64,000 nucleotides of DNA. Origin: Geosiphon pyriformis. Its lineage: Eukaryota > Glomeromycota > Glomeromycetes > Archaeosporales > Geosiphonaceae. The notes under the pieces were generated by a model, which did no database searches, was not told the origin of the DNA, and saw nothing but the letters and a program-made list of their open reading frames with translations. The position numbers were made by a program, and so were the translations under genes. The stretch's first letter is position 1. Every line of letters begins with the position of its first letter. Shown one piece after another: positions 1 to 64,000 of the stretch. Location: the NCBI GenBank assembly GCA_016748015.1, contig JAAOMT010000302.1, positions 1-64,000 of the forward strand, written 5' to 3'.

Positions 1-689
1 GGTACCGCTTCGGGAACTACTAATAATAAACTTGATTAATTGATTTTTGTTAACTGTAATATTGTAGATTTATATAAACATGATAGAAGTTGAAGCAAAA
101 GAAATTGCTATCCGAAAATATTATTCTTGTTTATAATTATGAGACGCAAAATTGAGAATAATATGCTTCTCATGAAAGACCTAATATTTTAAAATTTTTT
201 GAAACCTTCGAATTATTCTCGCTTTTCGTGCTAGTGATTCATATCATATTGATCGCATATTATTTATAAAGATGTTTGTTTCGATTTATGTCCCACCATT
301 GGGGGAAATAGAAGGATCACAAAAATACAAAATATCTTCATTGCTCTCTGTGCTCTTTCCTATGAAGAGTGAAGCCAAATAACAAGTTGTATTCTTTTGT
401 TTTAAATTAAAAAAAACCTAGTTTTTAAAATTATAACCTGACATTGGATTTCATTTTCTTCAACTTATAAAGATAGATTAACTCTCAAATTAACAATTAA
501 AGTAACGAAAGCCCTTTTTTCTTTACAGGTTATTATTAAATATTTTACAAGCGTGAATGAAACTTGAAAATCTGGCTATATGCAAATAATTCACATTTTC
601 ATTCCATGCGCCGATCAGAAATCATATAAATCGTTAGATAGGCTGCATCTACAAATTTTTTTCCAATTCTAAATTCCCGATCCGTCCAG
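1..689. other. Upstream region of the IMPase pseudogene, no gene resolved
   Basis: This AT-rich stretch precedes the first recognisable inositol-monophosphatase exon. The phosphatase family normally has 10-20 residues before the point where the homology starts here, so a short first exon with the start codon may lie in this stretch. No ATG followed by a convincing donor site could be chosen. No RNA gene or repeat was seen. Confidence 0.4.
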
Positions 690-1669
690 AACTGGGTATC
701 TATCTTCATTTTGCCATAAAACTTGCCAAAGAGTGTGGCCAATTGATACTTGATGGATCAAAAGCACGATATACTGCCGAAAAAGATTTTTATGAGAAAT
801 ATGGGAACCCAATTGATTTGGTTACTGAAACAGATAAAAAAGTTGAACAGTTGGTGCGATCAAAATTGGGCGCAGAGTATCCGAAACATAGGCAAGTTTG
901 CTTTATGAAATATTTTCAATCAATTTATTTTGAAAGTTTGTTCTCCAATTGGGTCTGTTCTTTACAAGATTTATCGGCGAAGAAATAGTTGCTACTGGAG
1001 AAAAGTGTGAGCTCACAAAGAACCAACCTGGATCGTTGACCCTATAGGTAAGCTTTATTGATTTTTACAAATAAAATTATCGGTTTGGCTTTTCATACAC
1101 AAAAAGAAATCTTGTACCAAATTAAATTCTTAAAATTGCAAGATGGAACTACGAACTTCGTACACGGGCAAGTTTTTACTTAGACTCATGCGAGAAAACT
1201 AACTCCAAATTCCACGATTAGATTCCCTTTTGTCGCTATTTCAATCGGTTTAGTGTTCGACAAAGTACCTGTAATTGGAGTAATTTATAATCCCTTTTTG
1301 AATGAAGTATATTCCCAAAATTTTGCTTTACTCTTGAAAATTTCTCATTGCCTAGTCATCCTCGAACATATATTTTAAAATTTATTCACCAGCTATACAC
1401 AGCATCCAAAGGAAATGGTGCATTTTTGAACCTTACGACACAACTTCCCTTATCACATCCACATGCGCCCCTCACTTTACCTCTAGACCTAGGCCCATTG
1501 TCTTGTGGGTACCGAGATGGGTCATGATAGAACTCCATCAGTCGTCAACAAAAAAATAAATTCAATCCATAAAATGGTATCCCAACCAAGGCAGAATTCA
1601 TGGAGCTCCAAGAAAGCAGGATTAGTCCATGGCATTAGAAGTACTGAGAATAATGCTCTATGATTCATG
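690..1669 (+). pseudogene. Inositol monophosphatase-family pseudogene (frameshifted, 3' end lost)
   Basis: Intact relatives hydrolyse myo-inositol monophosphates using Mg2+. Five exon segments rebuild the family: 690-891 (FAIKLAKECGQLIL and GNPIDLVTETDKKVE), 969-1047 (RFIGEE, then WIVDPID), 1143-1167 (DGTTNFVHG), 1222-1306 (FPFVAISIGL, GVIYNPFLNE) and 1393 to about 1669 (LYTASKGNGAFLN, then GLVHGIRST). The metal-binding GEE and DPIDGT motifs are present. Introns 892-968 and 1168-1221 start with GCAAGT; introns 1048-1142 and 1307-1392 start with GT. It is broken: one base is missing next to position 1020, one extra base lies near 1495, and a TGA interrupts the segment after HGIRST. The C-terminal WDxxxG part is absent because homology switches to a Fanzor-like protein at about 1670. 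Family assignment is strong. Pseudogene status rests on several independent lesions, though single-base lesions alone could be sequencing errors. Confidence 0.8.
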
Positions 1670-1953
1670 TAAACATTTAACGTTATCATCATCCCACCCT
1701 CCAATGCAAGCCAGATAGAGAGAAAGACCCAAAAACGGAAGATTAATTCCAAGACGGTTCAAAAGATAATGACATGAGCACACTCAAGATTCAGAAAGAG
1801 GCTTTTATTAAAAACCCCGAGAAATGTGGAAAACAAGTGTGCACAGTCTCAAAAGCATATACAAGCAAGATCTGTAGTCAATGTGGGTGGATCAACAAAA
1901 AACTTGGAGGAAAGAAGTCCTTCTGTTGCCATGGGTGCAACTTGAGACTCTGA
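1670..1953 (+). mobile_element. Relic of a Fanzor/TnpB-like RNA-guided nuclease, C-terminal part
   Basis: The translation from about 1673 reads FNVIIIPPSNASQI, then RKINSKTVQKIMT, a TGA where relatives have Trp (1775-1777), and AHSRFRKRL. After a frameshift between 1804 and 1819 it reads AYTSKICSQCG, then NKKLGGKKSFCCHGC, and stops at 1951-1953. This is the RuvC-like core end and the OrfB-type zinc ribbon (CxxC...CxxC after AYTSK) of TnpB and its eukaryotic homologue Fanzor, which are transposon-encoded, RNA-guided DNA endonucleases. The N-terminal part and first RuvC aspartate are not found here, and the final RuvC-III DRD motif is not recognisable. The segment abuts the IMPase pseudogene without a gap, so it is probably a 5'-truncated insertion into it. 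It is non-functional as it stands. Confidence 0.78.
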
Positions 1954-3450
1954 CACTTTACTAAATTCTGTCATCAACAATATGTCTGTGAATGGTAGCA
2001 TTTTTTTTTTTTAAAAAAAATGAGAATAGATTTATTATAAAAATAAATAAACAGCTGGAGCTAACAACGATGATGATAACAATGATGACGACAGTGCCAG
2101 GGTGGGATAAGATCGGGCGAGCACTTAAAAAAACATACAGCTGTCCTTTGGGGCACCAGTTGAATGATAGGTTATGTTGACTAATAATAGTCAATGTTGT
2201 GTATCATTGTACGACTCAATTCATCCGTTCACTTGATCTAAAGTTTCATGTCTCATATAAAATTTCTTATTCATGTAAAAGAAAGGTAAAAATTTGATTA
2301 GTTAGATTTACCAAAACAAGCCATAAAAGGACTAGTAATATACCCAAACAAAAGAATGAAAGCATTAGTTTTTGGCTGAAGAAAGAAATTCGTTAAAGAA
2401 GATGGTTGGTTGGTTGGTTGGTTAATAAATGACAAAGGAATTATAAATTGGACAAAAGATATGAACCCATCCAATTCTTTGGTATCAAGAGTAACTAATA
2501 GTATGAATAAATGTGGTATCATTAATGGGCAGGACGATAAGTTTCGAGCAAAGATCTGTTTTTGATAAATATTATCGCGATGGAAAAAGGACTTTGTTTT
2601 AGTATCCCTTGTAGGAAAAAACATTTTCCAAAAAATATCGTAGTAACTCGCTACGCTAAAGATTCCCTTTCTATAATAAGAATGTCTGAACGTAATAATC
2701 TATTATCGTGAGAATAAATATTGTCATTTACAAACAGATTTATGCATTAAAAAGTCAAGTTGTACAATTAATTGTTTACTTCCACAGCCAGGAAACTAGA
2801 TTCAAATGAAAATTCTAATTGGAAACAGATTTAACATTTTTACAATGTTCGAGGCTTTTTTGTGTAGCCAGCTAGTAATAACAATGATAACAAGAATTTG
2901 AGACTTTCTGTGTAACTGATAAAAAATGTGTATAACAAAAGGAAAATTCGATTTTTCAAAAAAAAGATAAAAATCAAAAAACTGAATTGAAAAGAATTCT
3001 ATAGTCAAATTGTCTAAAACATACTTTTTGTCCATATTACAATTGACTGTGACGAACGAGAAAGGGTTACAGATTATTGGCTATTTATTTTTACGTTAAC
3101 ACCTTTTTCAAGCTTTAAAATAATACATGTCAAAAAAGATTTTACTTCTAAATTGAGTAATTTTATCGGTTACAATGAAGCATTAATTTATTTCAAAAAA
3201 AAAGAAAAAAAAGAACTGATTTACAAAAATATATGTCTACTTATTCCTTTTTAAAACTAAATTGTCATAAATTGATTGAAAAATTTCTATGAGTTTGAGG
3301 GAAAAAAGTAATTATATCCCATTCGTTCCTTCTGTTCATTAAATTTTCGACATAAAAATACCTTAATAATCAAAATATTAAAAGAAATATTCATGAATTG
3401 TCAAAGGTATTTTGAGTTTGACCAACAGATACATGTGAACTTTAACAAGT
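1954..3450. other. Intergenic, no supported gene
   Basis: This stretch holds a run of T then A at about 2000-2020, a block of distinctly higher GC at about 2050-2180 that could be the body of a dispersed repeat, and a (GGTT)n run at about 2402-2422. The open frames here are short, low in complexity, or created by the GGTT run. I see no supported gene. Confidence 0.5.
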
Positions 3451-3942
3451 TTAACCGGTTAACACCTTGATGAACCCGAGAATGCAAAGTGCTGTAATAA
3501 TTTTTTTGTTAAATCAAAAAAAAATGTTAAATATTGGGAGAGAGAGAGAGAGAGAGAAAGAGAAAGAGAAAAACCACTCACTAGATATGGCCATACAAAT
3601 TAAGACAAATAATATTGTATAAATATAGCCCCTTTTTGGATGTTGAATGAATAGAAGCGTTGAATGTCGATATTCAGGCGAATATTTGTATCGGTCCTAA
3701 TATTGAATTTGATAGTTTTTTTTTTCAAATTTCAACGTTCGACCTCTTAAAAACTTCTTTACAAGTTAAAAAAGATCAAAACTAAAGCTTACTTCATTAT
3801 TATGGAATCGAGGTATTATATGTATAATGGTCTCTTTTGCTTCTTGAGGACGATCTCGTACGTGAGCTTTTTCTGGTTCGAATGCATATGGTTGTGAAAG
3901 ATATGGTTCCGCTAGGAATGATGCTTGTTTCATTGCTTTCAT
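3451..3942 (-). CDS. Small membrane protein, family A/D/E, 101 aa (gene A)
   Basis: Three exons on the minus strand: 3793-3942, 3582-3696 and 3451-3491 (150+115+41 = 306 bases, 101 residues plus stop). Donors are GTAAGC and GTGAGT; acceptors are TTAG and ACAG. The start is the first ATG of the open exon; a second ATG follows three codons later. Residues 1-73 are hydrophilic and include ETIIHIIPR; residues about 74-98 form one transmembrane segment (YIYTILFVLICMAIS, then TLCILGFIKVL), with three residues after it and no signal peptide. The last intron cuts the transmembrane segment in phase 1. The inverted-repeat genes D and E share the ETI[I/V]xIxxPR motif, a phase-0 intron soon after it, the phase-1 GTGAGT intron and the C-terminal membrane anchor. 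I do not recognise the family. Topology is probably N-cytosolic, tail-anchored-like (inference). Confidence 0.75.
3536..3570. repeat. (GA)n microsatellite inside the last intron of gene A
   Basis: About 30 bases of alternating GA on the plus strand are followed by interrupted GAAA units. Read on the gene's strand this is a long CT-rich tract a short way downstream of the GTGAGT donor of the final intron. Confidence 0.85.
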
Positions 3943-4006
3943 TATGTCGTTTCTTTTAACTTGATAATTATTTGTTAAAATTTAATAATAATTTTAATAA
4001 TAATTA

Positions 4007-4037
<31 letters not shown>

Positions 4038-5562
4038 GATCCTTCAAAACCTGCTAAACAGCAAATTTTTGAAAAGCAGATTGAGAAGAAATTTACTGAA
4101 TATATAGCTTTCTGTTTTACCCTATTATTTACCTTCGATTGGGCTCAATCCTGCAGCACCTAAATAAAAGTGGTACCATGATATTTCTGTTTATCATTTT
4201 CACCAATGAAAGTATAATCTTTAATATTAGGATGATTCATTTTATTGGATTCATTTGTTGGAATTTCTCTCTAATTAAATTTCCAGATAAATCGGGTAAG
4301 ATTCTGAACCCCATTTACGATTTACTTTAGCTAAAACAAGCGAAAACGCTTCCAAGTGGAAATGAATGATGAACGACGCATAATGAGAAATATACATGTG
4401 GATTCGATATGTAAATCTTTTTTTTTTTTTTTTAAAAATAAAACAAATCGATTTCGTTTCATTTTTGTCATATTAATTCTACTTATCCCTAGAGTTTAGA
4501 AGTGAATAATCGAATTTAATTTTAAACGTTCAGATTAATATCACCGGTATTCCTAACAAAAAAATAATTAATCCCAATCAAAAACTATTATTTTTAAAAT
4601 TCTAATTTAAGATCGAGTCACGATTTTGACACTTTTCACCATCATAAATAATGTAAGTTTTGAGGTCATTTTAAACCAATAAATAAAAAAGATATTCGGA
4701 AAAAAGATTAAATAAGTGAAACAGGAGTTTTATATAACAGCCAAAAAAATTGAAATATTGTAGTTGTGAAAAACTTTTTTTTTTTAGCATTATCATCAAA
4801 TCATGCCAAATTAGTTACTAATTTCTTATCATATTAAAATCCCTGTTGGAATTGAGACTAGCGCGATTTATTATACAATGTACCATAAGAAATCTATTTG
4901 GTAGAACAAAATGATTGGATAATGAAATCTTTGAAACTTTTCATAATTAGTAAACTTTGTTTTGCTGGCAGTTAGGTTCCTAAAAAAATTTATTTCACAA
5001 GATTTAAATTTAAGCTAATAAAATATTAATGAAATTTAAAAAAAAAAAAAAAAAAAAATTTATTTGAATCTCGTAAAGAAATTTGTAAAGAAATTTTATT
5101 ACTGATAATTAAATAAAAAATTATTTATTTCTTTAACATTAAAACCTGATTGAAATTATAATGTGATTTTATTTTAAAAAAAAAAATTTACTTATCTATA
5201 ATTAAAATAAAAAAATAAATTTATTTGGCTATAAATGGTTGAATAAGTTTATAATAAATTCAGATTAAAATAAATTAAAAATAATTTAACTCTTAATACT
5301 GTTGAAAAAAATTCAGTATTTTTTAAACTATGAAATAAAAATAAAAATAAAAATAACTTTTTTATCAAAATATTTTAATTCACAATAAATAAAAGTAAAA
5401 GGGTTTGGGAAATATGACGTAAGTTATTTAATCTAGTATGGCCAATGCCATTCATTTAATAGCAGATGCATGTAACCGATTTTCTTTTAAGTCGATCAGT
5501 CACTATGATCCACAAAGTTTTATGATAAAATTTTTTTCATTGCCTCTAACAACCCATCTGTT
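3943..5562. other. Intergenic AT-rich DNA with (ATT)n and A/T homopolymers
   Basis: An (ATT)n microsatellite lies at about 4007-4037, and long A or T runs lie at about 4420-4433 and 5038-5058. The small open frames here are low in complexity. I see no supported gene. The stretch just before 3960 is the promoter side of gene A; the stretch before 5563 is the promoter side of the NTPase gene. Confidence 0.5.
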
Positions 5563-7891
5563 ATGATCAAACCTTTTTCAAAAAAAAAATTTCCAATTTT
5601 ATTCGTCAGAAATTGGTATTGTCAAATATTAAAAAGAATTTCGGCATACCAGTCAAGAAATGTCGCTCACGATGCCTATGAAAATTTCACACAACATCGG
5701 CAGCCAGATAATGAACGCGGGAAAAATACTTACCCCCAAAAATCATCTACCACTGAGAAACGAGATTTGAATGATCGGGACATTAAAAAGAGACCCAAAG
5801 AGCTTCTTAAACTTTCAAGTTACGTTACTCCTTCATTAAAAATTTTGACTTATGATCAAATTAGTATCGATTCGCAAGCAACTCAAAAAGAACCGTTTCT
5901 AAATCAATCCAAAGATAAAAATAGTTGGCATTTAAAGAAAAGTTCCGATTTCAGTCATGAACCATCATTAAAAAATTATTCAGCCAAAAATTATCATTCT
6001 ACGGAACGCCGCAAGCCTGAAAATTTCTCAAACATTCAATCCAAAGATTGGAGCCGAGACAATAAAGAGAAATTCAATCAGAGCCATCAACTTACAAGAT
6101 TATCTCAAATTCAAAACGAAAAATTCAATCATCGAGACCTGGAAAATCTATCTAATTTATCTCGGAGTCAAAGTTATGTAAATAAGCCTCAAAGTGCCAA
6201 GAAAGTCAAATTGGAAGAAAACTCTTTGAATGAGAGTAATCCAGCTCAAAATACTTTCAAAATCCAGTCAAAAGAGCGGATGACTGAAATCTCTGTAAAG
6301 AACTCGAACAAAATTCAAATTAAAAAGGTCAACAGTGATACCTCTGAAAAGGATCAAAGTACAGAGTCTATATTTCATTTTGAAAAATCAACGTTACAAC
6401 TCATAGATTTGGCTTACATAAATAATGATTTGCGACAAAAGTTGCAAGCCGTACTGGGTAAAGATTTATCAAGAGATATTTCAAAGCACAAGCTTAAACC
6501 TCAAATTGAAGAAAAAATTATGGATTTAAGGAAAATATACGTTGGTTAGTTCGAAAGCATAAAATTTTCAAGATTCAAATGACTCGAGTGACTAATTGAT
6601 CTCAATCAATACAATTTAATTTTTACCTTGGCTGTCCATTTTCAAAACATAAAAAGAAAATAAAGAGCCACCCCAACCTCCTGAGATAAATTGCAAATAT
6701 TATGTCACTCCTAAAATCTCCAAAAAAATAGTGGAAAGTCTACTCTCCACTGATTTTGATCATTCATTTCTAATCGAACATGTGGGTTCTGGCAAAACAA
6801 CAGCTCTGAAGGTGGCCAAATATCTACTTGAACAGAAAAAAAAAGTTCTGCCCATTTACTTGTCATTGGCTGAAATCAAGGCTCAGAGAATTGCAAGTCC
6901 AAGAATTTGGCGTCATGTTTTTGAACAAATTTCTAGTCTCACTGGAATTTCTGTTCAAGAAAGTTGGGAAGATTGCGTTTTTGCATTGCAAGAAGAGTTT
7001 CCAAATTATAAAATTCCAATCCTTCTTGATGATGCTGAGATACTTTGTAAATACGGAAAAAGTCCAATTACACGTGAGTTTCTAGAATTGCTGGAATATC
7101 GTCTAGTAAATGATCGAAACGAGTGTAGAACTCGAATATCTTTTCTACTGTGTGGGACACACGACTTTATGAATTTTTTGAAAACTCTGAAAACTTCCAA
7201 ACGTCTTTTTACGCGGCCACATCCTGACGGAAGGCCAACAGGTGATATACATGGCCATATTTTCGAAAGCCGTGATAGTTTACATTTTCAACCACAGGAG
7301 ATTCAGCTACTAATCAAGCAATTGAAAAATGAAAAGACAATAAAAATCAACGAAGGTGATTTCGCTAAAAAGATCTTCACACTCACAAAAGGATATCCTG
7401 ACCTAACAAGAATCTGTATTGAAGAGATTGAAAACTGTAGTGAAGATCGACAACCCAATAAACAGACTTCAATGACGGTTGACGAATATACCAACTGGAT
7501 CAACCAAGATAACAGACTTTTGTTGAAATTAAAAGAAACCACTCCATACAGGGAAATCTTAAAAGTAATTGTCACCAAAATTTCGACAAATCGCACGAAC
7601 CAGAGTATCTGTTTTTCAAAAACTCTTGAGGGTCCTTGGCTGGAATCTAAGCAGTTCAGGGCTAAGCTCTTAAGCCTTGGATTTCTCACTTTTGATGATC
7701 CTCAAAGGCACTACATACCTTTTAAATATGATTTCAAGGAACATGAACATGCAGAATTATTTTATCCACAAACTCCCTTATTATGGGCATTGGTAAATTA
7801 TTACATAAAGAAAAACTGCAATCCAGGATCTATTAAATGGCCACCTCACTGGGAGAAGTTGGGATTTTCACCAGAAGTCAGTGAAATCTAA
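5563..7891 (+). CDS. Large protein with disordered N-terminus and STAND/AAA-like P-loop NTPase domain
   Basis: Two long open segments, 5563-6549 and 6653-7891, probably form one gene. The second has no ATG before its P-loop, so it needs an upstream exon. A donor GTAAAG at 6458 with an acceptor at 6665 keeps the frame (895+1226 = 2121 bases, 706 residues), but the exact junction is uncertain. The N-terminal half starts with a basic, aromatic stretch (MIKPFSKKKFPILF) that could be a mitochondrial presequence, followed by about 250 residues rich in Ser, Asn, Lys and Gln, probably disordered. The C-terminal half has a Walker A (VGSGKTT, with Glu where the first Gly is usual), a Walker B-like IPILLDDAE, a sensor-like FLLCGTHDF, a TKGYPDL motif like TGGHP in STAND/AAA ATPases, and a final segment resembling a winged helix. 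Function and partners are unknown; a bacterial-style ATPase origin is possible. Confidence 0.62.
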
Positions 7892-9090
7892 GGAACAAAC
7901 TTTATAGATCGTTATAAAGGAATCTAAAATTTTTCAAAAGCTTTTTCAGAATTTTTGATTCAATAATCTTTTGTTTTCCAAGTCCTGTGATTTTATTTCT
8001 AACTAGTGAATTCATTCGTGAACTTCAAATAATACATAGGTTGTTTTCATGACTTTTGCCAAAGTTGGATAAAGTGTTTATCATCATATATAATTTTTTT
8101 AAAATGTCCACTGTTTTTCATATGAAAAATTATTTTGATTGGTAAAGTTTTCATTTAATCAAGTATTATTGGTACTTTGTTTAATGTTTCTATTTTAATA
8201 TATATTTCTTTAATCCAACTGGAAATTAAAAAAAGTTTAAAAAAAGGATTTGAGAAGAACTAATGTTTGAAAAAACATTATTAAAATTTTCAAAATTTAT
8301 TATTTTTCAAATTTTAGCATTGATTTTATTTATTTATTTTTAATACTAATTAGAATCCGACAGTATTTAGTGATGAAACAGTTTTTTTCAATTATTTAAA
8401 CTGTTAATGGAAGAATGACCAATTTGTAATATTTTTAAATTTCTTGAAAATTTAGAGATTCATTAAAAATAAAGATATTGTTCATAAGAAAAATTTATAT
8501 CACGTTTCTAGAAATCACCCAGTTTTTGAAACCACTAGTTTCTCATGAGATTATATTTTTTTTTAAATTTTAAACATCATTTTCAAAGAGAAATTGAAAT
8601 TTCGAATTGTTATTTCATCTTTCATCTTTCAACATTAAATTCTGATTTTCAAAAATTTCGATAATTATAAAATAAAAAAAAAGTCAATTATTTGATAATT
8701 GAATCAAATCTAGAAATACAACAAAAAGTGGTTTGTGTATTGAAAAGAAGTCATAGTGAGAGTCTCGAATTTCCAGCTCTCTTTTAGGAATTGATAAATA
8801 CAAAAATTTTACATTGGCGAAAATAATTATTTTTTGAATATTGATTCGATTAATTTTCTAAGAATGATAGTAAAAGTTTTTGTCATTTCTAATATTATCG
8901 TAAAACTAAAAATCGGGAAATCTTGAAATGGAAGAGTCCGTGCGGAAATTTGCTTGGTTGGCTGTTTGATAAAGATTTCCAGCTTTGGAAAAAGCTAACC
9001 TATGAAAATTCTATTCTTATCTGAGATTTTATTGTTGTCCATCGAAGCAAGTATTAGCTCTCAGAGTGTAAATCAATTCAAAAAGTTTCA
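7892..9090. other. Intergenic AT-rich DNA, nothing recognised
   Basis: This is the shared 3' side of the NTPase gene (+) and gene B (-), which converge here. It holds only A/T-rich low-complexity sequence and short repeats of TTCAAAATTCAAAA near 9138. I see no gene. Confidence 0.5.
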
Positions 9091-9604
9091 TTAATTGTCA
9101 ACATCTCTATGTAAAATAAATGTTAGAATAACTTTCAAAATTCAAAATTCAAAATCAAATGACTCACATCAAAATTGTTAATGTAATAGCCACAATCAAT
9201 GTGACTGGTACCAGTAGCAGCAATATATAAATACAACAAAACTCGGCACATGCAGCCATCCTTTGATTTCTAATTGCCCATCGATAACAAGAAGGCCACA
9301 AAGCCCTTAACCAAAAACATCCACTTTCTTGGGTAGCTATCCAATCATATTTTTTCTCCTCGTACTTGTCAATCACCAATGCAAATTCTGTTATGGAACT
9401 TTCACCTGAATATGAGTCTGTATCCCATCTTTGAATTATTTTCGTAGATTGGTTACAGGTGGTGATAGAATGCTTGGATGGAGATGATAGATGTGAGATG
9501 TGAGCTACTTCTGGATTGGGAAGATTTGGAAATTTTGAGTAACAAGGTTGGTAGGCTGGCTGTGGTATTGTGATCCTTAAAATTTCAGAGTATCTTTGTT
9601 CCAT
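9091..9604 (-). CDS. Small C-terminally anchored membrane protein, 150 aa (gene B)
   Basis: The main exon is 9168-9604 and a proposed 16-base terminal exon is 9091-9106 (453 bases, 150 residues). Without splicing, the same frame ends two codons later at 9164, giving 146 residues. I prefer the splice because the sequence at the end is a perfect GTGAGT donor inside the membrane segment, as in genes A, D and E. The start is ATG at 9604, although the frame is open further upstream. Residues 1-115 are hydrophilic with SSITEFALVIDKYEEKKYDW; a Cys- and Trp-rich stretch follows (about 108-128). The transmembrane part reads CCIYILLLLVPVTLIVAIT. The SSIT[D/E]xAxx[V/I]D[K/E]Y[D/E]E motif is shared with gene C. 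Family and function are unknown. Confidence 0.6.
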
Positions 9605-11600
9605 TTGATCAGAGTTTAGAGGTCCACTTGACAGAAAACTAGTGAACAAACAAACGACTTCAATTCACCACTCTATAAAATATTTCTTTAGTTATAACAT
9701 GTGAAAGAGCTACTAATCCTTTTAAAAACTCTTCCAAAAAAGTTTTTTTTTTTTTAAAAGCAAACCATCAGAAACTGTCAACATAATATGTTTGATCAAC
9801 CGTGTGAACTTGTGATGGGATGATTTTCAAATCAAATACCAAGAATGGTCGGAACCGGGATATTAAAACAACTTTCATGACAAGCGTTGACACCACAAGA
9901 GCGTCATAATAGGGGGATTCGAGGTTTTTCTGGAGTGACATGTTTCATTATGAATATAAATGAGACAGATGTAATAGATCATGTAACAGACTTCGACGGG
10001 AACTAAACTAGCTCATCCGTTATTATTTTGATTAACTATGACAAAAACAATAATGTGACTTTTTTGAGCCAGTGTTACCTTCACTATTGTCTTTTAATTG
10101 TTCCAAAATGAATGATAAATTCCATGTGAATTTTGAAGTTTTGAAAGAGAATCTTTGATTAGCTTAGCGAGTGATTAGAGTTGAAGTGCTCATAAATTTG
10201 TCGTTTCGTGAGAATTTGGGCAACCAGTTATGTAGAATCTCAAAAAAAGAGTTGATCGAATTAGTGTTTCGGACATTAATTTCTCCATCAGATTTCCATA
10301 GTAAGTTTAGGACGATGTGCAGGAAAGGTTTTGATGTATGGGAATCTAGAATGCTGCCTGTCAAAACCACGTTGAACTTTTTATCCTTTCACACTTATTT
10401 AAATTTAATCTTTTATTAAAATGTGACTGATATGACTTTTCATCAAATATTTTGAACTCGTGCCTATATCTCGTTAAGGTTTATTCACTTTACAGAGCTC
10501 AAAAATAAAATATTTTCAATGAAATTCCTCTTTTTATTTAAGAACAAAAGTCAATTTTACAATGGCAACGTGATGAAAAATCTTAAGGTCTCTAGTAGAT
10601 TAATCCTAAACATGAGTTTGATGAGTTTTTTTTTTCGGGTATGAGTTAAAATATCATTACACCAGCTACCCAATTTCTCTTATATTGTAAAAAAATATAA
10701 AATAAAAAATATTTAAAAATAATTCCTCATAATCACAAAAATCACATGATTTTAAGGAATTTTGAATTTTCATTCAATTGGGAAGTAATTTTATCAATTT
10801 TATTGAAAACTAATATTTTTAAAATTGACAAATAATAAAATGAATTTGAGAATTTGAGCAAAAAAAAAAAGCAATCAAGCTTCCAATTTATTTAGGCTAA
10901 AAAATAAATAAAAAAGTAATAAATTTTTATTTAAAATTTTATAATAGAAAAAATTTTAAATTCATAGATTCTCATTTTAAATCAATAAGTTTGTTGAGGA
11001 AAAATCTTTTGGATCATTATTTGCCTAATTCTACTGAATTCAATATTTTTTAACTTTTTTTTTTATTTGTTAAATGTAAAATGATCTGTGATTCGAAAAT
11101 ACAATTTCAATATTTATCCAAATAATTTCTATAATCTGACAATTAATTAAATAAAAGGAAAGTGAAATTATTTAATTTTTAAAATTTAATAATATTTAAT
11201 TATAAACATGAAAGAAATAGTTATAAATAGCATTTTAACAAAAAAGACGTCGTCGTCAAAATTACATATTTTTTCTGTAGCAAAGAATAAAAAATAAAAG
11301 TTCAAAATTTGTTTGCATGTAATAATTATTTTCTAAAATTATAGAGAAATTCTGTACAAAAGGAGTGGTAGTGTATTAAAATTATTGATTTTTTGTTGAG
11401 AACCAAATTCCTTTATTGAATAAATATTACAGTTTTTTTTGTTTTTTTTAACAAAAAAATTTTAAATATATCAAAAATGAAAAAGCATATATATTTAAAG
11501 AAAATTTTCTATTAAAATTTTCATTTATTCATTATTATGACCTAATTTCAAGATTATCAACCAGTTTGTTATATATAAAATACGAAAAAAATGTCGAGAT
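9605..11600. other. Intergenic; one weak coding candidate at 10171-10419
   Basis: The stretch is mostly AT-rich. The least AT-rich part, 10140-10380, holds a plus-strand open frame whose middle (for example RISKKELIELVFRTLISPSDF) has protein-like composition. It starts with a non-ATG codon, overlaps an equally long antisense frame, and matches no family I know. It may be an exon of an unresolved gene or a relic. The remainder shows nothing. Confidence 0.3.
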
Positions 11601-11841
11601 TATGATATCTCGCCATTGAAGGATTAAACGTGACCAAAAAGTAAAAATAGAATTAAGATCACAAATATTATTTTAATTCTGACCGGTTCGGTCAACGAAC
11701 GAAAAGGTCTAAATATATATAAATATAAATGCTTTAAAATTTCACAAAATATAAAAATAAATATAAAAATTTTTTCTTTATTTCATAAAACGTTTTTAAA
11801 TAAATCTTTTTATTTCAATATCTCAGATTTCACAAAAAAGA

Positions 11842-12600
11842 CGCTCCCGAATATATACATTGCGAAAAGAAGGATATACGGCCAGCGAAATTGCTGTATC
11901 AGAGCAGGTAGCTTTGGTTTCTGTTCTAAACATTTGCAAAAATAAAGAAGAAACTGGGAGTTTCATTGATAAACCAAAACCTGGTCTTTAGGATCATTAT
12001 GAACGAAATGCCATCCGATTGATAAACATCTAGAAAATTTTCCACTGCCCTTGAAGTCTAAAACCAACTCCAAGCTCAACTAGAACTCCATTTATTTTTT
12101 TTAATGGAAAGCGTAAGGTGCGTATACTCTAGTGGCACAGATTTTGTACCAAAATTAAGGACAAAAACGTCGCATGGCTTGAGCATTGAATGATTGGTGA
12201 CTCCTGTCTGAGGAAAGCAAGCACCAGTTATTCGGGTCAGAAGGGCAAAAATTGATGGCAGATTATGACGTATATATATTGAATAATAATATATATTTTG
12301 GAGATAATGCTGAATAAAGACAAAATTTTTTCCAGCAGGATATGATCAGACCACACACACTTCCAAAAAAGCAAGAAATTTGGTTTTGCGAAAATGATAT
12401 CTTATTACTAGATTGACCATCTCAGTTTCCTGACTTAAATTCAATCAAGCATTTATTGGGAATGACATGTATATGCGTATGCGAAGACTTTCTGGTCCAC
12501 TTTCCAATAAAGATGAGCTATGGGAAAATTACAAATTGACTTGAATAACATCGAAATCAATTTTTGTGAAAGTTTAATTCATTCAATGTCAAAAAAAGGG
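11842..12600 (+). mobile_element. Fossil Tc1/mariner transposase
   Basis: The N-terminal helix-turn-helix part is readable at 11842-11991 (TLRKEGYTASEIA, then ETGSFIDKPKPG), followed by a stop. The DDE end is readable from 12330 (FQQD, then ENDILLLD, stop, PSQFPDLNSIKHLLG). In relatives the last motif is SPDLNPIEHLW, so the catalytic Glu is Lys here. Many stops and frameshifts separate these islands. The copy is dead and older than the one at 35-36 kb. Terminal inverted repeats were not identified. Tc1/mariner elements move by cut-and-paste at TA dinucleotides. Confidence 0.72.
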
Positions 12601-12683
12601 TTTAAGGATGTAAGGTGGAAATACAGATCATTAGTTTTAGCTTTGTTGTAATTTAATGTGTGTGTTTTTTCTACCAGCTTTCA

Positions 12684-12790
12684 ACACATACATACATACA
12701 TACATACATACTTACTTACATACTTACTTATTTACTTACTTACTTATTTACTTACTTACTTACTTATTTACTTACTTACTTACTTACTTA

Positions 12791-12834
<44 letters not shown>

Positions 12835-12845
12835 TTTACTTACTT
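12684..12845. repeat. (TTAC)n / (CATA)n tetranucleotide microsatellite
   Basis: About 160 bases of CATA repeats pass into CTTA/TTTA repeats with occasional C-to-T variants. Because the unit is four bases without stop codons, all three plus-strand frames stay open and encode Tyr-Leu-Thr-rich periodic peptides; none is a gene. It lies shortly after the fossil Tc1 copy. Confidence 0.95.
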
Positions 12846-13215
12846 AAGGAGAATCTTGTCTTAAAATTTTGTTTTCCAAATAGGTCACAATGCACATATT
12901 TAAATTATTTTTGTTATTTTAAGAAATGAATTTCATTTATTTTTTTAGCTGCATGAGCAAACTGCATTGTCATTTTCGGAATAGAAAAATTTAATTCAAA
13001 ATTTATATTTTTTTGGAATCTAGAAAAAAAATTGATGATTTGTAATTTTTCTTGTAATTGACATGATATGGGCTGTTCCCATTCATTCAAAAATTACCAT
13101 AAATTAATTTAATTGTAACATGTTACATGAACACAAAGTATGCGCTCGGAAATAGATAAAAATGCCCGAGGTAATCGTTTGGATGCAAAATTGAAAAAAC
13201 TTAAATTTAGTCACA

Positions 13216-13575
13216 ATGACAAATAAAGGAATTACTGTCCCATCTGCTACACATCAAAATTATTGGAAAAGAATGTGGGATAACCCTTCATCCTCGAGTA
13301 AAAACAATCAAATACCATCAAATAATAGTTCAATCACTGATCTAGCTTCACGTGTAGACGAATACGATGAAATTGTTAATGATGAAAATCAAATACAAAT
13401 CCATGTATCATCAGATAACACATGCTGTTGTATGATGTTTCTCGAAAACCAGGCTACAGGTCGAAATAAACTTTACTTTTGGCTTTCTCTTTCAGTTTTT
13501 TTCGTTATGCTATTTCTGTTACCATGCATCTTTTCCTGGACGTCACAAGGAAGACTTTCTTATTTTAAAACTTAA
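13216..13575 (+). CDS. Small C-terminally anchored membrane protein, 119 aa (gene C)
   Basis: This is an intronless open frame from a clear ATG. Residues 1-80 are polar, with a Ser/Asn-rich stretch and SSITDLASRVDEYDE, a motif also seen in gene B. A CCC cluster follows at about 70. Residues about 87-106 form a transmembrane segment (LYFWLSLSVFFVMLFLLPC), followed by about 13 residues. There is no N-terminal signal. The overall plan (polar N-terminus, Cys cluster, single membrane span at the C-terminus) matches gene B, from which it is separated by the fossil Tc1 element and lies in opposite orientation. Family and function are unknown. A GTAAGT shortly after the stop could be a 3' UTR intron. 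Confidence 0.6.
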   Translation: MTNKGITVPSATHQNYWKRMWDNPSSSSKNNQIPSNNSSITDLASRVDEYDEIVNDENQIQIHVSSDNTCCCMMFLENQATGRNKLYFWLSLSVFFVMLFLLPCIFSWTSQGRLSYFKT

Positions 13576-13649
13576 GAGATCATGGGGGTAAGTGTTTTTT
13601 TTTTGCAATTTAACTTTTTTAGATTTAAAGATTGAAAAATTAATTATTT

Positions 13650-13684
<35 letters not shown>

Positions 13685-14771
13685 ATTATTATTATTATTT
13701 GCAATGGTTTTTAAAGCTTACTCATTCTGATTAAGGCATGGAGTTTGGAAACAATCATTATGGGAACCGCGAAATGACAGGACAATAATTTTCGATAATA
13801 TTCATTAATATTCAACTTACTCGGCTCGATTAATAACTTGAAAATTTCATTTGATCAATTAATAATTTGAACATTTTACTCGTAAGTACACATAATTTCC
13901 AAGACAAAACCTTTTTTCAAATATAGAATATTTTAAAAGTTTTTTGTCCATAGGTAATTATTCACTAGATAAACTTTTTCATGTACATTCACTAGATAAA
14001 CATCTCAATTTATTGCATTATTTCAAAACTAAAAATTGTTTATAAACCTTCTAAATGAAATTTAATTTTACAATTTAAATTTTGAAAGAAATTCTCACCG
14101 TTAATATCATTGTAATGAATTAATCTCCGTAAAATACATTAAATATAATGAAATTTAAATTTAATAACTCTTTTAAGCATTATTTCGTAGCAAATACCCC
14201 TCTTTTATTATGTAATTGGGCGTATTTATCAAGCAAATTACCAAAATATTTAATATAACAACCAAAAACCTGATTGAGAAAAATTAGATTATTGATGACA
14301 AGCAACTTGGAGACATATTTTATCTCAAGAAGCTTCGTTAGATTATTATTAAATTAACTTTGAAATTATAAAAAATTATTTTTGTAAATTTTAAAAATTA
14401 TATGACAATAAACTTGGTTTTAATATAATAATAGATATATATATATATATATTAAATTTTATAATATTGTTATAATATTTTTGATTAAAGTTAATAATTA
14501 TAAGAATAGTTTAATTTTTTGATTTAAAATAAAATTTATTTTAATAAAATTTATATTTTGTTAAAATTTTTAATCAAAATTCAAAATACAATTAATACAT
14601 TTATATTAAAACTATATTTATCATTAATATATTTTATTGTTTTAATATGAAATTATAATACATTTATATTAAAACTATATTTATCATTAATATATTTTAT
14701 TGTTTTAATATGAAATTATAATACATTTTGATTAAATATTTTTTAATTTTTTAACTAATATTTTTAACATT

Positions 14772-14803
<32 letters not shown>

Positions 14804-17800
14804 TAAAGTTAGAATAAATTATCTATTTTTTACATATAACTAATAATCCAAATTTATATTAAGATTATATTATATTAAACTCAATAAATAATTTCTAGTA
14901 TCTATTTTACCAGTTATATGATTTAGATTTATACTATTTTTTACGATATTACTTGACCAAATTCTGGTCTTTTATTTACAATAACTTATATCTTAATGTT
15001 GAAACTTTTACAAAAGTCGCAAAAAAGTAAAATCTTTTTGCATCTTATTACCTAAAAAAAGTCACCAAATTTATTTTTAAAATCAGTAAAATTCTTTTAT
15101 AAAAATGTCAAAACTCTTGCCAAATTCTTGATTTAATTATCAAAAAGAAAGCAATTTTGTTTTAACTTTATTACAGAAACTGATTTTTTAATAACAAAAT
15201 CAAAAATTTTGAACCACCAAAATATTAACAAATTTAACTACAAATTCAATCAACTGAGTCAACTTCAATAATCTGATTTTTAAAAAATTAATTTGAATTC
15301 GAAAATATAATTAACAATAAATAAATTTAGAAAATCTACAATCTTAACATAAGATACCAAACAAATTAATTGGTTTATAAAAGTTTTAAACATAACAAAA
15401 AACTTAAAAAAAACTTAAATAAACCAAAAAAGACAGTTTAACAATTAGCAGCTAAATAATCCAAATTTTATTACTAATTAGATTCAGAAAATTAAAAAAA
15501 TAAAACAAGTTTGATTACCAATCTGAAAAATTATATTACCGATTTTAAAGATAATACATATTAATTAATTTGGTCTTAAATATATTATAAAAAGCAATAA
15601 CTTCTTTTTAATTAAAAATTAAAAAGATCCAAATTTTGTTTTTTTATTAAAATTAACCAGTTAACAAAAGTAGTATTAAAAACACTATAGTATATTATTA
15701 TAAACTAATTAACTTAAACTTAATACTAATTACATAACCAAAAACACCAAAAGCCAATATACCAAACAATTTAATTATGTTTTAATCAGAACCAGCTTTA
15801 AAAAATAGTTTGTTTTTATTATTATTATTTATAATAAAAAAAGTATTATTGTTTTGCCAAAACATAATATATTATTATTTAAGCCAGCCACAACTTTTAC
15901 TAATTAATTTTTACATTAAAATCTGATTTTCTGTTTTTGCAACAAATTATTAAAAAATACTAATAGTTCAAAAAAAAAAAATATTAGATTAATTAGTGGT
16001 TTGAACATAAAAAATTATAAAACTAGTTTATAAAAACTTTTTTTATTATAAACAGCTTAGTAAAAGTTTTATCCAAATGAAATAATAATTTTACAATTTA
16101 AATCTAATAATTTTATTTTTACATTTATAATAGCATTAATATTCTAAAATTTTTTATCAAATATAACTTTTTTTCAAAATATTAGTTTTAAAAATAATAG
16201 TATTAAAAACTTTCTAAAACTTAAAAGTAACAATATCATATTTTGAGTATAGTTAAATTAAAATAACTAAAAAACAAAGTATGTCACATATGTATTTGAG
16301 TAATTATATTGTTTTTTCTTTTTACCAAAATTAATTAATAAACAAGAGCTAAATTAGCAGAAATAGAGTTTTTAAGCATATTATCATAAACTAATAAGCT
16401 TTAACTTAATAATAATTTAACTAAGAATATTAAGAGAATTTTTAATGTTATCAAAAATATTCTACGTAAAATTTTGTAAAGTATAATAATAGTAAATTAA
16501 AAACAAAATTAGTGTTTACAGTAAATTTTGTAATCTTTAATAAGACCAAAAAAAGTAACGTAACAAGCTCAATTTTGATAACAGTATTAATTAAAACCTA
16601 AAATGCAAATTTTTATACAAAAGAATTTAATATTGTTTTCAATAGTTAATTCAACATTAATAAAAATTATGTGCAGCTGAAATACAATTTTAACATAAGT
16701 CAATTTGATTTTTAAAAATATCAAACACTGAAATAAAAGCCATTATTTAAAAAAGGTTTAATAACTAATAATAATTTTTTAAATATTATCAAAGCTAATA
16801 GTATATGCAAAAAAACCAGAAAGTTTTTATGTAATCAGCTCAGTTTTTTATGTTAAATAATATCACAAATTAAATTAAATAAAAATATGTGGTAAAGCAT
16901 AATTCGTGTTGTTTTTAAACTAAACAATAATTTACTAAAAATAACTTATTAAACAATCTAATTAAATATTAATTTATGATTATTTTTTTTAAAAAAAAGC
17001 TGATTTTAAAACATTAATAGAAAGTTTAATATTTTCAAAGAAAACAAAACTGATGTTTTATAAGACGTCAAGAAATTTTGCTATTACAAATAAAATAGTG
17101 GATATTTCTTGGCTATTTTGTTCTTTCTGGCCATTTGTGAAATAGAGATGAAAGATAATAAAAAAAATAATAGTTGGCTATTAGTTTTTTGTTAAAAGTT
17201 TCAAAACTTTTGTTAATAATTGTGACAACACTAGGACTACTTTTGATGTTCTGCTTAAATAGAACTTTGAAAGGTTATTTTCAGTCAACAAAAAAAGTGC
17301 TTTCAAAACAAATAATTATATGTATTGTTAAAATTTTTTGTTTTTAAAATTTTGATGATAATATAATTAATATTAAAATTTAAATAATTAATTGGTTTTA
17401 ATTAAGAATTAATAATATAATATATTTAAAATAATATTCTATTAATTTTTACTTATTACATAATTTTTATTGTTTTAAAGAATGTAGTCAGTCTGCTATT
17501 ACATTGAGTAGAAATATATAGGTTTTAGATAAATGAATACCATGCAAATTTTACATGTGGCTAGCCATTATAAAAAAAACCAATATAAATTTTTTTATTA
17601 ATTTTTTTAATACTATTATTGATTTTGTAATTTTTTCGTAAAATTTTACTTTTCAAGTATTTTTAATACTCATTTTAAACAGATGTAGATTTTGACAAAA
17701 TATTGTGCATAAACATTCATCAGTTTTACCAACTACATTTATTTGAATATATAATATGTTAATCCTTTAAAAATAGTATTATATCTTTTCTTGACCATGT

Positions 17801-20455
17801 AACTTATCTATTATATCTTACATGAATGAAAAGTAATATATAATAATTAAACAATCTTTGCGATACTTTTAGGTTTGAAATGAAATAAGGCAATAGCTTT
17901 ATATAAGAGTACTATTTATTTAAGGTTTATTGAATTATAATTTTAATAAAATGGTTTGCATTATTTTGGATCTTCTTAATAATTTTCAATTAATACTTTA
18001 AGCTGTGTTATTCAAAATTTATTTTTTTCTGGTTTGAAAAAAGCCATTGTTATTGTGAATTTTTTGAAATAGCTTGATTCTTCAATAATCTTAAAGTTAA
18101 TAAATTTCAACTATAGAAAACTGCTGACCTAGAAAACAAAACTGAGAGGAATTATTCTAAAGTCCTATTCATATGATTACTGTTAATTTTTAAAAGTCAG
18201 TTAACGCTATTAAAAAATAAGTTTTGCAACTCTACTCATTTAAAAAATCATGTTTTCCAATTGGGTGATCATCTTCGGTGCGATTAATTGAAATCTAATC
18301 TCATAATAATAATAATAAGTGTTTTTCATATAAAAATGAAAAAACTTTTTTCGCACACTTTATTATCTAATTACCGGATCGCATAATCAAATTTCGAAAA
18401 CTTAAATAAATTAATTTTGATAATTAAAGATTGATAATCTAGATCTATATCGTTATTAAAAAAACTGGAATTCACTTAGTCACAAAATTAATTTTTTCTA
18501 AAATTTCACACATATGAGGTTTTAAAAAATTTCAATGATCTATCTCGTATATTTTCAAGTTAAAAAAATTCCTTTTTAACATGGGAAAATTTGACTTCAA
18601 GATCTATTCCTTTGAATCAAAAAGATGCTGACAGAAAAATAAAAGATTTGATAATATTTGGACTAGAAATTCTAGCCTAAAAATTTAGTCTTGAACATAT
18701 ATTTTAATGCTTGTTATTATTTAATAATTGTGAAAATTTTTAACTTCATATTTTTTCGAAAAAAGATTATTGCTATTTGAATATATGGTATCAAAATTTT
18801 GAGTTAGCCATTCAAAGGGTTCGACATATAATATTAAGAGTTTTAAATTAGTTCAGTAATTCAAGTTAGATTTTCACTCGTATGATAAGATATGATTCGG
18901 AGTGATTTTATACGCTATTCAGATTTACAACACCCCTTATTGTGTATTTGTCTATTCATTTATTTTTTCGACAAATATTATGAATCTTTATTGCCACAAA
19001 TTACAAAGGAAATACAATTTTATTATTTGTTAATTTCAAGTTTTCCGAATTATAAAAAACAAATTTCAGTTAATCAATAAAAATTTAAAATCTTCGCTAG
19101 CTCAATAAGTAGTAGGAACTAACCGTTTTATTAAAAATCTTGAGTAAGAATCTCTTTCACAGATAAGAATTGATTTAAGATAATCTTTACTCTTTTTTTT
19201 AGCTAGAGTCAAGTAAATTTATAAACCTCCGATACCCTGAATCCTTCTTTCTAATGATCAATCCTGGGGGGCATAATCCAAAATAAAATCATATTGAGGA
19301 ATTGTAAAATCTTGGTATTTTATGCCAAATTTAAAATTTAAAACGAAAGGATTTTTAAATTTTAAATCCGTGAACTAATAAAGTTATTTCGGGAAAGTGA
19401 CTACATGTATTAAAATGATACAAAATATAAAATTCTGATTTTTTCAAAAACTCAGGTCTTCAATATTTAATTATCTCGCAGTTATCAAAAAACGTTCCCA
19501 AATAAATATTTCTATGACTGATTCAATACAAAACTCTATATCAATCCCTTATTATTAGAATAATGAAAGCGCTAAATTTATTAAAGTGGTTTTTAAAATT
19601 CCTTTTTCCACTTCAGCTGATCAAATAAGTTTCGAGAATTTTAAGAAATCTGAGTCATTAAAACTTTTCTTAAAATCTTTTCTGTGCACATGACAAGCAA
19701 TAATCAGAATATATAAAATTATGTAAAGTCTCGGGTAAAAATTTTATGTCTCCAAAAAATAATTAGGGCTATAAAATTTCTCTTGCACAATTTCTTAACA
19801 CAAATTTCTGTAAAAGTATTGTCTCCAAAGTAATTTAACATAATTAATTAGATTCAATTGTAAAATATCGATTAATATCTTAAATGTTAAAAGAATTGTT
19901 TATATATTTCTAACTTTTGTTAGCATTATCCAAAAATGTTGGAACGATTCTTTTGAAAAATTATTTTAGCTAGTTGGCACCAAAGATTGGTTCCAAGTTT
20001 ACAATAGAAAAAGAATTGATTTCAAAAATTAATATTTTTTTCCAGCATTATAAAATATATGTTTTCTCAAAAAATTGAATTCATAACTTAATCAAAGTTC
20101 TTGAATGAGTATTTTCAAAACAAATTTAAAGGGGGAATTTCATGAAATTTATATTTTCAAACCTTTTATTTGTTAAAGTTCTAGCACTCATGAAATGGCT
20201 CGAATCAATGCAAATAATTTTGGTCTGGTTAGAAAGTTTTTTCAACGATAAATATTTATAGATATTTGATCTGTCTTATTCTTGAAAATTTTGACAATTG
20301 CCCATTTCATATCCAAAATATGGCCCTCTATGAATCAAATCATTGGGCACGTCTGTAATCGATTGACCAGAATTGCATTCCTAAATAAGGATGACACAAA
20401 TAATTGACTTTAAAAAAACTTTTAGGAAATTTTCAAATGAAAAATTTTATGAGGT
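13576..20455. other. Long AT-rich gene desert
   Basis: No gene is supported. An (ATT)n microsatellite lies at about 13651-13698, an (AT)n run at about 14433-14452 and another at 14771-14802. From about 14.4 to 17.1 kb the DNA is extremely AT-rich. Its word usage resembles the AT-mutated mobile elements at 42-47 and 57-59 kb, so it may contain a further decayed element, but no protein could be read. From 17.5 kb to the lipase gene the base composition is more ordinary. An open frame at 18892-19080 is short and unsupported. Confidence 0.45.
14594..14719. repeat. Exact 63-bp tandem duplication
   Basis: The unit beginning AATACATTTATATT at 14594 is repeated base for base at 14657, and a third partial copy of a few bases begins at 14720. 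The surrounding AT-rich DNA otherwise shows no perfect repeats of this length. Confidence 0.9.
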
Positions 20456-21743
20456 CTATACCGGATTTTCACCAGACATGACTCCTTCTGGAAGCAAGGA
20501 TTCATTTGAGATAAATTTTTGTTTCCTTTGCCTCTCATCATGATGAAATCCATGACATTCAAAAATTTCGTCTGCTTGGTCTCCGGGTTGACAATCACAG
20601 TTTGGTCTTATCCAAAATTCAGTTTCATGATGCTGAAGGAGATTTTCACCACTCCCAGAATCAGGATAGTGTGGCACATGATCGTTACCATGAGTAATTC
20701 TAATAACATCTAGCACTTTATTTACTAAGCGTGCAAATATAACGTTCCCAATTCTTGGAGCTCCAAAAGTAACCACTTGTGTTTCAAAACTTGATAGCTT
20801 AACACCTGGAAGTCTATTATTCTGATCGCTGAGCATTGATTCGATTCTCCAGGTCAAACCCGCAATCACGGCGTAGGCTATATTACAGAAAAAGATAGTA
20901 TTAGAAAATAATACTGTACTTTATAATTTTTTCAAAAGAGTTAAACTTAGTTTCTGAACTCATATGCTTACCACCACCAACGCCATGACCAGTGAAAATA
21001 ACCTTTTTTATTGGGACATTCCTCTCTCTCAGTATCGATTTCGCGATTGTAGAAAGTCTAGGTCTCATTGCCATTACGTCTTTGTACCATGATTCTTCCA
21101 CACGTATCAATGCATTAGGTTGGAGTTGTGGCACCATATAATACCTTAAAGTTGTTTTTCTTGTTGACCATTGAGCTTTTGACAGTTGGACCCCTAGAAT
21201 TTAAAAGCGATTTGAAATTTTTAGCCCCTTATTAATTTGTGAGAAAAGACCTTAAATAATGGAAGTAAATCAGCAAATATTTACCAGCAAAGTACATTAT
21301 TAAAGATTGTGAGACCCTCTCATACATAAAATCAGCTATTATAGAATAAGATTCTCAGAAAATTCTGTATGTAAAATTCATCGGTGCAATTTGTTTGAAA
21401 AGAAACCTTTCACATGACCTCCCGGTATTTCTTTGCCTATTTCGTTTATTGACTGACAATAAGCAACATATGAAAATTGTGCCATGAGCGCGATCGTTTG
21501 TAAAAATTGTTGGCTTCGCTGAGTTTGTTCGAGAGGTAATTTTGTTGGATATTGAGATGCACGTTTAGTCAAACTTTCAAATGTATTTGTGTCCCAGTAG
21601 TGATGTTCTGCAGCTTCAAGATTATATGTATAATTTATTGACGAACTGAAATTTAACCTTCTTAAACTGAATTTTGCAGCAAAGCAAAACGGCAACAGGA
21701 TTAATATTAAAATTGTGAAAAGAAAAAAATTAAAAAAGGCCAT
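20456..21743 (-). CDS. Secreted class-3 lipase-like protein with Ser-to-Gly nucleophile, 343 aa
   Basis: Four exons on the minus strand: 21407-21743, 21285-21335, 20972-21193 and 20456-20877 (337+51+222+422 = 1032 bases). The start ATG at 21743 is followed by a clear signal peptide (MAFFNFFLFTILILILLPFC); the frame is open further upstream but the added residues would bury the signal. The fold is the fungal class-3 alpha/beta-hydrolase: KKVIFTGHGVGGAYAVIAG is the nucleophile elbow, TQVVTFGAPRIGN the next strand, ITHGNDHVPHYP carries the acid (Asp269) and HHETEFWI the histidine (about 286-287). In active lipases the elbow is GHSLGG; here the Ser is Gly200 (codon GGC), so the triad lacks its nucleophile. 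A hydrolase role is therefore doubtful; a binding or structural role at the cell surface is possible. The exon 1/2 join is the least certain. Confidence 0.85.
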
Positions 21744-22181
21744 TTTATTCTGAAATGAAGAAGGGATCGCAATGTAGGTGAATCTAAACAATTCCCTTTC
21801 TTCCACGATATTTTCTTGGAAATATTTCAACGAGTACAATCTGGTATTAAAACCTGACTGGTTTATGGATGCTTCCTTTTTGCGATAATTAAATAGGTGA
21901 GAGATCTTTTCATATTATCATTTATCATTATTAAAATTTGACTTTTTGCCGTAAATCACAATTATTTGTCAATTTAGCAAAAAAGACAAACAAATCTGAA
22001 TAAGTTTCAGATATAATTTATGTGAGTTTATCATTTGTTAAATACCACCCAGTTTGCTTATATTTTTTAAAGTTGGTATTTTTTTTTTGATTATTGATAT
22101 CAGAGCACCGGGCAGCAAAAGGTTTGAATTGGTTTTTGATAAAATGTGCAAAATATTAGCATTAATAATAACAACAATAAC

Positions 22182-22224
<43 letters not shown>

Positions 22225-23289
22225 CTAACAAAATGCCTATCACTGTAACTTTCAATCAAATCTAAAATCTGTTAAAAGATAAATTGCACTGGTAATAAAA
22301 AAAAAGATATGAGCAGATATCATTATTATGTGGCAAGTTTAATTATGCGCATTTCGTGAATCTTTTTGTCACTGTTTGATATAAAAAATATTCGCAAATT
22401 TGCAACATTATCTCGAGACATTATTTTATTGTGACATGTAGATTTACTCTAAACCTAAAATATCAAATACATTATGCAAAATAAAGTTGTCAACATATAA
22501 TAACGGATGATTATGTGTAAAAAAAAAAAAAAATTCTTGGAAAAACCCATAAAATTATAGAATAGAAGTTACAAGTGTTCAAGTCCTAAAGGAAATTGGA
22601 ATGTATTTGAAAATTACATGCAAAGAATTTTCCAATAGTTTAAGTTATTAAGTCAATATCCAACTTTTAATAAATTATGGTTCGAATTGAATTCTTGGAG
22701 TCTTTAACTGAGTTGTTGCGATTTTTACTGATCAAAACAGAACTCGATTGGCTCAAGTCAAATTTGCTATATAAAAATATAATATCCCAATCTTACTAAT
22801 CTTGAAGTAAATTGTAGAATCGAAATATTAAATCGACAATCAAATTAACTTTTTATTTCATTGACAATTGACGAAACATCAAATCGTTTATTCTTTATTA
22901 TTGACTAAAAAGCCTAAGTGTTCAATTTGAAAAGAATCTGTTAAGCTATATTAACTCTTCCTCTCCTCAAAGAAAAACCTGGTTAGATGGTTGACAAGTG
23001 AATATATATGATAAAAAATTTAAAGAATTTCCAAAGCTAACTTTAGTTTATCTCACAAATATACAATTCAGCTCATTTTCTTACTAGTAGAGCTCAAATA
23101 TTAGAAAACTTAATTTCGTTTTCATGAATAATAAAAATTAGTCAAAGACTTAAAACCTCTGTCTAAGGAATTAAAGTTATTTTATTAAATGTTTAGGCCC
23201 ATGTCTATTTTCCCATAATAAAATTCAGGTAAAACTAAAATACATATAAATATCCGCTTATAAATAACTTTTTTAAAACATATTTTGAT
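21744..23289. other. Intergenic between the lipase gene and the inverted repeat
   Basis: This is the promoter side of the lipase gene. It contains a poly-A run at about 22518-22533 and an (AAT)n microsatellite. No gene or RNA was seen in the remainder. Confidence 0.5.
22181..22223. repeat. (AAT)n microsatellite
   Basis: A run of about 14 AAT units, preceded by AAC/AAT variants. The poly-isoleucine open frames on both strands here are products of this repeat. Confidence 0.9.
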
Positions 23290-25260
23290 AATAATAATTA
23301 ATAATAATTAATAATATAAAAATGATAATTTTAACTACTGCACGTTAATTTTGCTTTATTAAATTCTTATTTGGCTTGTGGTCTTCTAATTTTATGAAAT
23401 GTATCTATGGATGGGTGGATATATACCCTAGGGTTGTAAAGATTCAAGGTAATAGATTTAATGTTCGCAAAGGGAAAGTTTTAAAGAAAATATTCTTTAT
23501 TCATTTTAAATTCGAGGATTTTAGATCGGGTTGGGTTGGTCATTAAATAAATGCTTTTACGACACTTAGGATAGATATTGCTAAATTATAACGAGAAAAA
23601 ATATTTTCGTTAGCAAAAATTAAGTATTTCATCCGATCTGCTGCTAAAGACTCACCAATTAAGCTAATGCTAATTAGCCAAATCACAACCTTTAGAACAA
23701 AGTAAGTTTTTGGCTTTATTTGATGAGAAAATTCTAAATCAGGTTGTTGGGGACGATGATGATGAAATGCTTCCTAAAAAAGATATTTTAGATAGTGACT
23801 TTGATTATTAATAAATATTCGAAAATCGTTTTGCTATGGTAAACTGAAATTTACCCGTGGCAATTTGATAAAAACTATGGTCTCCTGAGAATTCAGACAC
23901 TCAAATTTTTCTCGGGATGGATATAGGGCTCGAGCACACATTTTTGAAAATGGCTGATCTGATTCTAAAGCTTCTAAATCTTCTTCGTAGCAAATGTGAC
24001 TAAATTGTTGTTCTAGGGGAGAAATTAAAGAATTTCATGTGATTTATTAAAATTGTTTAAGCCATTAATCTTAAAGATATGTCCGATCCTCAGCATTTAA
24101 AAGCAAAATTACCTTTAGAAGCTGAAGAATTCTGTTTAGAATATACCATGCTCTGTCTTTGTATAGCCGCCGGTAGGGAAGAAATCGTCACGGTTCTTGT
24201 TAACCGACCTTCATTGGAACTTCCTTGTTCCATATTCATATTCGGGTATTATTTGTGCTTTTAACGTAAAAGTAGTAAAGGAAGGAAGGAAGGTTTTATT
24301 TTGGGAGATGATCTTAGTAAGGAAGTGGATCTTGTCTTCTAAAACATTTAAAAGTTAGCTTGAATTCAAAAGGTCATGAAACCAATTAGATGGCGCTTTT
24401 TTATATGAAAATTAAAAGTTGATATAAAAGAATGAAATAGTTTTGCTAGCTTATAGTCTCAAAGTTTACACCAATCAAATGAAGTAGAAATAGATATTAT
24501 GCAATATGGCAATATGATTGATTGGCCCCTAAATGAAGATTCTTCAAAATCTCTCCCCTAACCAATACTCCCTACTGCTCACTAAGCCAATTTGCAGTAT
24601 GCTCTATTGTGGCCATTGTAATCCGCCTTCTCATACTTAATACCATTCATTTATAATAGCGATAGCAAGCTCGGGTTCAATAAACTATGATTTCAATAAT
24701 CTCGGAACTTCTGATCGAATGAAAGATCATCCTGCGTCAAATACAATGCTGGGTAAATGAGTATAAATAATTTGGCGTAATGGTGAGACTGAATGTGTAT
24801 GCCACACTAGATAACAAGACAGAATTAACCTGCATGCTTAGCAAAGTTTCTATCTATTTTCAGAAGTCCCGTGGTGCGCAAATCTTGCTGCAGGGCGTTG
24901 TATGTTTTCAGTTTCGGCTATATTATAAAAGCTAAATGGTAAATCTGTAATATCACAGCGAGAAAAAATATAATAGAAAATTTAAAAAAGTATTATAATT
25001 TCTTAGCCAATCCTAAATTAACCCATTGACGTTAATTTTGATATTTTTAACTTTTTTTAACTTGCTGTGTATCCTAAAATTTAGTTAATTATTCTACCAA
25101 AGAGTCCTAACGATAAGACTTATTTTTTAAAGTGTAACCCATCATTTTTTTGAAAAGGATAATCTATATTGAACTTTAGACTTCAATAAATGCTTTTTAA
25201 CCTGTGCATACAACATGAACTTACATGTTATTATAATCTTTTAAATAAGAAAAAAGTAGC
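23290..25260. repeat. Left arm of a large inverted repeat
   Basis: Read in reverse complement, this stretch matches 28010-30010. Matching landmarks include the region around 23340-23400 against 29930-30000, the gene exons at 23543-24239 against 28955-29655, a GGGAGATGATC block near 24303, and a CTTTAGACTTCAATAAATGC block near 25175. Identity is patchy: almost perfect over exons 1-2 and intron 1 of the gene, much lower elsewhere. Arm limits are approximate. Confidence 0.85.
23543..24239 (-). CDS. Small His-rich membrane protein, family A/D/E, 146 aa (gene D, left arm)
   Basis: Four exons on the minus strand: 24113-24239, 23855-24012, 23656-23773 and 23543-23580 (127+158+118+38 = 441 bases). 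Donors are GTAATT, GTAAAT and GTGAGT; acceptors are CCTAG, TTTAG and TTTAG. Residues 1-95 are polar (start MNMEQGSSNEGRLTRTV; acidic YEEDLEALESDQPF; then ETIVFIKLPR). Exon 3 opens with EAFHHHRPQQP and ends in a membrane segment, VVIWLISISLI, completed by exon 4 (AISILSVVKAFI, then stop). The last intron splits the membrane span in phase 1, exactly as in gene A. The protein is probably tail-anchored-like with a cytosolic N-terminus. Its partner copy is gene E in the other arm, oriented away from it. Function is unknown; His clusters suggest metal binding but nothing proves it. Confidence 0.75.
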
Positions 25261-28009
25261 ATAGTAAAGTTATTCTGCCATGTGGTCGAAAATACATGTT
25301 TATCACGTGAAATTAACTATACACTGGCTATAACTGCTTTATGGAGAAAAAATCATAGCTTATTCAGAATCTATTTACAATTACTATTAAGTGTTTATTT
25401 AAAATTAATAACAAGTTATATGATTTTTAGTTTATAGATTATTATTTGAAAATTTTTGCATTTTTTTATATTTATTTCTTTAATCAACCCACATAACAAT
25501 TTTATTTCATTCTATTTATTTTTAATTTATCTCATTTATCATATTTTTTAATAAATTTATATGCTACTTTTGTTTTACGGATTTTATGTTAAAAGAAAAT
25601 CAAAATATTTATTAAGAAAACTTTTCTACGAATCAAACTTTAAAACTTAAATGATAATAATATTATTCATACAATTAATTTTAACCCGATAAAAGAATAA
25701 ATTTATTTGTATTAGATGTCTTCTTTTTTATTTTAAATGTTATGAATTTATTCAAAAAAACAGAAATTAAAGTATAAAATAATTTGCTTATACTTTGAAA
25801 AAATACTTAGCAATAAACAAACTTATTACTGAAACAATTCTTAGCATCTAAAGTTTAATTTTTTAACCAAATTAATTTTTAATATTCTAATTAATTCAAA
25901 TTTTTTTTAAATTAAAAATTAAATTATTGTTAAATGCAAACTTTTTATATTTTACATATGTAATAAAAAATTTTTTTTTTAATTATTTTGAAATTTTTTT
26001 TATAAAAATACTTATGTAATCAAGCAATAACATATAATTTATTTGCTATTTATTATATTAAAAAATGCATTTAAAAAATCTAATCAATTGTGATAATTAT
26101 ATATATAGAAAATTATTTTAAATAACAAAATATAAAAATTTCTTGATAATTATAATAAAATTTAATAACATATTACCATGAATTAATTATAATAATAAAA
26201 CTTCAATAAAAAATAAATTTATCAATTTATTATCAAAAAAAAAACCAATAATTAAAATGTTAATTTTGTTTATTTATAATAATTCATACTTTTTTCTTTT
26301 TATTTATTTATTTTTTCATTTATTTAAGGCATTTCAAATTCATAAATATTTTTGGAACATAATATAATAAAATTATTAAAATTAATTAATGTTTTTTTGT
26401 GCTTTTGTACTTTATTTTGCAGAATTGGCCAAATATTACATATTTATTATTCTGACCATTTACGCAAAATAAACTATTTAGAGACGATTTAACTATATTT
26501 CTATTCTATTAAAATGTAATAACTTAAAACGTATCTTTAATTATTTGTATAAATATTGTCAAACAAAAATTTTTTTACATTATTTTTTATCATAGTTGTT
26601 GTTATTAGTTAAATTTTGAAATGAAAAAATAAAATAATTTTGATTTCTTATTATTGAAATTAATATTACGTTATTTTATTTTATTTTATTTTATTTTATT
26701 CGATTTTTATTATAAAAATTAAAATTAAAATTTATTTTTATGTTTGAAAATATTTATTTTTGAAAAAAAATATATTTTAATAATAATTTATTAAAAATTA
26801 TTTGTAATATAAAAATTTACATTTTTATTAACAAAGATTTTTAATCAAAACAAAAAAAAATTGTTATTGTCATTTAAAAATTGCTATTTTTATTACATCA
26901 CATTTTAAACTAATATGAAATATATTCAAGCTTACTTTTTCAAAAAGATTGCTGTTTTGTAAAATTTTCAAATGTTTCATGTTGCAATATTTTTTTAATT
27001 TAGAAATATTAAAATACAATAAATTCTTAAAATTATTTATAAAGCTTTTTAAAAAAATATATAAAAAAGAAACACATTCTTGTTTTTTCTTTTAAATATA
27101 TTTAATAGTTTTGAGAACAAAAGAAATTTTATTGAAATAAAATTCCCTTATAAAAATTATGAATTAATTCAGAGCTCTCAAATATATTTTTCTTTCGATA
27201 ATAACCTTCATATTTTTTAGAAAAATTATTATCATTTTACGACACTTTATTAATCTTGATGTAAATAATATTTGTGGCAGATTTTTGCTGGAAACCCCTT
27301 AATATAAAATATTAATTTATTTTAACTTTTATTGTATTTTTTTATTTATGATTGAAATATTAAAAAATTATAATTTCAATTATAATTTTTGGGTTGATTA
27401 TAAGTATTTTAAAGTTGTTTGGCAACTCGTCAAGTTAAAATGAAGTAATTTTTTCCACTCCTTTTTGGTTATTGAAGATATAACATGCAATATAAACAAC
27501 TAAATATTTCAATTTATCCGAGTAATTAAAATGGCAAAATTTGGATATGAAAAAAGAACCCAGATTTGACTGGGTTACTTGAATTGCTGAAAGTAAATGA
27601 AAATAGATAAGCAGCAAGATACCTAAAATTAGAGATTTGAATTTAAATAAAGAGAAAAGAATCAAATGATGATGTTCCTTTTTATCTCATTAATTTGAAA
27701 TTAAGTCATGTTTGCATTTTAAATGTTAGATAAGGCAAAAGAGATAATATTTCATTTGTTGCTTTTAAGAAAAGTTTTCTATTATTCAGGAAATTCCCAA
27801 AGAACAGTTGAAATTGATACACAAAAATTGTAAAGGTGAAGTATATAGATACAATAAAATGTTGATGGCAGCTTTGAGAGATGAAAATCAAAGTGTAAGC
27901 CTTAGTTTCTACTGCATAAAACATTTATAGCTAAAACACAGGCTAAGTTCATGTGAGAGACATGCATTTTCTCCCAGATGGCAAAATAACTTAAAAATTT
28001 TACCTTTTC
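25261..28009. other. AT-rich spacer between the inverted-repeat arms
   Basis: The spacer is extremely AT-rich, especially 25.4-27.4 kb, with a (TTTTA)n run at about 26672-26700 and many A/T homopolymers. Two minus-strand open frames at 27435-27665 and 27706-27924 are hydrophobic and low in complexity and have no support. As the genes in both arms are transcribed outwards, this spacer would hold or flank both promoters together with the inner ends of the arms. Confidence 0.5.
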
Positions 28010-30010
28010 TTATAGATTATTATTTGAAAGATTTGGAATGACATGTGAGCTCATGCTGCATACACAGGATGGAAACTTTTAGAAAGCATTTATTGAAGTC
28101 TAAAGTTCAATATAAATTAACCTTTTTCAGAAAGAGATGGGTGACGCTTTTGAAGAAAAACTAATCGTCAGAACTCTTTGGTAGAATAATTAGTATTTAT
28201 TTCCCCTAATTTAGCCCTAACCTGAAACGGACAACACACTACAGCAAGATTTTAAAAAGATTAAAATTAAAATGCACACCACGGGACTTCTAAAAATAGG
28301 AAAAAGTTTTTCATGCAGGTTAATCCCGTGCATGCGTTCCGGGGTTTTTTCTTAATATCTGCACATTCTTATTCAGTCTCGCCATTACGCCAAATTGTTT
28401 TTTATTTGACATTTCGTAACATTGTATTGCCTATCATGCAGGATAATCTTTCACTCGATCAGAAGTCCCTGTTTTACAAGAATATCATGGATTGTTCCCG
28501 AGATTGTTTAAATCATTGTTTTTTTTGAAAAAAAAAAATCTTAACCCGAACTTGCTATCGCTATGGTATTAAGTAATTAGATATGGCTACAACAGGGCAT
28601 AATGCAAATTGGCTTAGCGAGCAGCAGGGAGTATTGGTGAGGCGAGTGATTTTAATGCTTAGTTGCACAACGTCAACTTCTTCATCTGATTGATGTACAC
28701 ATAAAAACTAATACCTTCCTCGTCGTCTGACGAAAATCTATTACTTAGGCTTAGAGACTATTAGCTAGCTAGCAAGACCTTCTTCATTCTTTTAGTTTTT
28801 ACCGAAAAAAAACGCGAACACATTGGTTTCATGACCTTCTTGACTTCAAGCTACTTTTAAATGCTTTAGAAGATAACATTCATTTCCATACTGAGGATCA
28901 TCTCCCCTCCTTCCTTGCAACTTTTACGCTAATACCACAAATAATAAATCAAATATGAATGTGGAACAAGGAAGTTCCAATGAAGGTCGGTTAACAAGAA
29001 CCGTGACGATTTCTTCCCTACCGGCGGCTATACAAAGACAGAGCATGGTATATTCTAAACAGAATTCTTCAGCTTCTAAAGGTAATTTTGCTTTTAAATG
29101 CTGAGGATCGGACATATCTTTAAGATTAATGGCTTAAACAATTTTAATAAATCACATGAAATTCTTTAATTTCTCCCCTAGAACAACAATTTAGTCACAT
29201 TTGCTACGAAGAAGATTTAGAAGCTTTAGAATCAGATCAGCCATTTTCAAAAATGTGTGCTCGAGCCCTATATCCATCTCGAGAAAAATTTGAGTGTCTG
29301 AATTCTCAGGAGACCATAGTTTCTATCAAATTGCCACGGGTAAATTTCAGTTTAGCTTAGCAAAACGATTTTCGAATAATCAAAGTCACTATCTAAAATA
29401 TCTTTTTTAGGAAGCATTTCACCATCATCATAATCATCACCATGACAATTTAGAACTTTCTCATCGAATAAAACCAGAAAATCACCTTTTTCGAAATATT
29501 GTGATTTGGCTAATTAGCATTAGCTTAATTGGTGAGTCTTTAGCAGCAGATCGGATGAAATTTTTAATTTTTGCTAACGAAAGATTCTTGAAAAAAATTT
29601 TTCTCGTTATAATTTAGTAATATCTATCTTCAGTATGGTCAAAACGCTCGCTTGATGAACGCCGGCTGATAGTACTATCAACAAAATTTCGTTTCGAAAA
29701 TCTCTATTCGACGACATTCGTACTCGTGAACATATTGAACGATACCAATTCGTTTTAGTAACCAACCTACCAATAGACATAATAATAGCGGTACTTTATG
29801 CTATGACTTAACCCGAACCGACCCTAAATTAGAATACTTTTCGAAGGATTTTTTCTTTCGTGCCGAACATTAAATCCATCCATTTATAAAAAATATCCAA
29901 ACATACATACATCCAATCCACTTCACATAATTAGAAGACCATAAGCCACATAAAATTTAATAAAGCAAAAATAACACGCAGTGGTTAAAATTAAAATTAA
30001 AATTATTATT
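28010..30010. repeat. Right arm of a large inverted repeat
   Basis: This is the reverse-complement partner of 23290-25260, in the same order of landmarks and carrying gene E on the plus strand. It differs from the left arm by several indels, including about 150 bases after the gene's stop (about 29660-29810) that the left arm lacks. The arms are therefore diverged duplicates, not a simple assembly fold-back. Confidence 0.85.
28955..29655 (+). CDS. Small His-rich membrane protein, family A/D/E, 147 aa (gene E, right arm)
   Basis: Four exons: 28955-29081, 29182-29339, 29411-29531 and 29618-29655 (127+158+121+38 = 444 bases). Exon borders, phases and splice sites match gene D. Residues 1-95 differ from D at only a couple of positions. 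Exon 3 differs more: EAFHHHHNHHHDN, seven His in a short stretch where D has three, then SHRIKPENHLFRN and the membrane half NIVIWLISISLI. Exon 4 gives VISIFSMVKTLA and the stop. Reading exon 3 through its GTGAGT donor would give an alternative, non-membrane C-terminus ending at 29617; I prefer the splice because it completes the membrane span and is shared with genes A and D. Changes concentrate in whole codons with the frame kept, which suggests both copies are or were functional. Function is unknown. Confidence 0.75.
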
Positions 30011-30202
30011 ATTGTTATTAACATCTATTTTTAAGATTTTTTTAAAAGTTGTTTATGACCATATATTTACATGTATTTTGGGTTGATCTGAAATATCTTT
30101 TAAATAAAATAAATATGGGCCTAAAAATTGGTTATATTTCAGACATTAAAGGTATTTGGACAATGTTAACGGAATCTTTTTAAGGTTCTAACAGATTTAA
30201 TG

Positions 30203-30290
30203 AAGTGACATAGTTCATTAGATAGAGCGTTTGAGCTTTTAACTAATTTTTTCTTATTCATGAAAACGGAAATCAAGTTTCGGATATTGG
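30203..30290 (+). other. tRNA-Lys(UUU)-like relic (tRNA pseudogene or SINE head)
   Basis: TAGTTCATTAGATAGAGCG at 30211-30229 resembles a tRNA D-arm (A box), and CTTTTAA at 30236-30242 is a perfect Lys-UUU anticodon loop at the right distance. The anticodon stem pairs only in part, no proper T-arm is found, and the acceptor stem does not pair. It is not a working tRNA. Confidence 0.35.
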
Positions 30291-31733
30291 ATAATGACTG
30301 TTGCTCCCTTTGGAGCCTTAGTAGTAAAAAATGAGCTGACTTATTCCTTCGTAGAAAAAACAAAAGGTAGATTTGAAATTTTTTTTCGAATACTTAATCC
30401 TATATTATCAATCAGAATATCTTTGACTATTTTTTCAATAGCGATATAAAGCTTCTAAATCGAAATAATTTTAAGTGTGCTACACATACATACTGGTAGC
30501 TAGCCGTAATTTTTATTTAAAAAAAGATTTGATAATAATTGTTTTTAAGAGTTTTCATATTATTCTTAGAATACTATTAGCTATTTGGTAACTATTCATA
30601 ACAGAATGCATTTAAAATTATGATAAAAGATTTCGAAATTGGAAAGGGTTTAACGAAAGTTTGAATTAATTCAAAATCTTGTAATTATTTCTCAACCAAG
30701 TTTTATTTATAAAATATGATTAGTGAATGTCTAGTAAAAGTTATAAGTTAATGACAAAAATGCAAAAGATAAATTTTACTGCTTCTGGTTTCAGAAATTG
30801 AAAATTTGACGAGATTTAGCACTTTTCAAGAGAAATTGAAAAACATGAGAATAATTAATTTGCTTTTTAGCCATTACAATCTATTATATCAGATAAATTA
30901 AAGTCTAGTATAAATTGGCGAAAGATAGTAATTTTTCACAATTACTTTAAAATAATTTACAGTAATAAGAAACTTTAAAGCTCAATCTTGTAAAGGTTTG
31001 AGGCTCAATAATATAGTCGAAATAAAGATTAGCGCGTATAAAATCAAGTAAAGATGGAAAGTTCGTGAACATACTATACACAGCATCTTTAACATGTTGT
31101 TGCATTATGTGATATGTCAAGGCATGGCATAAAATTGTTACTTTCTAGGTAATTTATTACAAATTTTTATATAATGAGATTATTTCCTTTTTCGAAGTCA
31201 TTGACATTAATGCATTCAGCCTGCAGCCAATGATGAGATATTCACATGAAACAAGAGACTTTAAATGGAGATATCTGCGGGGGGTAGGTTACGCTAAGAA
31301 AATGATTCAGAGATTTCAAATATTCCTCCTGATTTAATCAGAATAATGGAGACCAAAAGAATTGTGTTCCTCTGTCTTGATAGTCCTAGTTGATCTTGTG
31401 CCCAAAAAGTAAAATTATGAAATCTTCCTACCTTATATTGATCATTAACAAACACACAAGTTAATTAACAAGCGTTGTTTGTTATTTTCCAATTGTTTGT
31501 CATTACAAGAGCGAGTTCAATTATTGCATTTTCATCGCGTGGCCTTATATTAATATAAAATTTATAGATATTTAGAACCATAATCAAAGGGCAAACCAGT
31601 TAACTTTTCGATTTTCTTGTTTAACAAAACATTTAATTATGGAAATGCAGCTTATCATAAATAATATTTGGTTTGATTAGGGGAGTCAACATCGACCAGT
31701 AGAAATAAAATAAAAACATATTATTTAGGACCT

Positions 31734-31780
31734 GTAAAGTGTCGATTTGGCGTCTCTGGCGCTACCAAGTACACTTTTAC
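31734..31780. other. Isolated GC-rich hairpin
   Basis: GTAAAGTGT at the left pairs with ACACTTTTAC at the right (one bulge). Inside it TTGG pairs with CCAA and CG with CG around a TCTCTGG loop. The sequence stands out by GC content from the surrounding AT-rich DNA. No family is recognised; it could be a structured RNA, a repeat end or chance. Confidence 0.45.
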
Positions 31781-33933
31781 GCCTCAGCCGCTGCTTATTT
31801 CTTATACTTATTTGAAAATTCATGACCCATCTTATATTTAAATGATCCTGCTATAAATGAGTCAAAATGGTATCACCTCCTATGAAAATAAATTATTTTT
31901 CATATTGACAAATGAGACTATTTTTGGTCTTGTGTATTGTCCATTTAGAATCTTTTTTCATATAAAAACGGCAGAACGAAAATCTTGAACCATTAAACCT
32001 TATTATGTAATGTACGTGCACTGGAAAGGAATGAAATTTTAAACCAATATTTCTTGCAGTTGGTCTTAATTAAAAATTTTATCCTTTATCAAGTTTCCTC
32101 TGCTTATGTCTCCACAAATATTTGATTTAATAATATATGAAAATGATAGTTTCAAGAATCATTTGAATTAATTAAAATGATCTCTTAAGTTTTTAGAAAA
32201 ATTTTCTTTTCCAATACAAAAATTACTGCTTAGAATTATTAAAGAGGAGAGGAAACAATGTATTTTTAATATCTTGTAGAGACTTTCACGAGGAATTAGA
32301 TAATTAACCTGAAAACAAAAAATTACGCCACAGATGCAAGAATTTTCAATGAGATTTTCCTTTTTGGCTCTTTTATTTATTAAATTAATTAAAGTCTTCA
32401 AAAATTCAAGTATAGATTCCGAAAGAACAAAAAACCTTCACCATTTAAGTATGAAAAAACTCTCATGAAATATAACCAGAATTCTTTGAAAATTAAAGTT
32501 ACTCTATTATTTATTACTTTTGTAAAATAGAAGCTGCTTAAAAGATTTTATCTCAGGTACAATGGTTGCAATGCTTAACCAATTATAAACTATATTCCGG
32601 GAAAAAATACTCCGTTAATTTTTTGGTATGGATTGACTTATTAAGATTGTAAAATAAAGAATAAAGAAGATACTAGACATGAAACTAAAATTTCCATTTC
32701 ATAATAACGTTGGGGTTGGATATTCTACCAATATTAATTACAAGAATTTTTGCTTTATTGTGGAATTTTGGTAGAATTTATGAAATGTGCTCTCGCAAAA
32801 TAGGGATTTATTTTTCGTATTTTAAAAAAAATTAATCTTTAGAACAAAGGGATAATCCCATATTTAGGTTTCTATACCTATGGTATATTACGAAAATTTT
32901 ACATGTATTTAACACATTTAATGCGAATCTAATATATAAAAATTAAATCTAGAACTAATAATGTTCTGTTATAACATATATTTTTAATTTAAGAAGCGTA
33001 TTGTGCAATATCTGATTTCAAGAAAGAAATTCAACCAAAGTTTTATTATATTTGTGGAATAAAACACCAACTTCATGTATATTTTTTATCCAATATTTAA
33101 AAACTGAAGATATCTCAATAATACTTGAACTTCAACAATAAAACATTTAATTGAATTTTCTTTCAAAAAATTGTTTTAATAAATTTTATTTAAATACTGT
33201 AAATTAATATAATATTTCAATGGTTTATAATTAAATAGTATTTATTTATTATTAACTAATTACAATCAATAGAGCTTGTACAATTTTTAGTAAAAAATAA
33301 CTGTCATTTAGTTATAATAAATTAAAATTTATTTATTATTTAAAAACTAAAAGTTAATTTTTATAATTAATTAAGTTTTTAAACTATTTGATTTTTTTAA
33401 TATTCTAACATTTTTATAACATAACTATATTTGTATTTTGTTAAATTAAATAAAATTTTGAAATTTTGATGCTAATAAAATAACCAATTTCTATTTAAAT
33501 ATCATTTATTTATAATAAATTTTTGCTTAAACTATTTAAAATACAGAATTCGAAATATTGTAGAATTTTACTATTTCATTTAGTTACATTTATAAATTAT
33601 TAATTAATAATGAAAATTTAAATAACTTTATAACAATTTTTATTTTAAATTTCAACTAATAAAAATATAATCAAAATCTTATTATTTGGTAAAAAAATAA
33701 ATAATTATTAATCAAGATTATTAATTAATCATTATGTAATGAATTTAAAATTAGTTAAAAAAAAACATAAATTTACATACAAAAATTAAAATTACTTATT
33801 ATATATTAAATTACATATTATATTGTTTTTGAAAGTTTAAAAAATATTTATCTTTTATAAATAAAAGTAAAATTGCAAATATAACAAATAAACATTAAAC
33901 AATAATACTGGTTCTAAGTCCGGAACTTAGAGC

Positions 33934-34201
33934 TAAGTGTATACCTTCTATATTTTGCATGTGCAAATAATTCTGGGTTCCAAGAATATTAAAATATTAT
34001 TTATAAATACATGCATATGACGATTGTATAATAATAACCAATAAGTAATGATATCATAGTGTTATGACTTGGTAACTATTCACATTATTTGTAAAATAAT
34101 AGCTGTCTTATTATTGGCTATTTTTTAAATACATACTTTACTTAAGTGCATAAATATGTTTGGCTCTAAGAATATACATTGTAAAGATATTACTGTATTA
34201 G
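33934..34201 (+). repeat. Dispersed repeat, copy 1
   Basis: It aligns over its length with 51722-52056. Shared words include AAGTGTA near the start, ATGTGCAAAT, ATTCTG.GTTCC.AAG, and TTATTATTGG.TATT further on. Copy 1 is the more AT-rich and shorter of the two. No coding capacity is seen, so it is probably a non-autonomous element or solo terminal repeat. Confidence 0.7.
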
Positions 34202-35077
34202 TTGTAATTAATTACATTTATGTAATAATCGAATATTAAATTAGTCGTAATTTATCTTTATTTACAAAAAATTATAAAAATTAAAAATAATATTTATTAA
34301 CTTAAATAATTATTTTAAATTAAATTAAGTGTTAGTTATTAATTTTTGTTTATGTATTAATAATAAAAATAATAATTAAGTTTAATAAGCTAATAACTAA
34401 ACTTTTATAATAATAATAAATAAATTAGGTAAATTCAAATTTATATATTAGTATTATAATATTATTTTTAGTATTAATAATCAATTATTTAACATATTCT
34501 AAATTGTTTCAATATTTTTCAACTAATTCTGTAATTTTGGTAATTTGTTATTCTTGTTTATTTTGGTAATTTAATAATTTGTTAATTACAAATTACATAT
34601 TTTTATTTTTTCTAAATTATAACTTAGTTTTTTTTATCATTTGAATAATTTAAAAAGATTTAAATTACATTTACATATTCTATATAACCAAAATAGCTTT
34701 TTTTAAATTTTTTATAATAAAAATGTAATTAAAAATTAAGCAAATAAAATAAGTGCATTTAATATACTCTGTAAAAAATTTATTAATATTTTTATATTTT
34801 AATATTTTTATAATAATTATAAGAATATATAAATAACAATATATAAGTAATAATGTTTTTAAAATTTATTCAATGAATCTTTATACTTGAATGTTTAATG
34901 TGAAAAAACAAAAAATATATATTTTAATAGCAATTTTAACAAAAAATATTTAAAATGGTTTTCAATACTTATAAATAATAATAACTATTATTAACATGTT
35001 TTGCTAAATTATATTTTAAAATTTCACTAATTACAAAGCCATAAAACAGTTTGTGCTTATTGTTTACACAAATAAAG

Positions 35078-36332
35078 TCTGGTAAGAAAAAAATTGGAAA
35101 TATAAAAATAATTACTATGTCTTAACTAATGTAACAAACTACATAAAACAACTTTTATTAGAAAGTCAAATACCATATAATTTTATTAAAAAAAATTAAT
35201 AGGAAATTCTTTCACCATTTGTCTCAATTATCATTTCACTCATTGATCCTACTAAACCAATTAAGGTAGATTCAGGAATATCTTGCCACTCTTCCTCCAT
35301 AAATCTCTCTAATTCACTACGATTTTTAGGCATTCTTTTTTCTACATTCTTTTTAACAATAGCCCAAAAGTTTTCTATTGGGTTTAAGTCGGGACTATTA
35401 GATGGCCACCCTAACAAATCAGTTGTATTCTCAGCAATAAACTCTTTGGCAAGCTTGCTAGTATGCTTGGGGTCATTATCTTGTTGAAATTGCCAATTAT
35501 CCCCCAGCATTGCTCTAATTTCAGGTAAGTGGTTACAAAGAATATCTATATAAAATTGAGCATTCATTATTTGAACAAAACAGAATAAACTAGTCTTTCC
35601 TTTTTCGTAGAAACCCCCCCATGCGAGAATTTTTGTTCGATCTTTAAGCATAGGACGAATTGGTCGAGTACCTTTATGCCAACATTTTACTGTGTTTTGA
35701 AAAAGTTGAAAAGATGTTTCGTCAGTAAAAACTGTTCTTTTTCAATCGTCGTTCAAGTGTTTTTTGGCCCATTTTACACATTCTCGCTTATACTCTTCGG
35801 TCAGCATTGGAGTTGCTTTAGGAAGACTTTTTTTATAATTAAGGTTGGATAAATGGTTTTGAATAGTAACATAAAAAACATTTATTCCCTTCTTAGCCAA
35901 CTTCATTGCTAAATATCTAGACAAAACTGAGGAATCTCTACGAATAATCTGCCCTAATACTTTCAAAGAATTTCCCATAATTTTTCCTGGCCGACCATTA
36001 CCACTCGCATGCTTTATTGTTCCTTTTTTTTGAGGATATTATAGATTGTAGAAAGGGGTATATTTGTTTTATTCTGTATTTCTTTCACCTTTCATATTTC
36101 TTGCTTCCAAAAATGTAATTCGACTTGCCATTGCGTTTCTTGCTTTGAAGTCAGCATTTCAAAGACAAGTTTTAAAAAAAACTATTAGTTAATACGTGAC
36201 AAAATGTTTTTAGAGCTCAGCCACCTACCTAATATTCTGTTTCCATTTTTACCGTCACAAAACTTACCAAAAATGGTTAAATCAAACGCAATCTTAGTAG
36301 ATTCATATTTTTCCAATTTTTTTCTTACCAGA
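35078..36332 (-). mobile_element. Tc1/mariner element with terminal inverted repeats
   Basis: The sequence at 35078-35100 (TCTGGTAAG, A-run, TTGGAAA) is repeated in reverse complement at 36310-36332, a 23-base perfect core of the terminal inverted repeat. Similarity outside the core is weaker, so the true ends may lie up to about 16 bases further out. The element encloses the transposase relic on the minus strand and is about 1.25 kb, a normal size for the family. Confidence 0.85.
35196..36131 (-). pseudogene. Tc1/mariner DD34E transposase, broken
   Basis: The reading starts at ATG 36131 (MASRITFLEARN). The frame is lost twice in the N-terminal part, near 36070 and at an A8 tract near 36030. 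From about 36010 one frame runs to the end: GNGRPGKIMGNSLKVLG, a TGA at 35739-35741 in place of a codon (HLNDD-stop-KRTVFTDE), then LKDRTKILAWGGF, QQDNDPKHTSKLA, NSPDLNPIENFW and the stop at 35196. The catalytic residues are present: Asp in TDE, Asp in QQD, and Glu in NPIE with 34 residues between the last two. The C-terminal catalytic half is well preserved, so the copy is much younger than the one at 12 kb. Two frameshifts and one stop make it inactive. Confidence 0.88.
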
Positions 36333-38975
36333 ATGTACATGAACCAAATAGCCATAATAAATAATTTTTTTGTTTAGTGTATTTTTTGTTAAAGTAATAT
36401 TATGATTGTTATTTTATTTTTAGAAGTATAAAAAAATAATACTATGTAACAATACAACTTATTATGTTGTTTAACAAATTTTATTAATATTAAGTATTTT
36501 TTTATTGTAGTTTTTTACAATAAAATTTAGATTATTTTTAAAAGTATTCAGATTTTGAAAAATACTAGTTAGTATATGCAATAAATAATATGTACATTAA
36601 AAAAACATTACATACATCTGTTCAATTGTATTTTAAGCTATTAATAATTATTCTAGTTAAAATTAAGTTCAGATTTTTTTAAAATTAAAGCTTTTAATTA
36701 TTATAAATATTGTTATTAATTTGTGCTTGTTTTAAAGTTATCTATATTATACTACATAAAAATTTAATTCTACATAATATTAACAAAAAGTTATATACAA
36801 GATAAAATAACATATTTTGTTAAAAAATGCTTCAAAAAAAGCTAGAGTATAATAATTTTTAGTTTTTTTGATTTTAAAACAGTTTACAACAAAACTACTT
36901 TATAATTAAAATAAAAGTTTTGATCAAATTGGTAAAATAAACATAGCAAATAGATTAAAAATATAACTATAAGCAAAATTAAAGACAGAAAATCAATGAA
37001 TTAATAAAATAAAATGCATTTTAACGAAAAAGATTGCTATTTTCACTTACTTAAAAAGATATTATACTAGTAAAAAATACTTTTACGTAATTTGTAACAA
37101 TATATTAAAGTTATTCAGTTTGTTCTTTTTGTGCACAAAAAATAGTTAATAGTCTCAGATTATATCTAACTCAATTGAATCAATTTTTCAAGATTATACT
37201 CAAGTATGTACTTTCTGAATACTTATTGTCTTTTTTTATTTATTTTTCAAGTGCAAGAAGAAACTTCAATTAATTTCTCTATATTATAAAATGCAAACTA
37301 CACAAACCAATCATTTATCTCTTTCATGTAGTGAATTTTCCGAATTTTGACTTCAATTTGCATACTTGCTTATAGTATATTCTCAGTTTGAAATGTTTTT
37401 TCTTTGCATTGTTTATTTTCTTAATTAATATATTTTGGATTCACATTAATTATAACCAATTAAGAGAAAAGGATTAATGTTAACATCATATTGTTAAGTT
37501 ATAGAAAATACTTATTTCATTAACTAAATCCTTAGTGGAGAACTTTGTTGATTTTAAGTAATGGTTTTCCACAGTGTTGAATTTGCAGATTGGAAACTCT
37601 TGTAATCTTGTAAGCTTTGATCCTGTAAGCTCAGATCTTTTACCTATCAAGATTTTTTTCACAATTCTGAAGAATATTGCAAATAATAATAATAATAATA
37701 ATAATAATTCGAATTTATTTCATTGTAAGATGATTCTGTCTAGCCAAGCGTATTATGTTTAGACCAAAAGATTCACATTTCTCAATATAAAATTTCAAAA
37801 ATCTAAAAAATAGATAAAAACTAATCTTTTCTGTTACAGATGCCCTGTTTTTTTTTTAATTTAATGATTCTGATTTAGTAAAAATTTCACCAAATTTATC
37901 CTAACATTATAACAGATATATTTGGTTAAAATTTAAATAAATCTACTATTTTTACCATTAATTTTGTAAATATAAACTATTTTATATTATTCTCTAATTA
38001 AAAATTAGAAATTAGAAATTTCTTTGGACAAACTAAAAATGTCCAAAGATGAACAAATATACAAAATAGATTTTACAATGTCTTGAATAATCTAAAATTA
38101 AATGATAAAACTGATTTTAATTTATGCTAAAAACATAAAATTAAGTCCTAAAATATAAACTAGTATTCATAATTAAAATTTTTAAAATTTATTATTTGTA
38201 TGATAAATTAAAAGAATTCATTAATATGTAAGTTCTTAAATTACTAGTGTCTAAATATTCTAAAATTTATTCCGATTCAATAAACAGAAACAATTTTATC
38301 ATAAATTTTTATTAACGCATCAAACCAAGTTGAATTTTGTTAATTATTTAAAACTGATGATTTCATCATGATCACATCAGTGAGTTTGTGGGCGTGCGGG
38401 AAAAAGTTTTTGCGTCACATGTTACAGGATGTGATCAGATATGATAAAAATGATAAGAAATAAAAAATGAATCATCAGCCTTGGTGTATTTGTTAAATTG
38501 GTTAAGGTTTGGCAGGGTCAAAAATAAACGGAAAATTTTTAGACCTTGTTTTATTTATTATTAAAATTGGCTATACGAAATTTCTTGCAATTTGATTTAA
38601 TTATGAATAGCGAAAATAAAAGTTGCAATCATCCAAGTCGCTCATCTTATCCTTTTTATTTTATGATGATGGAATTCATCATTGGATATATTAATAGACA
38701 AGATGGAAACAGGATATTGAAACCAGACGACCCATGAGTTCATATCTGCATTGACCGAAAGTATTATAGTTGGAATTCCGTGGCCGAACAGCATAAATAA
38801 ACAAGCACAAGACTAGTAGTAAATAAAGTGACCATTCAGGTTAGATTATTCTATTCGATAAAGTCGACTATGCAAAAAGTGATATAAAATGTATAGTATA
38901 AATTTAATGAATTCTCTGAAAAATTTCTCCTCATTACAAAACTAAAATTTTCAAAAAATCACGAAAATATTGAAA
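36333..38975. other. AT-rich intergenic DNA upstream of the Cys4 gene
   Basis: This stretch is extremely AT-rich to about 37.2 kb, with an (AAT)n microsatellite at about 37681-37708. Near 38346-38440 lies a less AT-rich patch with ATCATGATCACATCA and TTGCGTCAC, a CRE/AP-1-like word, which may be promoter DNA. A small open frame from ATG 38603 to 38737 (44 codons) sits about 240 bases before the next gene and could be an upstream ORF; it has no recognisable family. Confidence 0.4.
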
Positions 38976-39899
38976 ATGTCATTTCAAGATACAAATATTA
39001 GTCAAATTTCTTTCTTAAGTTTCTGTTGCGTCTGTAACGAAGAACCTGTTTATCTTGATCCTTATACGGGTGCACCAAGCGAATTTTGTTCACCAAATTG
39101 TTACCAAAATGCCGTGACAAAAGATTGTTTACCCTCGTGTGAGATTTGTAAAAAACTACCACAAGCTTTACTAAAAAGTGGACAACGTACAAAAGTATGT
39201 GGAGAAGATTGTTTGAAAATAAAACAAGATGCCTTCTTTTCACAAGTTAGTGATAAAGGAAATGATAAGGGGATACACGATCAATCACTTTTGCATCCAA
39301 AAGGTAATTTTAATACCGGTACTGGAAAGCGCAGGTCCTCTTCAGCTCCCTTTATGGATTTATTAGCTACTGCTGCTGTCACTGTTTCCGATATCGCTTT
39401 ACCCACTGAAACATCAACTGCTTTTCGTGAATATATTATGAATGACGATTCTCTTGTAAAAAAGGATCCTGAAATTACCCAAAATTCAGAGCTATCTTTC
39501 GATCATAATTTGAATGTCCCAAAACTACACCTCGAATTGACGGATGACATTCAATATTACGAATTTAAAGATGACCCGATACGATCGTCAGTTCAGGAGC
39601 TTGATTTATTCCCTGATGATGCAAGCTTTATTAGTTGTCTTTCTTTCAATGATCCACTTCATCCAGAAATTGAAATTTCCCAAGTTGATAGTTTCTCTGA
39701 CCGAGAAGAATTTTCCGATATTGAATTCGAACAAAGTGATAGTAATGATGAATTTGTAGATGCCGACTTTGATAATGGGCAAAATGAAGGAATCGTTCAC
39801 AATCTTGAATTAGATAAATCTTTATTCATTGAAAAGAAAAAAGATAATACTGGCGGTTTTTGGGATTCTATGGCCGATGCTATAACACATTTATTATAA
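38976..39899 (+). CDS. Protein with two Cys4 (CxxC-x16/17-CxxxC) motifs and acidic C-terminus, 307 aa
   Basis: This is an intronless gene. The ATG at 38976 is preferred; the frame is open two codons further but without another ATG. Residues 17-42 hold C17-x2-C20-x17-C38-x3-C42 (YTGAPSEFCSPNC) and residues 55-79 hold C55-x2-C58-x16-C75-x3-C79 (KVCGEDC). These are two tandem treble-clef-like zinc sites of the kind found in fungal proteins with short CxxCxxxP...CSxxC repeats. After residue 90 the protein is Ser/Thr-rich and then strongly acidic (Asp, Glu, many Phe and Ser), probably disordered, ending in GFWDSMADAITHLL, a possible amphipathic helix. No enzyme domain is seen. A nuclear or adaptor role is possible but not shown. 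The codon use looks like a real gene. A (GAT)n run follows the stop. Confidence 0.75.
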   Translation: MSFQDTNISQISFLSFCCVCNEEPVYLDPYTGAPSEFCSPNCYQNAVTKDCLPSCEICKKLPQALLKSGQRTKVCGEDCLKIKQDAFFSQVSDKGNDKGIHDQSLLHPKGNFNTGTGKRRSSSAPFMDLLATAAVTVSDIALPTETSTAFREYIMNDDSLVKKDPEITQNSELSFDHNLNVPKLHLELTDDIQYYEFKDDPIRSSVQELDLFPDDASFISCLSFNDPLHPEIEISQVDSFSDREEFSDIEFEQSDSNDEFVDADFDNGQNEGIVHNLELDKSLFIEKKKDNTGGFWDSMADAITHLL

Positions 39900-42439
39900 A
39901 ATTAGTAAAATCAAGGTAGTTTATGATGATGATGATGATGATGATGAATCTATAGGAAAAAATTACGGAAAGATCTGTTATAAAAAAATTCACAAACTTT
40001 AGCCGTGAATAGACCTTCAAAGTGGTTAAAATTTCAATTAAAAAAATGTAATTTATAATAGTATTATTATTCAAGTCAAAAATTTCTGATAACAAAATAA
40101 AAATTATGACTCAAAAAACTCATGTTTTAAGATTGAAACGATTAAATTAAATTAAATTGACAAAATTTTATGATGCTCTAAGCTTGATCAAAATTTTTCA
40201 TCGATAACATTGAGATACTTAATGCTTAGGATACAAGAAAAATTATTGTGCTTCAAAAATTATATGAAAATTATTAAAGAATCCTAATTTGAATGGGAAA
40301 TTTTCTCACTTTCTTTAATTCGTTGAACATTATCTTCTCACATTTGATTAGAAGGTTCAGAAATAAAAGCAAGGGAATTAGATTCACCTGCTGCTCGTAA
40401 TGTGCAAAAATGGAATATAAGAAAAATTTTTTGGGAACTCTTTTCAGAATATATCTTAACCGATCATGTTTAAACATAATTTGGGAGTAAAAGAAAATGT
40501 TATCGAATAACAAAAGATGCCCACACCAAAAATGTTGTCGTATTGCATCAGCACAAACAAAGATCTATCCTATCTATTATTCTGTTTCACCAAATTATTT
40601 TTTCCTTTCATAATTATAGATAGCCGGTTTTTTAAATTGCCCTAAAATAAATCCACGATCCTTTCTAGGTTTATTTTGTGAATTTATTTTTCCTTTAACA
40701 GATTATCTTGATTCTTTGTTATGTCTTTTTGTTTAGTCAGATAAGATATCCTGTGCAACCTATCCCTTTTAGATGAAAATATATCGTGTACTAATTATGT
40801 CAATTCATAGGATTGCAAAAATAATCCACATCATAGAGAAAAGTTACTTTTGGCATACAGTTAATGATGATCTTGCTATAGAGTTTTCTAATATGTTATC
40901 AAATGTTCATCCAAAGATATTCCAGATAAAATGGAAACAAAGCAAAATAGAAAAATTTACAATTCTATACTTACCTAATTTTTATTAAGTAGTTTTCTTA
41001 TTCCTATCTTGTTCAAGAAAATAATCAATATTTGGATTTGTTGGGTGCATTTTAAAATAATTTAGTTTTCTTCTTGATTTTGCAATAAATGAGTCTAATT
41101 ATGGTAAAGTTCATAAAATTAAGAAAAGTAATGAATAGGTATTATGATTTATTCATTGGTTAACCAGTTAATTCAAAAATAATTTCATGCTTTTATTTCA
41201 ACAAAAAACAAAAAGTTCCTTAAGAAAATCATATCCAGTCAAAAAAATTTAATTTTTAATCGTTAGTTTCAAATTATATAATAATTTAAAAGTATTCTTT
41301 TTGAATAATAATATTTTTATTATTTACAAGTCTTTAAGAATACCTTGTAAAAATTTGATAATACTTACAGAAAATAATCATAAAATTAAACCTTAAAAAA
41401 TTGTAGATAATATTTTTCTGTTTTTATTATATTCTTGTTAGTTCAATAAAAACTATTGATTGCCATCACTATTTCGAATAAGTAGAAATTGCTAAAAGTA
41501 AATGAAATTGTTAAGACTGTTTTGATTGCTATATTTTAAAGTAAAAATTGTCAAAAGTGTTATGTTTTTGTCATAAGTGAACTGTTTTTATTGAATTAAA
41601 TGAAAATTGTTGGAATTTTTTGATTTTTCATATTCTCGAAATAATTGAAACTTTTAAGAAAACAACTATAATTCAAGCTAATTTGAAATAAGTAAAAAAC
41701 CTTGAACTCCTTTAATTGCTATTATCTAAATTTTTAATTTTATTATTCTGTTCTAAACCTTCTTTTATGTGTTAATTCATAAAAAGTTTAATTTTTTATC
41801 TTTTATTTTTTTTTTTTACCAAACTTTAAAATGTAATTGATCTTGAATTATTTTTATTAATGACAATATTTGAACAAGTTTTGTAATAATTAACACATAA
41901 GTTTTAATTTATTTTCAAATTTACATAATAAACCAATTAAAATAATTTAAGAAATTTATAAAAATATTTTTTTAAAAATAAAATAAAAAATTATATATAT
42001 ATATATTATAAAATTTTTTTAATAATAATTGGTTTAACTGTCAAAAAATATGTATCAATTATTTTAATAATATTTTGTTTTATTTATTTAAACTTTTTCA
42101 TAATCATTTTTGTTCAATATATTGATTTCCTTTATTGTATATATATAATTAAGTAATTTATACATTTTTTATGCTTAAAACATAATGTTGTTAAGTTTTA
42201 TTATTATTAATGTTAATAGTAAAAAAATTGATTTGATTTTAATCAAAAAAGTAAAATTAATTAAGCTTTTTTAAGTCATATTTAACCATATTCCGAATGT
42301 ATTAATTAATATTAATAATAATAAGGTTTTCTTAATTAATAAAAATATATTGCTTAAAATTTTAAATATTAAATTATTAAATAAATATTTTATAAATTTT
42401 TTTTTTATGAGATTTTACTAGTAAAACCCAACTGCTATC
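39900..42439. other. Intergenic, no supported gene
   Basis: A (GAT)n microsatellite lies at about 39924-39946. The DNA between 40.2 and 41.0 kb is less AT-rich and has one open frame (40773-40988) without recognisable content. From 41.2 kb it becomes extremely AT-rich up to the LINE. Confidence 0.45.
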
Positions 42440-45400
42440 TAGTATATAGACCCAAACTAAATGGTTCAAACTAAATGTAGCTCATGTTTTTACTATATAT
42501 GGCCAGTCACTTAGGCCAGACAAAGCAATACTATATGTCTATATTAATAAATGTGTTATCTCTCAAACCAGAAAAGAAATAACAAATTTTCCTTCTATCA
42601 AAGCTAACAGCAAATGATTTTATAATACCACAAACTAATTCATCTGATAACTTAAACACTAAACAGTAAGACAAACCCAAAACCAAATTATTATCTCTGA
42701 CTAATCTAGTCTTCTCTATATCGACTTTGTGTTTAAACCAAACAAGCCACATCTTAATATAATGCAGTTCTATCATAAACTTAATAAACTCAACAAAAGT
42801 TGAAGCAGCCCTCCCCATTTTATCAAAAATCAAAGCAGTCTCAGCACACCAATTTCTTAACACAAAACTTTTGCAAATTGCAATATATAAACACATGTCT
42901 AAAAAACACATTAATAGTAAATGCAAAATAGCAAAAGTAGGTGAGCAAAAAGAACCAGCCAATAATACTTATCTTTTGGCAGTCTCAGCCAAAGTATCTT
43001 TACAGAGACTTACATTACTAGTACAGATAAAAATGTAGTCGAACAACTCTACTTTACTATACAGTACCTCAGGATAATCCTTATTATACAATCTTTTCCT
43101 AACTGCTACTGGCAATTGTTTATAAACCACTTTTATCAAATAAATATGTAAATTAGCTAAAACCTTATTAGCAGACTCAGAGAACATATGTGAATCAGAA
43201 TGTTAAACCTTTGTCATAGTGGCCCAATTTATCTTTTTAATTAAAACACTTAAAACTATATTATAACCAAAACCAGCTTCTTAATAAGCATGACAAATTA
43301 ACCAATACAGATTATAAACAAAGTAATAAACATTGTCAGATACAGTCATATTTTCAGCCACCAAAAATTATTCCTAAATTCTATTCAGCAAATAAAAAAA
43401 AAAATGGCTTTATCAGCCAATGCATCAGTTTTAATATTGCCCAAAATCTTTAAATGTCTTGTAACTTTCATCTACTTAACCAAAATATTTTTATTTCTAA
43501 TAAAATTGACTACATGTAATCTTTTTATTTAACATTAATTATAGAAGTCAAGCATAATATACAAAGTCTTAAACATACAAGTGTCAATTGCAGATTGGCT
43601 GTCCAAATACAAAGCCACAGCACATAAAGATAAAATACATTTTAAAATCAAGACAACAGCTTGTAACTTAGCTAAAATAGAAAACAAAAGTCCTTTTATT
43701 TCAACTTCAATACTCATGTCTGTTACCAGAAAGTAAGCAGCTGCTTTATATGTTATATTAACAAAACTAATATCTTTTAAGAACTTATCTGTATAGATTT
43801 TGATATAATCTGATTAAATTTTTAGTAGACTACTACATATTTCAGATAACTTGAAAACAACAAAGTCAACTCTCAAAGAAACATTTTTGCACATAAACTT
43901 AAATACCAGTATAAACCAATAAGAAACAAGATTTTTTGGATCTAAATTTTTTCACTGCCAAAACGTTTTCTAATCTATCACTTTTTTTTTCTTGTCCAAA
44001 AGTCTGTTACCAAATGCCACATCAAACTGCTTCAAAGAAAAAACAAAATTGTAAAATAAGAGTTGTTCTAAGATACTAGACATTAGAAATCTACCAGGTC
44101 TACAAAAAGCATTGGACAAATTGTTTGCCAAAAATAACTTATTTTCCAAAAATATTTTCACTACTCTGGCCAAAAAATTATTAACTAGACTAATATGCAA
44201 CTTGACAAAAAACTGTAAAAAATTCAAAGAAAACTACTCCAAAATCTGTATATCTAAAAATCTATGTTTAAATAAACATCTAAAAATACCACAGACATTG
44301 AAAAAAAAAACCAACAAAGCTAACTTTTTTTCAGACTGTATTTGCTCAAAAAGTTTCAAATTATACAAAGATAAATAGTGCAAAATCTTACTGGAAAAGT
44401 TACATAGTAAGCCAGTCTTCAATTTAAAACTTTTTCTGATTATCATATTCTATTTGTGATACACATTTAATGACACAAAACTAAATTGCATCTAATAGCC
44501 AACTATAGGCTGTAAAACAGCTGAAACCAAGTAAAAAAATTGTTTATTTATAATAGTCTTTTTTAATACCACATTAGAAAAAAACTTAATATTCATATAA
44601 ACATAAGCCAAACTAGGCTTAAAAAAATTTTTAGTGGACAAAAAGATGTCCAAGTATTTGTATAACTCATTTTTTTTAGCAATCAAAATTGACAACTTAT
44701 TAATTGACAGTAATATCATCCTAATACCTCAATTAATAGGAATAGCCACTGTTTTATTATTATTAATTGAAATGTTATTGACATTAAAAAACTTATTAAC
44801 AATATTCAGAATATACTGTATAGAAGTTTGACAATTTTCAACTTATATTGTTTATCAATAAAGATGTTAGCAGCCAAAAAAGAAGTCCTTCTCCCAATAG
44901 TCTCAATCCTATTAATCTTTATTACAAACCTAGTATTAATACAGTATTTGCACAAATGTTTATGCCTCTTTACTTTGCATAAAAGTGGATCATAAAAAAT
45001 TCTCCAAAGGAATAGAAAAAAACTTCATTTTAATCCAAATTATTATGTATCTTATACCTATCTAAGAGTCCAAAATTTGTCATAACTCTGTTAATCTAAT
45101 TCTTATGAATACTGCCAAAAAAACTGATAAACTAACTGTATATTTTAATATAATATAAACTAGTCCTCAAATGATGCCATCTTACTGAATTATAAACTTT
45201 GTGCATATTCTATAGCATTAACTAAAGTTCTCTATTCTTCTTTAAAGCATCTTTTATTATCAATCCAATGATAAAAATAGGAGCCTAAGTCAAAATACCC
45301 TTTAATACCAAAAAGTTGTCATCATAAAAAACTTTAAATTTGCTACATACTAATAAAATCCAATTAAAAAAGATCTTAGACAAAATTTTTCAGGTCGTTT

Positions 45401-47495
45401 TAATTAGTACAATAAATTTAGTATTTGTTAAAACACTATTTTATTCATAAAGTTTTAGGATTATTAAAACCCACACTCTCTTCCAAGAAATTGGAACTCT
45501 ACTCAAAGATAAACATAAATTTAATAGTCTCAAAAAATGAACTAATATCTCTTTATCACAATGCTTTTAAAGTTCATTAAGTATTCCTAACAACTTAGTA
45601 GCCTTATTAATTGGCAAATTATTAACAACAAAAGACAACTTTTCTATATTAATCTCTTTTATTATACCAGAAAAAACACTATTATTAACATAGTTCAAAA
45701 GCAAATATTGACAAATCCAAAAGTTAAACATCTTTAAAAGCACTGATCACTTCTTTATTCATTTTTTTATGATCTTATTTACCTTAAGTTTCACTTTATT
45801 AGGCTCAATTACCAATTTATTTTCCACCACTAAGTAATCCAAAACAATCTTGTAAAATAGACAGTCTAAAATGCTTTTTATCATCTGTTTCTTATTAAAA
45901 CAGAAATTTTCTATATAATGGTCAATTGCCTTTCTAATAGCTGTATTTTTAAATGTTTTAGACTTATAATACTTAGATTTCTGATACTTCTTCCTTACTA
46001 TTGACAAATATTTAATCAACCCCATTAAATTTACACTATCTAAAATTATATTAACAACCTTAGATGTCTCAACTTTATTAATAGCCAACCAAATCCCAAC
46101 AAGGCAGTCAAAATTCAAAAAGTCTCTAGAATTTCAAACTTTCACAATTTTTGCAATGAACAATTCCAACTTAAAGAATTTCGAAGAATATTTGTTTTTT
46201 GAATAATTATATATATTATACCAATGTTTAAAAAATACTATTTTAGCAACTTGTATTATAACATTTTTCAGTACTATCCACATCATATCCAAGTTATTGT
46301 TGTCTTCCACATCTATAAACATGTCTGATTTTACTAACAGCTTAGTAGAAAATTGTTTTCTAAAACATAATTATTGGGTTTTGTCAGCATTTTTCAATCT
46401 GAACCTTTACCAGTTCCAATTGGTCTGTTTATAAGTATTACTAAAATGAATGTTTAGGAGTCTATTTAAACCAATTAAAACTGAAACTGTCTTATAATCT
46501 ATATTAAAAAACTCAGACACACAATCTATTTTATAATATATAATTATTAATACCAAGTTCCTACTTACAAAAATAAAATCTAGCATCTTTTCAATGTCTT
46601 TAAAATTGTTTTAAGTAGTAGTTTTGGCCAATAAATGTTTATTAAAAGCATTAACAAAATTTAGATCCAAACAAAACCTAAAACTTGCACTCTTTTTGAA
46701 TTTATTCTTATTAAAATTACCACCTAAAACCATAAAAAAACTAGAATTGACTGCTTTAAAGATCATAGAATTAATATCAAAAGCTTGGCCAAAATACGCA
46801 TCAATAGATATACTAGTATACAGGTTCAAAATTGTAACCAAAAGCTTGTTTCTAAACAAAAAATATATAAAAATTAAATGACTTAGAATCTCATTTATCT
46901 TTAAAACATGTCAAGCCAAAGAATTGTTCATAATTATGACAACTCTAGCACTAAGAAAACCAACATCCAGACCAGAAATAAAAACCTGAATCTCATTAAA
47001 CTTATTTATAATCCAATGTCTAATATTAGACCTTAATTTTATCTCAGTAACAAAAAAAACTATATTACTTGATTCTCTATGCCAATAAATAATGTCTTTT
47101 TGTTTTGCAGAAACATTAATATCTTGAATATTGCACATAGCAAATTTTTAAACCAGATCTATCATTAAGAAAAAGAATCTTTTACATCCAAGCTAGCATT
47201 GTCTATTTTGGTTATTAGACCCATAACTATGTTTGACAAATTGTTCAAAGTTTTTTTTAGTCTCAAAACAATTAAAAGACCAATATCTACTACTTCTACA
47301 ACAGTTTCATCACTAGTGGTTATATTCAAACTCTTACTTATTACTGTATTTACTTCTTGATTCTGTAATAAAGAGATTACCAACAGCTAATATTTAGGGC
47401 TAGACTGAGAAACTGTTGGTCCAAGTGTATCCAATTTTCTAGCCAGCTCATCCACTTTCTTTGTAAGACTGGCAAGACTATATCTTATATAATCA
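42440..47495 (-). mobile_element. LINE-type non-LTR retrotransposon, AT-mutated and inactive (copy 1)
   Basis: On the minus strand, from 47495 down, parts of a LINE can be read in order. First comes a coiled-coil end of ORF1 (LASLTKKVDELARKLDTLG, about 47460). Next is an apurinic-type endonuclease (DIIYWHRESSNIVFFVTEIK at about 47110; VLGGNFNKNKFKKSASF at about 46720). Then follow the linker and reverse-transcriptase region (45760-46120), the catalytic loop near 44870 where FIDK stands for the usual FxDD, the post-RT segment (YLVSAVLQPIVGY, about 44500), an RNase H-like part (LYLDSQSAID, about 43590) and the C-terminal end to 42531. Frames are broken many times and codons are pushed to A/T. 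It copies itself through RNA in its intact form; this copy is dead. Both ends are approximate. Confidence 0.85.
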
Positions 47496-48584
47496 AATAA
47501 TAAGTATTGAATTTTAAAAAAAATAAGTTATTTATATAAAAAATCACATTTTTAATATTCTAAATGATATTTAAAACAAAATAAATATTTTTTTAATTCG
47601 TTATATTTGACTGTTTGTATTTATAATATTAAAAATTTTTATATTTATGTTTTAACAAATAATTGTGATTTCACATCCTATTTATAAATAATTTTTTAAC
47701 ATTTTGTTGATTTAAAAATAATATTTTTTAATATATATTTTGGGATTTTTAAAAAGTTGAATTTAATGTTTATATTAATATCTTGTGCTTAAAATATATA
47801 TTATAATTTTAATTTTTTTTTGAATTTCTTACATATTTAATTAACTTTTTGTTAAAATTTACTTGGTTAAACTTATATTTCTTTTAATTCTTGTCATTTA
47901 TTTTCTTGTTACTTTGATTTTCACATAAAAGAAATGTTTTTGTAAAGTTTTCAAAAGTCACATTTTTATTTATTGTATAAACTAATATATCTTTCTGCCA
48001 TAAATTAAAAAATATTTTCCTCTTTTTAGCTTGATTTGGTACTTAGTCAAACAATAATTCAATAAACAATTTCAAGTTTTAACAAATTTTCAACTAAAAA
48101 CTTACATTGTTTATTATGTTCATTTTTTTATTTAAGTTTATTTTGAAAGAAATTAAAAAAAAAACAATTGCATTAATTAATATTTTGTTATAACTTTTTA
48201 TTGAACACAATTTTTTGATTTTTTGAATTATTAAATCATTTTGATAGCTGCCCATCAATTATTTCTAAAAAACAAAAAAAAGTTATTAGACCTGTAAGCA
48301 AATTTAATAGTTTATTAAAACATTTAAATCTGAACTAATAACAGCTTTTAGCAATAATATTTTATTAGCTATTCCAAGATATTTAAATTGCTGCAATATT
48401 ATTTCTATTATTTAAAGGCAATTCACAAAATTTTATAGAAAGTTCAAAATTTCGATATGTAAATGGCTTTTTTATTACAGTTGGCATTGTTACGGTTCAG
48501 AAATTAGCAAGAGGCATAAATATTATACGAAATTATCCAATAATAAAATAGCAGAGTAATCTTAAAAAGATAATAATCTACATA

Positions 48585-48698
48585 GCAGCAATCACCAAAT
48601 AGTGTTGGCAGCAAGCACCATTTTGCGATTGCAGCAAATACCATATTATAATAGCAGCAAACACCGTATTATAATAACAACACACACTATTTGAAAAT
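48585..48698. repeat. 23-bp minisatellite, five copies
   Basis: Units start at 48585, 48608, 48631, 48654 and 48677. Each begins GCAGCAA.CACC (the last is ACAACACACAC), followed by a variable AT-rich half. Spacing is exactly 23 bases for the first four units and 22 for the last. There are no unique spacers, so it is not a CRISPR array. Confidence 0.85.
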
Positions 48699-51600
48699 AT
48701 CAAAAATAGAGTATTAAAATATGTTATTTCATAGAACTACAAATATGTATATATACAGTAGTTTTAATATTGAGAAAAAGGCACCTTGAATGAAACTATC
48801 ATTCATTAGCAGAATTCATTGAAAGATTAAAAATAAATAAGTATTTATTGATTTAATTTAAATAATAATTCACATGTAGAAAATAGATGAATTAATTTTA
48901 TGATTTAACTTTTTAAAAATAGAAAAAATTTAGAAATTTGGTAAATTACATTTAGTTAAGACATAATAAATAAAATATTTTGTAAAAAATATTATATAAT
49001 TAAAATAAAATTTTAAAAAATAATAATTATGTATTAATAAAACTAACAAAAAAGCAAATTAAATGAAGAAATTTCAAAAATAAAATAAAATTAACAGTTA
49101 ATTCATTAATTATTTATTTATTTAGATTTTGAATTTAAATAAAAAAAAATAATAGCTCTTTAAAAAACAAAAACAAAAACTTGAAATAAATATAAAAGTC
49201 TACAACACAATTTTAATATTGACAATTTTATTTTGATTTTTTGTAAAATTATACAATTTATAATTAAAAAAATAAAAAATAAAATAAACAATCACAAAAT
49301 AAAAAAAATCATTTTTTTACAATACTGTTTTTTTAAATTAATTTGTATTTATATCTATTTTACATGACATTTATTTATTATTTAGTTTATTAATTAATTA
49401 TGTAACTTGACATAATATTATAATAATGTTGCCTCAGTATTATAATTATTTAATGAACTGGCAAAAAATTATGGTTGTGTTACTTTTGTATTTGAAATTT
49501 TATTGGTAATGTAAAGCTATTATTAATACTTGATGATTATACTTCTATGTTAATTATGTGATTCTTGTCAATTTGTTAATTATTGCTGATTTTGATTATA
49601 AAATAATAGTTTTAATTTATTTATTTTTTGCTTACACTAATTTATGATATAAAATTTTTTTTTAACAAGAATGTATATTTACTTATATAATAAATATAAA
49701 TTAAGTCGTTAATATTTAGATAATCAGATATTTTTTCTATAGTTTTATAAAGTTTTGTTTATATAACTAATAAAAAAACAAATAAACAAAGTTAATAATT
49801 TATTTAACAATCAAATTAATAATTAATTTAATGATTAATTTTAAAAATAAAATAGCTAAATATATAGTGTTATTAACTAATACATGATTAAAATAGTGAA
49901 AAATAAATGTTATATATAAAAAAAATGAATTATAATAGAACAAAATCTTTAATTTTAATTTAATAAAATGATAATTTTTAACAAAAGCTTAATAATAAAA
50001 AGTATTTAAAATTAAATTTTGACGAATATAATAATAATTTCATTAACCTTAAATAAAAAATTATTAATTTTAACAATAATTGTTTAAATATTTACTGATA
50101 AGTAATAATATTTTTATTTAATTTATAATCTTCGAAAAAGTGAAAAACTGTTTATAAATGGAGAGATTATATATATATTTTAACAAGACATTATGTAAAT
50201 AAAACTTTTAATCATGACATAATTGAATATAAATTGTTTTATTTATTTTATTAAAAATAATAATAATTCTATTAAGAAAAACTGATATTAAAAACAAAGT
50301 TATTTAAGTATTAGTTATCATGATTTGTTTTTTATTTTGTGTGTTGAGATTAATGAAAATAGAAATCATCAAGATAAAGATATTCAAAAAAATTTTATTA
50401 TAATCCAATTTATACATGTGAGATTTTAAGAATAGTTTAAACGCAGCTGGAGTCTAATATTTGTTTCAATTTTTATTGTATTTCTGAACTCGAAAATTCT
50501 GTGCTCAACATGAAATATGAGCTTATTCAAAGTTGTATTAACTCTCTTTATATTTCAATTTTTTCCATAAAAACTGGCTTATTAATATTATTAAAACAGT
50601 AAAATTAATTATAAGTATATTTATCAAATTTTTAAATAGTCATTGCTAAGCCAGATTGCCATATGAAGCATAAGATGTTTAATTCATAGGATTAATCAAA
50701 ACAATCAAAAAAGATTTTTTTTTTTTTTTAATAATCTCAATCTGACAAGGCCATTTTTTTTTTCAAAAAACGAAATAAACATAACAATTTTCAAATTTCC
50801 TATATTCAGTTTACTTTTGAGATGAAATAACCGATTGATCTGACATAAAAAGCAAGTCATTTCTCATTTGTAATATTATGTGCGATTAGTTTCCATAACA
50901 AAATGATAGCAGAAAATTATTCTTTATGAAAATCTAATAAAAATAAATCATATTATACCAATAGACTTTCCCTCATTAATTCTATCATTTAATAGGATTC
51001 AAAAGCATTTTTTTTCAAGTAAAGTTATCAATTAAAACTGATTAGTAATGTTGTGATTTACTCTTTATTTAACTTTGATGATAAAAGTTAGAGTCTTCTT
51101 TTTGAGATATTATATATAGAGTATTATGGAGAAAGTGAACAAAATTCATGTGAAAATCAGAAATTTATTTTAAACATTTGTAAACTTTTATTGATCTAAT
51201 ATCTTTAAGATTTAGCTTCTCATATTCGAAATATTGATTATCAAATTATTTTAAATAAAGGTCAAAATGTCAGTATTATAACATAATTTTATTGTATGGG
51301 AATATGTGCTTAAAATTAAGATAGTTCAAATATTTTCAGAAACCGAAATTCTTAGATTCATAGAAGTTTCGGCTTTTCTACAGAAAAGTGAAACTTTAAA
51401 ATAGAACCGAAAAAAGTATAATTATTAGAAAAATAAGAAAATTCTTTGAGAGAAGTTAAGATCTTATGGAAAGAACAATATATTATTTAGTAATAAATGA
51501 CCTAGACAGATAGTTATCGTTAGAAAAATAATTTACACTCATTAAAACATTTTCATCAATAATCAACGGCTCAACATATAAAATTGCTCGATAAGTCTTT

Positions 51601-51721
51601 TACCGTGATTGACAAAGTTTAGATGGGGATGTTTGTTCCTTGCATTTTATAATTTGGAAAATAATATCTAACTTTTAAGAAAACTGTATAAAAAAAATTA
51701 ATATACAGGGTTACATCCTTT

Positions 51722-52056
51722 AAGTGTACAACCTATATATATTCTGTATGTGCAAATGATTCTGAGTTCCCAAGTATACTAAAATACTCTCTATAAATGA
51801 TGATTTTATAATAATGATCAATTAGAAGTTTCTGATTGTTTGTTAGATAATGATGATATATAGCATTAAATCTAGTTTAGATTGTTTTGATTAGCTTGGT
51901 GGCTGGTCAGGTGTAAAAAGTGCACAGTTTTACATTTACTGTGAAACAATATCTATTTTATTATTGGATATTCTTTAAATGGATACTTTCTCTAAAACGC
52001 ATTAATATAATAGTGATCCCAAGAGTGTGCACTTATAAAGTTACTACTGTAGTAAA
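51722..52056 (+). repeat. Dispersed repeat, copy 2
   Basis: It is homologous to 33934-34201 in the same orientation and is longer by an internal block near 51850-51930 (TTAGCTTGGTGGCTGGTCAG) that copy 1 lacks or has lost. No coding capacity was found. Confidence 0.7.
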
Positions 52057-53536
52057 AATTAATTTGATTATTTAACATTCAATATTTTCATAAATAAAGT
52101 TTAGCTGATATCGTTGAATTCCTGATCCGTCAATAAAAGATAGTAAGAATAATAAAATTCCTTGCAAGAACTCTATGTGACTCAGAGGTAATTAAGTCTG
52201 TAAAAGGGTTTCTGATATAATTTCTATATTTTTTTATGAAAATTTTCCTTTAAGATGAAAAAAGTTGATCGCTCTTTTAATCTTTGCCTAAATTTTTGAA
52301 TCAAGCCAAAAAATTTGTTAAAAAAAAGTTCACAAACCTTCTTCTTTTCTGAGATACCTACCTGCTATTTCTTTTGCAACCGGTAATAAGGGTAGTCATG
52401 ACCTAAAAGATTCGATTCGATTCCATTCTATTTGATTCGATTCATAATTCTTTCAATGACACAATTTAATTCAACATTTTTCATTTCAAAATAAATTGTG
52501 ATTTAATATTACTAGAAAATCTTTTTGACCATGTGAAAAATCTAGTTTGGAAATGAGGAAATTATTTTCGTTTCTTTTATTTTGTTTTTATTAATTTATT
52601 TGGAGATAATTATATCTTAGAAACTGTACAATTTTTTTATTTATAAATCTTTTATTTAAAATATTCAATTTTGACCTCCCTCAATCAATCAGACTAGAAT
52701 TTTTTTCGCTTCTTTTTTCGAAGGACATGGTTAGCTCATTTACTTTTCATTATATATCTCATCTTAAATTTTAGATTGAGGTTCTAGAAACTTATCTGTA
52801 TCGGGAATTCGGAATATAGTTGATTTCGATTTTTCATTGAGAAACCGCTTTTGCCTTGTAAAAGAAAATATTATAAGCTTAAATCTTTTTTTTTTGTTAT
52901 TTGATTATTATTATTATTTTCATAATAAAAACTTTGATATCTTTTATTTTAAAGAGTCAAAAATAAAATTAATTTAATTGTCTTCTTATGTGATTCAAAT
53001 GAACTTTTTTCTAATCTAAACTCAAAGAAGACTACTAAAAAATGTTCCACTATACCTGATGTCAAAATAATAAAGTAACTTTAAAAATTTCTATTATTTA
53101 ATTGTTCAGATTTTCAGATGTTGTATGTGCGACATTAAATTTCATTATAGCCAAAATATTTTCATTAGCTAATAGTAAATTATAATTAATTATAAATGAT
53201 TTCCATTTCTAATTTTTTTAATTAATAAAGCTGAAACAAAAAGGTTTATTAAACCTCCGTATCCCTCAAGGACATTTTTTAAAAATTTTAATTTTTTTAA
53301 AAATTTATACTGAAATAAAGTCTCTCTCAAAATTGAACATTCCCTCTTATCATTTTTGAGGTTTAATAATATTAATGAAAAAATTTTTTTTTCCAAAGAA
53401 TTTAATATTTTTCTTTACAAAAAATATTCTTTATTCAACTTTATAAAGTTTACCCATAAATTTTTCAAAATCAATATTAAAAATCTCCAGAAATTAATTA
53501 TCACTACGATTTTCAATCTTTATCAACCAATCGAAT

Positions 53537-53788
53537 ATGAATGTAAAACGAAATCAAGCATCTGTTTGTCTCAAGCAAAATCTGATTTCTCTTAATGGAA
53601 ACATCGCAAGAATTCAAGATATAGCAAATACATCAAATAACATTAACAGTATTAATTCAACATCAAACACAAGGGAGGAAACAACTTTCTCTATTTCCCG
53701 AGAAACTCCTTTGGCTAAAGATTCCAGAATAATTGTACCTCGTCAGGATGAATTTACTATAACTAATTTTTTTCGTACTCATCCATAA
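53537..53788 (+). CDS. Hypothetical small protein, 83 aa
   Basis: The frame is open from ATG 53537 (MNVKRNQASVCLKQN) to a TAA. The composition is polar, with Asn/Ser/Thr-rich middle residues (TSNNINSINSTSNT) and then ETPLAKDSRIIVPRQDEF, and it looks more like protein than the neighbouring frames. The end (RIIVPR, then TNFFRTHP) faintly recalls gene A (HIIPR, then LLFIQHP), which is followed there by a membrane segment; no membrane segment follows here. It could be a complete small gene, a first exon, or a truncated relative of that family. An antisense frame of similar length overlaps it. Confidence 0.4.
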   Translation: MNVKRNQASVCLKQNLISLNGNIARIQDIANTSNNINSINSTSNTREETTFSISRETPLAKDSRIIVPRQDEFTITNFFRTHP

Positions 53789-54706
53789 AAATGGCCCTGG
53801 TTTTCTTGAACATTCACAATTAATAGTTAAAATATAGATTTTTCCTTTCTTTAACCATCTCATAGACATTTGTAAAGTAGCCAAGGTATTTTACTTGGTT
53901 TAAACAATATATTCATTTTAACCTGCTAGGAATAGAATAAATGAATATATTATCTCTAATATCAACATTGTATTCTTTATAAAGTCAAAGTCATTATGTA
54001 CCTTTTTTTTATAAAGAAAATCCCAATATAATAGACTTTTTAAAAAAATTATAGCTTTTTATAAAGTAAACTTAAATACTATTTTAATAATAATAATAAT
54101 AATGAAATAAAAACATTTATGAAACCTTATTTTCAATTGATATTAATTTTTAAACTTGGAAAAAATTCAACTTATATTGATTATTATTCTTATTCTTATT
54201 ATTCTTATACCTATTTCTTTTTTGATTTGAATATTTTAATACAAAATATCATAATTTTTTTCTTTTTTTTTGAAATTGTATTATTATTAGCTTTAATAAA
54301 AAATTATTAAATAAACAATTAATATATTTGTTATTAAATTCTAAAAACATCAATTGGAACTTAAAATTATAGCAGCTATGTTATTTTTTAAAAATATTAC
54401 CAATTGTGATTTTATATTAATTGAATAATTTACTTTTTTTTTGTTTATAAAACTTTTTAATTATTTTTATTGTTATATAATTACAATTCCTTTGGTTATT
54501 TATTAGTGTATTACTTTGATTTGTAATAATAATAACAATAATATAAAAAAGATGATAAATTTTTTTTTGTTAATTTTTTAACTATTAAAAACTTAAAAGT
54601 TATTAAATTTTAAATTTTAAATTTTCTTTTACTTAAATTATATGCTGTCTAAGTATTTTAATTCAATACTGTTTACCAAAAAGCTTTTTACAACAGTAAA
54701 AATGGT

Positions 54707-54985
54707 TTAAAAATGAGTTAACAGAGTATTTCTTTTACAAAATTTGATAATGTTGTAATTAAGTTCTTTAAAGTAAATAACACAATTGTTAGCATTAATG
54801 TTTTTTGAATTTCCATTTGAGTAATGAATGAGGTTTTCAAGAAGATTTTGCTTGATTTCTGTGATGTTATAATTTCCAAAGAGATAATTGTTAATTTGGT
54901 TTTTGATGTATTGAAAAAGTGTTTTCTTAAAGGCTGTGATTTCGTTTTGGATTTCAAATTGTTGTTTACAGTAAGTATAAATTGA
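54707..54985 (-). pseudogene. Degenerate coding segment of unknown, probably mobile, origin
   Basis: A minus-strand frame is open for 93 codons without an ATG start. It reads QQFEIQNEITAFKKTLFQY, then NQINNYLFGNYNITEIKQN and YFKELNYNIIKFCKRN, ending at a TAA at 54707. The stop TAG just upstream is followed by more protein-like sequence in the same frame (VTALDITTLKCY), so the gene was longer. Regular helix-like composition and lack of low-complexity repeats suggest real former coding sequence. I do not recognise the family. Its setting, in AT-rich DNA rich in dead elements, suggests a transposon gene (inference). Confidence 0.4.
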
Positions 54986-57329
54986 CTAATAGCACTTTAG
55001 AGTTGTTATGTCTAATGCAGTTACCACTTTGATTTAATTGTTGCTGTGTTATTTTTATGGGAGAGCACCAAATGTTATCAAAAGTTTTGGGTCTCTTTTT
55101 CTGAATGCTGTTAATGTTGTTTGCTATGAATTCTTAATTATTGGAAGCTAATAAACCTTTAATAACTGAATTTATCTTCAAATTATTTCCTATAATTTGA
55201 ACTGCTGAACTTATAAGTAGAATGGTTAATTCTGTGCCAGTTATTTGTATAGTTATTTTACAATGAAAGTCAACTTTTTTCCAAGAAATGCTTGTTTAAA
55301 AGCTCACTAAAATGTGTAATTACTTTGCTGTAAAAGTTAACTCTTTTACAAAAATTTTGTCTGTAGGCTATCTTAATAATTATAATAAACAAAAAAATAA
55401 AAATAAAAGAAATGTAAAAGAAAAGAAATTTCATTAAAAGAATTGTTTTCTGTTCAGGTCTCGAGTCACTAACAGATTATTAAAACTAATAGTTAATCAA
55501 TTTCAAAATGTTAGTTGGAATTTAGGGAATTTCAATTCGTAACTAATTAAAAATAAATTATGTTTTTGAAGTATTTAATGTTTTATTAATTTGTACTAAA
55601 AAACTTGTTCTAAGAAAGATAATTCTAAGGTAAGATTGTTATTTTGAGATAAGATACATTTTTTCAAAGTAAGAAGCTCTTTTTTTTATACAATTTGTTA
55701 TAGTACTAGTCTTTGAACTTGCACTTTTCTCTTTGCTATCATTTAAATAAACTAAAGATATATTTTAGTAAATTACAAATTGTTTCTATAAACTATGAAT
55801 TATTTCAGTGAACTATTGAATTAATTTAAAAATTCTACAAATTTCAGCAAATTTTCGAATGTTATAAAGTTCGGGGTATTGCATAATCTAATTATTGCAT
55901 TTGTGTTTGTACAAATCAAGTTATTAATTGAATAGTGATATTTGATAATTCAATTAACTAACAAGTAATAATTGAAATAATAATAATATATGCTATTTAA
56001 GAATAGAAATTATAAGGATAATTTCATGTTAATTATGGACTAAATTTTATTGGTAACAAAGTCTTCTCTAAACAAAGATAAAGAACTTATGTTTTTTTAA
56101 CTTAATATAGTTTGAATGTTTTAAAGGGTTAATAAAATATTTGTTCTACTTTGTGCCATAACTAAAGTAGATATTTGGGATAAAAAGCTCGAATTACTTA
56201 AAAAAAGTTCAAAAACAGGTGTTGTTTAATAGCTTTTTTCATTCTCAGTTTTTAAGAAAGTTTTAATTTGTTGATTTAAGATTTAAATTCAAGAAGAAAT
56301 TAACTAAAGATAACTGAGAATAATAATTAATTGATATAATTGTCTTGAGTTTCAAATCTTTATTAAAATATGTTTAATTAAAAAAATAAACAATTTATGT
56401 CAAGTAAGTTTTGACTGAAGTTCAATTAAAAACCAATTCCAGAAATCTTAGAATTCTCGACTAAATTGTTTTTAATTGAGAAACAAATAAGACAAAATGA
56501 AAAAAGTAAAGTTCAATATAGGCTAAATTATTTTAATTGTGTGCTATAAAGTAATTTTGTGTTTTTATTGCTAGAAAAGAATAATTATTTATACAATAAT
56601 AAATAATTTAAGAATTTAACACTTCACAGAAAGTATTATTTTTATGTTATGATTAAATTAACAAATAGCAAAAAGAATAATATTATATGACAATAAAAAT
56701 ATTAAAAAGATAATTCACTTTTAATAAGTGAATTAAATTAGTAAAAATTTAATATGCAAAATCAGTTTCATAAATATCTCAGTTATTATTCTTTTCAAAA
56801 GATAATAAGAGAATTTAAAAATATAAAAATGGTTTATATTGTCAATAAAGATAACATACTAATATAATTCTATGTTTTACATAAAAAAAAATAAAAAAAT
56901 TAATATTATTGTATTAATTGAGTATAATTTAAATTTAAATGCTCTTTTATAACTTTTGAAATGTTTTAATTATATATAATCAAAAAAAAAATTAATAATT
57001 ACATTAATAATTTAATTAATAATCAGATCAATAATTAAGTTAATAATTAAGTCAATAATTAAATCAATAATTAAGTTAATAATTAAATTAACAATTTATT
57101 TTAAAATAGACTGGTTAATTATGTGATATTAATGATTAATACATATAGTTAATTATAACTAAATAAATAGATAAAATTTAAAAAGTAAAAGTTTTATTTG
57201 TAATAATGTATTTAATAATTATTAATTAAATTAAAATTTGTTATAATATATTTAACACTATTATTGTGAATATTATCAAAAAACCTAATAGATTTTATAT
57301 ATATCTTAATCCAAATCAAGCTATTTTTT
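54986..57329. other. AT-rich DNA, upstream remains of the 54.7-kb segment and repeats
   Basis: 54.99-55.4 kb probably holds further decayed parts of the element above: protein-like pieces in shifting frames on the minus strand. The rest is AT-rich without recognisable genes and includes the 12-bp tandem repeat at 57030-57089. Confidence 0.4.
57030..57089. repeat. 12-bp tandem repeat, five copies
   Basis: Five head-to-tail units of AATAATTAA plus GTT, GTC, ATC, GTT and ATT start at 57030, 57042, 57054, 57066 and 57078. The surrounding 150 bases contain further imperfect copies, and a related stretch occurs at about 49795-49840. Confidence 0.85.
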
Positions 57330-59300
57330 AAATATAGCCAGTTAATTAAGTTATATGCTTTGTGTATATTCTATAAAACTAATTAGAGTTTACAATTTTT
57401 TTTAAAAATATTTTTTATAATAAAATCAATAACAAAAATAGAAAACTATATTATAACATAAAAATTGTTTTTGCAAAGAACATTAAAAGTATTAAAAACC
57501 AAAAAAATCTTATTAGAAAAATATCAGAAAAATTTTTTAGCCAATATTAATAAGAACTTTTTTTATTTGTAAAGTTTAGAAATTATTAAAATTTAAGCTT
57601 TCTTTTAAAACAACAAAACTGATTTATATATTAAACAAAAATTTAAAATATTTAAAAACATTCTTAAAACTAACTTATTATAATATATCCAAAACTTATT
57701 TGAAATTTTAGATAATTTTATAGCTTTTTTATTAAGCAAATTTTTAATTATACTTATTATTTTATCAAAAAAAATAATCTTTATAACTCCAAAAAATGTT
57801 TTATTATTTATATAGTTAAATAACAAATATTAACAATACTAATTATTTAAACAAAAAACAAAATCTTTTTTTTGTCTATTTTTTTATAATTTTATCTATT
57901 TTAAATTTAATTATCAAATAATTCAAATCTACTTTGTAAAATAAATATTCTAAAACATTTCTAATAATATGGTTTTTATTAATTTTAAAATTTTTTATCT
58001 TTTTACTAATAACAATTCTAATCTGCATTTTTTCAATTTATTAAGACTTTACAAGCTTAAAAATACAATAAAACTTTTTTATTTTTAATAAAACAGACCT
58101 TATAATATTAAAATCAATATTTAATTTAAAAAGTTTTGTAATATAAAAAGCATTATTAACATCTAAAAAGAGCTAAAAATCCAAAAAAATCAAGAATAGT
58201 ATTTAGTTTTAAATACAAAGTTTTTAATTTGTAAAATTAAAGTAAAAATTTGATAAAAACACTTTATTAGCCAAAAAACATATTACTTTTTAAATAATAT
58301 TCTATATTGTATTTATATCTAAAGACTTTATAATAACAAATTTATTAACATATATAGTAATAATAGCTAAAATAAAACTTTTAAATTAGTCTTATTTTAA
58401 TATATTAGTATTTTTAAAGTTAAATTATTAGTAATTTCTGTTGGTTTGTTTGTGAAAAAAAAATTAATTATATGTTTAAAAAACTATTTAAATCAACAAA
58501 AAAATATATAATATTGTAATTAATATTGAAAAAATTCTTTATATTTAAAACACTTTTATTAATTATTATATTAAAAGCAAATATGTATTAATATTTTTTT
58601 TAATATTTTTTAAGTTTTTTTATATACAAATTTTTATAGTTATACTTTTTATTAAAAATTTGATTAAATTTTAATTTAGATATTTTTTAAAACTAACAGA
58701 TTTTTTTAACTTATTTTTATTAAAGTCACTATTTAGAATTACAAAAAAAAATTTATTAAAAGCTTTAACAATTAATGTATTATATTTTTAGCTTAAATAA
58801 AACATATAGCCAAAATAATATTAGCATATAATCTTAAAATAAAAACTAAAAGATTTTTTTGAAAAGTAATCTTATTAATAAAAATCTATTATTTATTTTA
58901 ACAATTTTATATATATATTTTATTAGACAATTGTTTATTATTATAGTTATACTAAAATCAAAATAACCAGAATCTAGATAAAAAATATTAATCTTAATAT
59001 TATCAAACTTATTTATAATTCAGTAATAAATTTTGTTTTTTAGTTTTATTTTAATAATTATAAAAACCAAATTATATTCTGTTTTATAAGATTGTTTATT
59101 TCATATATATTACAAATAGTAATTTTCCAAATTAAACTACTTATTAAAAGAAAAAAAAAACTTAGAAACTAGTACTAAAACTAATAAATCTAACCTAATC
59201 AAAACAATATAAATTGAGCTTTTTAATATTAACATTTTTAATTCTAAACTACCAATCTTGACAGTAAAAATTTTATTGCCAATCATACTTAAAAAAATTA
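57330..59300 (-). mobile_element. LINE copy 2, 5' half only, nearly erased
   Basis: It aligns with 45160-47100 of copy 1 in the same orientation. For example, TTTGTGTATATTCTATA near 57359 matches TTTGTGCATATTCTATA near 45195, and the frame at 57605-57826 (-), with KLVLRMFLNILNF, is the family's reverse-transcriptase entry region. The 3' half (RNase H and C-terminal end) is missing. The sequence has moved so far to A and T that almost no other protein can be read. Ends are approximate. Confidence 0.65.
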
Positions 59301-61608
59301 CTTGAAACATTTACAGAATAAAAAAAAAGAAATCAGAATTACTTATTAATATATTAATCTTAATATTTATAGGTATAATTATTTACATAATTAATAATTA
59401 GATAGTTAAAAATAGCTATATTACAATTGTATTCAATTTAACTGTAATTATTAAAATTTAATTAACCAAAAATTTTAGAGATTATTTAAGAATATTTAAC
59501 TGAATATTTAAAAACAAAACTAAAGAAAAAAAAAAGAAAAAAACTAAAAATTTAAAATTAGCTATATTCTAAAAAACTAACTTTGAAAAAGAAATAAAAA
59601 ATTTAATTGACAATTTATGTTCAAAATACTCTTTCAAAAAACATTAAATAAAAAATTAAGACTGTTTTTTTGATATAAATTTTTGTAAGTCTAAATTTAT
59701 TAAATTTAAAAAAGTGAAAATTAGATCTGAATATAAGAATTAAGAAGACATTAATGAAACATATTAAAAAAACATGATCAAATTTTTTATATGCAGAACA
59801 AAATAATAAATCTAATCTAATCTATTTTAAAAATAAGTTTTTAAAAACTAAAATTTTATTTAAAGCTAATATTATATTGAGTTTGAAATTAAAACATATT
59901 ATAACATATTTCGTTTATATATATAATTGAGTAATAATTAATAACACAAAATTTTTTTATTAATTAATTCTATAAAGTTTTACAAATTATAAGTAGTAGT
60001 TTTTATTAGTAAAATATAAAACAAGACTTTATATATGTTTTTAGATTCTTATAATGCTTTGTTTATATTAATTCTTATTATTTTAACAATATTTTTTCTG
60101 ATTAACACAAATTATTTAAAAGTCAGCAGATTAATTTGTTCTTAATTATTAAATTTTATTAAAGTTTTTTGTCATAATTCAATTGATTATATCTTAATTA
60201 ATCTAATATCGCTAAATTTAAACAAAACAGTACATATAATTATTTTAAATGTTTTTATAAAAAATTTTTTAACAATTACAATTCAATTTGTATAATTGTT
60301 TATTGATTTTTTTAGATTATTGTTTATCTCAATTTTGCTTATTTTGGCTATATTGTCTTAGTTAGTATTAATAATTTATTAAATAGTAGTAATAAAATCT
60401 TTTTCAGTTTAATAATATTTTTAAAGCAAAAAAAGTTGGTACTAGTATGAATTATGATTTTTTTGAGGGTTTTTTAAATTTGATATAAAAAAATATTGAA
60501 CTTTTCCTCTTTTTTTATTCTTTTAAAATTAATGTAAATGTGTTTGTTAGAAAGTTTTTTGTATTAAATTGTTTTTATTATTATTGAACTTACTATTTAT
60601 ATCTAAATACACATCAAATCTATAAGAAGACTTAATCAAGAAAACATTTTTATTATTATTAAAATGTTTAATATTATTAATAAGAACTTTTTTTTTAAAA
60701 GAAAAAATTACTTACTGAACCATAAAAAATCTCTTTGAACACCTTTTTTTTTGACATATTACTACTTAAGACAGCTTTTAAGTCTATCACAAAAGGATTA
60801 TTAACTTAAAAAATAATAAATATATTAGACAGAATAAAAAACTTTTTTTTCGAAAATTTTAGTAATAAAAAAATTAATAATTTAATTAACTTAGTTAATA
60901 AAAGCAGTTTTATTACTAAATTAAATTTTATTATATTTATTTTTTAAAATTACAATATTTTAATATCAAAAAAATATATTATATAATTTTGTGTATAAAA
61001 TAAGAATTTTATAAATTAAAGCTTAAAATTTAAAAAATTTTTACAAAATAAATATACAATAATATTAGATAGTTATATAATTACAAAAATTATAAACAAA
61101 AAAAATTTAATTTTGGTATTTATATAACAAAAGTTTTACATATTATTTTCTATTAATTATATAAAAAAAATGTACAATATTGTTTTTTTAAACATAAAAA
61201 TTTGAAACTTGTAAAAATTTACATTAAATAAACTTTATAAAAAGTTTTGGTTTTTTTAACAGTTAAGTATTTTAATATCTTAAATTAAAAACAAAACCTT
61301 AATACAAACAATAATTTGTTTATAATACTACAAAAAAATTTGTGTTCAAGAATTGGTACAATAAAACAATTAGAATCTTTAATAATAAATTAGTAAGTAC
61401 TAAAATTGCAGATCTGATTGGAACTTTTATGGATAAAATTTGGATTCTCATGTAAAATTCAGAGTTGAATATGAAAAAAATGATTCAATTATAATGATGA
61501 TTATTTTGCACCATATAATTTATAGTATAACTGATTAATGTTGTCTTAACTAGCTTAGATGTAAATAGTTAAGCTTTTTCTATTATTTATTATTGTGTAG
61601 CTTTGAAA
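59301..61608. other. Extremely AT-rich DNA, nothing recognised
   Basis: This is low-complexity A/T sequence with scattered homopolymers. Parts may be further decay of the LINE family, but no alignable stretch or open frame supports a call. Confidence 0.4.
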
Positions 61609-62165
61609 GAGTCGAGTTAACTCTCTCTGATTTGGGATCTGACTCGTAAGAATTATAAATATTCTGATACAAGTCAAAATCTCATGACTTGACTTGAATC
61701 GCCGAGTCTTATATATAAGTAGATCAAATCTCAATTTAACTTTTTTAACTTTGTTTTTGAAAATAATATGTTTGATAGTAATACTAAAATAGATACTATA
61801 GTTACTATAACTGAAAAAAAGAAGAGAGCATGACTTTGGAATTTTTATGAGGCACTTGACAATAAAAAAGCTAAATTTAGCTTTCACAAGTAAGTATTTT
61901 CAATTATAAGAATATGCTTTTATTAATTAATTATTATTTGTTTAGCCTATTTATTAATAGGTTTTTAATAGCCAAGATATAAAACGAAATGGGTCTAGTA
62001 CTACCTCATTAATGAGAATAAAATAAAATTTCTACGCGTAACAAATAACGAGTCGAGCGGGTCATAGGCTACTAAACTCGACTCGATTTCTTAAAAATGA
62101 AAATTTTCTGAGTCGAACCGAGTCAGGCCACGACTCGACCCGATTCGACTCGTTAGGAGCCCTAC
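61609..62165. repeat. GAGTC/GACTC-rich repeat element
   Basis: The element is bounded by GAGTCGAGTT at 61609 and GACTCGTTAGGAGCCC near 62145-62161. It carries many GAGTC and GACTC pentamers, among them ACTCGACTCGATTTC near 62075 and CGACTCGACCCGATTCGACTC near 62131. It is far more GC-rich than its surroundings at both ends, with an AT-rich middle. No coding sequence is seen. It is probably a non-autonomous dispersed element. Confidence 0.6.
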
Positions 62166-62431
62166 ACTGTTGCATGTGCGTCAATACCACTTTATTAAAG
62201 CATTAACAAAAGTTATTATGAAAATGAAATGACATATATTAATAATTGAGAAAGCTAAAAGGGTCACAATCATTATTGAATACATATACGCTTATTATAA
62301 AAAAAATACCCAAGTCCTATTCAAAATATAAAGAATAATATTCAAGGATAAAATCATAAGCTAATTTCAAAATGTTCTAATCGTGTGTTTCTAATTCTCA
62401 TTACATGACGTGTTTCGAATTACGGATAAAA

Positions 62432-64000
62432 TCACATCTTTACATCAAGATTAATAACCACAGTCTTCACTTCGGTATATTGATCTAATGCGTATTTACC
62501 GTTTTCACGACCTATTCCGGATTCTTTATAACCACCAAAGGGCCTAATAATTGAGAAAGGGTAAGAGTTGATCGATCATAATGAATTTACAAAAAGATTT
62601 GATATTCCACTTACAAATTAGGTTCGAGCAAATTAAAACAATTCACTAAATATTTTTGATAAATGTAGTCAAATCGATCAGAGGGATTCTTACCACATAA
62701 AAACAACAAATAATAAATTTATGACCTACCCCACACAGTACCGGCCTTTAATGAGTTTGAGATTTTAATTGCCTGCGTAACATCTTTAGTAAAAACAGCA
62801 GCAGCGAGCCCGTATTTAGTGATATGGGCTTTTTCAAGTGCTTCTTCCACGGTTTTGAATTTTGCAATTGCAACTACCGGACCAAAGATCTCTTCCTGCA
62901 TGATTTTCATGTTCTCATTCTGATTGATTGATCAAGAGATGTACAAAGAGGTAGATTTATAAAAGGAGATGAAAATCCTTTTGATTGGTTGAAGCAACTC
63001 AAACACTTAAAAAACTTACCACATCGGTAAATATTGTTGGTTTAATGTAGTATCCTTCGTTGCCATGCCTCTCGCCACCCATTTCCAATGTTGCCCCTTC
63101 TTTTTTACCAATATCAATATAGTTCATAATTCTATAACAAAAACCTGAATTTTAAATCAAATTTCTAGGTAAGAAAAATTAAAGATTCAACTGTCTTACT
63201 TGTTAAACTGTAATTCAGAAATTTGAGGCCCTTGGTGAGTTTCATTATCGAAAGGATCTCCCACCTTTTTGGTCAAGACATAGTCTTTATACTGTTCCAA
63301 GAATTTATCATAGATTTTCTCTTGAACGTATACACGTGAACCGGCACAACATGTTTGACCATGATTGAAAAAGATTCCCATGTGCGCCCATTTAACGGCC
63401 TGTTCAAGATCTGCATCTTCTAAAATGATGTTTGGCGATTTACCACCTAATTCCAAACTCACTTTCTTGAGATTGCTTTCAGCAGCAGCTTTAAGAATAG
63501 ATCTCCCAACAAGTGTGGAGCCTAAGAATAAGGATTAAAATATTAATTTACAATCATCAAATTTCTGTTCTCAATTGAACTTACCTGTGAAAGCGACCTT
63601 TGGAATCTTCATGTGACTGGCGATCGCAGCACCAGCAATTTTTCCAAATCCAGGAACAACATTGACCACACCAGGAGGGAATCCAGCTTCTTTAATCAGA
63701 GCAGCTGCCTTCAAAGCACTAAGGGGGGTTTGCTCCGCAGGTTTCATGACAACAGTATTGCCGCATGCCAAAGCAGGGCCCAATTTCCATCCTAAGAGCA
63801 TCAAGGGAAAATTCCAAGCGATAATCTGTCCAACGACACCAATAGGTTCATGGCGAGTATATGTAAATTTGTCATGGGAAGTCTCGATCACCTTGAAAAT
63901 TAGGAAAATGCAAAAGGGGTTTTTTTGTGGTTTTTGATTTTACATAATTTCAAAACATATGATGAAGCGCCTTCAATACCTTTCCATGAATTTTATCAGC
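62432..64000 (-). CDS. NAD(P)-dependent aldehyde dehydrogenase, C-terminal 364 aa (continues beyond the window)
   Basis: It oxidises aldehydes to carboxylic acids. Seven exons on the minus strand: 63980-64000 (edge), 63585-63891, 63200-63521, 63020-63131, 62730-62919, 62616-62646 and 62432-62543. Their sum is 1095 bases, a multiple of three. In order they carry ADKIHGK, the cofactor-binding IAWNFPL and [12 protein letters not shown], the active-site Glu motif LELGGKSPN, the active-site Cys motif [29 protein letters not shown], the 31-base exon giving NCFNLLEPN, and [15 protein letters not shown], ending in [11 protein letters not shown]. All catalytic residues are present, so the enzyme should be active. 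About 130 N-terminal residues of a typical 490-510 lie outside the window. No targeting signal can be judged. Confidence 0.95.

What the first reader, a model, noticed from the sequence alone, without database searches (positions are those of the whole stretch)
3451..29655. Undescribed family of small tail-anchored-like membrane proteins (genes A, D, E)
Genes at 3451-3942 (-), 23543-24239 (-) and 28955-29655 (+) encode 101, 146 and 147 residues. They share an ETI[I/V]xIxxPR motif, a phase-0 intron soon after it, a single C-terminal membrane span, and a phase-1 GTGAGT intron cutting that span, followed by a 38-41 base terminal exon (TLCILGFIKVL, AISILSVVKAF, VISIFSMVKTL). Ordinary ORF scans miss them because every exon is short. 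I know of no named family with this plan.
Basis: partly seen in the sequence, partly recalled or inferred. Interest (0 to 1): 0.72.

Follow-up and report, generated by a model that had tools for sequence, protein, structure and literature searches.

The report
Small fungal tail-anchored-like protein genes
Three short intron-split genes near one contig end of a fungus seem to encode related small proteins with a single membrane-spanning tail, with no relatives detected elsewhere in that genome; probably a young, fast-changing family of an ordinary kind.

Summary
Genes A, D and E are present at the stated coordinates; spliced they encode 101, 146 and 147 residues. D and E are not independent: they lie in an inverted duplication, exons 1-2 being 99% identical, probably by gene conversion. 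Homology of A to D/E is marginal by sequence alone (BLASTP E 0.004; shuffles 2.5-10%). It becomes likely when aligned on the last intron: the ungapped register that puts the phase-1 GTGAGT intron at the same codon is the best of 61 for both pairs. A scan for this architecture over 264 kb finds exactly A, D and E, and nothing in ten resampled controls. Pfam, NCBIfam and PDB gave nothing significant; protein searches of the 124.7 Mb genome found no further member. I read them as young tail-anchored proteins, predicted for the ER or secretory membrane. B, C and an ORF on contig C175 look like a second family of similar layout. Glomeromycotina origin is not confirmed.

The parts
3793..3942 (-). 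gene A exon 1 (150 nt), start codon to phase-0 intron; holds ETIIHIIPR
   Evidence: only match of the 9-residue motif pattern in the genome
3582..3696 (-). gene A exon 2 (115 nt), first part of the membrane span
3492..3581 (-). gene A last intron, 90 nt, GTGAGT...TTACAG, phase 1
3451..3491 (-). gene A terminal exon (41 nt): ...TLCILGFIKVLTG*
24113..24239 (-). gene D exon 1 (127 nt)
   Evidence: 99% identical to E exon 1
23855..24012 (-). gene D exon 2 (158 nt); ends in ETIVFIKLPR
23656..23773 (-). gene D exon 3 (118 nt), first part of the membrane span
23581..23655 (-). gene D last intron, 75 nt, GTGAGT...ATTTAG, phase 1, CTAAC 29 nt before the acceptor end; open if retained
23543..23580 (-). 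gene D terminal exon (38 nt): ...AISILSVVKAFI*
28955..29081 (+). gene E exon 1 (127 nt)
29182..29339 (+). gene E exon 2 (158 nt); ends in ETIVSIKLPR
29411..29531 (+). gene E exon 3 (121 nt); His-rich stretch and first part of the membrane span
29532..29617 (+). gene E last intron, 86 nt, GTGAGT...ATTTAG, phase 1, CTAAC 40 nt before the acceptor end
29618..29655 (+). gene E terminal exon (38 nt): ...VISIFSMVKTLA*
23004..25352 (-). arm of the inverted duplication that holds D (outer limits of six BLASTN pieces, approximate)
   Evidence: inverted pairs also
27906..30405 (+). arm of the inverted duplication that holds E (outer limits of six BLASTN pieces, approximate)
   Evidence: inverted pairs also

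Best explanation
A, D and E are real protein-coding genes of one small, young, fast-evolving family. A is an older, shorter paralogue; D and E are a later inverted segmental duplication whose 5' halves were recently made alike by gene conversion. Each mRNA is spliced so that the last intron is removed from inside the codons of the only membrane span, leaving an N-terminal part, one very hydrophobic helix and a 4-5 residue tail with one lysine. Such a protein would be inserted after translation as a tail-anchored protein, most likely into the ER or secretory membrane through the GET route, with the variable His-rich N-terminal part facing the cytosol as a binding or adaptor surface. Shown by sequence: exons, phases, duplication, C-terminal hydrophobic segment. 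Inferred: expression, splicing, gene conversion, insertion route, destination, topology and adaptor role.
For: Spliced frames fit with GT-AG introns. Architecture-only scan: the only 3 hits in 264 kb are A, D, E; 0 in 10 resamples. The intron-anchored ungapped register is the best of 61 for A-D and for A-E; over the 20 residues before the intron plus the terminal exon the score is reached, in two shuffle schemes, by 8 and 14 of 20,000 shuffles for D and by 28 and 62 of 20,000 for E. D versus E: one exon gap, 3 nt and in frame, while the two intron gaps are 10 and 11 nt; gap openings per 100 aligned bases are 0.23 in exons, 0.81 in introns, 2.3 and 3.2 in the near flanks. CTAAC branch-like sites in the last introns of D and E (the consensus is recalled). 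Span GRAVY 2.41, 2.78, 2.75 with tail charge +1 in all three; yeast ER tail-anchored proteins have GRAVY above 1.75, and low tail charge favours the ER in mammals (PMC5450235, passages). N-terminal 19-residue maxima are 0.03, 0.41 and 0.41.
Against: Whole-protein similarity of A to D/E is marginal: 25-99 of 1000 local shuffles reach it, and for the parts before the span 401 (D) and 116 (E) of 1000. Substitutions in exons 3-4 show little purifying selection: dN 0.224, dS 0.33, codon positions 12/8/12, so decaying genes are not excluded. The scarcity of exon gaps is partly due to the near-identical tract. Intron 1 of A has no branch-like site within 60 nt of the acceptor and intron 2 of E has none. 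No transcript data; no homologue outside this genome could be sought.
Confidence: 0.6

Rival explanations
1. D/E are real genes but A is unrelated: its resemblance is chance among small proteins that end in a membrane span.
Against: Same phase and same codon of the last intron in the best ungapped register; exons of 115, 118, 121 nt before it and 41, 38, 38 nt after it; all within about 26 kb, with no other such hit in 264 kb.
Confidence: 0.2
2. D and E (and perhaps A) are decaying duplicates or not translated; the frames are remnants.
For: dN/dS about 0.7 and no third-position excess in exons 3-4; exons 3 and 4 of D and E are 84% and 66% identical while intron 3 is 95%.
Against: No stop or frameshift in either copy; the only exon gap is 3 nt; conserved splice borders.
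Confidence: 0.15
3. The last intron is a coding stretch, kept at least in some transcripts, so the proteins have a longer or alternative tail.
For: D's last intron is 75 nt, a multiple of three, without a stop; retained it adds 25 residues inside the span. In E and A retention gives other C-termini. Alternative tail anchors made by splicing differ in targeting in SLMAP (PMC2712456, abstract).
Against: E's 86 nt break the frame and lose the last exon; GTGAGT donor and CTAAC in D and E; A has a junction at the same codon.
Confidence: 0.1

Closest known systems
Tail-anchored membrane proteins (GET/TRC clients) as a functional class
   Same: Single, very hydrophobic C-terminal span, very short tail with low charge, no N-terminal signal-like segment
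   Different: No sequence family shared with a known member was found; insertion and topology untested
SLMAP with alternatively spliced tail anchors (PMC2712456, abstract only)
   Same: Splicing acts on the anchor-coding part of the gene
   Different: An unrelated vertebrate protein (recalled); there alternative anchors are used, here only the presence of an intron-like stretch is shown
Second local family: B (window 9604-9167, -), C (13216-13575, +) and an ORF at C175:519757-520188
   Same: Small proteins of 119-146 residues with one C-terminal span; B may also have a terminal GTGAGT intron
   Different: Own shared stretch SI(T/I)(D/E)xAxxxDxY(E/D)(E/D) (read by eye); profile comparison with A/D/E finds no relation

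Membership tests
Tail-anchored membrane proteins | One membrane span close to the C-terminus | tested here: met
   3 of 3 proteins by Kyte-Doolittle; 5, 4 and 4 residues after the best window
Tail-anchored membrane proteins | No N-terminal signal sequence or other span | tested here: met
   Kyte-Doolittle only: N-terminal maxima 0.03, 0.41, 0.41, and one segment in all; no dedicated predictor was run
Tail-anchored membrane proteins | N-terminal part in the cytosol, post-translational insertion | not testable with these tools
   needs experiment
Tail-anchored proteins of the ER | Highly hydrophobic span (yeast GRAVY above 1.75) and low tail charge | tested here: met
   GRAVY 2.41-2.78, tail +1, span limits set by eye; rule from PMC5450235 passages
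Any named Pfam or NCBIfam family | Score above the curated cut-off | tested here: not met
   Pfam: only DUF2813 for A at E 0.094, 12.5 bits against a cut-off of 21; none for D and E. NCBIfam: none for A and D; E was not given
B/C/C175 family | Detectable profile similarity | tested here: not met
   hhalign probability 0.2 (percent), one column aligned; both profiles hold only 3 sequences
The A/D/E family itself (for A) | Motif ETI[IV]xIxxPR | tested here: not met
   A has ETIIxIxPR, one residue short
The A/D/E family itself (for A) | Phase-1 last intron at the same codon of the membrane span | tested here: met
   best of 61 ungapped registers for both pairs

The most novel reading that the evidence does not exclude
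The first 30 kb of this contig is a nursery of fast-evolving tail-anchored proteins (A, B, C, D, E, in two families), in which the intron inside the membrane span is a regulated switch: splicing makes the anchor, and retention gives a different tail (in D an in-frame 25-residue insertion), so that one gene could feed different membranes or a soluble form.
Probability: 0.08. Interest if true: 0.55.

Novelty: new member of a known kind. Interest (0 to 1): 0.3.

Why it matters
If transcripts confirm the models, it is a small family that ordinary open-reading-frame scans miss, with an intron placed inside the membrane span and with duplication and probable gene conversion still visible. It would matter mainly as an example of how young membrane proteins arise and as a warning for annotation. 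It changes no known principle, and relatives outside this genome are unknown.

Tried and rejected
These patterns were written from the genes themselves, so their rarity is no independent proof.

Known families: Pfam, NCBIfam and PDB by sequence give only weak matches, none significant.

One family for all five genes A-E: not supported. B, C and the C175 ORF hang together: for C-C175 9 and 3 of 3000 shuffles reach the score, for B-C 12 and 43 of 3000, but for B-C175 only weakly, 101 and 119 of 3000 (two block sizes each). Other C hits and the second C175 hit looked unrelated (L018 and L040).

A further coding exon in the arms upstream of D and E: short matching frames only, in several frames and on both strands, so read as non-coding similarity.

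Glomeromycotina as origin: the 18S gene differs by one base each from primers AML1 and AML2 and by four from AM1; GLOM1310 has no close site (7 mismatches). These primers do not cover every lineage of the group (recalled), so this does not exclude it; no lineage was assigned. An aldehyde dehydrogenase frame was compared with PDB chains for a hint of lineage and gave none that I used.

A first pattern search (6 places) served only to learn the size of the genome. No tRNA was found in the window (bacterial setting). Paper searches gave listings from which nothing was used.
Full report
What was checked. A (101 aa), D (146 aa) and E (147 aa) are open from ATG to stop, all eight introns are GT-AG, and the last intron is GTGAGT in phase 1 in 3 of 3, followed by terminal exons of 41, 38 and 38 nt. 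The exons before it are 115, 118 and 121 nt. Each protein has one segment above a 19-residue Kyte-Doolittle mean of 1.6, at the C-terminus.

Corrections. A's motif is ETIIHIIPR, so it lacks one residue of ETI[IV]xIxxPR, which D (ETIVFIKLPR) and E (ETIVSIKLPR) fit. The phase-0 intron follows PR directly in D and E but comes five codons later in A. A also lacks the first, phase-1 intron of D and E.

D and E are copies. They lie in arms of an inverted duplication, about 23004-25352 and 27906-30405 (six BLASTN pieces; inverted pairs). Exon 1, intron 1, exon 2 and intron 2 are 99%, 100%, 99% and 97% identical, exon 3 84%, intron 3 95%, exon 4 66%; the flanks, in 100-base steps, are mostly 48-88% identical, with one step all gap and one of three aligned bases. 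A near-identical tract with sharp ends, and a second alike block from the end of exon 3 into intron 3, between more diverged stretches are best explained by recent gene conversion; this is inference. In exons 3-4 (51 codons) dN is 0.224 and dS 0.33, with differences 12, 8 and 12 by codon position, so purifying selection is weak at best. The only exon gap is 3 nt; the two intron gaps are 10 and 11 nt.

Is A related? Whole-protein BLASTP gives E 0.004 for this single comparison, 17 of 68 identical. Against shuffles that keep local composition, 25 to 99 of 1000 reach the score (six runs); for the parts before the membrane span 401 (D) and 116 (E) of 1000. So sequence alone is marginal and the motif adds little. 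The intron gives better evidence: of 61 ungapped registers the one that puts the two last introns at the same codon scores best for A-D and for A-E, and over the last 20 residues before it plus the terminal exon 8 and 14 (D) or 28 and 62 (E) of 20,000 shuffles, in two schemes, reach the score. Over the whole of the two exons the numbers are 79 and 84 (D), 98 and 205 (E) of 20,000.

Is the plan more than chance? A scan of C342:1-264000 (12,583 of the bases N) for a phase-0 intron, an exon of 85-160 nt, a phase-1 GTGAGT intron and a short last exon with a membrane span over the junction gave three hits, A, D and E, from 41 GTGAGT sites; ten third-order Markov resamples gave none. The limits were chosen knowing the genes, and 264 kb is about half of this 548 kb contig. 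A second scan, which allows other donors and phases but asks for 120 open bases before the donor (so that A and D, with exons of 115 and 118, fall out), gave E, B and one place at 118850, against 0, 1, 0, 1, 0 and 0 in six resamples.

Relatives. In the 124.7 Mb genome, protein searches with D, E and A list 6, 6 and 2 places, all of them exons of these genes; the search works exon by exon and scores only the best candidates, so remote members can be missed. Pfam gives nothing for D and E and a sub-threshold DUF2813 match for A; NCBIfam gives none for A and D; PDB sequences give nothing below E 0.49, for D alone or the profile of the three. Paper searches: 'tail-anchored' with 'Glomeromycotina' none; with 'arbuscular mycorrhizal' and 'Rhizophagus' one review on effectors (listing only); 'small transmembrane proteins' with 'arbuscular mycorrhizal fungi' none; Glomeromycotina, lineage-specific, transmembrane and gene families two papers that look unrelated (listing).

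Mechanism. The span GRAVY is 2.41 (A), 2.78 (D) and 2.75 (E) over cores that I delimited by eye, and the tails KVLTG, KAFI and KTLA carry +1. Yeast ER tail-anchored proteins are marked by GRAVY above 1.75, and a hydrophobic span with low tail charge supports ER targeting in mammals (PMC5450235, passages). So ER or secretory membrane is the best guess. The part before the span holds 5 (A), 5 (D) and 10 (E) His, several in a run just after the phase-0 intron of D and E; a cytosolic binding surface is a guess only. No disorder predictor was run.

The last intron. Retained, it would leave D open with 25 added residues, and give A and E other ends. Alternative tail anchors made by splicing differ in targeting in SLMAP (PMC2712456, abstract). 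I keep this as the most novel reading, unproven.

Neighbours. B and C, in the same 30 kb, with an ORF on C175, look like a second small family with a C-terminal span. B's stop codon overlaps a GTGAGT donor; if a 61 nt intron (9167-9107) is removed the end becomes ILIDVDN and the protein 150 residues. No profile link to A/D/E was found.

Origin. The 18S gene carries NS1 and NS31 exactly, AML1 and AML2 with one mismatch each and AM1 with four; primer letters are recalled, those of AML2 being also found in papers (listing). This does not support a typical arbuscular mycorrhizal fungus, nor exclude every lineage of the group, and I name none.

Verdict. Gene structures that look real, one probable small family, ordinary in kind, unnamed in the libraries searched.

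Noticed in passing
window 9604-9091 (-), gene B: 146-residue ORF with a C-terminal span; its stop overlaps a GTGAGT donor, and a 61 nt intron (9167-9107, CTAAC 16 nt before the acceptor end) would give a 16 nt last exon and 150 residues.
   Followed up: partly
window 13216-13575 (+), gene C, and C175:519757-520188 (L017 1372-1803, stop to 1806): C and a dispersed ORF on C175 share SI(T/I)DxAxxVDxY(E/D)(E/D) and a C-terminal span; with B they look like a second family.
   Followed up: partly
window 23816-24242 and 28952-29378: 427 nt inverted arms 99% complementary inside a much more diverged duplication: a likely gene conversion tract that ends close to the start codons.
   Followed up: partly
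C320:1044700-1046600 (L047): 18S rRNA gene; its AML1 and AML2 sites differ by one base each, against the assumption of a typical arbuscular mycorrhizal fungus.
   Followed up: partly
window 5509-7888 (+): Two neighbouring frames, one with a weak Aip3p/Bud6 N-terminal match (20 bits, cut-off 27) and one with an AAA_22 ATPase domain (35.1 bits, cut-off 27).
   Followed up: no
window 35199-35741 (-): Frame with a DDE_3 transposase domain.
   Followed up: no
C342:118850 (+): Possible further gene with a terminal intron in a C-terminal span (GTGGGC donor, phase 0); six resamples gave 0-1 such hits each, so it may be chance.
   Followed up: no
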